Below, piece by piece: positions 1 through 64,000 of a DNA stretch of 64,000 nucleotides; positions within the stretch are counted from its first letter, which is position 1; each line of letters opens with the position of its first letter. The translations under genes were made by a program, and so were the position numbers. Location: contig JAKCOZ010000263.1 in NCBI GenBank assembly GCA_022605955.1, forward strand, positions 62,001 to 126,000, written 5' to 3'. This DNA is from Rallus limicola (lineage: Eukaryota; Chordata; Aves; Gruiformes; Rallidae). Under the pieces are notes generated by a model. That model made no database searches. It saw only the letters and a list, made by a program, of their open reading frames with translations, and was not told the origin of the DNA.

Positions 1-1809
1 AAGCTAGGCCTGAAAGGCATAGCTTGTCTGAAACCTCTTAACAGGACACACGAGCAGACCCTGTCACTTTGGCTCTCAGCCTTTTCCTTTGCCTGGAAAG
101 AGGGAACATGCCTGGAACCTCCTACGGTGCTTTTCTCGGCCCTAGCAGACTGCAGTTCAAAACATGCTAAACGTCCAGCAATAACTCCCAAAGTAAAGAA
201 GCTAGGCATGAAAGGCATAGCTTGTCTGAAACCTCCTAACATGACACACGAGCAGCCCCTGTCACTTTGGTTCTCAGCCTTTTCCTTTGCCTGGAAAGAG
301 GGAACATGCCTGGAACCTCCTACGGTGCTTTTCTCGGCCCTAGCAGACTGCAGTTCAAAACATGCTAAACGTCCAGCAATAACTCCCAAAGTAAAGAAGC
401 TAGGCCTGAAAGGCATAGCTTGTCTGAAACCTCCTAACAGGACACACGAGCAGACCCTGTCACTTTGGCTCTCAGCCTTTTCCTTTGCCTGGAAAGAGGG
501 AACATGCCTGGAACCTCCTACGGTGCTTTTCTCGGCCCTAGCAGACTGCAGTTCAAAACATGCTAAACGTCCAGCAATAACTCCCAAAGTAAAGAAGCTA
601 GGCCTGAAAGGCATAGCTTGTCTGAAACCTCCTAACAGGACACACGAGCAGCACCTGTCACTTTGGCTCTCAGCCTTTTCCTTTGCCTGGAAAGAGGGAA
701 CATGCCTGGAACCTCCTACGGTGCTTTTCTCGGCCCTAGCAGACTGCAGTTCAAAACATGCTAAACGTCCAGCAATAACTCCCAAAGTAAAGAAGCTAGG
801 CCTGAAAGGCATAGCTTGTCTGAAACCTCCTAACAGGACACCCGAGCAGACCCTGTCACTTTGGCTCTCAGCCTTTTCCTTTGCCTGGAAAGAGGGAACA
901 TGCCTGGAACCTCCTACGGTGCTTTTCTCGGCCCTAGCAGACTGCAATTCAAAACATGCTAAACGTCCAGCAATAACTCCCAAAGTAAAGAAGCTAGGCC
1001 TGAAAGGCATAGCTTGTCTGAAACCTCCTAACATGACACACGAGCAGCCCCTGTCACTTTGGTTCTCAGCCTTTTCCTTTGCCTGGAAAGAGGGAACATG
1101 CCTGGAACCTCCTACGGTGCTTTTCTCGGCCCTAGCAGACTGCAGTTCAAAACATGCTAAACGTCCAGCAATAACTCCCAAAGTAAAGAAGCTAGGCCTG
1201 AAAGGCATAGCTTGTCTGAAACCTCCTAACAGGACACACGAGCAGCCCCTGTCACTTTGGCTCTCAGCCTTTTCCTTTGCCTGGAAAGAGGGAACATGCC
1301 TGGAACCTCCTACGGTGCTTTTCTCGGCCCTAGCAGACTGCAGTTCAAAACATGCTAAACGTCCAGCAATAACTCCCAAAGTAAAGAAGCTAGGCCTGAA
1401 AGGCATAGCTTGTCTGAAACCTCCTAACAGGACACACGAGCAGCCCCTGTCACTTTGGCTCTCAGCCTTTTCCTTTGCCTGGAAAGAGGGAACATGCCTG
1501 GAACCTCCTACGGTGCTTTTCTCGGCCCTAGCAGACTGCAGTTCAAAACATGCTAAACGTCCAGCAATAACTCCCAAAGTAAAGAAGCTAGGCCTGAAAG
1601 GCATAGCTTGTCTGAAACCTCCTAACATGACACACGAGCAGCCCCTGTCACTTTGGTTCTCAGCCTTTTCCTTTGCCTGGAAAGAGGGAACATGCCTGGA
1701 ACCTCCTACGGTGCTTTTCTCGGCCCTAGCAGACTGCAGTTCAAAACATGCTAAACGTCCAGCAATAACTCCCAAAGTAAAGAAGCTAGGCATGAAAGGC
1801 ATAGCTTGT
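1..1809. repeat. Monomer run before first palindrome, 9 copies
   Basis: Order T-M-T-H-E-M-P-P-M, then 27 bases of the next unit. The first copy has CCTCTTAAC instead of CCTCCTAAC and is followed by a GGCATG copy of type M. The same pair recurs at about 10.56 kb and 15.01 kb, so the window opens inside a duplicated segment. The left end of this block lies outside the window. Confidence 0.93.
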
Positions 1810-1874
1810 CCTGTTAGGAGGTTTCAAACAAGCTAGGCCTGAAAGGCATAGCTTGTCTGAAACCTCCTAACAGG
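1810..1874. repeat. Junction palindrome 1 of 32
   Basis: Left arm has GGTTTCAAAC, one mismatch to the right arm. The preceding unit has GGCATG, the following unit GCAATTC. The next palindrome is 1631 bp on (8 monomers). Confidence 0.93.
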
Positions 1875-3440
1875 ACACACGAGCAGACCCTGTCACTTTG
1901 GCTCTCAGCCTTTTCCTTTGCCTGGAAAGAGGGAACATGCCTGGAACCTCCTACGGTGCTTTTCTCGGCCCTAGCAGACTGCAATTCAAAACATGCTAAA
2001 CGTCCAGCAATAACTCCCAAAGTAAAGAAGCTAGGCCTGAAAGGCATAGCTTGTCTGAAACCTCCTAACAGGACACACGAGCAGCCCCTGTCACTTTGGC
2101 TCTCAGCCTTTTCCTTTGCCTGGAAAGAGGGAACATGCCTGGAACCTCCTACGGTGCTTTTCTCGGCCCTAGCAGACTGCAGTTCAAAACATGCTAAACG
2201 TCCAGCAATAACTCCCAAAGTAAAGAAGCTAGGCCTGAAAGGCATAGCTTGTCTGAAACCTCCTAACAGGACACACGAGCAGACCCTGTCACTTTGGCTC
2301 TCAGCCTTTTCCTTTGCCTGGAAAGAGGGAACATGCCTGGAACCTCCTACGGTGCTTTTCTCGGCCCTAGCAGACTGCAGTTCAAAACATGCTAAACGTC
2401 CAGCAATAACTCCCAAAGTAAAGAAGCTAGGCCTGAAAGGCATAGCTTGTCTGAAACCTCCTAACATGACACACGAGCAGCCCCTGTCACTTTGGTTCTC
2501 AGCCTTTTCCTTTGCCTGGAAAGAGGGAACATTCCTGGAACCTCCTACGGTGCTTTTCTCGGCCCTAGCAGACTGCAGTTCAAAACATGCTAAACGTCCA
2601 GCAATAACTCCCAAAGTAAAGAAGCTAGGCCTGAAAGGCATAGCTTGTCTGAAACCTCCTAACAGGACACACGAGCAGACCCTGTCACTTTGGCTCTCAG
2701 CCTTTTCCTTTGCCTGGAAAGAGGGAACATGCCTGGAACCTCCTACGGTGCTTTTCTCGGCCCTAGCAGACTGCAGTTCAAAACATGCTAAACGTCCAGC
2801 AATAACTCCCAAAGTAAAGAAGCTAGGCCTGAAAGGCATAGCTTGTCTGAAACCTCCTAACAGGACACACGAGCAGCCCCTGTCACTTTGGCTCTCAGCC
2901 TTTTCCTTTGCCTGGAAAGAGGGAACATGCCTGGAACCTCCTACGGTGCTTTTCTCGGCCCTAGCAGACTGCAGTTCAAAACATGCTAAACGTCCAGCAA
3001 TAACTCCCAAAGTAAAGAAGCTAGGCCTGAAAGGCATAGCTTGTCTGAAACCTCCTAACAGGACACACGAGCAGCCCCTGTCACTTTGGCTCTCAGCCTT
3101 TTCCTTTGCCTGGAAAGAGGGAACATGCCTGGAACCTCCTACGGTGCTTTTCTCGGCCCTAGCAGACTGCAGTTCAAAACATGCTAAACGTCCAGCAATA
3201 ACTCCCAAAGTAAAGAAGCTAGGCCTGAAAGGCATAGCTTGTCTGAAACCTCCTAACATGACACACGAGCAGCCCCTGTCACTTTGGTTCTCAGCCTTTT
3301 CCTTTGCCTGGAAAGAGGGAACATGCCTGGAACCTCCTACGGTGCTTTTCTCGGCCCTAGCAGACTGCAGTTCAAAACATGCTAAACGTCCAGCAATAAC
3401 TCCCAAAGTAAAGAAGCTAGGCATGAAAGGCATAGCTTGT
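1875..3440. repeat. Block of 8 monomers
   Basis: Order T-P-T-M-T-P-P-M. The fourth copy has ACATTCCTGG in place of ACATGCCTGG near 2531. The ending P-P-M matches the run before palindrome 1 and that before palindrome 3, so block ends are more alike than block interiors. Confidence 0.92.
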
Positions 3441-3505
3441 CCTGTTAGGAGGTTTAAAACAAGCTAGGCCTGAAAGGCATAGCTTGTCTGAAACCTCCTA
3501 ACAGG
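3441..3505. repeat. Junction palindrome 2 of 32
   Basis: The only copy with GGTTTAAAAC in the left arm (two mismatches). GGCATG precedes it; the next unit has the usual GCAGTTC. Next palindrome 1829 bp on. Confidence 0.92.
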
Positions 3506-5269
3506 ACACACGAGCAGCCCCTGTCACTTTGGCTCTCAGCCTTTTCCTTTGCCTGGAAAGAGGGAACATGCCTGGAACCTCCTACGGTGCTTTTCTCGGC
3601 CCTAGCAGACTGCAGTTCAAAACATGCTAAACGTCCAGCAATAACTCCCAAAGTAAAGAAGCTAGGCCTGAAAGGCATAGCTTGTCTGAAACCTCCTAAC
3701 AGGACACACGAGCAGACCCTGTCACTTTGGCTCTCAGCCTTTTCCTTTGCCTGGAAAGAGGGAACATGCCTGGAACCTCCTACGGTGCTTTTCTCGGCCC
3801 TAGCAGACTGCAGTTCAAAACATGCTAAACGTCCAGCAATAACTCCCAAAGTAAAGAAGCTAGGCCTGAAAGGCATAGCTTGTCTGAAACCTCCTAACAT
3901 GACACACGAGCAGCCCCTGTCACTTTGGTTCTCAGCCTTTTCCTTTGCCTGGAAAGAGGGAACATGCCTGGAACCTCCTACGGTGCTTTTCTCGGCCCTA
4001 GCAGACTGCAGTTCAAAACATGCTAAACGTCCAGCAATAACTCCCAAAGTAAAGAAGCTAGGCCTGAAAGGCATAGCTTGTCTGAAACCTCCTAACAGGA
4101 CACACGAGCAGACCCTGTCACTTTGGCTCTCAGCCTTTTCCTTTGCCTGGAAAGAGGGAACATGCCTGGAACCTCCTACGGTGCTTTTCTCGGCCCTAGC
4201 AGACTGCAGTTCAAAACATGCTAAACGTCCAGCAATAACTCCCAAAGTAAAGAAGCTAGGCCTGAAAGGCATAGCTTGTCTGAAACCTCCTAACAGGACA
4301 CACGAGCAGCCCCTGTCACTTTGGCTCTCAGCCTTTTCCTTTGCCTGGAAAGAGGGAACATGCCTGGAACCTCCTACGGTGCTTTTCTCGGCCCTAGCAG
4401 ACTGCAGTTCAAAACATGCTAAACGTCCAGCAATAACTCCCAAAGTAAAGAAGCTAGGCCTGAAAGGCATAGCTTGTCTGAAACCTCCTAACAGGACACA
4501 CGAGCAGACCCTGTCACTTTGGCTCTCAGCCTTTTCCTTTGCCTGGAAAGAGGGAACATGCCTGGAACCTCCTACGGTGCTTTTCTCGGCCCTAGCAGAC
4601 TGCAGTTCAAAACATGCTAAACGTCCAGCAATAACTCCCAAAGTAAAGAAGCTAGGCCTGAAAGGCATAGCTTGTCTGAAACCTCCTAACAGGACACACG
4701 AGCAGCCCCTGTCACTTTGGCTCTCAGCCTTTTCCTTTGCCTGGAAAGAGGGAACATGCCTGGAACCTCCTACGGTGCTTTTCTCGGCCCTAGCAGACTG
4801 CAGTTCAAAACATGCTAAACGTCCAGCAATAACTCCCAAAGTAAAGAAGCTAGGCCTGAAAGGCATAGCTTGTCTGAAACCTCCTAACAGGACACACGAG
4901 CAGCCCCTGTCACTTTGGCTCTCAGCCTTTTCCTTTGCCTGGAAAGAGGGAACATGCCTGGAACCTCCTACGGTGCTTTTCTCGGCCCTAGCAGACTGCA
5001 GTTCAAAACATGCTAAACGTCCAGCAATAACTCCCAAAGTAAAGAAGCTAGGCCTGAAAGGCATAGCTTGTCTGAAACCTCCTAACATGACACACGAGCA
5101 GCCCCTGTCACTTTGGTTCTCAGCCTTTTCCTTTGCCTGGAAAGAGGGAACATGCCTGGAACCTCCTACGGTGATTTTCTCGGCCCTAGCAGACTGCAGT
5201 TCAAAACATGCTAAACGTCCAGCAATAACTCCCAAAGTAAAGAAGCTAGGCATGAAAGGCATAGCTTGT
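3506..5269. repeat. Block of 9 monomers
   Basis: Order P-T-M-T-P-T-P-P-M. The last copy carries GTGATTTTC instead of GTGCTTTTC near 5173. No indels; length fits exactly. Confidence 0.92.
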
Positions 5270-5334
5270 CCTGTTAGGAGGTTTCAAACAAGCTAGGCCT
5301 GAAAGGCATAGCTTGTCTGAAACCTCCTAACAGG
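5270..5334. repeat. Junction palindrome 3 of 32
   Basis: Left arm GGTTTCAAAC, one mismatch. GGCATG before, GCAATTC after. Next palindrome 2621 bp on. Confidence 0.93.
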
Positions 5335-7890
5335 ACACACGAGCAGACCCTGTCACTTTGGCTCTCAGCCTTTTCCTTTGCCTGGAAAGAGGGAACATGC
5401 CTGGAACCTCCTACGGTGCTTTTCTCGGCCCTAGCAGACTGCAATTCAAAACATGCTAAACGTCCAGCAATAACTCCCAAAGTAAAGAAGCTAGGCCTGA
5501 AAGGCATAGCTTGTCTGAAACCTCCTAACAGGACACACGAGCAGACCCTGTCACTTTGGCTCTCAGCCTTTTCCTTTGCCTGGAAAGAGGGAACATGCCT
5601 GGAACCTCCTACGGTGCTTTTCTCGGCCCTAGCAGACTGCAGTTCAAAACATGCTAAACGTCCAGCAATAACTCCCAAAGTAAAGAAGCTAGGCCTGAAA
5701 GGCATAGCTTGTCTGAAACCTCCTAACATGACACACGAGCAGCCCCTGTCACTTTGGTTCTCAGCCTTTTCCTTTGCCTGGAAAGAGGGAACATGCCTGG
5801 AACCTCCTACGGTGCTTTTCTCGGCCCTAGCAGACTGCAGTTCAAAACATGCTAAACGTCCAGCAATAACTCCCAAAGTAAAGAAGCTAGGCCTGAAAGG
5901 CATAGCTTGTCTGAAACCTCCTAACAGGACACACGAGCAGACCCTGTCACTTTGGCTCTCAGCCTTTTCCTTTGCCTGGAAAGAGGGAACATGCCTGGAA
6001 CCTCCTACGGTGCTTTTCTCGGCCCTAGCAGACTGCAGTTCAAAACATGCTAAACGTCCAGCAATAACTCCCAAAGTAAAGAAGCTAGGCCTGAAAGGCA
6101 TAGCTTGTCTGAAACCTCCTAACAGGACACACGAGCAGACCCTGTCACTTTGGCTCTCAGCCTTTTCCTTTGCCTGGAAAGAGGGAACATGCCTGGAACC
6201 TCCTACGGTGCTTTTCTCGGCCCTAGCAGACTGCAGTTCAAAACATGCTAAACGTCCAGCAATAACTCCCAAAGTAAAGAAGCTAGGCCTGAAAGGCATA
6301 GCTTGTCTGAAACCTCCTAACAGGACACACGAGCAGACCCTGTCACTTTGGCTCTCAGCCTTTTCCTTTGCCTGGAAAGAGGGAACATGCCTGGAACCTC
6401 CTACGGTGCTTTTCTCGGCCCTAGCAGACTGCAGTTCAAAACATGCTAAACGTCCAGCAATAACTCCCAAAGTAAAGAAGCTAGGCCTGAAAGGCATAGC
6501 TTGTCTGAAACCTCCTAACAGGACACACGAGCAGACCCTGTCACTTTGGCTCTCAGCCTTTTCCTTTGCCTGGAAAGAGGGAACATGCCTGGAACCTCCT
6601 ACGGTGCTTTTCTCGGCCCTAGCAGACTGCAGTTCAAAACATGCTAAACGTCCAGCAATAACTCCCAAAGTAAAGAAGCTAGGCCTGAAAGGCATAGCTT
6701 GTCTGAAACCTCCTAACAGGACACATGAGCAGCACCTGTCACTTTGGCTCTCAGCCTTTTCCTTTGCCTGGAAAGAGGGAACATGCCTGGAACCTCCTAC
6801 GGTGCTTTTCTCGGCCCTAGCAGACTGCAGTTCAAAACATGCTAAACGTCCAGCAATAACTCCCAAAGTAAAGAAGCTAGGCATGAAAGGCATAGCTTGT
6901 CTGAAACCTCCTAACAGGACACACGAGCAGACCCTGTCACTTTGGCTCTCAGCCTTTTCCTTTGCCTGGAAAGAGGGAACATGCCTGGAACCTCCTACGG
7001 TGCTTTTCTCGGCCCTAGCAGACTGCAGTTCAAAACATGCTAAACGTCCAGCAATAACTCCCAAAGTAAAGAAGCTAGGCCTGAAAGGCATAGCTTGTCT
7101 GAAACCTCCTAACATGACACACGAGCAGACCCTGTCACTTTGGTTCGCAGCCTTTTCCTTTGCCTGGAAAGAGGGATCATGCCTGGAACCTCCTACGGTG
7201 CTTTTCTCGGCCCTAGCAGACTGCAGTTCAAAACATGCTAAACGTCCAGCAATAACTCCCAAAGTAAAGAAGCTAGGCCTGAAAGGCATAGCTTGTCTGA
7301 AACCTCCTAACAGGACACACGAGCAGCCCCTGTCACTTTGGCTCTCAGCCTTTTCCTTTGCCTGGAAAGAGGGAACATGCCTGGAACCTCCTACGGTGCT
7401 TTTCTCGGCCCTAGCAGACTGCAGTTCAAAACATGCTAAACGTCCAGCAATAACTCCCAAAGTAAAGAAGCTAGGCCTGAAAGGCATAGCTTGTCTGAAA
7501 CCTCCTAACAGGACACACGAGCAGCCCCTGTCACTTTGGCTCTCAGCCTTTTCCTTTGCCTGGAAAGAGGGAACATGCCTGGAACCTCCTACGGTGCTTT
7601 TCTCGGCCCTAGCAGACTGCAGTTCAAAACATGCTAAACGTCCAGCAATAACTCCCAAAGTAAAGAAGCTAGGCCTGAAAGGCATAGCTTGTCTGAAACC
7701 TCCTAACATGACACACGAGCAGCCCCTGTCACTTTGGTTCTCAGCCTTTTCCTTTGCCTGGAAAGAGGGAACATGCCTGGAACCTCCTACGGTGCTTTTC
7801 TCGGCCCTAGCAGACTGCAGTTCAAAACATGCTAAACGTCCAGCAATAACTCCCAAAGTAAAGAAGCTAGGCATGAAAGGCATAGCTTGT
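5335..7890. repeat. Block of 13 monomers
   Basis: Order T-T-M-T-T-T-T-H-T-Mt-P-P-M. The H copy (CATGAGCAGCACC near 6724) is followed by a GGCATG copy, then an Mt copy with GGTTCGC and GGGATCATG near 7170. This H-T-Mt signature recurs 5487 bp downstream. Confidence 0.92.
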
Positions 7891-7955
7891 CCTGTTAGGA
7901 GGTTTCAAACAAGCTAGGCCTGAAAGGCATAGCTTGTCTGAAACCTCCTAACAGG
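7891..7955. repeat. Junction palindrome 4 of 32
   Basis: Left arm GGTTTCAAAC, one mismatch. The following units carry GCAATTC and then GAAAGTCATAG (8121), a pair shared with palindromes 5 and 7. Next palindrome 2027 bp on. Confidence 0.93.
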
Positions 7956-9917
7956 ACACACGAGCAGACCCTGTCACTTTGGCTCTCAGCCTTTTCCTTT
8001 GCCTGGAAAGAGGGAACATGCCTGGAACCTCCTACGGTGCTTTTCTCGGCCCTAGCAGACTGCAATTCAAAACATGCTAAACGTCCAGCAATAACTCCCA
8101 AAGTAAAGAAGCTAGGCCTGAAAGTCATAGCTTGTCTGAAACCTCCTAACAGGACACACGAGCAGCCCCTGTCACTTTGGCTCTCAGCCTTTTCCTTTGC
8201 CTGGAAAGAGGGAACATGCCTGGAACCTCCTACGGTGCTTTTCTCGGCCCTAGCAGACTGCAGTTCAAAACATGCTAAACGTCCAGCAATAACTCCCAAA
8301 GTAAAGAAGCTAGGCCTGAAAGGCATAGCTTGTCTGAAACCTCCTAACAGGACACACGAGCAGACCCTGTCACTTTGGCTCTCAGCCTTTTCCTTTGCCT
8401 GGAAAGAGGGAACATGCCTGGAACCTCCTACGGTGCTTTTCTCGGCCCTAGCAGACTGCAGTTCAAAACATGCTAAACGTCCAGCAATAACTCCCAAAGT
8501 AAAGAAGCTAGGCCTGAAAGGCATAGCTTGTCTGAAACCTCCTAACATGACACACGAGCAGCCCCTGTCACTTTGGTTCTCAGCCTTTTCCTTTGCCTGG
8601 AAAGAGGGAACATGCCTGGAACCTCCTACGGTGCTTTTCTCGGCCCTAGCAGACTGCAGTTCAAAACATGCTAAACGTCCAGCAATAACTCCCAAAGTAA
8701 AGAAGCTAGGCCTGAAAGGCATAGCTTGTCTGAAACCTCCTAACAGGACACACGAGCAGACCCTGTCACTTTGGCTCTCAGCCTTTTCCTTTGCCTGGAA
8801 AGAGGGAACATGCCTGGAACCTCCTACGGTGCTTTTCTCGGGCCTAGCAGACTGCAGTTCAAAACATGCTAAACGTCCAGCAATAACTCCCAAAGTAAAG
8901 AAGCTAGGCCTGAAAGGCATAGCTTGTCTGAAACCTCCTAACAGGACACCCGAGCAGACCCTGTCACTTTGGCTCTCAGCCTTTTCCTTTGCCTGGAAAG
9001 AGGGAACATGCCTGGAACCTCCTACGGTGCTTTTCTCGGCCCTAGCAGACTGCAGTTCAAAACATGCTAAACGTCCAGCAATAACTCCCAAAGTAAAGAA
9101 GCTAGGCCTGAAAGGCATAGCTTGTCTGAAACCTCCTAACAGGACACATGAGCAGCACCTGTCACTTTGGCTCTCAGCCTTTTCCTTTGCCTGGAAAGAG
9201 GGAACATGCCTGGAACCTCCTACGTTGCTTTTCTCGGCCCTAGCAGACTGCAGTTCAAAACATGCTAAACGTCCAGCAATAACTCCCAAAGTAAAGAAGC
9301 TAGGCATGAAAGGCATAGCTTGTCTGAAACCTCCTAACAGGACACACGAGCAGGCCCTGTCACTTTGGCTCTCAGCCTTTTCCTTTGCCTGGAAAGAGGG
9401 AACATGCCTGGAACCTCCTACGGTGCTTTTCTCGGCCCTAGCAGACTGCAGTTCAAAACATGCTAAACGTCCAGCAATAACTCCCAAAGTAAAGAAGCTA
9501 GGCCTGAAAGGCATAGCTTGTCTGAAACCTCCTAACATGACACACGAGCAGACCCTGTCACTTTGGTTCGCAGCCTTTTCCTTTGCCTGGAAAGAGGGAA
9601 CATGCCTGGAACCTCCTACGGTGCTTTTCTCGGCCCTAGCAGACTGCAGTTCAAAACATGCTAAACGTCCAGCAATAACTCCCAAAGTAAAGAAGCTAGG
9701 CATGAAAGGCATAGCTTGTCTGAAACCTCCTAACATGACACACGAGCAGACCCTGTCACTTTGGTTCGCAGCCTTTTCCTTTGCCTGGAAAGAGGGAACA
9801 TGCCTGGAACCTCCTACGGTGCTTTTCTCGGCCCTAGCAGACTGCAGTTCAAAACATGCTAAACGTCCAGCAATAACTCCCAAAGTAAAGAAGCTAGGCA
9901 TGAAAGGCATAGCTTGT
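7956..9917. repeat. Block of 10 monomers
   Basis: Order T-P-T-M-T-E-H-T(variant CAGGCCC)-Mt-Mt. Single changes include TCGGGCC near 8841 and CTACGTTGC near 9222. This is the only place with two adjacent Mt copies, suggesting a local one-unit duplication. Confidence 0.9.
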
Positions 9918-9982
9918 CCTGTTAGGAGGTTTCAAACAAGCTAGGCCTGAAAGGCATAGCTTGTCTGAAACCTCCTAACAGG
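9918..9982. repeat. Junction palindrome 5 of 32
   Basis: Left arm GGTTTCAAAC, one mismatch. Followed by GCAATTC and GAAAGTCATAG, exactly 2027 bp after the same markers at palindrome 4. Next palindrome 1631 bp on. Confidence 0.93.
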
Positions 9983-11548
9983 ACACACGAGCAGACCCTG
10001 TCACTTTGGCTCTCAGCCTTTTCCTTTGCCTGGAAAGAGGGAACATGCCTGGAACCTCCTACGGTGCTTTTCTCGGCCCTAGCAGACTGCAATTCAAAAC
10101 ATGCTAAACGTCCAGAAATAACTCCCAAAGTAAAGAAGCTAGGCCTGAAAGTCATAGCTTGTCTGAAACCTCCTAACAGGACACACGAGCAGCCCCTGTC
10201 ACTTTGGCTCTCAGCCTTTTCCTTTGCCTGGAAAGAGGGAACATGCCTGGAACCTCCTACGGTGCTTTTCTCGGCCCTAGCAGACTGCAGTTCAAAACAT
10301 GCTAAACGTCCAGCAATAACTCCCAAAGTAAAGAAGCTAGGCCTGAAAGGCATAGCTTGTCTGAAACCTCCTAACATGACACACGAGCAGACCCTGTCAC
10401 TTTGGTTCGCAGCCTTTTCCTTTGCCTGGAAAGAGGGAACATGCCTGGAACCTCCTACGGTGCTTTTCTCGGCCCTAGCAGACTGCAGTTCAAAACATGC
10501 TAAACGTCGAGCAATAACTCCCAAAGTAAAGAAGCTAGGCATGAAAGGCATAGCTTGTCTGAAACCTCTTAACAGGACACACGAGCAGACCCTGTCACTT
10601 TGGCTCTCAGCCTTTTCCTTTGCCTGGAAAGAGGGAACATGCCTGGAACCTCCTACGGTGCTTTTCTCGGTTCTAGCAGACTGCAGTTCAAAACATGCTA
10701 AACGTCCAGCAATAACTCCCAAAGTAAAGAAGCTAGGCATGAAAGGCATAGCTTGTCTGAAACCTCCTAACATGACACACGAGCAGCCCCTGTCACTTTG
10801 GTTCTCAGCCTTTTCCTTTGCCTGGAAAGAGGGAACATGCCTGGAACCTCCTACGGTGCTTTTCTCGGCCCTAGCAGACTGCAGTTCAAAACATGCTAAA
10901 CGTCCAGCAATAACTCCCAAAGTAAAGAAGCTAGGCCTGAAAGGCATAGCTTGTCTGAAACCTCCTAACAGGACACACGAGCAGCCCCTGTCACTTTGGC
11001 TCTCAGCCTTTTCCTTTGCCTGGAAAGAGGGAACATGCCTGGAACCTCCTACGGTGCTTTTCTCGGCCTTAGCAGACTGCAGTTCAAAACATGCTAAACG
11101 TCCAGCAATAACTCCCAAAGTAAAGAAGCTAGGCCTGAAAGGCATAGCTTGTCTGAAACCTCCTAACAGGACACACAAGCAGACCCTGTCACTTTGGCTC
11201 TCAGCCTTTTCCTTTGCCTGGAAAGAGGGAACATGCCTGGAACCTCCTACGGTGCTTTTCTCGGCCCTAGCAGACTGCAATTCAAAACATGCTAAACGTC
11301 CAGCAATAACTCCCAAAGTAAAGAAGCTAGGCCTGAAAGGCATAGCTTGTCTGAAACCTCCTAACAGGACACACGAGCAAACCCTTTCACTTTGGCTCTC
11401 ATCTTTTTCCTTTGCTTGGAAAGAGGGAACATGCCTGGAACCTCCTACGGTGCTTTTCTCGGCCCTAGCAGACTGCAGCTCAAAACATGCTAAACGTATA
11501 GCAATAACTCCCAAAGTAAAGAAGCTAGGCATGAAAGGCATAGCTTGT
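9983..11548. repeat. Block of 8 monomers
   Basis: Order T-P-Mt-T-M-P-K-F. Distinctive markers are CCTCTTAAC near 10565, TCGGTTCTAGC near 10668, CGGCCTTAGC near 11065, and a final F copy with CATCTTTTTCC, followed by GCAGCTC and CGTATAGC near 11506. All of these recur 4450 bp downstream. Confidence 0.92.
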
Positions 11549-11613
11549 CCTGTTAGGAGGTTTCAGACAAGCTAGGCCTGAAAGGCATAGCTTGTCTGAA
11601 ACCTCCTAACAGG
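11549..11613. repeat. Junction palindrome 6 of 32
   Basis: First copy with the fully complementary GGTTTCAGAC left arm. GGCATG before, GCAGTTC after. Next palindrome 1829 bp on. Confidence 0.93.
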
Positions 11614-13377
11614 ACACACGAGCAGCCCCTGTCACTTTGGCTCTCAGCCTTTTCCTTTGCCTGGAAAGAGGGAACATGCCTGGAACCTCCTACGGTGCTT
11701 TTCTCGGCCCTAGCAGACTGCAGTTCAAAACATGCTAAACGTCCAGCAATAACTCCCAAAGTAAAGAAGCTAGGCCTGAAAGGCATAGCTTGTCTGAAAC
11801 CTCCTAACAGGACACACGAGCAGACCCTGTCACTTTGGCTCTCAGCCTTTTCCTTTGCCTGGAAAGAGGGAACATGCCTGGAACCTCCTACGGTGCTTTT
11901 CTCGGCCCTAGCAGACTGCAGTTCAAAACATGCTAAACGTCCAGCAATAACTCCCAAAGTAAAGAAGCTAGGCCTGAAAGGCATAGCTTGTCTGAAACCT
12001 CCTAACAGGACACACGAGCAGACCCTGTCACTTTGGCTCTCAGCCTTTTCCTTTGCCTGGAAAGAGGGAACATGCCTGGAACCTCCTACGGTGCTTTTCT
12101 CGGCCCTAGCAGACTGCAGTTCAAAACATGCTAAACGTCCAGCAATAACTCCCAAAGTAAAGAAGCTAGGCCTGAAAGGCATAGCTTGTCTGAAACCTCC
12201 TAACAGGACACATGAGCAGCACCTGTCACTTTGGCTCTCAGCCTTTTCCTTTGCCTGGAAAGAGGGAACATGCCTGGAACCTCCTACGGTGCTTTTCTCG
12301 GCCCTAGCAGACTGCAGTTCAAAACATGCTAAACGTCCAGCAATAACTCCCAAAGTAAAGAAGCTAGGCATGAAAGGCATAGCTTGTCTGAAACCTCCTA
12401 ACAGGACACACGAGCAGACCCTGTCACTTTGGCTCTCAGCCTTTTCCTTTGCCTGGAAAGAGGGAACATGCCTGGAACCTCCTACGGTGCTTTTCTCGGC
12501 CCTAGCAGACTGCAGTTCAAAACATGCTAAACGTCCAGCAATAACTCCCAAAGTAAAGAAGCTAGGCCTGAAAGGCATAGCTTGTCTGAAACCTCCTAAC
12601 ATGACACACGAGCAGACCCTGTCACTTTGGTTCGCAGCCTTTTACTTTGCCTGGAAAGAGGGATCATGCCTGGAACCTCCTACGGTGCTTTTCTCGGCCC
12701 TAGCAGACTGCAGTTCAAAACATGCTAAACGTCCAGCAATAACTCCCAAAGTAAAGAAGCTAGGCCTGAAAGGCATAGCTTGTCTGAAACCTCCTAACAG
12801 GACACCCGAGCAGCCCCTGTCACTTTGGCTCTCAGCCTTTTCCTTTGCCTGGAAAGAGGGAACATGCCTGGAACCTCCTACGGTGCTTTTCTCGGCCCTA
12901 GCAGACTGCAGTTCAAAACATGCTAAACGTCCAGCAATAACTCCCAAAGTAAAGAAGCTAGGCCTGAAAGGCATAGCTTGTCTGAAACCTCCTAACAGGA
13001 CACACGAGCAGCCCCTGTCACTTTGGCTCTCAGCCTTTTCCTTTGCCTGGAAAGAGGGAACATGCCTGGAACCTCCTACGGTGCTTTTCTCGGCCCTAGC
13101 AGACTGCAGTTCAAAACATGCTAAACGTCCAGCAATAACTCCCAAAGTAAAGAAGCTAGGCCTGAAAGGCATAGCTTGTCTGAAACCTCCTAACAGGACA
13201 CACGAGCAGCCCCTGTCACTTTGGTTCTCAGCCTTTTCCTTTGCCTGGAAAGAGGGAACATGCCTGGAACCTCCTACGGTGCTTTTCTCGGCCCTAGCAG
13301 ACTGCAGTTCAAAACATGCTAAACGTCCAGCAATAACTCCCAAAGTAAAGAAGCTAGGCATGAAAGGCATAGCTTGT
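11614..13377. repeat. Block of 9 monomers
   Basis: Order P-T-T-H-T-Mt-P(CACCCGAG)-P-Pf. The Mt copy has CCTTTTACTTTG and GGGATCATG near 12640. It matches the right part of the 5335-7890 block at an offset of 5487 bp. The last copy is Pf where the older block ends in M. Confidence 0.92.
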
Positions 13378-13442
13378 CCTGTTAGGAGGTTTCAAACAAG
13401 CTAGGCCTGAAAGGCATAGCTTGTCTGAAACCTCCTAACAGG
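13378..13442. repeat. Junction palindrome 7 of 32
   Basis: Left arm GGTTTCAAAC, one mismatch. GCAATTC and GAAAGTCATAG follow, the third copy of this pair. Next palindrome 2621 bp on. Confidence 0.93.
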
Positions 13443-15998
13443 ACACACGAGCAGACCCTGTCACTTTGGCTCTCAGCCTTTTCCTTTGCCTGGAAAGAGG
13501 GAACATGCCTGGAACCTCCTACGGTGCTTTTCTCGGCCCTAGCAGACTGCAATTCAAAACATGCTAAACGTCCAGCAATAACTCCCAAAGTAAAGAAGCT
13601 AGGCCTGAAAGTCATAGCTTGTCTGAAACCTCCTAACAGGACACACGAGCAGCCCCTGTCACTTTGGCTCTCAGCCTTTTCCTTTGCCTGGAAAGAGGGA
13701 ACATGCCTGGAACCTCCTACGGTGCTTTTCTCGGCCCTAGCAGACTGCAGTTCAAAACATGCTAAACGTCCAGCAATAACTCCCAAAGTAAAGAAGCTAG
13801 GCCTGAAAGGCATAGCTTGTCTGAAACCTCCTAACAGGACACACGAGCAGACCCTGTCACTTTGGTTTTCAGCCTTTTCCTTTGCCTGGAAAGAGGGAAC
13901 ATGCCTGGAACCTCCTACGGTGCTTTTCTCGGCCCTAGCAGACTGCAGTTCAAAACATGCTAAACGTCCAGCAATAACTCCCAAAGTAAAGAAGCTAGTC
14001 CTGAAAGGCATAGCTTGTCTGAAACCTCCTAACATGACACACGAGCAGCCCCTGTCACTTTGGTTCTCAGCCTTTTCCTTTGCCTGGAAAGAGGGAACAT
14101 GCCTGGAACCTCCTACGGTGCTTTTCTCGGCCCTAGCAGACTGCAGTTCAAAACATGCTAAACGTCCAGCAATAACTCCCAAAGTAAAGAAGCTAAGCCT
14201 GAAAGGCATAGCTTGTCTGAAACCTCCTAACAGGACACACGAGCAGCCCCTGTCACTTTGGCTCTCAGCCTTTTCCTTTGCCTGGAAAGAGGGAACATGC
14301 CTGGAACCTCCTACGGTGCTTTTCTCGGCCCTAGCAGACTGCAGTTCAAAACATGCTAAACGTCCAGCAATAACTCCCAAAGTAAAGAAGCTAGGCCTGA
14401 AAGGCATAGCTTGTCTGAAACCTCCTAACAGGACACACGAGCAGACCCTGTCACTTTGGCTCTCAGCCTTTTCCTTTGCCTGGAAAGAGGGAACATGCCT
14501 GGAACCTCCTACGGTGCTTTTCTCGGCCCTAGCAGACTGCAGTTCAAAACATGCTAAACGTCCAGCAATAACTCCCAAAGTAAAGAAGCTAGGCCTGAAA
14601 GGCATAGCTTGTCTGAAACCTCCTAACAGGACACATGAGCAGCACCTGTCACTTTGGCTCTCAGCCTTTTCCTTTGCCTGGAAAGAGGGAACATGCCTGG
14701 AACCTCCTACGGTGCTTTTCTCGGCCCTAGCAGACTGCAGTTCAAAACATGCTAAACGTCCAGCAATAACTCCCAAAGTAAAGAAGCTAGGCATGAAAGG
14801 CATAGCTTGTCTGAAACCTCCTAACAGGACACACGAGCAGACCCTGTCACTTTGGCTCTCAGCCTTTTCCTTTGCCTGGAAAGAGGGAACATGCCTGGAA
14901 CCTCCTACGGTGCTTTTCTCGGCCCTAGCAGACTGCAGTTCAAAACATGCTAAACGTCCAGCAATAACTCCCAAAGTAAAGAAGCTAGGCATGAAAGGCA
15001 TAGCTTGTCTGAAACCTCTTAACAGGACACACGAGCAGACCCTGTCACTTTGGCTCTCAGCCTTTTCCTTTGCCTGGAAAGAGGGAACATGCCTGGAACC
15101 TCCTACGGTGCTTTTCTCGGTTCTAGCAGACTGCAGTTCAAAACATGCTAAACGTCCAGCAATAACTCCCAAAGTAAAGAAGCTAGGCATGAAAGGCATA
15201 GCTTGTCTGAAACCTCCTAACATGACACACGAGCAGCCCCTGTCACTTTGGTTCTCAGCCTTTTCCTTTGCCTGGAAAGAGGGAACATGCCTGGAACCTC
15301 CTACGGTGCTTTTCTCGGCCCTAGCAGACTGCAGTTCAAAACATGCTAAACGTCCAGCAATAACTCCCAAAGTAAAGAAGCTAGGCCTGAAAGGCATAGC
15401 TTGTCTGAAACCTCCTAACAGGACACAGGAGCAGACCCTGTCACTTTGGCTCTCAGCCTTTTCCTTTGCCTGGAAAGAGGGAACATGCCTGGAACCTCCT
15501 ACGGTGCTTTTCTCGGCCTTAGCAGACTGCAGTTCAAAACATGCTAAACGTCCAGCAATAACTCCCAAAGTAAAGAAGCTAGGCCTGAAAGGCATAGCTT
15601 GTCTGAAACCTCCTAACAGGACACACAAGCAGACCCTGTCACTTTGGCTCTCAGCCTTTTCCTTTGCCTGGAAAGAGGGAACATGCCTGGAACCTACTAC
15701 GGTGCTTTTCTCGGCCCTAGCAGACTGCAATTCAAAACATGCTAAACGTCCAGCAATAACTCCCAAAGTAAAGAAGCTAGGCCTGAAAGGCATAGCTTGT
15801 CTGAAACCTCCTAACAGGACACACGAGCAAACCCTTTCACTTTGGCTCTCATCTTTTTCCTTTGCTTGGAAAGAGGGAACATGCCTGGAACCTCCTACGG
15901 TGCTTTTCTCGGCCCTAGCAGACTGCAGCTCAAAACATGCTAAACGTATAGCAATAACTCCCAAAGTAAAGAAGCTAGGCATGAAAGGCATAGCTTGT
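13443..15998. repeat. Block of 13 monomers
   Basis: Order T-P-T-M-P-T-H-T-T-M-T(ACACAGGAGC)-K-F. The left part resembles the blocks after palindromes 4 and 5. The right six units (from about 15.0 kb) copy the end of the 9983-11548 block, so this block looks like a fusion of two parents. Confidence 0.91.
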
Positions 15999-16063
15999 CC
16001 TGTTAGGAGGTTTCAGACAAGCTAGGCCTGAAAGGCATAGCTTGTCTGAAACCTCCTAACAGG
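15999..16063. repeat. Junction palindrome 8 of 32
   Basis: Fully complementary GGTTTCAGAC arm. Preceded by GGCATG. Next palindrome only 641 bp on (3 monomers). Confidence 0.93.
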
Positions 16064-16639
16064 ACACACGAGCAGACCCTGTCACTTTGGCTCTCAGCCT
16101 TTTCCTTTGCCTGGAAAGAGGGAACATGCCTGGAACCTCCTACGGTGCTTTTCTCGGCCCTAGCATACTGCAGTTCAAAACATGCTAAACGTCCAGCAAT
16201 AACTCCCAAAGTAAAGAAGCTAGGCCTGAAAGGCATAGCTTGTCTGAAACCTCCTAACAGGACACACGAGCAGCCCCTGTCACTTTGGCTCTCAGCCTTT
16301 TCCTTTGCCTGGAAAGAGGGAACATGCCTGGAACCTCCTACGGTGCTTTTCTCGGCCCTAGCAGACTGCAGTTCAAAACATGCTAAACGTCCAGCAATAA
16401 CTCCCAAAGTAAAGAAGCTAGGCCTGAAAGGCATAGCTTGTCTGAAACCTCCTAACATGACACACGAGCAGCCCCTGTCACTTTGGTTCTCAGCCTTTTC
16501 CTTTGCCTGGAAAGAGGGAACATGCCTGGAACCTCCTACGGTGCTTTTCTCGGCCCTAGCAGACTGCAGTTCAAAACATGCTAAACGTCCAGCAATAACT
16601 CCCAAAGTAAAGAAGCTAGGCATGAAAGGCATAGCTTGT
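16064..16639. repeat. Block of 3 monomers
   Basis: Order T-P-M. The first copy has CTAGCATACTG near 16165. Confidence 0.92.
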
Positions 16640-16704
16640 CCTGTTAGGAGGTTTCAGACAAGCTAGGCCTGAAAGGCATAGCTTGTCTGAAACCTCCTAA
16701 CAGG
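16640..16704. repeat. Junction palindrome 9 of 32
   Basis: Fully complementary arm. GGCATG before, GCAATTC after. Next palindrome 1631 bp on. Confidence 0.93.
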
Positions 16705-18270
16705 ACACACGAGCAGCCCCTGTCACTTTGGCTCTCAGCCTTTTCCTTTGCCTGGAAAGAGGGAACATGCCTGGAACCTCCTACGGTGCTTTTCTCGGCC
16801 CTAGCAGACTGCAATTCAAAACATGCTAAACGTCCAGCAATAACTCCCAAAGTAAAGAAGCAAGGCCTGAAAGGCATAGCTTGTCTGAAACCTCCTAACA
16901 TGACACACGAGCAGCCCCTGTCACTTTGGTTCTCAGCCTTTTCCTTTGCCTGGAAAGAGGGAACATGCCTGGAACCTCCTACGGTGCTTTTCTCGGCCCT
17001 AGCAGACTGCAGTTCAAAACATGCTAAACGTCCAGCAATAACTCCCAAAGTAAAGAAGCTAGGCCTGAAAGGCATAGCTTGTCTGAAACCTCCTAACAGG
17101 ACACACGAGCAGCCCCTGTCACTTTGGCTCTCAGCCTTTTCCTTTGCCTTGAAAGAGGGAACATGCCTGGAACCTCCTACGGTGCTTTTCTCGGCCCTAG
17201 CAGACTGCAGTTCAAAACATGCTAAACGTCCAGCAATAAATCCCAAAGTAAAGAAGCTAGGCCTGAAAGGCATAGCTTGTCTGAAACCTCCTAACATGAC
17301 ACACGAGCAGCCCCTGTCACTTTGGTTCTCAGCCTTTTCCTTTGCCTGGAAAGAGGGAACATGCCTGGAACCTCCTACGGTGCTTTTCTCGGCCCTAGCA
17401 GACTGCAGTTCAAAACATGCTAAACGTCCAGCAATAACTCCCAAAGTAAAGAAGCTAGGCCTGAAAGGCATAGCTTGTCTGAAACCTCCTAACAGGACAC
17501 ACGAGCAGCCCCTGTAACTTTGGCTCTCAGCCTTTTCCTTTGCCTGGAAAGAGGGAACATGCCTGGAACCTCCTACGGTGCTTTTCTCGGCCCTAGCAGA
17601 CTGCAGTTCAAAACATGCTAAACGTCCAGCAATAACTCCCAAAGTAAAGAAGCTAGGCCTGAAAGGCATAGCTTGTCTGAAACCTCCTAACATGACACAC
17701 GAGCAGCCCCTGTCACTTTGGTTCTCAGCCTTTTCCTTTGCCTGGAAAGAGGGAACATGCCTGGAACCTCCTACGGTGCTTTTCTCGGCCCTAGCAGACT
17801 GCAGTTCAAAACATGCTAAACGTCCAGCAATAACTCCCAAAGTAAAGAAGCTAGGCATGAAAGGCATAGCTTGTCTGAAACCTCCTAACAGGACACACGA
17901 GCAGCCCCTGTCACTTTGGCTCTCAGCCTTTTCCTTTGCCTGGAAAGAGGGAACATGCCTGGAACCTCCTACGGTGCTTTTCTCGGCCCTAGCAGACTGC
18001 AGTTCAAAACATGCTAAACGTCCAGCAATAACTCCCAAAGTAAAGAAGCTAGGCCTGAAAGGCATAGCTTGTCTGAAACCTCCTAACAGGACACACGAGC
18101 AGCCCCTGTCACTTTGTCTCTCAGCCTTTTCCTTTGCCTGGAAAGAGGGAACATGCCTGGAACCTCCTACGGTGCTTTTCTCGGCCCTAGCAGACTGCAG
18201 TTCAAAACATGCTAAACGTCCAGCAATAACTCCCAAAGTAAAGAAGCTAGGCATGAAAGGCATAGCTTGT
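16705..18270. repeat. Block of 8 monomers
   Basis: Strict alternation P-M-P-M-P-M, then P-P, so the effective period here is a 396-bp dimer. Private changes: GAAGCAAGGCC near 16860, GCCTTGAAAG near 17150, CCTGTAACTTT near 17515 (an in-frame stop in the plus-strand frame) and TTTGTCTCTC near 18117. Confidence 0.92.
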
Positions 18271-18335
18271 CCTGTTAGGAGGTTTCAGACAAGCTAGGCC
18301 TGAAAGGCATAGCTTGTCTGAAACCTCCTAACAGG
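18271..18335. repeat. Junction palindrome 10 of 32
   Basis: Fully complementary arm. GGCATG before, GCAGTTC after. Next palindrome 839 bp on. Confidence 0.93.
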
Positions 18336-19109
18336 ACACACGAGCAGCCCCTGTCACTTTGGCTCTCAGCCTTTTCCTTTGCCTGGAAAGAGGGAACATG
18401 CCTGGAACCTCCTACGGTGCTTTTCTCGGCCCTAGCAGACTGCAGTTCAAAACATGCTAAACGTCCAGCAATAACTCCCAAAGTAAAGAAGCTAGGCCTG
18501 AAAGGCATAGCTTGTCTGAAACCTCCTAACAGGACACACGAGCAGACCCTGTCACTTTGGCTCTCAGCCTTTTCCTTTGCCTGGAAAGAGGGAACATGCC
18601 TGGGACCTCCTACGGTGCTTTTCTCGGCCCTAGCAGACTGCAGTTCAAAACATGCTAAACGTCCAGCAATAACTCCCAAAGTAAAGAAGCTAGGCCTGAA
18701 AGGCATAGCTTGTCTGAAACCTCCTAACATGACACACGAGCAGCCCCTGTCACTTTGGTTCTCAGCCTTTTCCTTTGCCTGGAAAGAGGGAACATGCCTG
18801 GAACCTCCTACGGTGCTTTTCTCGGCCCTAGCAGACTGCAGTTCAAAACATGCTAAACGTCCAGCAATAACTCCCAAAGTAAAGAAGCTAGGCCTGAAAG
18901 GCATAGCTTGTCTGAAACCTCCTAACAGGACACCCGAGCAGACCCTGTCACTTTGGCTCTCAGCCTTTTCCTTTGCCTGGAAAGAGGGAACATGCCTGGA
19001 ACCTCCTACGGTGCTTTTCTCGGCCCTAGCAGACTGCAGTTCAAAACATGCTAAACGTCCAGCAATAACTCCCAAAGTAAAGAAGCTAGGCATGAAAGGC
19101 ATAGCTTGT
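18336..19109. repeat. Block of 4 monomers
   Basis: Order P-T-M-E. The second copy has CCTGGGACC near 18602. Confidence 0.92.
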
Positions 19110-19174
19110 CCTGTTAGGAGGTTTCAGACAAGCTAGGCCTGAAAGGCATAGCTTGTCTGAAACCTCCTAACAGG
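19110..19174. repeat. Junction palindrome 11 of 32
   Basis: Fully complementary arm. GGCATG before, GCAATTC after. Next palindrome 443 bp on, the shortest spacing in the window. Confidence 0.93.
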
Positions 19175-19552
19175 ACACACGAGCAGACCCTGTCACTTTG
19201 GCTCTCAGCCTTTTCCTTTGCCTGGAAAGAGGGAACATGCCTGGAACCTCCTACGGTGCTTTTCTCGGCCCTAGCAGACTGCAATTCAAAACATGCTAAA
19301 CGTCCAGCAATAACTCCCAAAGTAAAGAAGCTAGGCCTGAAAGGCATAGCTTGTCTGAAACCTCCTAACATGACACACGAGCAGCCCCTGTCACTTTGGT
19401 TCTCAGCCTTTTCCTTTGCCTGGAAAGAGGGAACATGCCTGGAACCTCCTACGGTGCTTTTCTCGGCCCTAGCAGACTGCAGTTCAAAACATGCTAAACG
19501 TCCAGCAATAACTCCCAAAGTAAAGAAGCTAGGCATGAAAGGCATAGCTTGT
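19175..19552. repeat. Block of 2 monomers, smallest in window
   Basis: Order T-M. The two-unit block shows that palindromes can lie 443 bp apart while keeping the 47 + 198k rule. Confidence 0.92.
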
Positions 19553-19617
19553 CCTGTTAGGAGGTTTCAGACAAGCTAGGCCTGAAAGGCATAGCTTGTC
19601 TGAAACCTCCTAACAGG
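19553..19617. repeat. Junction palindrome 12 of 32
   Basis: Fully complementary arm. GGCATG before, GCAATTC after. Next palindrome 5987 bp on, the longest spacing. Confidence 0.93.
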
Positions 19618-22600
19618 ACACACGAGCAAACCCTGTCACTTTGTCTCTCAGCCTTTTCCTTTGCCTGGAAAGAGGGAACATGCCTGGAACCTCCTACGGT
19701 GCTTTTCTCGGCCCTAGCAGACTGCAATTCAAAACATGCTAAACGTCCAGCAATAACTCCCAAAGTAAAGAAGCTAGGCCTGAAAGGCATAGCTTGTCTG
19801 AAACCTCCTAACATGACACACGAGCAGCCCCTGTCACTTTGGTTCTCAGCCTTTTCCTTTGCTTGGAAAGAGGGAACATGCCTGGAACCTCCTACGGTGC
19901 TTTTCTCGGCCCTAGCAGACTGCAGTTCAAAACATGCTAAACGTCCAGCAATAACTCCCAAAGTAAAGAAGCTAGGCCTGAAAGGCATAGCTTGTCTGAA
20001 ACCTCCTAACAGGACACACGAGCAGCCCCTGTCACTTTGGCTCTCAGCCTTTTCCTTTGCCTGGAAAGAGGGAACATGCCTGGAACCTCCTACGGTGCTT
20101 TTCTCGGCCCTAGCAGACTGCAGTTCAAAACATGCTAAACGTCCAGCAATAACTCCCAAAGTAAAGAAGCTAGGCCTGAAAGGCATAGCTTGTCTGAAAC
20201 CTCCTAACATGACACACGAGCAGCCCCTGTCACTTTGGTTCTCAGCCTTTTCCTTTGCCTGGAAAGAGGGAACATGCCTGGAACCTCCTACGGTGCTTTT
20301 CTCGGCCCTAGCAGACTGCAGTTCAAAACATGCTAAACGTCCAGCAATAACTCCCAAAGTAAAGAAGCTAGGCCTGAAAGGCATAGCTTGTCTGAAACCT
20401 CCTAACAGGACACACGAGCAGCCCCTGTCACTTTGGCTCTCAGCCTTTTCCTTTGCCTGGAAAGAGGGAACATGCCTGGAACCTCCTACGGTGCTTTTCT
20501 CGGCCCTAGCAGACTGCAGTTCAAAACATGCTAAACGTCCAGCAATAACTCCCAAAGTAAAGAAGCTAGGCCTGAAAGGCATAGCTTGTCTGAAACCTCC
20601 TAACAGGACACACGAGCAGACCCTGTCACTTTGGCTCTCAGCCTTTTCCTTTGCCTGGAAAGAGGGAACATGCCTGGAACCTCCTACGGTGCTTTTCTCG
20701 GCCCTAGCAGACTGCAGTTCAAAACATGCTAAACGTCCAGCAATAACTCCCAAAGTAAAGAAGCTAGGCCTGAAAGGCATAGCTTGTCTGAGACCTCCTA
20801 ACAGGACACACGAGCAGCCCCTGTCACTTTGGCTCTCAGCCTTTTCCTTTGCCTGGAAAGAGGGAACATGCCTGGAACCTCCTACGGTGCTTTTCTCGGC
20901 CCTAGCAGACTGCAGTTCAAAACATGCTAAACGTCCAGCAATAACTCCCAAAGTAAAGAAGCTAGGCCTGAAAGGCATAGCTTGTCTGAAACCTCCTAAC
21001 ATGACACACGAGCAGCCCCTGTCACTTTGGTTCTCAGCCTTTTCCTTTGCCTGGAAAGAGGGAACATGCCTGGAACCTCCTACGGTGCTTTTCTCGGCCC
21101 TAGCAGACTGCAGTTCAAAACATGCTAAACGTCCAGCAATAACTCCCAAAGTAAAGAAGCTAGGCCTGAAAGGCATAGCTTGTCTGAAACCTCCTAACAG
21201 GACACACGAGCAGACCCTGTCACTTTGGCTCTCAGCCTTTTCCTTTGCCTGGAAAGAGGGAACATGCCTGGAACCTCCTACGGTGCTTTTCTCGGCCCTA
21301 GCAGACTGCAGTTCAAAACATGCTAAACGTCCAGCAATAACTCCCAAAGTAAAGAAGCTAGGCCTGAAAGGCATAGCTTGTCTGAAACCTCCTAACAGGA
21401 CACACGAGCAGACCCTGTCACTTTGGCTCTCAGCCTTTTCCTTTGCCTGGAAAGAGGGAACATGCCTGGAACCTCCTACGGTGCTTTTCTCGGCCCTAGC
21501 AGACTGCAATTCAAAACATGCTAAACGTCCAGCAATAACTCCCAAAGTAAAGAAGCTAGGCCTGAAAGGCATAGCTTGTCTGAAACCTCCTAACAGGACA
21601 CACGAGCAAACCCTTTCACTTTGGCTCTCAGCTTTTTCCTTTGCTTGGAAAGAGGGAACATGCCTGGAACCTCCTACGGTGCTTTTCTCGGCCCTAGCAG
21701 ACTGCAATTCAAAACATGCTAAACGTCCAGCAATAACTCCCAAAGTAAAGAAGCTAGGCCTGAAAGGCATAGCTTGTCTGAAACCTCCTAACAGGACACC
21801 CGAGCAGACCCTGTCACTTTGGCTCTCAGCCTTTTCCTTTGCCTGGAAAGAGGGAACATGCCTGGAACCTCCTACGGTGTTTTTCTCGGCCCTAGCAGAC
21901 TGCAGTTCAAAACATGCTAAACGTCCAGCAATAACTCCCAAAGTAAAGAAGCTAGGCCTGAAAGGCATAGCTTGTCTGAAACCTCCTAACAGGACACACG
22001 AGCAGCCCCTGTCACTTTGGCTCTCAGCCTTTTCCTTTGCCTGGAAAGAGGGAACATGCCTGGAACCTCCTACGGTGCTTTTCTCGGCCCTAGCAGACTG
22101 CAGCTCAAAACATGCTAAACGTCCAGCAATAACTCCCAAAGTAAAGAAGCTAGGCCTGAAAGGCATAGCTTGTCTGAAACCTCCTAACAGGACACACGAG
22201 CAGCCCCTGTCACTTTGGCTCTCAGCCTTTTCCTTTGCCTGGAAAGAGGGAACATGCCTGGAACCTCCTACGGTGCTTTTCTCGGCCCTAGCAGACTGCA
22301 GTTCAAAACATGCTAAACGTCCAGCAATAACTCCCAAAGTAAAGAAGCTAGGCCTGAAAGGCATAGCTTGTCTGAAACCTCCTAACAGGACACACGAGCA
22401 GCCCCTGTCACTTTGGCTCTCAGCCTTTTCCTTTGCCTGGAAAGAGGGAACATGCCTGGAACCTCCTACGGTGCTTTTCTCGGCCCTAGCAGACTGCAGT
22501 TCAAAACATGCTAAACGTCCAGCAATAACTCCCAAAGTAAAGAAGCTAGGCATGAAAGGCATAGCTTGTCTGAAACCTCCTAACAGGACACACGAGCAGA

Positions 22601-25539
22601 CCCTGTCACTTTGGCTCTCAGCCTTTTCCTTTGCCTGGAAAGAGGGAACATGCCTGGAACCTCCTACGGTGCTTTTCTCGGCCCTAGCAGACTGCAGTTC
22701 AAAACATGCTAAACGTCCAGCAATAACTCCCAAAGTAAAGAAGCTAGGCCTGAAAGGCATAGCTTGTCTGAAACCTCCTAACAGGACACACGAGCAGCCC
22801 CTGTCACTTTGGTTCTCAGCCTTTTCCTTTGCCTGGAAAGAGGGAACATGCCTGGAACCTCCTACGGTGCTTTTCTCGGCCCTAGCAGACTGCAGTTCAA
22901 AACATGCTAAACGTCCAGCAATAAATCCCAAAGTAAAGAAGCTAGGCCTGAAAGGCATAGCTTGTCTGAAACCTCCTATCAGGACACCCGAGCAGACCCT
23001 GTCACTTTGGCTCTCAGCCTTTTCCTTTGCCTGGAAAGAGGGAACATGCCTGGAACCTCCTACGGTGCTTTTCTCGGCCCTAGCAGACTGCAGTTCAAAA
23101 CATGCTAAACGTCCAGCAATAACTCCCAAAGTAAAGAAGCTAGGCCTGAAAGGCATAGCTTGTCTGAAACCTCCTAACAGGACACATGAGCAACACCTGT
23201 CACTTTGGCTCTCAGCCTTTTCCTTTGCCTGGAAAGAGGGAACATGCCTGGAACCTCCTACGGTGCTTTTCTCGGCCCTAGCAGACTGCAGTTCAAAACA
23301 TGCTAAACGTCCAGCAATAACTCCCAAAGTAAAGAAGCTAGGCCTGAAAGGCATAGCTTGTCTGAAACCTCCTAACAGGACACACGAGCAGACCCTATCA
23401 CTTTGGCTCTCAGCCTTTTCCTTTGCCTGGAAAGAGGGAACATGCCTGGAACCTCCTACGGTGCTTTTCTCGGCCCTAGCAGACTGCAGCTCAAAACATG
23501 CTAAACGTCCAGCAATAACTCCCAAAGTAAAGAAGCTAGGCCTGAAAGGCATAGCTTGTCTGAAACCTCCTAACAGGACACCCGAGCAGACCCTGTCACT
23601 TTGGCTCTCAGCCTTTTCCTTTGCCTGGAAAGAGGGAACATGCCTGGAACCTCCTACGGTGCTTTTCTCGGCCCTAGCAGTCTGCAGTTCAAAACATGCT
23701 AAACGTCCAGCATTAACTCCCAAAGTAAAGAAGCTAGGCCTGAAAGGCATAGCTTGTCTGAAACCTCCTAACAGGACACCCGAGCAGACCCTGTCACTTT
23801 GGCTCTCAGCCTTTTCCTTTGCCTGGAAAGAGGGAACATGCCTGGAACCTCCTACGGTGCTTTTCTCGGCCCTAGCAGACTGCAGTTCAAAACATGCTAA
23901 ACGTCCAGCAATAACTCCCAAAGTAAAGAAGCTAGGCCTGAAAGGCATAGCTTGTCTGAAACCTCCTAACAGGACACACGAGCAGCCCCTGTCACTTTGG
24001 CTCTCAGCCTTTTCCTTTGCCTGGAAAGAGGGAACATGCCTGGAACCTCCTACGGTGCTTTTCTCGGCCCTAGCAGACTGCAGTTCAAAACATGCTAAAC
24101 GTCCAGCAATAACTCCCAAAGTAAAGAAGCTAGGCCTGAAAGGCATAGCTTGTCTGAAACCTCCTAACATGACACACGAGCAGCCCCTGTCACTTTGGTT
24201 CTCAGCCTTTTCCTTTGCCTGGAAAGAGGGAACATGCCTGGAACCTCCTACGGTGCTTTTCTCGGCCCTAGCAGACTGCAGTTCAAAACATGCTAAACGT
24301 CCAGCAATAACTCCCAAAGTAAAGAAGCTAGGCCTGAAAGGCATAGCTTGTCTGAAACCTCCTAACAGGACACACGAGCAGCCCCTGTCACTTTGGCTCT
24401 CAGCCTTTTCCTTTGCCTGGAAAGAGGGAACATGCCTGGAACCTCCTACGGTGCTTTTCTCGGCCCTAGCAGACTGCAGCTCAAAACATGCTAAACGTCC
24501 AGCAATAACTCCCAAAGTAAAGAAGCTAGGCCTGAAAGGCATAGCTTGTCTGAAACCTCCTAACAGGACACCCGATCAGACCCTGTCACTTTGGCTCTCA
24601 GCCTTTTCCTTTGCCTGGAAAGAGGGAACATGCCTGGAACCTCCTACGGTGCTTTTCTCGGCCCTAGCAGACTGCAGTTCAAAACATGCTAAACGTCCAG
24701 CAATAACTCCCAAAGTAAAGAAGCTAGGCCTGAAAGGCATAGCTTGTCTGAAACCTCCTAACAGGACACATGAGCAACACCTGTCACTTTGGCTCTCAGC
24801 CTTTTCCTTTGCCTGGAAAGAGGGAACATGCCTGGAACCTCCTACGGTGCTTTTCTCGGCCCTAGCAGACTGCAGCTCAAAACATGCTAAACGTCCAGCA
24901 ATAACTCCCAAAGTAAAGAAGCTAGGCCTGAAAGGCATAGCTTGTCTGAAACCTCCTAACAGGACACCCGAGCAGACCCTGTCACTTTGGCTCTCAGCCT
25001 TTTCCTTTGCCTGGAAAGAGGGAACATGCCTGGAACCTCCTACGGTGCTTTTCTCGGCCCTAGCAGTCTGCAGTTCAAAACATGCTAAACGTCCAGCATT
25101 AACTCCCAAAGTAAAGAAGCTAGGCCTGAAAGGCATAGCTTGTCTGAAACCTCCTAACAGGACACCCGAGCAGACCCTGTCACTTTGGCTCTCAGCCTTT
25201 TCCTTTGCCTGGAAAGAGGGAACATGCCTGGAACCTCCTACGGTGCTTTTCTCGGCCCTAGCAGACTGCAGTTCAAAACATGCTAAACGTCCAGCAATAA
25301 CTCCCAAAGTAAAGAAGCTAGGCCTGAAAGGCATAGCTTGTCTGAAACCTCCTAACAGGACACCCGAGCAGACCCTGTCACTTTGGCTCTCAGCCTTTTC
25401 CTTTGCCTGGAAAGAGGGAACATGCCTGGAACCTCCTACGGTGCTTTTCTCGGCCCTAGCAGACTGCAGTTCAAAACATGCTAAACGTCCAGCAATAACT
25501 CCCAAAGTAAAGAAGCTAGGCATGAAAGGCATAGCTTGC
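19618..25539. repeat. Block of 30 monomers, largest in window
   Basis: Order T-M-P-M-P-T-P-M-T-T-F-E-P-P-P-T-Pf-E-H-T-E-E-P-M-P-E-H-E-E-E. Markers shared with the next block are the F copy near 21606, GGTGTTTTTC near 21878, CCTATCAGG near 22975, and AGCAGTCTGCAG with CATTAACTCC near 23680 and again near 25066. The first copy has GCAAACCCTG with TTTGTCTCTC. With 30 clean units it holds the longest plus-strand open frame (1955 codons), judged non-genic. Confidence 0.92.
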
Positions 25540-25604
25540 CCTGTTAGGAGGTTTCAGACAAGCTAGGCCTGAAAGGCATAGCTTGTCTGAAACCTCCTAA
25601 CAGG
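25540..25604. repeat. Junction palindrome 13 of 32
   Basis: Fully complementary arm, preceded by AGCTTGCC instead of AGCTTGTC (shared only with palindromes 14 and 17). Next palindrome 5195 bp on. Confidence 0.93.
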
Positions 25605-28600
25605 ACACACGAGCAGACCCTGTCACTTTGGCTCTCAGCCTTTTCCTTTGCCTGGAAAGAGGGAACATGCCTGGAACCTCCTACGGTGCTTTTCTCGGCC
25701 CTAGCAGACTGCAGTTCAAAACATGCTAAACGTCCAGCAATAACTCCCAAAGTAAAGAAGCTAGGCCTGAAAGGCATAGCTTTTCTGAAACCTCCTAACA
25801 TGACACACGAGCAGCCCCTGTCACTTTGGTTCTCAGCCTTTTCCTTTGCCTGGAAAGAGGGAACATGCCTGGAACCTCCTACGGTGCTTTTCTCGGCCCT
25901 AGCAGACTGCAGTTCAAAACATGCTAAACGTCCAGCAATAACTCCCAAAGTAAAGAAGCTAGGCCTGAAAGGCATAGCTTGTCTGAAACCTCCTAACAGG
26001 ACACACGAGCAGACCCTGTCACTTTGGCTCTCAGCCTTTTCCTTTGCCTGGAAAGAGGGAACATGCCTGGAACCTCCTACGGTGCTTTTCTCGGCCCTAG
26101 CAGACTGCAGTTCAAAACATGCTAAACGTCCAGCAATAACTCCCAAAGTAAAGAAGCTAGGCCTGAAAGGCATAGCTTGTCTGAAACCTCCTAACAGGAC
26201 ACACAAGCAGACCCTGTCACTTTGGCTCTCAGCCTTTTCCTTTGCCTGGAAAGAGGGAACATGCCTGGAACCTCCTACGGTGCTTTTCTCGGCCCTAGCA
26301 GACTGCAATTCAAAACATGCTAAACGTCCAGCAATAACTCCCAAAGTAAAGAAGCTAGGCCTGAAAGGCATAGCTTGTCTGAAACCTCCTAACAGGACAC
26401 ACGAGCAGACCCTGTCACTTTGGCTCTCAGCCTTTTCCTTTGCCTGGAAAGAGGGAACATGCCTGGAACCTCCTACGGTGCTTTTCTCGGCCCTAGCAGA
26501 CTGCAGTTCAAAACATGCTAAACGTCCAGCAATAACTCCCAAAGTAAAGAAGCTAGGCCTGAAAGGCATAGCTTGTCTGAAACCTCCTAACAGGACACAC
26601 GAGCAGACCCTGTCACTTTGGCTCTCAGCCTTTTCCTTTGCCTGGAAAGAGGGAACATGCCTGGAACCTCCTACGGTGCTTTTCTCGGCCCTAGCAGACT
26701 GCAGTTCAAAACATGCTAAACGTCCAGCAATAACTCCCAAAGTAAAGAAGCTAGGCCTGAAAGGCATAGCTTGTCTGAAACCTCCTAACAGGACACACGA
26801 GCAGACCCTGTCACTTTGGCTCTCAGCCTTTTCCTTTGCCTGGAAAGAGGGAACATGCCTGGAACCTCCTACGGTGCTTTTCTCGGCCCTAGCAGACTGC
26901 AATTCAAAACATGCTAAACGTCCAGCAATAACTCCCAAAGTAAAGAAGCTAGGCCTGAAAGGCATAGCTTGTCTGAAACCTCCTAACAGGACACACGAGC
27001 AAACCCTTTCACTTTGGCTCTCAGCTTTTTCCTTTGCTTGGAAAGAGGGAACATGCCTGGAACCTCCTACGGTGCTTTTCTCGGCCCTAGCAGACTGCAA
27101 TTCAAAACATGCTAAACGTCCAGCAATAACTCCCAAAGTAAAGAAGCTAGGCCTGAAAGGCATAGCTTGTCTGAAACCTCCTAACAGGACACCCGAGCAG
27201 ACCCTGTCACTTTGGCTCTCAGCCTTTTCCTTTGCCTGGAAAGAGGGAACATGCCTGGAACCTCCTACGGTGTTTTTCTCGGCCCTAGCAGACTGCAGTT
27301 CAAAACATGCTAAACGTCCAGCAATAACTCCCAAAGTAAAGAAGCTAGGCCTGAAAGGCATAGCTTGTCTGAAACCTCCTAACAGGACACACGAGCAGCC
27401 CCTGTCACTTTGGCTCTCAGCCTTTTCCTTTGCCTGGAAAGAGGGAACATGCCTGGAACCTCCTACGGTGCTTTTCTCGGCCCTAGCAGACTGCAGTTCA
27501 AAACATGCTAAACGTCCAGCAATAACTCCCAAAGTAAAGAAGCTAGGCCTGAAAGGCATAGCTTGTCTGAAACCTCCTAACAGGACACACGAGCAGCCCC
27601 TGTCACTTTGGCTCTCAGCCTTTTCCTTTGCCTGGAAAGAGGGAACATGCCTGGAACCTCCTACGGTGCTTTTCTCGGCCCTAGCAGACTGCAGTTCAAA
27701 ACATGCTAAACGTCCAGCAATAACTCCCAAAGTAAAGAAGCTAGGCCTGAAAGGCATAGCTTGTCTGAAACCTCCTAACAGGACACACGAGCAGCCCCTG
27801 TCACTTTGGCTCTCAGCCTTTTCCTTTGCCTGGAAAGAGGGAACATGCCTGGAACCTCCTACGGTGCTTTTCTCGGCCCTAGCAGACTGCAGTTCAAAAC
27901 ATGCTAAACGTCCAGCAATAACTCCCAAAGTAAAGAAGCTAGGCCTGAAAGGCATAGCTTGTCTGAAACCTCCTAACAGGACACACGAGCAGACCCTGTC
28001 ACTTTGGCTCTCAGCCTTTTCCTTTGCCTGGAAAGAGGGAACATGCCTGGAACCTCCTACGGTGCTTTTCTCGGCCCTAGCAGACTGCAGTTCAAAACAT
28101 GCTAAACGTCCAGCAATAACTCCCAAAGTAAAGAAGCTAGGCCTGAAAGGCATAGCTTGTCTGAAACCTCCTAACAGGACACACGAGCAGCCCCTGTCAC
28201 TTTGGTTCTCAGCCTTTTCCTTTGCCTGGAAAGAGGGAACATGCCTGGAACCTCCTACGGTGCTTTTCTCGGCCCTAGGAGACTGCAGTTCAAAACATGC
28301 TAAACGTCCAGCAATAAATCCCAAAGTAAAGAAGCTAGGCCTGAAAGGCATAGCTTGTCTGAAACCTCCTATCAGGACACCCGAGCAGACCCTGTCACTT
28401 TGGCTCTCAGCCTTTTCCTTTGCCTGGAAAGAGGGAACATGCCTGGAACCTCCTACGGTGCTTTTCTCGGCCCTAGCAGACTGCAGTTCAAAACATGCTA
28501 AACGTCCAGCAATAACTCCCAAAGTAAAGAAGCTAGGCCTGAAAGGCATAGCTTGTCTGAAACCTCCTAACAGGACACATGAGCAACACCTGTCACTTTG

Positions 28601-30734
28601 GCTCTCAGCCTTTTCCTTTGCCTGGAAAGAGGGAACATGCCTGGAACCTCCTACGGTGCTTTTCTCGGCCCTAGCAGACTGCAGTTCAAAACATGCTAAA
28701 CGTCCAGCAATAACTCCCAAAGTAAAGAAGCTAGGCCTGAAAGGCATAGCTTGTCTGAAACCTCCTAACAGGACACACGAGCAGACCCTATCACTTTGGC
28801 TCTCAGCCTTTTCCTTTGCCTGGAAAGAGGGAACATGCCTGGAACCTCCTACGGTGCTTTTCTCGGCCCTAGCAGACTGCAGCTCAAAACATGCTAAACG
28901 TCCAGCAATAACTCCCAAAGTAAAGAAGCTAGGCCTGAAAGGCATAGCTTGTCTGAAACCTCCTAACAGGACACCCGAGCAGACCCTGTCACTTTGGCTC
29001 TCAGCCTTTTCCTTTGCCTGGAAAGAGGGAACATGCCTGGAACCTCCTACGGTGCTTTTCTCGGCCCTAGCAGTCTGCAGTTCAAAACATGCTAAACGTC
29101 CAGCATTAACTCCCAAAGTAAAGAAGCTAGGCCTGAAAGGCATAGCTTGTCTGAAACCTCCTAACATGACACACGAGCAGCCCCTGTCACTTTGGTTCTC
29201 AGCCTTTTCCTTTGCCTGGAAAGAGGGAACATGCCTGGAACCTCCTACGGTGCTTTTCTCGGCCCTAGCAGACTGCAGTTCAAAACATGCTAAACGTCCA
29301 GCAATAACTCCCAAAGTAAAGAAGCTAGGCCTGAAAGGCATAGCTTGTCTGAAACCTCCTAACAGGACACACGAGCAGCCCCTGTCACTTTGGCTCTCAG
29401 CCTTTTCCTTTGCCTGGAAAGAGGGAACATGCCTGGAACCTCCTACGGTGCTTTTCTCGGCCCTAGCAGACTGCAGCTCAAAACATGCTAAACGTCCAGC
29501 AATAACTCCCAAAGTAAAGAAGCTAGGCCTGAAAGGCATAGCTTGTCTGAAACCTCCTAACAGGACACCCGAGCAGACCCTGTCACTTTGGCTCTCAGCC
29601 TTTTCCTTTGCCTGGAAAGAGGGAACATGCCTGGAACCTCCTACGGTGCTTTTCTCGGCCCTAGCAGACTGCAGTTCAAAACATGCTAAACGTCCAGCAA
29701 TAACTCCCAAAGTAAAGAAGCTAGGCCTGAAAGGCATAGCTTGTCTGAAACCTCCTAACAGGACACCCGAGCAGACCCTGTCACTTTGGCTCTCAGCCTT
29801 TTCCTTTGCCTGGAAAGAGGGAACATGCCTGGAACCTCCTACGGTGCTTTTCTCGGCCCTAGCAGACTGCAGTTCAAAACATGCTAAACGTCCAGCAATA
29901 ACTCCCAAAGTAAAGAAGCTAGGCCTGAAAGGCATAGCTTGTCTGAAACCTCCTAACAGGACACATGAGCAACACCTGTCACTTTGGCTCTCAGCCTTTT
30001 CCTTTGCCTGGAAAGAGGGAACATGCCTGGAACCTCCTACGGTGCTTTTCTCGGCCCTAGCAGACTGCAGCTCAAAACATGCTAAACGTCCAGCAATAAC
30101 TCCCAAAGTAAAGAAGCTAGGCCTGAAAGGCATAGCTTGTCTGAAACCTCCTAACAGGACACGCGAGCAGACCCTGTCACTTTGGCTCTCAGCCTTTTCC
30201 TTTGCCTGGAAAGAGGGAACATGCCTGGAACCTCCTACGGTGCTTTTCTCGGCCCTAGCAGTCTGCAGTTCAAAACATGCTAAACGTCCAGCATTAACTC
30301 CCAAAGTAAAGAAGCTAGGCCTGAAAGGCATAGCTTGTCTGAAACCTCCTAACAGGACACCCGAGCAGACCCTGTCACTTTGGCTCTCAGCCTTTTCCTT
30401 TGCCTGGAAAGAGGGAACATGCCTGGAACCTCCTACGGTGCTTTTCTCGGCCCTAGCAGACTGCAGTTCAAAACATGCTAAACGTCCAGCAATAACTCCC
30501 AAAGTAAAGAAGCTAGGCCTGAAAGGCATAGCTTGTCTGAAACCTCCTAACAGGACACCCGAGCAGACCCTGTCACTTTGGCTCTCAGCCTTTTCCTTTG
30601 CCTGGAAAGAGGGAACATGCCTGGAACCTCCTACGGTGCTTTTCTCGGCCCTAGCAGACTGCAGTTCAAAACATGCTAAACGTCCAGCAATAACTCCCAA
30701 AGTAAAGAAGCTAGGCATGAAAGGCATAGCTTGC
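25605..30734. repeat. Block of 26 monomers
   Basis: Order T-M-T-K-T-T-T-F-E-P-P-P-T-Pf-E-H-T-E-M-P-E-E-H-T(ACACGCGAG)-E-E. The left end (M with AGCTTTTCTG near 25780, then T-K) matches the start of the next block. From the F copy on it matches the preceding block at 5393 bp, then 5195 bp near its right end, so one monomer was gained or lost between copies. Confidence 0.92.
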
Positions 30735-30799
30735 CCTGTTAGGAGGTTTCAGACAAGCTAGGCCTGAAAGGCATAGCTTGTCTGAAACCTCCTAACAGG
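30735..30799. repeat. Junction palindrome 14 of 32
   Basis: Fully complementary arm, preceded by AGCTTGCC. Next palindrome 1631 bp on. Confidence 0.93.
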
Positions 30800-32365
30800 A
30801 CACACGAGCAGACCCTGTCACTTTGGCTCTCAGCCTTTTCCTTTGCCTGGAAAGAGGGAACATGCCTGGAACCTCCTACGGTGCTTTTCTCGGCCCTAGC
30901 AGACTGCAGTTCAAAACATGCTAAACGTCCAGCAATAACTCCCAAAGTAAAGAAGCTAGGCCTGAAAGGCATAGCTTTTCTGAAACCTCCTAACATGACA
31001 CACGAGCAGCCCCTGTCACTTTGGTTCTCAGCCTTTTCCTTTGCCTGGAAAGAGGGAACATGCCTGGAACCTCCTACGGTGCTTTTCTCGGCCCTAGCAG
31101 ACTGCAGTTCAAAACATGCTAAACGTCCAGCAATAACTCCCAAAGTAAAGAAGCTAGGCCTGAAAGGCATAGCTTGTCTGAAACCTCCTAACAGGACACA
31201 CGAGCAGACCCTGTCACTTTGGCTCTCAGCCTTTTCCTTTGCCTGGAAAGAGGGAACATGCCTGGAACCTCCTACGGTGCTTTTCTCGGCCCTAGCAGAC
31301 TGCAGTTCAAAACATGCTAAACGTCCAGCAATAACTCCCAAAGTAAAGAAGCTAGGCCTGAAAGGCATAGCTTGTCTGAAACCTCCTAACAGGACACACA
31401 AGCAGACCCTGTCACTTTGGCTCTCAGCCTTTTCCTTTGCCTGGAAAGAGGGAACATGCCTGGAACCTCCTACGGTGCTTTTCTCGGCCCTAGCAGACTG
31501 CAATTCAAAACATGCTAAACGTCCAGCAATAACTCCCAAAGTAAAGAAGCTAGGCCTGAAAGGCATAGCTTGTCTGAAACCTCCTAACAGGACACACGAG
31601 CAGACCCTGTCACTTTGGCTCTCAGCCTTTTCCTTTGCCTGGAAAGAGGGAACATGCCTGGAACCTCCTACGGTGCTTTTCTCGGCCCTAGCAGACTGCA
31701 GTTCAAAACATGCTAAACGTCCAGCAATAACTCCCAAAGTAAAGAAGCTAGGCCTGAAAGGCATAGCTTGTCTGAAACCTCCTAACAGGACACACGAGCA
31801 GACCCTGTCACTTTGGCTCTCAGCCTTTTCCTTTGCCTGGAAAGAGGGAACATGCCTGGAACCTCCTACGGTGCTTTTCTCGGCCCTAGCAGACTGCAGT
31901 TCAAAACATGCTAAACGTCCAGCAATAACTCCCAAAGTAAAGAAGCTAGGCCTAAAAGGCATAGCTTGTCTGAAACCTCCTAACAGGACACACGAGCAGC
32001 CCCTGTCACTTTGGCTCTCAGCCTTTTCCTTTGCCTGGAAAGAGGGAACATGCCTGGAACCTCCTACGGTGCTTTTCTCGGCCCTAGCAGACTGCAGTTC
32101 AAAACATGCTAAACGTCCAGCAATAACTCCCAAAGTAAAGAAGCTAGGCCTGAAAGGCATAGCTTGTCTGAAACCTCCTAACAGGACACACGAGCAGACC
32201 CTGTCACTTTGGCTCTCAGCCTTTTCCTTTGCCTGGAAAGAGGGAACATGCCTGGAACCTCCTACGGTGCTTTTCTCGGCCCTAGCAGACTGCAGTTCAA
32301 AACATGCTAAACGTCCAGCAATAACTCCCAAAGTAAAGAAGCTAGGCATGAAAGGCATAGCTTGT
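30800..32365. repeat. Block of 8 monomers
   Basis: Order T-M-T-K-T-T-P-T. The M copy has AGCTTTTCTG near 30972 as in the block at 25605; a CCTAAAAGGC variant lies near 31952. The block recurs, with rearranged units, after palindrome 17. Confidence 0.92.
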
Positions 32366-32430
32366 CCTGTTAGGAGGTTTCAGACAAGCTAGGCCTGAAA
32401 GGCATAGCTTGTCTGAAACCTCCTAACAGG
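32366..32430. repeat. Junction palindrome 15 of 32
   Basis: Fully complementary arm. Next palindrome 640 bp on, one base short of the rule because of a deletion in the following block. Confidence 0.93.
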
Positions 32431-33005
32431 ACACACGAGCAGACCCTGTCACTTTGGCTCTCAGCCTTTTCCTTTGCCTGGAAAGAGGGAACATTCCTGG
32501 AACCTCCTACGGTGCTTTTCTCGGCCCTAGCAGACTGCAGTTCAAAACATGCTAAACTCCAGCAATAACTCCAAAAGTAAAGAAGCTAGGCCTGAAAGGC
32601 ATAGCTTGTCTGAAACCTCCTAACAGGACACACGAGCAGCCCCTGTCACTTTGGTTCTCAGCCTTTTCCTTTGCCTGGAAAGAGGGAACATGCCTGGAAC
32701 CTCCTACAGTGCTTTTCTCGGCCCTAGCAGACTGCAGTTCAAAACATGCTAAACGTCCAGCAATAACTCCCAAAGTAAAGAAGCTAGGCATGAAAGGCAT
32801 AGCTTGTCTGAAACCTCCTAACATGACACACGAGCAGCCCCTGTACCTTAGGTTCTCAGCCTTTTCCTTTGCCTGGAAAGAGGGAACATGCCTGGAACAT
32901 CCTACGGTGCTTTTCTCGGCCCTAGCAGACTGCAGTTCAAAACATGCTAAACGTCCAGCAATAACTCCCAAAGTAAAGAAGCTAGGCATGAAAGGCATAG
33001 CTTGT
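32431..33005. repeat. Block of 3 monomers with 1-bp deletion
   Basis: Order T-Pf-M. The first copy has ACATTCCTGG and reads CTAAACTCCAGC near 32553, missing the G at m173, with CTCCAAAAG just after. The second has CTACAGTGC near 32705 (CpG to CpA). The third has CCTGTACCTTAGG near 32840 and GGAACATCC near 32896. This is the least altered of three related blocks. Confidence 0.92.
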
Positions 33006-33070
33006 CCTGTTAGGAGGATTCAGGCAAGCTAGGCCTGAAAGGCATAGCTTGTCTGAAACCTCCTAACAGG
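33006..33070. repeat. Junction palindrome 16 of 32
   Basis: Left arm GGATTCAGGC, two mismatches, a form seen only here and at palindromes 19 and 22. GCAATTC follows. Next palindrome 1433 bp on. Confidence 0.92.
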
Positions 33071-34438
33071 ACACACGAGCAGACCCTGTCACTTTGGCTC
33101 TCAGCCTTTTCCTTTGCCTGGAAAGAGGGAACATGCCTGGAACCTCCTACGGTGCTTTTCTCGGCCCTAGCAGACTGCAATTCAAAACATGCTAAACGTC
33201 CAGCAATAACTCCCAAAGTAAAGAAGCTAGGCCTGAAAGGCATAGCTTGTCTGAAACCTCCTAACAGGACACACGAGCAGCCCCTGTCACTTTGGTTCTC
33301 AGCCTTTTCCTTTGCCTGGAAAGAGGGAACATGCCTGGAACCTCCTACGGTGCTTTTCTCGGCCCTAGCAGACTGCAGTTCAAAACATGCTAAACGTCCA
33401 GCAATAACTCCCAAAGTAAAGAAGCTAGGCCTGAAAGGCATAGCTTGTCTGAAACCTCCTAACAGGACACACGAGCAGCCCCTGTCACTTTGGCTCTCAG
33501 CCTTTTCCTTTGCCTGGAAAGAGGGAACATGCCTGGAACCTCCTACGGTGCTTTTCTCGGCCCTAGCAGACTGCAGTTCAAAACATGCTAAACGTCCAGC
33601 AATAACTCCCAAAGTAAAGAAGCTAGGCCTGAAAGGCATAGCTTGTCTGAAACCTCCTAACATGACACACGAGCAGCCCCTGTCACTTTGGTTCTCAGCC
33701 TTTTCCTTTGCCTGGAAAGAGGGAACATGCCTGGAACATCCTACGGTGCTTTTCTCGGCCCTAGCAGACTGCAGTTCAAAACATGCTAAACGTCCAGCAA
33801 TAACTCCCAAAGTAAAGAAGCTAGGCCTGAAAGGCATAGCTTGTCTGAAACCTCCTAACAGGACACACAAGCAGACCCTGTCACTTTGGCTCTCAGCCTT
33901 TTCCTTTGCCTGGAAAGAGGGAACATGCCTGGAACCTCCTACGGTGCTTTTCTCGGCCCTAGCAGACTGCAGTTCAAAACATGCTAAACGTCCAGCAAGA
34001 ACTCCCAAAGTAAAGAAGCTAGGCCTGAAAGGCATAGCTTGTCTGAAACCTCCTAACAGGACACATGAGCAACACCTGTCACTTTGGCTCTCAGCCTTTT
34101 CCTTTGCCTGGAAAGAGGGAACATGCCTGGAACCTCCTACGGTGCTTTTCTCGGCCCTAGCAGACTGCAGTTCAAAACATGCTAAACGTCCAGCAATAAC
34201 TCCCAAAGTAAAGAAGCTAGGCCTGAAAGGCATAGCTTGTCTGAAACCTCCTAACAGGACACACGAGCAGACCCTGTCACTTTGGCTCTCAGCCTTTTCC
34301 TTTGCCTGGAAAGAGGGAACATGCCTGGAACCTCCTACGGTGCTTTTCTCGGCCCTAGCAGACTGCAGTTCAAAACATGCTAAACGTCCAGCAATAACTC
34401 CCAAAGTAAAGAAGCTAGGCATGAAAGGCATAGCTTGC
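33071..34438. repeat. Block of 7 monomers
   Basis: Order T-Pf-P-M-K-H-T. The first four units, ending in an M copy with GGAACATCC near 33736, recur as complete four-unit blocks after palindromes 19 and 22. AGCAAGAACTCC lies near 33995. Confidence 0.92.
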
Positions 34439-34503
34439 CCTGTTAGGAGGTTTCAGACAAGCTAGGCCTGAAAGGCATAGCTTGTCTGAAACCTCCTAAC
34501 AGG
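34439..34503. repeat. Junction palindrome 17 of 32
   Basis: Fully complementary arm, preceded by AGCTTGCC. Next palindrome 1631 bp on. Confidence 0.93.
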
Positions 34504-36069
34504 ACACACGAGCAGCCCCTGTCACTTTGGCTCTCAGCCTTTTCCTTTGCCTGGAAAGAGGGAACATGCCTGGAACCTCCTACGGTGCTTTTCTCGGCCC
34601 TAGCAGACTGCAGTTCAAAACATGCTAAACGTCCAGCAATAACTCCCAAAGTAAAGAAGCTAGGCCTGAAAGGCATAGCTTGTCTGAAACCTCCTAACAG
34701 GACACACGAGCAGACCCTGTCACTTTGGCTCTCAGCCTTTTCCTTTGCCTGGAAAGAGGGAACATGCCTGGAACCTCCTACGGTGCTTTTCTCGGCCCTA
34801 GCAGACTGCAGTTCAAAACATGCTAAACGTCCAGCAATAACTCCCAAAGTAAAGAAGCTAGGCCTGAAAGGCATAGCTTTTCTGAAACCTCCTAACATGA
34901 CACACGAGCAGCCCCTGTCACTTTGGTTCTCAGCCTTTTCCTTTGCCTGGAAAGAGGGAACATGCCTGGAACCTCCTACGGTGCTTTTCTCGGCCCTAGC
35001 AGACTGCAGTTCAAAACATGCTAAACGTCCAGCAATAACTCCCAAAGTAAAGAAGCTAGGGCTGAAAGGCATAGCTTGTCTGAAACCTCCTAACAGGACA
35101 CACGAGCAGCCCCTGTCACTTTGGCTCTCAGCCTTTTCCTTTGCCTGGAAAGAGGGAACATGCCTGGAACCTCCTACGGTGCTTTTCTCGGCCCTAGCAG
35201 ACTGCAGTTCAAAACATGCTAAACGTCCAGCAATAACTCCCAAAGTAAAGAAGCTAGGCCTGAAAGGCATAGCTTGTCTGAAACCTCCTAACAGGACACA
35301 CAAGCAGACCCTGTCACTTTGGCTCTCAGCCTTTTCCTTTGCCTGGAAAGAGGGAACATGCCTGGAACCTCCTACGGTGCTTTTCTCGGCCCTAGCAGAC
35401 TGCAATTCAAAACATGCTAAACGTCCAGCAATAACTCCCAAAGTAAAGAAGCTAGGCCTGAAAGGCATAGCTTGTCTGAAACCTCCTAACAGGACACACG
35501 AGCAGACCCTGTCACTTTGGCTCTCAGCCTTTTCCTTTGCCTGGAAAGAGGGAACATGCCTGGAACCTCCTACGGTGCTTTTCTCGGCCCTAGCAGACTG
35601 CAGTTCAAAACATGCTAAACGTCCAGCAATAACTCCCAAAGTAAAGAAGCTAGGCCTGAAAGGCATAGCTTGTCTGAAACCTCCTAACAGGACACACGAG
35701 CAGCCCCTGTCACTTTGGCTCTCAGCCTTTTCCTTTGCCTGGAAAGAGGGAACATGCCTGGAACCTCCTACGGTGCTTTTCTCGGCCCTAGCAGACTGCA
35801 GTTCAAAACATGCTAAACGTCCAGCAATAACTCCCAAAGTAAAGAAGCTAGGCCTGAAAGGCATAGCTTGTCTGAAACCTCCTAACAGGACACACGAGCA
35901 GACCCTGTCACTTTGGCTCTCAGCCTTTTCCTTTGCCTGGAAAGAGGGAACATGCCTGGAACCTCCTACGGTGCTTTTCTCGGCCCTAGCAGACTGCAGT
36001 TCAAAACATGCTAAACGTCCAGCAATAACTCCCAAAGTAAAGAAGCTAGGCATGAAAGGCATAGCTTGT
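34504..36069. repeat. Block of 8 monomers
   Basis: Order P-T-M-P-K-T-P-T. The AGCTTTTCTG copy near 34875 marks it as a relative of the block at 30800. CTAGGGCTG near 35056 is private. Confidence 0.92.
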
Positions 36070-36134
36070 CCTGTTAGGAGGTTTCAGACAAGCTAGGCCT
36101 GAAAGGCATAGCTTGTCTGAAACCTCCTAACAGG
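36070..36134. repeat. Junction palindrome 18 of 32
   Basis: Fully complementary arm. Next palindrome 639 bp on, two bases short of the rule. Confidence 0.93.
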
Positions 36135-36708
36135 ACACACGAGCAGACCCTGTCACTTTGGCTCTCAGCCTTTTCCTTTGCCTGGAAAGAGGGAACATTC
36201 CTGGAACCTCCTACGGTGCTTTTCTCGGCCCTAGCAGACTGCAGTTCAAAACATGCTAAACTCCAGCAATAACTCCAAAAGTAAAGAAGCTAGGCCTGAA
36301 AGGCATAGCTTGTCTGAAACCTCCTAACAGGACACACGAGCAGCCCCTGTCACTTTGGCTCTCAGCCTTTTCCTTTGCCTGGAAAGAGGGAACATGCCTG
36401 GAACCTCCTACGGTGCTTTTCTCGGCCCTAGCAGACTGCAGTTCAAAACATGCTAAACTCCAGCAATAACTCCCAAAGTAAAGAAGCTAGGCCTGAAAGG
36501 CATAGCTTGTCTGAAACCTCCTAACATGACACACGAGCAGCCCCTGTACCTTAGGTTCTTAGCCTTTTCCTTTGCCTGGAAAGAGGGAACATGCCTGGAA
36601 CATCCTACGGTGCTTTTCTCGGCCCTAGCAGACTGCAGTTCAAAACATGCTAAACGTCCAGCAATAACTCCCAAAGTAAAGAAGCTAGGCATGAAAGGCA
36701 TAGCTTGT
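36135..36708. repeat. Block of 3 monomers with two 1-bp deletions
   Basis: Order T-P-M. The G at m173 is missing in both the first and second copies (CTAAACTCC near 36256 and 36454). The third has CCTGTACCTTAGG and GGTTCTTAGCC near 36543, and GGAACATCC. Confidence 0.92.
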
Positions 36709-36773
36709 CCTGTTAGGAGGATTCAGGCAAGCTAGGCCTGAAAGGCATAGCTTGTCTGAAACCTCCTAACAGG
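36709..36773. repeat. Junction palindrome 19 of 32
   Basis: Left arm GGATTCAGGC, two mismatches. GCAATTC follows. Next palindrome 839 bp on. Confidence 0.92.
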
Positions 36774-37547
36774 ACACACGAGCAGACCCTGTCACTTTGG
36801 CTCTCAGCCTTTTCCTTTGCCTGGAAAGAGGGAACATGCCTGGAACCTCCTACGGTGCTTTTCTCGGCCCTAGCAGACTGCAATTCAAAACATGCTAAAC
36901 GTCCAGCAATAACTCCCAAAGTAAAGAAGCTAGGCCTGAAAGGCATAGCTTGTCTGAAACCTCCTAACAGGACACACGAGCAGCCCCTGTCACTTTGGTT
37001 CTCAGCCTTTTCCTTTGCCTGGAAAGAGGGAACATGCCTGGAACCTCCTACGGTGCTTTTCTCGGCCCTAGCAGACTGCAGTTCAAAACATGCTAAACGT
37101 CCAGCAATAACTCCCAAAGTAAAGAAGCTAGGCCTGAAAGGCATAGCTTGTCTGAAACCTCCTAACAGGACACACGAGCAGCCCCTGTCACTTTGGCTCT
37201 CAGCCTTTTCCTTTGCCTGGAAAGAGGGAACATGCCTGGAACCTCCTACGGTGCTTTTCTCGGCCCTAGCAGACTGCAGTTCAAAACATGCTAAACGTCC
37301 AGCAATAACTCCCAAAGTAAAGAAGCTAGGCCTGAAAGGCATAGCTTGTCTGAAACCTCCTAACATGACACACGAGCAGCCCCTGTCACTTTGGTTCTCA
37401 GCCTTTTCCTTTGCCTGGAAAGAGGGAACATGCCTGGAACATCCTACGGTGCTTTTCTCGGCCCTAGCAGACTGCAGTTCAAAACATGCTAAACGTCCAG
37501 CAATAACTCCCAAAGTAAAGAAGCTAGGCATGAAAGGCATAGCTTGT
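36774..37547. repeat. Block of 4 monomers
   Basis: Order T-Pf-P-M, the last with GGAACATCC near 37436. Counterpart of the first half of the 33071 block and of the block at 41071. Confidence 0.92.
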
Positions 37548-37612
37548 CCTGTTAGGAGGATTCAGACAAGCTAGGCCTGAAAGGCATAGCTTGTCTGAAA
37601 CCTCCTAACAGG
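37548..37612. repeat. Junction palindrome 20 of 32
   Basis: Left arm GGATTCAGAC, one mismatch, the form that dominates the right half of the window. GCAATTC follows. Next palindrome 2819 bp on. Confidence 0.93.
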
Positions 37613-40366
37613 ACACACGAGCAGACCCTGTCACTTTGGCTCTCAGCCTTTTCCTTTGCCTGGAAAGAGGGAACATGCCTGGAACCTCCTACGGTGCTTT
37701 TCTCGGCCCTAGCAGACTGCAATTCAAAACATGCTAAACGTCCAGCAATAACTCCCAAAGTAAAGAAGCTAGGCCTGAAAGGCATAGCTTGTCTGAAACC
37801 TCCTAACATGACACACGAGCAGCCCCTGTCACTTTGGTTCTCAGCCTTTTCCTTTGCCTGGAAAGAGGGAACATGCCTGGAACCTCCTACGGTGCTTTTC
37901 TCGGCCCTAGCAGACTGCAGTTCAAAACATGCTAAACGTCCAGCAATAACTCCCAAAGTAAAGAAGCTAGGCCTGAAAGGCATAGCTTGTCTGAAACCTC
38001 CTAACAGGACACACGAGCAGCCCCTGTCACTTTGGCTCTCAGCCTTTTCCTTTGCCTGGAAAGAGGGAACATGCCTGGAACCTCCTACGGTGCTTTTCTC
38101 GGCCCTAGCAGACTGCAGTTCAAAACATGCTAAACGTCCAGCAATAACTCCCAAAGTATAGAAGCTAGGCCTGAAAGGCATAGCTTGTCTGAAACCTCCT
38201 AACAGGACACACGAGCAGACCCTGTCACTTTGGCTCTCAGCCTTTTCCTTTGCCTGGAAAGAGGGAACATGCCTGGAACCTCCTACGGTGCTTTTCTCGG
38301 CCCTAGCAGACTGCAGTTCAAAACATGCTAAACGTCCAGCAATAACTCCCAAAGTAAAGAAGCTAGGCCTGAAAGGCATAGCTTGTCTGAAACCTCCTAA
38401 CAGGACACACGAGAAGCCCCTGTCACTTTGGCTCTCAGCCTTTTCCTTTGCCTGGAAAGAGGGAACATGCCTGGAACCTCCTACGGTGCTTTTCTCGGCC
38501 CTAGCAGACTGCAGTTCAAAACATGCTAAACGTCCAGCAATAACTCCCAAAGTAAAGAAGCTAGGCCTGAAAGGCATAGCTTGTCTGAAACCTCCTAACA
38601 GGACACACGAGCAGACCCTGTCACTTTGGCTCTCAGCCTTTTCCTTTGCCTGGAAAGAGGGAACATGCCTGGAACCTCCTACGGTGCTTTTCTCGGCCCT
38701 AGCAGACTGCAATTCAAAACATGCTAAACGTCCAGCAATAACTCCCAAAGTAAAGAAGCTAGGCCTGAAAGGCATAGCTTGTCTGAAACCTCCTAACATG
38801 ACACACGAGCAGCCCCTGTCACTTTGGTTCTCAGCCTTTTCCTTTGCCTGGAAAGAGGGAACATGCCTGGAACCTCCTACGGTGCTTTTCTCGGCCCTAG
38901 CAGACTGCAGTTCAAAACATGCTAAACGTCCAGCAATAACTCCCAAAGTAAAGAAGCTAGGCATGAAAGGCATAGCTTGTCTGAAACCTCCTAACAGGAC
39001 ACACGAGCAGCCCCTGTCACTTTGGCTCTCAGCCTTTTCCTTTGCCTGGAAAGAGGGAACATGCCTGGAACCTCCTACGGTGCTTTTCTCGGCCCTAGCA
39101 AACTGCAGCTCAAAACATGCTAAACGTCCAGCAATAACTCCCAAAGTAAAGAAGCTAGGCCTGAAAGGCATAGCTTGTCTGAAACCTCCTAACAGGACAC
39201 ACGAGCAGACCCTGTCACTTTGGCTCTCAGCCTTTTCCTTTGCCTGGAAAGAGGGAACATGCCTGGAACCTCCTACGGTGCTTTTCTCGGCCCTAGCAGA
39301 CTGCAGTTCAAAACATGCTAAACGTCCAGCAATAACTCCCAAAGTAAAGAAGCTAGGCCTGAAAGGCATAGCTTGTCTGAAACCTCCTAACAGGACACCC
39401 GAGCAGACCCTGTCACTTTGGCTCTCAGCCTTTTCCTTTGCCTGGAAAGAGGGAACATGCCTGGAACCTCCTACGGTGCTTTTCTCGGCCCTAGCAGACT
39501 GCAGTTCAAAACATGCTAAACGTCCAGCAATAACTCCCAAAGTAAAGAAGCTAGGCCTGAAAGGCATAGCTTGTCTGAAACCTCCTAACAGGACACACGA
39601 GCTGACCCTGTCACTTTGGCTCTCAGCCTTTTCCTTTGCCTGGAAAGAGGGAACATGCCTGGAACCTCCTACGGTGCTTTTCTCGGCCCTAGCAGACTGC
39701 AATTCAAAACATGCTAAACGTCCAGCAATAACTCCCAAAGTAAAGAAGCTAGGCCTGAAAGGCATAGCTTGTCTGAAACCTCCTAACAGGACACACGAGC
39801 AGACCCTGTCACTTTGGCTCTCAGCCTTTTCCTTTGCCTGGAAAGAGGGAACATGCCTGGAACCTCCTACGGTGCTTTTCTCGGCCCTAGCAGACTGCAG
39901 TTCAAAACATGCTAAACGTCCAGCAATAACTCCCAAAGTAAAGAAGCTAGGCCTGAAAGGCATAGCTTGTCTGAAACCTCCTAACAGGACACACGAGCAG
40001 CCCCTGTCACTTTGGCTCTCAGCCTTTTCCTTTGCCTGGAAAGAGGGAACATGCCTGGAACCTCCTACGGTGCTTTTCTCGGCCCTAGCAGACTGCAGTT
40101 CAAAACATGCTAAACGTCCAGCAATAACTCCCAAAGTAAAGAAGCTAGGCCTGAAAGGCATAGCTTGTCTGAAACCTCCTAACAGGACACACGAGCAGAC
40201 CCTGTCACTTTGGCTCTCAGCCTTTTCCTTTGCCTGGAAAGAGGGAACATGCCTGGAACCTCCTACGGTGCTTTTCTCGGCCCTAGCAGACTGCAGTTCA
40301 AAACATGCTAAACGTCCAGCAATAACTCCCAAAGTAAAGAAGCTAGGCATGAAAGGCATAGCTTGT
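37613..40366. repeat. Block of 14 monomers
   Basis: Order T-M-P-T-P-T-M-P-T-E-T(GAGCTGACC)-T-P-T. Markers: AAGTATAGAAG near 38155 (a stop in the plus-strand frame), ACGAGAAGCCC near 38409, and CTAGCAAACTGCAGC near 39097. All three recur 4297 bp downstream. Confidence 0.92.
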
Positions 40367-40431
40367 CCTGTTAGGAGGTTTCAGACAAGCTAGGCCTGAA
40401 AGGCATAGCTTGTCTGAAACCTCCTAACAGG
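40367..40431. repeat. Junction palindrome 21 of 32
   Basis: Fully complementary arm. Next palindrome 639 bp on. Confidence 0.93.
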
Positions 40432-41005
40432 ACACACGAGCAGACCCTGTCACTTTGGCTCTCAGCCTTTTCCTTTGCCTGGAAAGAGGGAACATTCCTG
40501 GAACCTCCTACGGTGCTTTTCTCGGCCCTAGCAGACTGCAGTTCAAAACATGCTAAACTCCAGCAATAACTCCAAAAGTAAAGAAGCTAGGCCTGAAAGG
40601 CATAGCTTGTCTGAAACCTCCTAACAGGACACACGAGCAGCCCCTGTCACTTTGGCTCTCAGCCTTTTCCTTTGCCTGGAAAGAGGGAACATGCCTGGAA
40701 CCTCCTACGGTGCTTTTCTCGGCCCTAGCAGACTGCAGTTCAAAACATGCTAAACTCCAGCAATAACTCCCAAAGTAAAGAAGCTAGGCCTGAAAGGCAT
40801 AGCTTGTCTGAAACCTCCTAACATGACACACGAGCAGCCCCTGTACCTTAGGTTCTTAGCCTTTTCCTTTGCCTGGAAAGAGGGAACATGCCTGGAACAT
40901 CCTACGGTGCTTTTCTCGGCCCTAGCAGACTGCAGTTCAAAACATGCTAAACGTCCAGCAATAACTCCCAAAGTAAAGAAGCTAGGCATGAAAGGCATAG
41001 CTTGT
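40432..41005. repeat. Block of 3 monomers with two 1-bp deletions
   Basis: Order T-P-M. It carries the same two m173 deletions (near 40555 and 40753) and the same CCTGTACCTTAGG copy as the block 4297 bp upstream, so the block was copied as a unit after both deletions existed. Confidence 0.92.
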
Positions 41006-41070
41006 CCTGTTAGGAGGATTCAGGCAAGCTAGGCCTGAAAGGCATAGCTTGTCTGAAACCTCCTAACAGG
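41006..41070. repeat. Junction palindrome 22 of 32
   Basis: Left arm GGATTCAGGC, two mismatches. GCAATTC follows. Next palindrome 839 bp on. Confidence 0.92.
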
Positions 41071-41844
41071 ACACACGAGCAGACCCTGTCACTTTGGCTC
41101 TCAGCCTTTTCCTTTGCCTGGAAAGAGGGAACATGCCTGGAACCTCCTACGGTGCTTTTCTCGGCCCTAGCAGACTGCAATTCAAAACATGCTAAACGTC
41201 CAGCAATAACTCCCAAAGTAAAGAAGCTAGGCCTGAAAGGCATAGCTTGTCTGAAACCTCCTAACAGGACACACGAGCAGCCCCTGTCACTTTGGTTCTC
41301 AGCCTTTTCCTTTGCCTGGAAAGAGGGAACATGCCTGGAACCTCCTACGGTGCTTTTCTCGGCCCTAGCAGACTGCAGTTCAAAACATGCTAAACGTCCA
41401 GCAATAACTCCCAAAGTAAAGAAGCTAGGCCTGAAAGGCATAGCTTGTCTGAAACCTCCTAACAGGACACACGAGCAGCCCCTGTCACTTTGGCTCTCAG
41501 CCTTTTCCTTTGCCTGGAAAGAGGGAACATGCCTGGAACCTCCTACGGTGCTTTTCTCGGCCCTAGCAGACTGCAGTTCAAAACATGCTAAACGTCCAGC
41601 AATAACTCCCAAAGTAAAGAAGCTAGGCCTGAAAGGCATAGCTTGTCTGAAACCTCCTAACATGACACACGAGCAGCCCCTGTCACTTTGGTTCTCAGCC
41701 TTTTCCTTTGCCTGGAAAGAGGGAACATGCCTGGAACCTCCTACGGTGCTTTTCTCGGCCCTAGCAGACTGCAGTTCAAAACATGCTAAACGTACAGCAA
41801 TAACTCCCAAAGTAAAGAAGCTAGGCATGAAAGGCATAGCTTGT
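41071..41844. repeat. Block of 4 monomers
   Basis: Order T-Pf-P-M. Unlike its relatives the last copy has the standard GGAACCTCC, and it reads CGTACAGC near 41791. Confidence 0.92.
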
Positions 41845-41909
41845 CCTGTTAGGAGGATTCAGACAAGCTAGGCCTGAAAGGCATAGCTTGTCTGAAACCT
41901 CCTAACAGG
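41845..41909. repeat. Junction palindrome 23 of 32
   Basis: Left arm GGATTCAGAC, one mismatch. GCAATTC follows. Next palindrome 3215 bp on. Confidence 0.93.
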
Positions 41910-44900
41910 ACACACGAGCAGACCCTGTCACTTTGGCTCTCAGCCTTTTCCTTTGCCTGGAAAGAGGGAACATGCCTGGAACCTCCTACGGTGCTTTTCT
42001 CGGCCCTAGCAGACTGCAATTCAAAACATGCTAAACGTCCAGCAATAACTCCCAAAGTAAAGAAGCTAGGCCTGAAAGGCATAGCTTGTCTGAAACCTCC
42101 TAACATGACACACGAGCAGCCCCTGTCACTTTGGTTCTCAGCCTTTTCCTTTGCCTGGAAAGAGGGAACATGCCTGGAACCTCCTACGGTGCTTTTCTCG
42201 GCCCTAGCAGACTGCAGTTCAAAACATGCTAAACGTCCAGCAATAACTCCCAAAGTAAAGAAGCTAGGCCTGAAAGGCATAGCTTGTCTGAAACCTCCTA
42301 ACAGGACACACGAGCAGCCCCTGTCACTTTGGCTCTCAGCCTTTTCCTTTGCCTGGAAAGAGGGAACATGCCTGGAACCTCCTACGGTGCTTTTCTCGGC
42401 CCTAGCAGACTGCAGTTCAAAACATGCTAAACGTCCAGCAATAACTCCCAAAGTATAGAAGCTAGGCCTGAAAGGCATAGCTTGTCTGAAACCTCCTAAC
42501 AGGACACACGAGCAGACCCTGTCACTTTGGCTCTCAGCCTTTTCCTTTGCCTGGAAAGAGGGAACATGCCTGGAACCTCCTACGGTGCTTTTCTCGGCCC
42601 TAGCAGACTGCAGTTCAAAACATGCTAAACGTCCAGCAATAACTCCCAAAGTAAAGAAGCTAGGCCTGAAAGGCATAGCTTGTCTGAAACCTCCTAACAG
42701 GACACACGAGAAGCCCCTGTCACTTTGGCTCTCAGCCTTTTCCTTTGCCTGGAAAGAGGGAACATGCCTGGAACCTCCTACGGTGCTTTTCTCGGCCCTA
42801 GCAGACTGCAGTTCAAAACATGCTAAACGTCCAGCAATAACTCCCAAAGTAAAGAAGCTAGGCCTGAAAGGCATAGCTTGTCTGAAACCTCCTAACAGGA
42901 CACACGAGCAGACCCTGTCACTTTGGCTCTCAGCCTTTTCCTTTGCCTGGAAAGAGGGAACATGCCTGGAACCTCCTACGGTGCTTTTCTCGGCCCTAGC
43001 AGACTGCAATTCAAAACATGCTAAACGTCCAGCAATAACTCCCAAAGTAAAGAAGCTAGGCCTGAAAGGCATAGCTTGTCTGAAACCTCCTAACATGACA
43101 CACGAGCAGCCCCTGTCACTTTGGTTCTCAGCCTTTTCCTTTGCCTGGAAAGAGGGAACATGCCTGGAACCTCCTACGGTGCTTTTCTCGGCCCTAGCAG
43201 ACTGCAGTTCAAAACATGCTAAACGTCCAGCAATAACTCCCAAAGTAAAGAAGCTAGGCCTGAAAGGCATAGCTTGTCTGAAACCTCCTAACAGGACACA
43301 CGAGCAGCCCCTGTCACTTTGGCTCTCAGCCTTTTCCTTTGCCTGGAAAGAGGGAACATGCCTGGAACCTCCTACGGTGCTTTTCTCGGCCCTAGCAAAC
43401 TGCAGCTCAAAACATGCTAAACGTCCAGCAATAACTCCCAAAGTAAAGAAGCTAGGCCTGAAAGGCATAGCTTGTCTGAAACCTCCTAACAGGACACACG
43501 AGCAGACCCTGTCACTTTGGCTCTCAGCCTTTTCCTTTGCCTGGAAAGAGGGAACATGCCTGGAACCTCCTACGGTGCTTTTCTCGGCCCTAGCAGACTG
43601 CAGTTCAAAACATGCTAAACGTCCAGCAATAACTCCCAAAGTAAAGAAGCTAGGCCTGAAAGGCATAGCTTGTCTGAAACCTCCTAACAGGACACCCGAG
43701 CAGACCCTGTCACTTTGGCTCTCAGCCTTTTCCTTTGCCTGGAAAGAGGGAACATGCCTGGAACCTCCTACGGTGCTTTCCTCGGCCCTAGCAGACTGCA
43801 GTTCAAAACATGCTAAACGTCCAGCAATAACTCCCAAAGTAAAGAAGCTAGGCCTGAAAGGCATAGCTTGTCTGAAACCTCCTAACAGGACACACGAGCA
43901 GCCCCTGTCACTTTGGCTCTCAGCCTTTTCCTTTGCCTGGAAAGAGGGAACATGCCTGGAACCTCCTACGGTGCTTTTCTCGGCCCTAGCAGACTGCAGT
44001 TCAAAACATGCTAAACGTCCAGCAATAACTCCCAAAGTAAAGAAGCTAGGCCTGAAAGGCATAGCTTCTCTGAAACCTCCTAACATGACACACGAGCAGC
44101 CCCTGTCACTTTGGTTCTCAGCCTTTTCCTTTGCCTGGAAAGAGGGAACATGCCTGGAACCTCCTACGGTGCTTTTCTCGGCCCTAGCAGACTGCAGTTC
44201 AAAACATGCTAAACGTCCAGCAATAACTCCCAAAGTAAAGAAGCTAGGCCTGAAAGGCATAGCTTGTCTGAAACCTCCTAACAGGACACACGAGCAGCCC
44301 CTGTCACTTTGGCTCTCAGCCTTTTCCTTTGCCTGGAAAGAGGGAACATGCCTGGAACCTCCTACGGTGCTTTTCTCGGCCCTAGCAAACTGCAGCTCAA
44401 AACATGCTAAACGTCCAGCAATAACTCCCAAAGTAAAGAAGCTAGGCATGAAAGGCATAGCTTGTCTGAAACCTCCTAACAGGACACACGAGCAGACCCT
44501 GTCACTTTGGCTCTCAGCCTTTTCCTTTGCCTGGAAAGAGGGAACATGCCTGGAACCTCCTACGGTGCTTTTCTCGGCCCTAGCAGACTGCAGTTCAAAA
44601 CATGCTAAACGTCCAGCAATAACTCCCAAAGTAAAGAAGCTAGGCCTGAAAGGCATAGCTTGTCTGAAACCTCCTAACAGGACACACGAGCAGCCCCTGT
44701 CACTTTGGCTCTCAGCCTTTTCCTTTGCCTGGAAAGAGGGAACATGCCTGGAACCTCCTACGGTGCTTTTCTCGGCCCTAGCAGACTGCAGTTCAAAACA
44801 TGCTAAACGTCCAGCAATAACTCCCAAAGTAAAGAAGCTAGGCCTGAAAGGCATAGCTTGTCTGAAACCTCCTAACAGGACACACGAGCAGACCCTGTCA

Positions 44901-45059
44901 CTTTGGCTCTCAGCCTTTTCCTTTGCCTGGAAAGAGGGAACATGCCTGGAACCTCCTACGGTGCTTTTCTCGGCCCTAGCAGACTGCAGTTCAAAACATG
45001 CTAAACATCCAGCAATAACTCGCAAAGTAAAGAAGCTAGGCATGAAAGGCATAGCTTGT
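41910..45059. repeat. Block of 16 monomers
   Basis: Order T-M-P-T-P-T-M-P-T-E-P-M-P-T-P-T. The first ten units match the block at 37613, including the AAGTATAGAAG stop near 42452 and ACGAGAAGCCC near 42706. CTAGCAAACTGCAGC appears twice (near 43394 and 44382), so units 8-9 were re-copied as units 13-14. The last copy has CTAAACATCC near 45001 (CpG decay) and ACTCGCAAAG. Confidence 0.92.
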
Positions 45060-45124
45060 CCTGTTAGGAGGTTTCAGACAAGCTAGGCTTGAAAGGCATA
45101 GCTTGTCTGAAACCTCCTAACAGG
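45060..45124. repeat. Junction palindrome 24 of 32
   Basis: Arm GGTTTCAGAC is complementary, but the loop region reads GGCTTGAAAGGC, the only such copy, losing one inner base pair. Next palindrome 3809 bp on. Confidence 0.92.
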
Positions 45125-48100
45125 ACACACGAGCAGACCCTGTCACTTTGGCTCTCAGCCTTTTCCTTTGCCTGGAAAGAGGGAACATGCCTGGAACCTC
45201 CTACGGTGCTTTTCTCGGCCCTAGCAGACTGCAGTTCAAAACATGCTAAACGTCCAGCAATAACTCCCAAAGTAAAGAAGCTAGGCCTGAAAGGCATAGC
45301 TTGTCTGAAACCTCCTAACAGGACACACGAGCAGCCCCTGTCACTTTGGCTCTCAGCCTTTTCCTTTGCCTGGAAAGAGGGAACATGCCTGGAACCTCCT
45401 ACGGTGCTTTTCTCGGCCCTAGCAGACTGCAGTTCAAAACATGCTAAACGTCCAGCAATAACTCCCAAAGTAAAGAAGCTAGGCATGAAAGGCATAGCTT
45501 GTCTGAAACCTCCTAACAGGACACACGAGCAGACCCTGTCACTTTGGTTCTCAGCCTTTTCCTTTGCCTGGAAAGAGGGAACATGCCTGGAACCTCCTAC
45601 GGTGCTTTTCTCGGCCCTAGCAGACTGCAGTACAAAACATGCTAAACGTCCAGCAATAACTCCCAAAGTAAAGAAGCTAGGCCTGAAAGGCATAGCTTGT
45701 CTGAAACCTCCTAACATGACACACGAGCAGCCCCTGTCACTTTGGTTCTCAGCCTTTTCCTTTGCCTGGAAAGAGGGAACATGCCTGGAACCTCCTACGG
45801 TGCTTTTCTCGGCCCTAGCAGACTGCAGTTCAAAACATGCTAAACGTCCAGCAATAACTCCCAAAGTAAAGAAGCTAGGCCTGAAAGGCATAGCTTGTCT
45901 GAAACCTCCTAACAGGACACATGAGCAGCACCTCTCACTTTGGCTCTCAGCCTTTTCCTTTGCCTGGAAAGAGGGAACATGCCTGGAACCTCCTACGGTG
46001 CTTTTCTCGGCCCTAGCAGACTGCAGTTCAAAACATGCTAAACGTCCAGCAATAACTCCCAAAGTAAAGAAGCTAGGCCTGAAAGGCATAGCTTGTCTGA
46101 AACCTCCTAACAGGACACACGAGCAGCCCCTGTCACTTTGGCTCTCAGCCTTTTCCTTTGCCTGGAAAGAGGGAACATGCCTGGAACCTCCTACGGTGCT
46201 TTTCTCGGACCTAGCAGACTGCAGTTCAAAACATGCTAAACGTCCAGCAATAACTCCCAAAGTAAAGAAGCTAGGCCTGAAAGGCATAGCTTGTCTGAAA
46301 CCTCCTAACAGGACACACGAGCAGCCCCTGTCACTTTGGCTCTCAGCCTTTTCCTTTGCCTGGAAAGAGGGAACATGCCTGGAACCTCCTACGGTGCTTT
46401 TCTCAGGCCTAGCAGACTGCAGTTCAAAACATGCTAAATGTCCAGCAATAACTCCCAAAGTAAAGAAGCTAGGCCTGAAAGGCATAGCTTGTCTGAAACC
46501 TCCTAACAGGACACACGAGCAGCCCCTGTCACTTTGGCTCTCAGCCTTTTCCTTTGCCTGGAAAGAGGGAACATGCCTGGAACCTCCTACGGTGCTTTTC
46601 TCGGCCCTAGCAGACTGCAGTTCAAAACATGCTAAACGTCCAGCAATAACTCCCAAAGTAAAGAAGCTAGGCCTGAAAGGCATAGCTTGTCTGAAACCTC
46701 CTAACAGGACACACGAGCAGACCCTGTCACTTTGGCTCTCAGCCTTTTCCTTTGCCTGGAAAGAGGGAACATGCCTGGAACCTCCTACGGTGCTTTTCTC
46801 GGCCCTAGCAGACTGCAGTTCAAAACATGCTAAACGTCCAGCAATAACTCCCAAAGTAAAGAAGCTAGGCCTGAAAGGCATAGCTTGTCTGAAACCTCCT
46901 AACATGACACACGAGCAGCCCCTGTCACTTTGGTTCTCAGCCTTTTCCTTTGCCTGGAAAGAGGGAACATGCCTGGAACCTCCTACGGTGCTTTTCTCGG
47001 CCCTAGCAGACTGCAGTTCAAAACATGCTAAACGTCCAGCAATAACTCCCAAAGTAAAGAAGCTAGGCCTGAAAGGCATAGCTTGTCTGAAACCTCCTAA
47101 CAGGACACACGAGCAGCCCCTGTCACTTTGGTTCTCAGCCTTTTCCTTTGCCTGGAAAGAGGGAACATGCCTGGAACCTCCTACGGTGCTTTTCTCGGCC
47201 CTAGCAGACTGCAGTTCAAAACATGCTAAACGTCCAGCAATAACTCCCAAAGTAAAGAAGCTAGGCCTGAAAGGCATAGATTGTCTAAAACCTCCTAACA
47301 TGACACACGAGCAGCCCCTGTCACTTTGGTTCTCAGCCTTTTCCTTTGCCTGGAAAGAGGGAACATGCCTGGAACCTCCTACGGTGCTTTTCTCGGCCCT
47401 AGCAGACTGCAGTTCAAAACATGCTAAACGTCCAGCAATAAATCCCAAAGTAAAGAAGCTAGGCCTGAAAGGCATAGCTTGTCTGAAACCTCCTAACAGG
47501 ACACACGAGCAGCCCCTGTCACTTTGGTTCTCAGCCTTTTCCTTTGCCTGGAAAGAGGGAACATGCCTGGAACCTCCTACGGTGCTTTTCTCTGCCCTAG
47601 CAGACTGCAGTTCAAAACATGCTAAACGTCCAGCAATAACTCCCAAAGTAAAGAAGCTAGGCCTGAAAGGCATAGCTTGTCTGAAACCTCCTAACAGGAC
47701 ACACGAGCAGATCCTGTCACTTTGGCTCTCAGCCTTTTCCTTTGCCTGGAAAGAGGGAACATGCCTGGAACCTCCTACGGTGCTTTTCTCGGCCCTAGCA
47801 GACTGCAGTTCAAAACATGCTAAACGTCCAGCAATAACTCCCAAAGTAAAGAAGCTAGGCCTGAAAGGCATAGCTTGTCTGAAACCTCCTAACAGGACAC
47901 ACAAGCAGACCCTGTCACTTTGGCTCTCAGCCTTTTCCTTTGCCTGGAAAGAGGGAACATGCCTGGAACCTCCTACGGTGCTTTTCTCGGCCCTAGCAGA
48001 CTGCAATTCAAAACATGCTAAACGTCCAGCAATAACTCCCAAAGTAAAGAAGCTAGGCCTGAAAGGCATAGCTTGTCTGAAACCTCCTAACAGGACACAC

Positions 48101-48868
48101 GAGCAAACCCTTTCACTTTGGCTCTCAGCCTTTTCCTTTGCTTGGAAAGAGGGAACATGCCTGGAACCTCCTACGGTGCTTTTCTCGGCCCTAGCAGACT
48201 GCAGCTCAAAACATGCTAAACGTCCAGCAATAACTCCCAAAGTAAAGAAGCTAGGCCTGAAAGGCATAGCTTGTCTGAAACCTCCTAACAGGACACCCGA
48301 GCAGACCCTGTCACTTTGGCTCTCAGCCTTTTCCTTTGCCTGGAAAGAGGGAACATGCCTGGAACCTCCTACGGTGCTTTTCTCGGCCCTAGCAGACTGC
48401 AGTTCAAAACATGCTAAACGTCCAGCAATAACTCCCAAAGTAAAGAAGCTAGGCCTGAAAGGCATAGCTTGTCTGAAACCTCCTAACAGGACACCCGAGC
48501 AGACCCTGTCACTTTGGCTCTCAGCCTTTTTCTTTGCCTGGAAAGAGGGAACATGCCTGGAACCTCCTACGGTGTTTTTCTCGGCCCTAGCAGACTGCAG
48601 TTCAAAACATGCTAAACGTCCAGCAATAACTCCCAAAGTAAAGAAGCTAGGCCTGAAAGGCATAGCTTGTCTGAAACCTCCTAACAGGACACATGAGCAG
48701 CACCTGTCACTTTGGCTCTCAGCCTTTTCCTTTGCCTGGAAAGAGGGAACATGCCTGGAACCTCCTACGGTGCTTTTCTCGGCCCTAGCAGACTGCAGTT
48801 CAAAACATGCTAAACGTCCAGCAATAACTCCCAAAGTAAAGAAGCTAGGCCTGAAAGGCATAGCTTTT
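45125..48868. repeat. Block of 19 monomers
   Basis: Order T-P-T-M-H-P-P-P-T-M-Pf-M-Pf-T-K-F-E-E-H. Markers: GCAGTACAAAAC near 45627, TCTCGGACC near 46203, TCTCAGGCC near 46403, GGCATAGATTGTCTAAAACC near 47273, TCTCTGCCC near 47591, CAGATCCTG near 47708, and TTTTTCTTTG near 48527. The part right of about 46.5 kb recurs 5091 bp downstream. Confidence 0.92.
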
Positions 48869-48933
48869 CCTGTTAGGAGGATTCAGACAAGCTAGGCCTG
48901 AAAGGCATAGCTTGTTTGAAACCTCCTAACAGG
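48869..48933. repeat. Junction palindrome 25 of 32
   Basis: Left arm GGATTCAGAC, right arm GCTTGTTTGAAACC, two mismatches. Preceded by AGCTTTTCC and by GGCCTG, an exception to the GGCATG rule. GCAATTC follows. Next palindrome 839 bp on. Confidence 0.92.
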
Positions 48934-49707
48934 ACACACGAGCAGACCCTGTCACTTTGGCTCTCAGCCTTTTCCTTTGCCTGGAAAGAGGGAACATGCC
49001 TGGAACCTCCTACGGTGCTTTTCTCGGCCCTAGCAGACTGCAATTCAAAACATGCTAAACGTCCAGCAATAACTTCCAAAGTAAAGAAGCTAGGCCTGAA
49101 AGGCATAGCTTGTCTGAAACCTCCTAACATGACACACGAGCAGCCCCTGTCACTTTGGTTCTCAGCCTTTTCCTTTGCCTGGAAAGAGGGAACATGCCTG
49201 GAACCTCCTACGGTGCTTTTCTCGGCCCTAGCAGACTGCAGCTCAAAACATGCTAAACGTCCAGCAATAACTCCCAAAGTAAAGAAGCTAGGCCTGAAAG
49301 GCATAGCTTGTCTGAAACCTCCTAACAGGACACCCGAGCAGACCCTGTCACTTTGGCTCTCAGCCTTTTCCTTTGCCTGGAAAGAGGGAACATGCCTGGA
49401 ACCTCCTACGGTGCTTTTCTCGGCCCTAGCAGACTGCAGTTCAAAACATGCTAAACGTCCAGCAATAACTCCCAAAGTAAAGAAGCTAGGCCTGAAAGGC
49501 ATAGCTTGTCTGAAACCTCCTAACAGGACACCCGAGCAGACCCTGTCACTTTGGCTCTCAGCCTTTTTCTTTGCCTGGAAAGAGGGAACATGCCTGGAAC
49601 CTCCTACGGTGTTTTTCTCGGCCCTAGCAGACTGCAGTTCAAAACATGCTAAACGTCCAGCAATAACTCCCAAAGTAAAGAAGCTAGGCATGAAAGGCAT
49701 AGCTTTT
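48934..49707. repeat. Block of 4 monomers
   Basis: Order T-M-E-E. The first copy has AATAACTTCC near 49071, the last TTTTTCTTTG and GGTGTTTTTC near 49566-49617. Copied at 54025. Confidence 0.92.
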
Positions 49708-49772
49708 CCTGTTAGGAGGATTCAGACAAGCTAGGCCTGAAAGGCATAGCTTGTTTGAAACCTCCTAACAGG
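49708..49772. repeat. Junction palindrome 26 of 32
   Basis: Left arm GGATTCAGAC, right arm with TTTG, two mismatches. Preceded by GGCATG and AGCTTTTCC. Next palindrome 839 bp on. Confidence 0.92.
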
Positions 49773-50546
49773 ACAAACGAGCAGCCCCTGTCACTTTGGC
49801 TCTCAGCCTTTTCCTTTGCCTGGAAAGAGGGAACATGCCTGGAACCTCCTACGGTGCTTTTCTCGGCCCTAGCAGACTGCAATTCAAAACATGCTAAACG
49901 TCCAGCAATAACTCCCAAAGTAAAGAAGCTAGGCCTGAAAGGCATAGCTTGTCTGAAACCTCCTAACATGACACACGAGCAGCCCCTGTCACTTTGGTTC
50001 TCAGCCTTTTCCTTTGCCTGGAAAGAGGGAACATGCCTGGAACCTCCTACGGTGCTTTTCTCGGCCCTAGCAGACTGCAGTTCAAAACATGCTAAACGTC
50101 CAGCAATAACTCCCAAAGTAAAGAAGCTAGGCCTGAAAGGCATAGCTTGTCTGAAACCTCCTAACAGGACACACGAGCAGCCCCTGTCACTTTGGCTCTC
50201 AGCCTTTTCCTTTGCCTGGAAAGAGGGAACATGCCTGGAACCTCCTACGGTGCTTTTCTCGGCCCTAGCAGACTGCAGTTCAAAACATGCTAAACGTCCA
50301 GCAATAACTCCCAAAGTAAAGAAGCTAGGCCTGAAAGGCATAGCTTGTCTGAAACCTCCTAACATGACACACGAGCAGCCCCTGTCACTTTGGTTCTCAG
50401 CCTTTTCCTTTGCCTGGAAAGAGGGAACATGCCTGGAACATCCTACGGTGCTTTTCTCGGCCCTAGCAGATTGCAGTTCAAAACATGCTAAACGTCCAGC
50501 AATAACTCCCAAAGTAAAGAAGCTAGGCATGAAAGGCATAGCTTGT
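49773..50546. repeat. Block of 4 monomers
   Basis: Order P-M-P-M. The first copy has GGACAAACGAG near 49772, the last GGAACATCC and GCAGATTGCAG near 50466. Copied at 54864. Confidence 0.92.
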
Positions 50547-50611
50547 CCTGTTAGGAGGATTCAGACAAGCTAGGCCTGAAAGGCATAGCTTGTCTGAAAC
50601 CTCCTAACAGG
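50547..50611. repeat. Junction palindrome 27 of 32
   Basis: Left arm GGATTCAGAC, one mismatch. GGCATG before, GCAGTTC after. Next palindrome 3413 bp on. Confidence 0.93.
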
Positions 50612-53600
50612 ACACACGAGCAGACCCTGTCACTTTGGCTCTCAGCCTTTTCCTTTGCCTGGAAAGAGGGAACATGCCTGGAACCTCCTACGGTGCTTTT
50701 CTCGGCCCTAGCAGACTGCAGTTCAAAACATGCTAAACGTCCAGCAATAACTCCCAAAGTAAAGAAGCGAGGCCTGAAAGGCATAGCTTGTCTGAAACCA
50801 CCTAACAGGACACACGAGCAGCCCCTGTCACTTTGGCTCTCAGCCTTTTCCTTTGCCTGGAAAGAGGGAACATGCCTGGAACCTCCTACGGTGCTTTTCT
50901 CGGCCCTAGCAGACTGCAGTTCAAAACATGCTAAACGTCCAGCAATAACTCCCAAAGTAAAGAAGCTAGGCCTGAAAGGCATAGCTTGTCTGAAACCTCC
51001 TAACAGGACACACGAGCAGACCCTGTCACTTTGGCTCTCAGCCTTTTCCTTTGCCTGGAAAGAGGGAACATGCCTGGAACCTCCTACGGTGCTTTTCTCG
51101 GCCCTAGCAGACTGCAGTTCAAAACATGCTAAACGTCCAGCAATAACTCCCAAAGTAAAGAAGCTAGGCCTGAAAGGCATAGCTTGTCTGAAACCTCCTA
51201 ACAGGACACACAAGCAGCCCCTGTCACTTTGGCTCTCAGCCTTTTCCTTTGCCTGGAAAGAGGGAACATGCCTGGAACCTCCTACGGTGCTTTTCTCGGC
51301 CCTAGCAGACTGCAGTTCAAAACATGCTAAACGTCCAGCAATAACTCCCAAAGTAAAGAAGCTAGGCCTGAAAGGCATAGCTTGTCTGAAACCTCCTAAC
51401 AGGACACACGAGCAGCCCCTGTCACTTTGGCTCTCAGCCTTTTCCTTTGCCTGGAAAGAGGGAACATGCCTGGAACCTCCTAAGGTGCTTTTCTCGGCCC
51501 TAGCAGACTGCAGTTCAAAACATGCTAAACGTCCAGCAATAACTCCCAAAGTAAAGAAGCTAGGCCTGAAAGGCATAGCTTGTCTGAAACCTCCTAACAG
51601 GACACACGAGCAGCCCCTGTCACTTTGGCTCTCAGCCTTTTCCTTTGCCTGGAAAGAGGGAACATGCCTGGAACCTCCTACGGTGCTTTTCTCGGCCCTA
51701 GCAGACTGCAGTTCAAAACATGCTAAACGTCCAGCAATAACTCCCAAAGTAAAGAAGCTAGGCCTGAAAGGCATAGCTTGTCTGAAACCTCCTAACAGGA
51801 CACACGAGCAGACCCTGTCACTTTGGCTCTCAGCCTTTTCCTTTGCCTGGAAAGAGGGAACATGCCTGGAACCTCCTACGGTGCTTTTCTCGGCCCTAGC
51901 AGACTGCAGTTCAAAACATGCTAAACGTCCAGCAATAACTCCCAAAGTAAAGAAGCTAGGCCTGAAAGGCATAGCTTGTCTGAAACCTCCTAACATGACA
52001 CACGAGCAGCCCCTGTCACTTTGGTTCTCAGCCTTTTCCTTTGCCTGGAAAGAGGGAACATGCCTGGAACCTCCTACGGTGCTTTTCTCGGCCCTAGCAG
52101 ACTGCAGTTCAAAACATGCTAAACGTCCAGCAATAACTCCCAAAGTAAAGAAGCTAGGCCTGAAAGGCATAGCTTGTCTGAAACCTCCTAACAGGACACA
52201 CGAGCAGCCCCTGTCACTTTGGTTCTCAGCCTTTTCCTTTGCCTGGAAAGAGGGAACATGCCTGGAACCTCCTACGGTGCTTTTCTCGGCCCTAGCAGAC
52301 TGCAGTTCAAAACATGCTAAACGTCCAGCAATAACTCCCAAAGTAAAGAAGCTAGGCCTGAAAGGCATAGATTGTCTAAAACCTCCTAACATGACACACG
52401 AGCAGCCCCTGTCACTTTGGTTCTCAGCCTTTTCCTTTGCCTGGAAAGAGGGAACATGCCTGGAACCTCCTACGGTGCTTTTCTCGGCCCTAGCAGACTG
52501 CAGTTCAAAACATGCTAAACGTCCAGCAATAAATCCCAAAGTAAAGAAGCTAGGCCTGAAAGGCATAGCTTGTCTGAAACCTCCTAACAGGACACACGAG
52601 CAGCCCCTGTCACTTTGGTTCTCAGCCTTTTCCTTTGCCTGGAAAGAGGGAACATGCCTGGAACCTCCTACGGTGCTTTTCTCTGCCCTAGCAGACTGCA
52701 GTTCAAAACATGCTAAACGTCCAGCAATAACTCCCAAAGTAAAGAAGCTAGGCCTGAAAGGCATAGCTTGTCTGAAACCTCCTAACAGGACACACGAGCA
52801 GATCCTGTCACTTTGGCTCTCAGCCTTTTCCTTTGCCTGGAAAGAGGGAACATGCCTGGAACCTCCTACGGTGCTTTTCTCGGCCCTAGCAGACTGCAGT
52901 TCAAAACATGCTAAACGTCCAGCAATAACTCCCAAAGTAAAGAAGCTAGGCCTGAAAGGCATAGCTTGTCTGAAACCTCCTAACAGGACACACAAGCAGA
53001 CCCTGTCACTTTGGCTCTCAGCCTTTTCCTTTGCCTGGAAAGAGGGAACATGCCTGGAACCTCCTACGGTGCTTTTCTCGGCCCTAGCAGACTGCAATTC
53101 AAAACATGCTAAACGTCCAGCAATAACTCCCAAAGTAAAGAAGCTAGGCCTGAAAGGCATAGCTTGTCTGAAACCTCCTAACAGGACACACGAGCAAACC
53201 CTTTCACTTTGGCTCTCAGCCTTTTCCTTTGCTTGGAAAGAGGGAACATGCCTGGAACCTCCTACGGTGCTTTTCTCGGCCCTAGCTGACTGCAGCTCAA
53301 AACATGCTAAACGTCCAGCAATAACTCCCAAAGTAAAGAAGCTAGGCCTGAAAGGCATAGCTTGTCTGAAACCTCCTAACAGGACACCCGAGCAGACCCT
53401 GTCACTTTGGCTCTCAGCCTTTTCCTTTGCCTGGAAAGAGGGAACATGCCTGGAACCTCCTACGGTGCTTTTCTCGGCCCTAGCAGACTGCAGTTCAAAA
53501 CATGCTAAACGTCCAGCAATAACTCCCAAAGTAAAGAAGCTAGGCCTGAAAGGCATAGCTTGTCTGAAACCTCCTAACAGGACACCCGAGCAGACCCTGT

Positions 53601-53959
53601 CACTTTGGCTCTCAGCCTTTTTCTTTGCCTGGAAAGAGGGAACATGCCTGGAACCTCCTACGGTGTTTTTCTCGGCCCTAGCAGACTGCAGTTCAAAACA
53701 TGCTAAACGTCCAGCAATAACTCCCAAAGTAAAGAAGCTAGGCCTGAAAGGCATAGCTTGTCTGAAACCTCCTAACAGGACACATGAGCAGCACCTGTCA
53801 CTTTGGCTCTCAGCCTTTTCCTTTGCCTGGAAAGAGGGAACATGCCTGGAACCTCCTACGGTGCTTTTCTCGGCCCTAGCAGACTGCAGTTCAAAACATG
53901 CTAAACGTCCAGCAATAACTCCCAAAGTAAAGAAGCTAGGCCTGAAAGGCATAGCTTTT
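50612..53959. repeat. Block of 17 monomers
   Basis: Order T-P-T-P(ACACAAGC)-P-P-T-M-Pf-M-Pf-T-K-F-E-E-H. Markers include GAAGCGAGG near 50765, CCTAAGGTGC near 51479, GATTGTCTAAAACC near 52370, CAGATCCTG near 52799 and CTAGCTGACTGC near 53282. The right 11 units are the 5091-bp copy of the end of the 45125 block. Confidence 0.92.
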
Positions 53960-54024
53960 CCTGTTAGGAGGATTCAGACAAGCTAGGCCTGAAAGGCATA
54001 GCTTGTTTGAAACCTCCTAACAGG
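53960..54024. repeat. Junction palindrome 28 of 32
   Basis: Same as palindrome 25, 5091 bp earlier: GGATTCAGAC, TTTG right arm, GGCCTG and AGCTTTTCC before. Next palindrome 839 bp on. Confidence 0.92.
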
Positions 54025-54798
54025 ACACACGAGCAGACCCTGTCACTTTGGCTCTCAGCCTTTTCCTTTGCCTGGAAAGAGGGAACATGCCTGGAACCTC
54101 CTACGGTGCTTTTCTCGGCCCTAGCAGACTGCAATTCAAAACATGCTAAACGTCCAGCAATAACTTCCAAAGTAAAGAAGCTAGGCCTGAAAGGCATAGC
54201 TTGTCTGAAACCTCCTAACATGACACACGAGCAGCCCCTGTCACTTTGGTTCTCAGCCTTTTCCTTTGCCTGGAAAGAGGGAACATGCCTGGAACCTCCT
54301 ACGGTGCTTTTCTCGGCCCTAGCAGACTGCAGCTCAAAACATGCTAAACGTCCAGCAATAACTCCCAAAGTAAAGAAGCTAGGCCTGAAAGGCATAGCTT
54401 GTCTGAAACCTCCTAACAGGACACCCGAGCAGACCCTGTCACTTTGGCTCTCAGCCTTTTCCTTTGCCTGGAAAGAGGGAACATGCCTGGAACCTCCTAC
54501 GGTGCTTTTCTCGGCCCTAGCAGACTGCAGTTCAAAACATGCTAAACGTCCAGCAATAACTCCCAAAGTAAAGAAGCTAGGCCTGAAAGGCATAGCTTGT
54601 CTGAAACCTCCTAACAGGACACCCGAGCAGACCCTGTCACTTTGGCTCTCAGCCTTTTTCTTTGCCTGGAAAGAGGGAACATGCCTGGAACCTCCTACGG
54701 TGTTTTTCTCGGCCCTAGCAGACTGCAGTTCAAAACATGCTAAACGTCCAGCAATAACTCCCAAAGTAAAGAAGCTAGGCATGAAAGGCATAGCTTTT
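54025..54798. repeat. Block of 4 monomers
   Basis: Order T-M-E-E. Matches the block at 48934 at offset 5091, including AATAACTTCC near 54162 and the TTTTTCTTTG copy. Confidence 0.92.
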
Positions 54799-54863
54799 CC
54801 TGTTAGGAGGATTCAGACAAGCTAGGCCTGAAAGGCATAGCTTGTTTGAAACCTCCTAACAGG
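54799..54863. repeat. Junction palindrome 29 of 32
   Basis: Counterpart of palindrome 26. Two mismatches. GCAATTC follows. Next palindrome 839 bp on. Confidence 0.92.
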
Positions 54864-55637
54864 ACAAACGAGCAGCCCCTGTCACTTTGGCTCTCAGCCT
54901 TTTCCTTTGCCTGGAAAGAGGGAACATGCCTGGAACCTCCTACGGTGCTTTTCTCGGCCCTAGCAGACTGCAATTCAAAACATGCTAAACGTCCAGCAAT
55001 AACTCCCAAAGTAAAGAAGCTAGGCCTGAAAGGCATAGCTTGTCTGAAACCTCCTAACATGACACACGAGCAGCCCCTGTCACTTTGGTTCTCAGCCTTT
55101 TCCTTTGCCTGGAAAGAGGGAACATGCCTGGAACCTCCTACGGTGCTTTTCTCGGCCCTAGCAGACTGCAGTTCAAAACATGCTAAACGTCCAGCAATAA
55201 CTCCCAAAGTAAAGAAGCTAGGCCTGAAAGGCATAGCTTGTCTGAAACCTCCTAACAGGACACACGAGCAGCCCCTGTCACTTTGGCTCTCAGCCTTTTC
55301 CTTTGCCTGGAAAGAGGGAACATGCCTGGAACCTCCTACGGTGCTTTTCTCGGCCCTAGCAGACTGCAGTTCAAAACATGCTAAACGTCCAGCAATAACT
55401 CCCAAAGTAAAGAAGCTAGGCCTGAAAGGCATAGCTTGTCTGAAACCTCCTAACATGACACACGAGCAGCCCCTGTCACTTTGGTTCTCAGCCTTTTCCT
55501 TTGCCTGGAAAGAGGGAACATGCCTGGAACATCCTACGGTGCTTTTCTCGGCCCTAGCAGATTGCAGTTCAAAACATGCTAAACGTCCAGCAATAACTCC
55601 CAAAGTAAAGAAGCTAGGCATGAAAGGCATAGCTTGT
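54864..55637. repeat. Block of 4 monomers
   Basis: Order P-M-P-M. Matches the block at 49773, with GGACAAACGAG near 54863 and GCAGATTGCAG near 55557. Confidence 0.92.
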
Positions 55638-55702
55638 CCTGTTAGGAGGATTCAGACAAGCTAGGCCTGAAAGGCATAGCTTGTCTGAAACCTCCTAACA
55701 GG
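55638..55702. repeat. Junction palindrome 30 of 32
   Basis: Left arm GGATTCAGAC, one mismatch. GGCATG before, GCAGTTC after. Next palindrome 5591 bp on. Confidence 0.93.
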
Positions 55703-58700
55703 ACACACGAGCAGACCCTGTCACTTTGGCTCTCAGCCTTTTCCTTTGCCTGGAAAGAGGGAACATGCCTGGAACCTCCTACGGTGCTTTTCTCGGCCCT
55801 AGCAGACTGCAGTTCAAAACATGCTAAACGTCCAGCAATAACTCCCAAAGTAAAGAAGCTAGGCCTGAAAGGCATAGCTTGTCTGAAACCTCCTAACAGG
55901 ACACACGAGCAGACCCTGTCACTTTGGCTCTCAGCCTTTTCCTTTGCCTGGAAAGAGGGAACATGCCTGGAACCTCCTACGGTGCTTTTCTCGGCCCTAG
56001 CAGACTGCAGTTCAAAACATGCTAAACGTCCAGCAATAACTCCCAAAGTAAAGAAGCTAGGCCTGAAAGGCATAGCTTGTCTGAAACCTCCTAACAGGAC
56101 ACACAAGCAGCCCCTGTCACTTTGGCTCTCAGCCTTTTCCTTTGCCTGGAAAGAGGGAACATGCCTGGAACCTCCTACGGTGCTTTTCTCGGCCCTAGCA
56201 GACTGCAGTTCAAAACATGCTAAACGTCCAGCAATAACTCCCAAAGTAAAGAAGCTAGGCCTGAAAGGCATAGCTTGTCTGAAACCTCCTAACAGGACAC
56301 ACGAGCAGCCCCTGTCACTTTGGCTCTCAGCCTTTTCCTTTGCCTGGAAAGAGGGAACATGCCTGGAACCTCCTAAGGTGCTTTTCTCGGCCCTAGCAGA
56401 CTGCAGTTCAAAACATGCTAAACGTCCAGCAATAACTCCCAAAGTAAAGAAGCTAGGCCTGAAAGGCATAGCTTGTCTGAAACCTCCTAACAGGACACAC
56501 GAGCAGCCCCTGTCACTTTGGCTCTCAGCCTTTTCCTTTGCCTGGAAAGAGGGAACATGCCTGGAACCTCCTACGGTGCTTTTCTCGGCCCTAGCAGACT
56601 GCAGTTCAAAACATGCTAAACGTCCAGCAATAACTCCCAAAGTAAAGAAGCTAGGCCTGAAAGGCATAGCTTGTCTGAAACCTCCTAACATGACACACGA
56701 GCAGCCCCTGTCACTTTGGTTCTCAGCCTTTTCCTTTGCCTGGAAAGAGGGAACATGCCTGGAACCTCCTACGGTGCTTTTCTCGGCCCTAGCAGACTGC
56801 AGTTCAAAACATGCTAAACGTCCAGCAATAACTCCCAAAGTAAAGAAGCTAGGCCTGAAAGGCATAGCTTGTCTGAAACCTCCTAACAGGACACACGAGC
56901 AGCCCCTGTCACTTTGGCTCTCAGCCTTTTCCTTTGCCTGGAAAGAGGGAACATGCCTGGAACCTCCTACGGTGCTTTTCTCGGCCCTAGCAGACTGCAG
57001 CTCAAAACATGCTAAACGTCCAGCAATAACTCCCAAAGTAAAGAAGCTAGGCCTGAAAGGCATAGCTTGTCTGAAACCTCCTAACAGGACACCCGAGCAG
57101 ACCCTGTCACTTTGGCTCTCAGCCTTTTCCTTTGCCTGGAAAGAGGGAACATGCCTGGATCCTCCTACGGTGCTTTTCTCGGACCTAGCAGACTGCAGTT
57201 CAAAACATGCTAAACGTCCAGCAATAACTCCCAAAGTAAAGAAGCTAGGCCTGAAAGGCATAGCTTGTCTGAAACCTCCTAACAGGACACCCGAGCAGAC
57301 ACTGTCACTTTGGCTCTCAGCCTTTTCCTTTGCCTGGAAAGAGGGAACATGCCTGGAACCTCCTACGGTGCTTTTCTCGGCCCTAGCAGACTGCAGTTCA
57401 AAACATGCTAAACGTCCAGCAATAACTCCCAAAGTAAAGAAGCTCGGCCTGAAAGGCATAGCTTGTCTGAAACCTCCTAACAGGACACATGAGCAACACC
57501 TGTCACTTTAGCTCTCAGCCTTTTCCTTTGCCTGGAAAGAGGGAACATGCCTGGAACCTCCTACGGTGCTTTTCTCGGCCCTAGCAGACTGCAGTTCAAA
57601 ACATGCTAAACGTCCAGCAATAACTCCCAAAGTAAAGAAGCTAGGCCTGAAAGGCATAGCTTGTCTGAAACCTCCTAACAGGACACACGAGCAGACCCTG
57701 TCACTTTGGCTCTCAGCCTTTTCCTTTGCCTGGAAAGAGGGAACATGCCTGGAACCTCCTACGGTGCTTTTCTCGGCCCTAGCAGACTGCAGTTCAAAAC
57801 ATGCTAAACGTCCAGCAATAACTCCCAAAGTAAAGAAGCTAGGCCTGAAAGGAATAGCTTTTCTGAAACCTCCTAACATGACACACGAGCAGCCCCTGTC
57901 ACTTTGGTTTTCAGCCTTTTCCTTTGCCTGGAAAGAGGGAACATGCCTGGAACCTCCTACGGTGCTTTTCTCGGCCCTAGCAGACTGCAGTTCAAAACAT
58001 GCTAAACGTCCAGCAATAACTCCCAAAGTAAAGAAGCTAGGCCTGAAAGGCATAGCTTGTCTGAAACCTCCTAACAGGACACATGAGCAAACCCTTTCAC
58101 TTTGGCTCTCAGCTTTTTCCTTTGCTTGGAAAGAGGGAACATGCCTGGAACCTCCTACGGTGCTTTTCTCGGCCCTAGCAGACTGCAGCTCAAAATATGC
58201 TAAACGTCCAGCAATAACTCCCAAAGTAAAGAAGCTAGGCCTGAAAGGCATAGCTTGTCTGAAACCTCCTAACAGGACACACGAGCAGACCCTGTCACTT
58301 TGGCTCTCAGCCTTTTCCTTTGCCTGGAAAGAGGGAACATGCCTGGAACCTCCTACGGTGCTTTTCTCGGCCCTAGCAGACTGCAGTTCAAAACATGCTA
58401 AACGTCCAGCAATAACTCCCAAAGTAAAGAAGCTAGGCCTGAAAGGCATAGCTTGTCTGAAACCTCCTAACAGGACACACGAGCAGACCCTGTCACTTTG
58501 GCTCTCAGCCTTTTCCTTTGCCTGGAAAGAGGGAACATGCCTGGAACCTCCTACGGTGCTTTTCTCGGCCCTAGCAGACTGCAGTTCAAAACATGCTAAA
58601 CGTCCAGCAATAACTCCCAAAGTAAAGAAGCTAGGCCTGAAAGGCATAGCTTGTCTGAAACCTCCTAACAGGACACACGAGCAGACCCTGTCACTTTGGC

Positions 58701-61228
58701 TCTCAGCCTTTTCCTTTGCCTGGAAAGAGGGAACATGCCTGGAACCTCCTACGGTGCTTTTCTCGGCCCTAGCAGACTGCAGTTCAAAACATGCTAAACG
58801 TCCAGCAATAACTCCCAAAGTAAAGAAGCTAGGCCTGAAAGGCATAGCTTGTCTGAAACCTCCTAACAGGACACACAAGCAGACCCTGTCACTTTGGCTC
58901 TCAGCCTTTTCCTTTGCCTGGAAAGAGGGAACATGCCTGGAACCTCCTACGGTGCTTTTCTCGGCCCTAGCAGACTGCAATTCAAAACATGCTAAACGTC
59001 CAGCAATAACTCCCAAAGTAAAGAAGCTAGGCCTGAAAGGCATAGCTTGTCTGAAACCTCCTAACAGGACACATGAGCAAACCCTTTCACTTTGGCTCTC
59101 AGCTTTTTCCTTTGCTTGGAAAGAGGGAACATGCCTGGAACCTCCTACGGTGCTTTTCTCGGCCCTAGCAGACTGCAGCTCAAAATATGCTAAACGTCCA
59201 GCAATAACTCCCAAAGTAAAGAAGCTAGGCCTGAAAGGCATAGCTTGTCTGAAACCTCCTAACAGGACACCCGAGCAGACCCTGTCACTTTGGCTCTCAG
59301 CCTTTTCCTTTGCCTGGAAAGAGGGAACATGCCTGGAACCTCCTACGGTGCTTTTCTCGGCCCTAGCAGACTGCAGTTCAAAACATGCTAAACATCCAGC
59401 AATAAATCCCAAAGTAAAGAAGCTAGGCCTGAAAGGCATAGCTTGTCTGAAACCTCCTAACAGGACACCCGAGCAGACCCTGTCACTTTGGCTCTCAGCC
59501 TTTTCCTTTGCCTGGAAAGAGGGAACATGCCTGGAACCTCCTACGGTGCTTTTCTCGGCCCTAGCAGACTGCAGTTCAAAACATGCTAAACGTCCAGCAA
59601 TAACTCCCAAAGTAAAGAAGCTAGGCCTGAAAGGCATAGCTTGTCTGAAACCTCCTAACAGGACACCCGAGCAGACCCTGTCACTTTGGCTCTCAGCCTT
59701 TTCCTTTGCCTGGAAAGAGGGAACATGCCTGGAAGCTCCTACGGTGCTTTTCTTGGCCCTAGCAGACTGCAGTTCAAAACATGCTAAACGTCCAGCAATA
59801 ACTCCCAAAGTAAAGAAGCTAGGCCTGAAAGGCATAGCTTGTCTGAAACCTCCTAACAGGACACACGAGCAGACCCTGTCACTTTGGCTCTCAGCCTTTT
59901 CCTTTGCCTGGAAAGAGGGAACATGCCTGGAACCTCCTACGGTGCTTTTCTCGGCCCTAGCAGACTGCAGTTCAAAACATGCTAAACGTCCAGCAATAAC
60001 TCCCAAAGTATAGAAGCTAGGCCTGAAAGGCATAGCTTGTCTGAAACCTCCTAACAGGACACACGAGCAGCCCCTGTCACTTTGGCTCTCAGCCTTTTCC
60101 TTTGCCTGGAAAGAGGGAACATGCCTGGAACCTCCTACGGTGCTTTTCTCGGCCCTAGCAGACTGCAGTTCAAAACATGCTAAACGTCCAGCAATAACTC
60201 CCAAAGTAAAGAAGCTAGGCCTGAAAGGCATAGCTTGTCTGAAACCTCCTAACATGACACACGAGCAGCCCCTGTCACTTTGGTTCTCAGCCTTTTCCTT
60301 TGCCTGGAAAGAGGGAACATGCCTGGAACCTCCTACGGTGCTTTTCTCGGCCCTAGCAGACTGCAGTTCAAAACATGCTAAACGTCCAGCAATAACTCCC
60401 AAAGTAAGGAAGCTAGGCCTGAAAGGCATAGCTTGTCTGAAACCTCCTAACAGGACACACGAGCAGCCCCTGTCACTTTGGCTCTCAGCCTTTTCCTTTG
60501 CCTGGAAAGAGGGAACATGCCTGGAACCTCCTACGGTGCTTTTCTCGGCCCTAGCAAACTGCAGCTCAAAACATGCTAAACGTCCAGCAATAACTCCCAA
60601 AGTAAAGAAGCTAGGCATGAAAGGCATAGCTTGTCTGAAACCTCCTAACAGGACACACGAGCAGCCCCTGTCACTTTGGCTCTCAGCCTTTTCCTTTGCC
60701 TGGAAAGAGGGAACATGCCTGGAACCTCCTACGGTGCTTTTCTCGGCCCTAGCAGACTGCAGTTCAAAACATGCTAAACGTCCAGCAATAACTCCCAAAG
60801 TAAAGAAGCTAGGCCTGAAAGGCATAGCTTGTCTGAAACCTCCTAACAGGACACACGAGCAGCCCCTGTCACTTTGGCTCTCAGCCTTTTCCTTTGCCTG
60901 GAAAGAGGGAACATGCCTGGAACCTCCTACGGTGCTTTTCTCGGCCCTAGCAGACTGCAGTTCAAAACATGCTAAACGTCCAGCAATAACTCCCAAAGTA
61001 AAGAAGCTAGGCCTGAAAGGCATAGCTTGTCTGAAACCTCCTAACAGGACACACGAGCAGACCCTGTCACTTTGGCTCTCAGCCTTTTCCTTTGCCTGGA
61101 AAGAGGGAACATGCCTGGAACCTCCTACGGTGCTTTTCTCGGCCCTAGCAGACTGCAGTTCAAAACATGCTAAACGTCCAGCAATAACTCCCAAAGTAAA
61201 GAAGCTAGGCCTGAAAGGCATAGCTTGT
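55703..61228. repeat. Block of 28 monomers
   Basis: Order T-T-P(ACACAAGC)-P-P-M-P-E-E-H-T-M-F-T-T-T-K-F-E-E-E-T-P-M-P-P-P-T. The left part copies the block at 50612 minus one unit (CCTAAGGTGC at 56371, offset 4893). CACTTTAGCTC near 57504 and AAGTATAGAAG near 60006 put stops in the plus-strand frame. Two F copies with CAAAATATGC (58191, 59181) lie exactly 990 bp apart. The last six units match the end of the 41910 block at 16169 bp (CTAGCAAACTGCAGC near 60551). Confidence 0.92.
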
Positions 61229-61293
61229 CCTGTTAGGAGGTTTCAGACAAGCTAGGCCTGAAAGGCATAGCTTGTCTGAAACCTCCTAACAGG
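61229..61293. repeat. Junction palindrome 31 of 32
   Basis: Fully complementary GGTTTCAGAC arm, preceded by GGCCTG rather than GGCATG. Next palindrome 1235 bp on. Confidence 0.93.
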
Positions 61294-62463
61294 ACACACG
61301 AGCAGACCCTGTCACTTTGGCTCTCAGCCTTTTCCTTTGCCTGGAAAGAGGGAACATGCTTGGAACCTCCTACGGTGCTTTTCTCGGCCCTAGCAGACTG
61401 CAGTTCAAAACATGCTAAACGTCCAGCAATAACTCCCAAAGTAAAGAAGCTAGGCCTGAAAGGCCTAGCTTGTCTGAAACCTCCTAACATGACACACGAG
61501 CAGCCCCTGTCACTTTGGTTCTCAGCCTTTTCCTTTGCCTGGAAAGAGGGAACATGCCTGGAACCTCCTACGGTGCTTTTCTCGGCCCTAGCAGACTGCA
61601 GTACAAAACATGCTAAACGTCCAGCAATAACTCCCAAAGTAAAGAAGCTAGGCCTGAAAGGCATAGCTTGTCTGAAACCTCCTAACATGACACACGAGCA
61701 GCCCCTGTCACTTTGGTTCTCAGCCTTTTCCTTTGCCTGGAAAGAGGGAACATGCCTGGAACCTCCTACGGTGCTTTTCTCGGCCCTAGCAGACTGCAGT
61801 TCAAAACATGCTAAACGTCCAGCAATAACTCCCAAAGTAAAGAAGCTAGGCCTGAAAGGCATAGCTTGTCTGAAACCTCCTAACAGGACACACGAGCAGC
61901 CCCTGTCACTTTGGCTCTCAGCCTTTTCCTTTGCCTGGAAAGAGGGAACATGCCTGGAACCTCCTACGGTGCTTTTCTCGGCCCTAGCAGACTGCAGTTC
62001 AAAACATGCTAAACGTCCAGCAATAACTCCCAAAGTAAAGAAGCTAGGCCTGAAAGGCATAGCTTGTCTGAAACCTCCTAACAGGACACACGAGCAGCCC
62101 CTGTCACTTTGGCTCTCAGCCTTTTCCTTTGCCTGGAAAGAGGGAACATGCCTGGAACCTCCTACGGTGCTTTTCTCGGCCCTAGCAGACTGCAGTTCAA
62201 AACATGCTAAACGTCCAGCAATAACTCCCAAAGTAAAGAAGCTAGGCCTGAAAGGCATAGCTTGTCTGAAACCTCCTAACATGACACACGAGCAGCCCCT
62301 GTCACTTTGGTTCTCAGCCTTTTCCTTTGCCTGGAAAGAGGGAACATGCCTGGAACCTCCTACGGTGCTTTTCTCGGCCCTAGCAGACTGCAGTTCAAAA
62401 CATGCTAAACGTCCAGCAATAACTCCCAAAGTAAAGAAGCTAGGCATGAAAGGCATAGCTTGT
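61294..62463. repeat. Block of 6 monomers
   Basis: Order T-M-M-P-P-M. ATGCTTGG near 61357, AAGGCCTAGC near 61460 and GCAGTACAAAAC near 61598. The last is shared only with the copy near 45627. Confidence 0.92.
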
Positions 62464-62528
62464 CCTGTTAGGAGGATTCAGACAAGCTAGGCCTGAAAGG
62501 CATAGCTTGTCTGAAAGCTCCTAACAGG
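62464..62528. repeat. Junction palindrome 32 of 32
   Basis: Left arm GGATTCAGAC; right arm has GAAAGCTCC, unique in the window, giving two mismatches. GGCATG before, GCAATTC after. Confidence 0.92.
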
Positions 62529-64000
62529 ACACACGAGCAGACCCTGTCACTTTGGCTCTCAGCCTTTTCCTTTGCCTGGAAAGAGGGAACATGCCTGGAA
62601 CCTCCTACGGTGCTTTTCTCGGCACTAGCAAACTGCAATTCAAAACATGCTAAACGTCCAGCAATAACTCCCAAAGTAAAGAAGCTAGGCCTGAAAGGCA
62701 TAGCTTGTCTGAAACCTCCTAACATGACACACGAGCAGCCCCTGTTCACTTTGGTTCTCAGCCTTTTCCTTTGCCTGGAAAGAGGGAACATGCCTGGAAC
62801 CTCCTACGGTGCTTTTCTCGGCCCTAGCAGACTGCAGTTCAAAACATGCTAAACGTCCAGCAATAGCTCCCAAAGTAAAGAAGCTAGGCCTGAAAGGCAT
62901 AGATTGTCTAAAACCTCCTAACATGACACACGAGCAGCCCCTGTCACTTTGGTTCTCAGCCTTTTACTTTGCCTGGAAAGAGGGAACATGCCTGGAACCT
63001 CCTACGGTGCTTTTCTCGGCCCTAGCAGACTGCAGTTCAAAACATGCTAAACGTCCAGCAATAACTCCCAAAGTAAAGAAGCTAGGCCTGAAAGGCATAG
63101 CTTGTCTGAAACCTCCTAACAGGACACACGAGCAGCCCCTGTCACTTTGGTTCTCAGCCTTTTCCTTTGCCTGGAAAGAGGGAACATGCCTGGAACCTCC
63201 TACGGTGCTTTTCTCGGCCCTAGCAGACTGCAGTTCAAAACATGCTAAACGTCCAGCAATAACTCCCAAAGTAAAGAAGCTAGGCCTGAAAGGCATAGAT
63301 TGTCTAAAACCTCCTAACATGACACACGAGCAGCCCCTGTCACTTTGGTTCTCAGCCTTTTCCTTTGCCTGGAAAGAGGGAACATGCCTGGAACCTCCTA
63401 CGGTGCTTTTCTCGGCCCTAGCAGACTGCAGTTCAAAACATGCTAAACGTCCAGCAATAACTCCCAAAGTAAAGAAGCTAGGCCTGAAAGGCATAGCTTG
63501 TCTGAAACCTCCTAACAGGACACACGAGCAGCCCCTGTCACTTTGGTTCTCAGCCTTTTCCTTTGCCTGGAAAGAGGGAACATGCCTGGAACCTCCTACG
63601 GTGCTTTTCTCGGCCCTAGCAGACTGCAGTTCAAAACATGCTAAACGTCCAGCAATAACTCCCAAAGTAAAGAAGCTAGGCCTGAAAGGCATAGCTTGTC
63701 TGAAACCTCCTAACAGGACACACGAGCAGATCCTGTCACTTTGGCTCTCAGCCTTTTCCTTTGCCTGGAAAGAGGGAACATGCCTGGAACCTCCTACGGT
63801 GCTTTTCTCGGCCCTAGCAGACTGCAGTTCAAAACATGCTAAACGTCCAGCAATAACTCCCAAAGTAAAGAAGCTAGGCCTGAAAGGCATAGCTTGTCTG
63901 AAACCTCCTAACAGGACACACAAGCAGACCCTGTCACTTTGGCTCTCAGCCTTTTCCTTTGCCTGGAAAGAGGGAACATGCCTGGAACCTCCTACGGTGC
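62529..64000. repeat. Final partial block, unusually many private changes
   Basis: Order T-M-M-Pf-M-Pf-T-K, the last cut by the window end. The first three units carry several private changes: GGCACTAGCAAACTG near 62621, a 1-bp insertion (CCCTGTTCACTTT near 62740), AATAGCTCC near 62864 and TTTTACTTTG near 62964. GATTGTCTAAAACC occurs twice (near 62902 and 63298), then CAGATCCTG near 63727, in the same order as near 47.3-47.7 kb. Confidence 0.92.

Follow-up and report, generated by a model that had tools for sequence, protein, structure and literature searches.

It has often been proposed that dyads in satellite and centromeric DNA fold into hairpins or cruciforms in living cells, mostly on the basis of prediction. 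In Tribolium, satellite arrays harbor macro-dyads with inverted structure and strand changes, and the accessible text of that paper calls hairpin formation of its own dyads a prediction (PMC13081366). Template switches that follow a four-switch-point logic and create a perfect stem in a single event are described, in the parts available, for great apes and for RNA-gene hairpins, where later loop inversion also occurred (MIR633 in baboon; PMC7954356, PMC8794818). In yeast deleted for rad27, fold-back on a 15-bp palindrome produced a 66-bp insertion together with a short duplication (PMC5677150, accessible sections), and the portion of PMC8604942 at hand provides a precedent for loop inversion and arm homogenization.

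Here, we describe a 47-bp insert in a bird satellite that most probably arose in a comparable manner, by a mutational template switch of the snap-back type during replication, for which the hairpin of the monomer itself served as primer, and that then spread and became prone to rearrangement. As in the yeast case, to the extent covered by the available text, a small palindrome would prime self-copying, followed by return to the template and an insertion with a short duplication; unlike there, the setting is a vertebrate satellite, one product occupies 26,733 junctions and secondary rearrangements are found in the same genome. The events in the available parts of PMC7954356 and PMC8794818 lie in genes or at scattered loci, whereas here one genome contains both versions, with short arms in about 900,000 copies and long arms in 27,000. 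Likewise, the Tribolium dyads, as far as that paper's accessible text goes, are whole-subarray inversions or have arms of ~300 bp, in contrast to a 29-bp arm originating from one small insertion. Template-switch mutation as such is known, but our literature searches turned up no satellite case on such a scale and, among the papers listed, none that could be tied to this satellite; a full-text search with four satellite stretches of 18-21 bases matched no paper either.

The window, that is the whole 64,000-nucleotide stretch analyzed (G000:C263:62001-126000), is a single array of 198-bp monomers comprising 315 units, 283 of them ordinary and 32 carrying an insert (Table 1). Similarity was near-flat at lags of 1-60 monomers, and we found no higher-order repeat with a regular multimer period in the window, where repeats above the monomer level are local block duplications only. 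The consensus monomer held no CENP-B box within two mismatches of the box core, and an exact 26-base pattern had no match in viral or prokaryote contigs. One flank of the satellite contains an exon of the cAMP-dependent kinase RII-alpha. Ranking of hairpins on the consensus monomer, with loops of 3-12 and one mismatch permitted, identified m1-25 as the strongest inverted repeat with 10 pairs, the next best site reaching 5. Its mismatch is G7-A19, and few cases of its correction were seen.

An earlier note on this DNA had reported 32 copies of a palindrome at one constant monomer position, and both unit lengths and insert placement in the window confirmed this: 32 units are longer by 47 bp, with the extra DNA at one shared position and a near-perfect hairpin in every copy. 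The placement 'after m27' is valid but only one among several equivalent ones, because the insert also duplicates m1-m27. A recount reproduced the 14/32 copies with all 26 outer pairs, and in copies with perfect arms the first 26 inserted bases are, as claimed, the reverse complement of m20-m45. The proposed 26-bp stem and 65-bp palindrome, in turn, had to be extended, as each arm runs three bases further (TGT/ACA), giving a 29-nt exact reverse complement of m20-48, 29-bp arms and a palindrome of 71 bp. The commonest 47-bp sequence accounts for 13/32 window copies. We computed palindrome folds for three copies; folded as DNA, the copy at 11546-11616 reached -39.2 kcal/mol (shuffle mean -7.7, z -15.5, 0/200 shuffles as good), as compared to -10.8 kcal/mol for the single ordinary stretch folded (2028-2098). 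Scanning the assembly for monomers with and without the insert, as the same note had advised, revealed 26,733 exact insert junctions, 0 matches for the reversed-pattern control and 901,090 ordinary monomers by pattern count.

Table 1. Positions of the satellite array, the monomer hairpin, the first insert and the 32 palindromes in the window.
Feature	Position	Strand	Remarks
198-bp satellite array	1..64000	+	head to tail, ~1% divergence from consensus
Native monomer hairpin m1-25, first in array	1..25	+	10 bp, one mismatch, GAA loop; proposed snap-back primer
First 47-bp insert	1810..1856	+	reverse-complement part of 20 bp, followed by m1-27 once more
Palindrome 1	1807..1877	+	71 bp, folded
Palindrome 2	3438..3508	+	
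Palindrome 3	5267..5337	+	
Palindrome 4	7888..7958	+	
Palindrome 5	9915..9985	+	
Palindrome 6	11546..11616	+	perfect 29-bp arms, folded
Palindrome 7	13375..13445	+	
Palindrome 8	15996..16066	+	
Palindrome 9	16637..16707	+	
Palindrome 10	18268..18338	+	
Palindrome 11	19107..19177	+	
Palindrome 12	19550..19620	+	
Palindrome 13	25537..25607	+	
Palindrome 14	30732..30802	+	
Palindrome 15	32363..32433	+	
Palindrome 16	33003..33073	+	
Palindrome 17	34436..34506	+	
Palindrome 18	36067..36137	+	
Palindrome 19	36706..36776	+	
Palindrome 20	37545..37615	+	
Palindrome 21	40364..40434	+	
Palindrome 22	41003..41073	+	
Palindrome 23	41842..41912	+	
Palindrome 24	45057..45127	+	
Palindrome 25	48866..48936	+	
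Palindrome 26	49705..49775	+	
Palindrome 27	50544..50614	+	
Palindrome 28	53957..54027	+	
Palindrome 29	54796..54866	+	
Palindrome 30	55635..55705	+	
Palindrome 31	61226..61296	+	upstream hairpin has m10C, as in two other copies
Palindrome 32	62461..62531	+	folded

In the proposed mechanism, the nascent bottom strand, copied down to m1, would fold back so that its 3' end, TAGCTT, pairs with AAGCTA in the same strand (the copy of m20-25), copy itself for 23 nt (m26-m48) and release. A return to the parental template, with GACA (m25-28) as the pairing site, and recopying of m1-24 would complete an insert of 23+24 = 47 bp and thereby the palindrome with 29-bp arms. A scripted version of this model, run on the consensus monomer, returned the commonest 47-bp insert and its junctions letter for letter, so that at sequence level the insert and its short-overlap junctions follow exactly from the switch. 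Three elements expected of a template switch were found: a nearby reverse-complement source, two switches with short overlaps and a pre-existing inverted repeat (m1-25). The overlaps measure 4 and 6 nt, while random consensus junctions show at least 3 in 1.9% and at least 6 in 0.04% of cases. The strand, the involvement of replication and the template monomer are what we infer from this fit, and the uninserted state is presumably ancestral, judging from the 901,090 monomers without insert. One position departs from the model: its output carries m10C upstream, matching 3/32 copies, and it does not yield the A found there in 29/32 copies, but not inside the insert. As one template copied twice should give matching hairpin copies, the model needs a supplement: a second-monomer template, a mutation after the event, or conversion.

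The same hairpin also made mirror-image inserts elsewhere, indicating that the mechanism recurs. The pattern E>-H-<E, with 30 genome matches, had been considered as a marker of array flips and was rejected, all five loci read being mirror-image inserts: three of 42 bp with a 3-nt return overlap, one of 37 bp with 2 nt and one compound product. The 37-bp insert could be the 42-bp one minus 5 bp, and the separate mirror events thus number at least one, not certainly three.

Inter-strand template switching, in which the growing strand leaves for the opposite strand, be it parental or nascent, and later returns, would leave letters identical to those of a self-templated snap-back, and yeast loop inversion is ascribed to such switching in the accessible part of PMC8604942. 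Moreover, we read the top-strand switch points in the order 4-3-1-2, with point 2 ahead of 1, which by the rule given in the available text of PMC7954356 demands inter-strand copying unless a neighboring monomer served as template. This route needs a second strand, however, whereas bottom-strand snap-back uses only the monomer's own, strongest hairpin, and we consider it unlikely while granting it appreciable weight. A small MITE-like mobile element that inserted into a monomer and then spread is next to inconceivable: inverted arms and the flanking 27-bp direct repeat superficially resemble TIRs with a target duplication, but the monomer itself templates all 47 bp, and the insertion site is identical in all 98 copies examined. 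One-base indels at several contig-end loci do show that consensus quality varies; still, the clean reversed-pattern control, linked variants, distinct flanks and the occurrence of inserts in mid-contig regions make an assembly or read artefact highly improbable.

Could selection instead maintain the palindrome for its structure, such as a cruciform aiding centromere chromatin? The fold is very stable in the three copies computed, and short dyads are reported as enriched at centromeres in the accessible portions of PMC8997354 and PMC13081366. Against this, stem changes in the 98 copies were unpaired in 78 cells (20 variant types) and compensated in 1, with arms fully paired in 39/98; since they are almost never compensated, nothing points to stem selection. 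Inserts are also irregularly spaced (2-30 monomers) and present in only ~2.9% of monomers genome-wide, and exact junctions, among those listed, begin at contig C20 although C1, C2 and C4 contain satellite, which renders selection very unlikely. Scarcely credible, finally, is a transcribed microRNA-like hairpin. An origin of microRNA hairpins by template switching has been suggested (PMC8794818, available part), and the copy at 61226 gave 26 subthreshold rows against microRNA models on both strands, with E up to 0.01. However, no family reached its gathering score in the segments searched (1-4000 and 61150-61350), the best value in Rfam was 47.4 bits against a threshold of 75 for one copy, and many unrelated families matched, as expected of any long hairpin.

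After a snap-back origin, array duplication would have multiplied the insert allele. In the window, 18/32 inserts lie within duplicated runs of at least five monomers, m10A precedes the insert in 29/32 copies versus 17/283 ordinary units, and own-unit m44T and m73T are absent from insert units (0/32 each) as opposed to 63/283 and 78/283 ordinary ones. Array duplication is what brought the insert to 26,733 junctions. The palindrome is real, recurring and non-random, as the earlier note had argued, but a single templated mutation carried along by duplication accounts best for its constant position, rather than repeated insertion or demonstrated selection for a structure.

Once formed, the long palindrome would itself be prone to outcomes known from hairpin-mediated switching: loop inversion, loop perfection, arm homogenization, extension more than once and a carry-over of copying to the opposite strand. 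Secondary structure found support in a sense other than the one suggested previously, hairpin-type rearrangements being far commoner in insert copies than in ordinary monomers. Genome-wide, 2,176 inverted loops against 26,733 insert junctions compare with 1,157/902,247 ordinary monomers, that is 8.1% versus 0.13% or ~60-fold, a contrast that counts copies, not events, and that amplification could inflate. In our sample, 5/98 inserts but only 1/1,133 ordinary monomers (locus L021) were rearranged (Fisher p 1.6e-5); none of the 32 window inserts was, nor were any of the three in a later 15-kb sample scored by a looser criterion, under which L021 passes as normal. Sampled inverted copies sat on many different flanks (12/15 flank haplotypes, L044 left out), for which recombination could also be the source. 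Both spacer inversion (the 2,176 inverted-loop inserts) and arm homogenization were found, the latter at L010, where an inverted loop accompanies a G-C to C-G arm pair change, the sole compensated change in the 98 copies. Perfected loops, double palindromes and strand-reversal junctions were seen as well.

The evidence here consists of mutations, scars explicable by a folded strand that occur at the strongest hairpin and in both mirror orientations, with scar-bearing copies ~60 times more frequent at the longer stem. This offers a testable origin for palindromes in head-to-tail arrays and perhaps also a way by which satellites acquire strand reversals. Tentatively, the satellite might serve as a natural recorder of in vivo hairpin formation, in which ~900,000 copies with 10-bp arms stand beside 27,000 with 29-bp arms, the long arms rearranging tens of times more and carrying copying to the other strand; one error would then have created a self-remodeling element that may promote its own amplification. 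The claim that the remaining DNA is strictly head to tail holds in this window but fails genome-wide, where strand-reversal junctions lie within the satellite. The corresponding pattern, which covers one polarity, had 60 matches, at least two of them doubtful (C77:633344, C124:142020), and most of the matches are only candidates for lasting flips. A candidate strand switch near C31:8.898 Mb was rejected, the locus being a double palindrome. Among three strand-reversal loci read, L080 resumes the forward orientation after about one monomer, L079 holds a short forward piece between reversed monomers on both sides, and a change from forward to reversed monomers between the two sides is seen at L059 alone.

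The 64-kb window is a single head-to-tail array of a 198-bp satellite, whose 315 units diverge by about 1% on average from their consensus, a monomer with a CpG observed/expected ratio of 0.33. Of these units 32 are longer, each carrying 47 additional bp at one and the same site, as reported in the earlier note. This insert joins a reverse-complemented copy of the tail downstream of it to a second copy of m1-m27 (m numbers denote monomer positions). The palindrome arms had been put at 26 bp; these stand, but the true arm is longer, reaching 29 bp by the addition of TGT/ACA. Folded as DNA, three copies gave -33.6 to -39.2 kcal/mol, equalled by no shuffle, in keeping with the hairpin claimed before. 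Scanning the assembly (1.395 Gb, 1,102 contigs) likewise recovered the insert junction, at 26,733 places (up to two mismatches; control, 0), beside 901,090 matches to the ordinary, insert-free monomer pattern (up to three mismatches; reversed-pattern control, 0), the latter making up 12.8% of the assembly, roughly 178 Mb. The insert palindrome is a real feature. It occurs in 10% of monomers in the window compared with 2.9% genome-wide, at irregular spacing (mean 9.6 monomers, CV 0.79). Many one-base indels were seen at the contig-end loci L025, L027, L029 and L032, suggesting that the consensus there is weaker.

Each monomer contains one strong hairpin, at m1-25, which closes a GAA loop with ten pairs and a single mismatch; no other site in the consensus exceeds five pairs (loops of 3-12 considered). 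In a snap-back model, the nascent bottom strand would halt at m1, fold its final six bases onto its own copy of m20-25, copy itself for 23 nt as far as m48 and then re-anneal at m25-28 through the 4-nt match GACA. Run on the consensus, this model reproduces every letter of the most frequent 47-bp insert. The insert reads AC before AAGCTA where ordinary monomers read AG, and this AC would be the footprint of the self-copied stretch; the letters are compatible with copying either within one strand or between strands. The model on the consensus also predicts m10C in both hairpin copies, which three window copies match. The upstream copy has m10A in 29 of the 32 inserts (from 1783 onward), with C at that position of the inner copy in 31 inserts and T in the other, and m10A is also present in 17 of the 283 ordinary window units. 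With A upstream and not inside, simple recopying is insufficient and an extra step is needed. At the level of sequence, an origin by a known kind of mutation, a template switch, in an unusual place and number is strongly supported. Among the matches listed, judged by titles and abstract openings, we found no open-licence paper reporting that satellite DNA undergoes template switching or spacer inversion.

The window's 32 inserts fall into six haplotypes, the most frequent of which has 13 copies. Three features show that the insert spread by duplication: it is linked to m10A, its own unit lacks m44T and m73T, and duplicated window blocks of up to 21 monomers show a single difference. Among the matches listed, exact insert junctions start at contig C20 and the satellite is listed already on C1, C2 and C4, as expected from a local origin.

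The palindrome is well supported as a rearrangement hot spot, present counts being of copies and not of events. Among 98 insert units (32 from the window, 66 from genomic regions L009-L040), five, all outside the window, were structurally rearranged, compared with one of 1,133 ordinary units (Fisher p 1.6e-5); the regions were chosen partly for normal-loop inserts, so any bias runs against detecting rearrangement. Two of the five have an inverted loop (one doubled), one is loopless and perfect, and two carry a partial loop duplication, one of them inverted too; the ordinary unit, in L021, has its loop inverted and its mismatch corrected. In an additional 15 kb, none of the 71 ordinary units or 3 inserts was rearranged. 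Across the genome we counted 2,176 inserts with an inverted loop for 26,733 insert junctions (8.1%), compared with 1,157 inverted loops in 902,247 ordinary monomers (0.13%), a 63-fold higher frequency in inserts, counted as copies and not events. We fetched 24 loci selected for an inverted loop (L042-L065), of which 22 were parsed. In fifteen simple loci with a readable unit, on six contigs, we distinguished 12 unit haplotypes, a diversity that fits recurrence and also recombination. Among the remaining loci are double palindromes, a strand reversal, one altered loop and a deletion that fuses the loop to a point further along the monomer. One insert copy, in L010, combines an inverted loop with a compensated arm pair, the pair of outcomes, loop inversion and arm homogenisation, described for yeast inverted repeats (PMC8604942).

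Arms are fully paired in 39 of 98 copies. Stem changes break a pair in 78 cells (20 variant types, two alleles accounting for 40 cells) and are compensated in one; by this count and the irregular spacing, the 98 copies give no sign of stem-preserving selection. MicroRNA hairpins created by template switching are already known (PMC8794818). A microRNA precursor was rejected here, Rfam matches in the two window stretches searched (1-4000 and 61150-61350) being only subthreshold and, for the palindrome copy at 61226, spread over many families.

Coordinates of the features (C numbers, contigs of the assembly; L numbers, genomic regions read from it)
Feature	Location	Detail
Window	C263:62001-126000
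21-monomer block with three inserts	window ~46466-50764	one difference from its copy
Copy of that block	window ~51557-55855	25 monomers away
Mirror-match cluster	C83:500-524 kb	12 of 30 matches, one strand, 1.6-4.0 kb apart
L075, sole cluster locus read	C83:499901-500500	42-bp insert and short AGGAC tandem duplication
L078, compound product	C365:97401-98000	50-nt reverse run from hairpin, second switch into reverse-tail end, forward hairpin
Orientation flip near hairpin	C20, L039 ~290-310	without insert; ACAAGCT joined to forward sequence near m170
RII-alpha (cAMP-dependent kinase) exon	L041 3660-3782 (C31:8655001-8662000)	several kb from satellite array; marks the source as a vertebrate

There was one main insertion event, and the same mechanism was repeated elsewhere. 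A mirror arrangement, in which the monomer end, reverse-complemented, comes after the hairpin, gave 30 matches on 11 contigs. Five loci were read, covering six of the 30 matches: three hold a 42-bp insert whose return match is GCT, a fourth has a 37-bp insert that returns through GC, and the fifth is a more extended compound product. Loss of 5 bp from the 42-bp form could have given the 37-bp one; given this possible derivation, the hairpin route accounts for at least one further insert, and at most three in the loci read. The left arm of the insert repeats, in inverted orientation, a stretch present in every monomer. A junction leading from forward array through the left arm into reverse monomers gave 60 matches, spread over 31 contigs; 45 of them are exact and two or more look doubtful. 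These counts cover insert junctions and are no measure of enrichment. Three were read: L059 runs from forward into reversed monomers through the end of the 600 bp fetched, L079 has a short forward piece between reversed monomers on either side, and in L080 forward orientation resumes after about one monomer.
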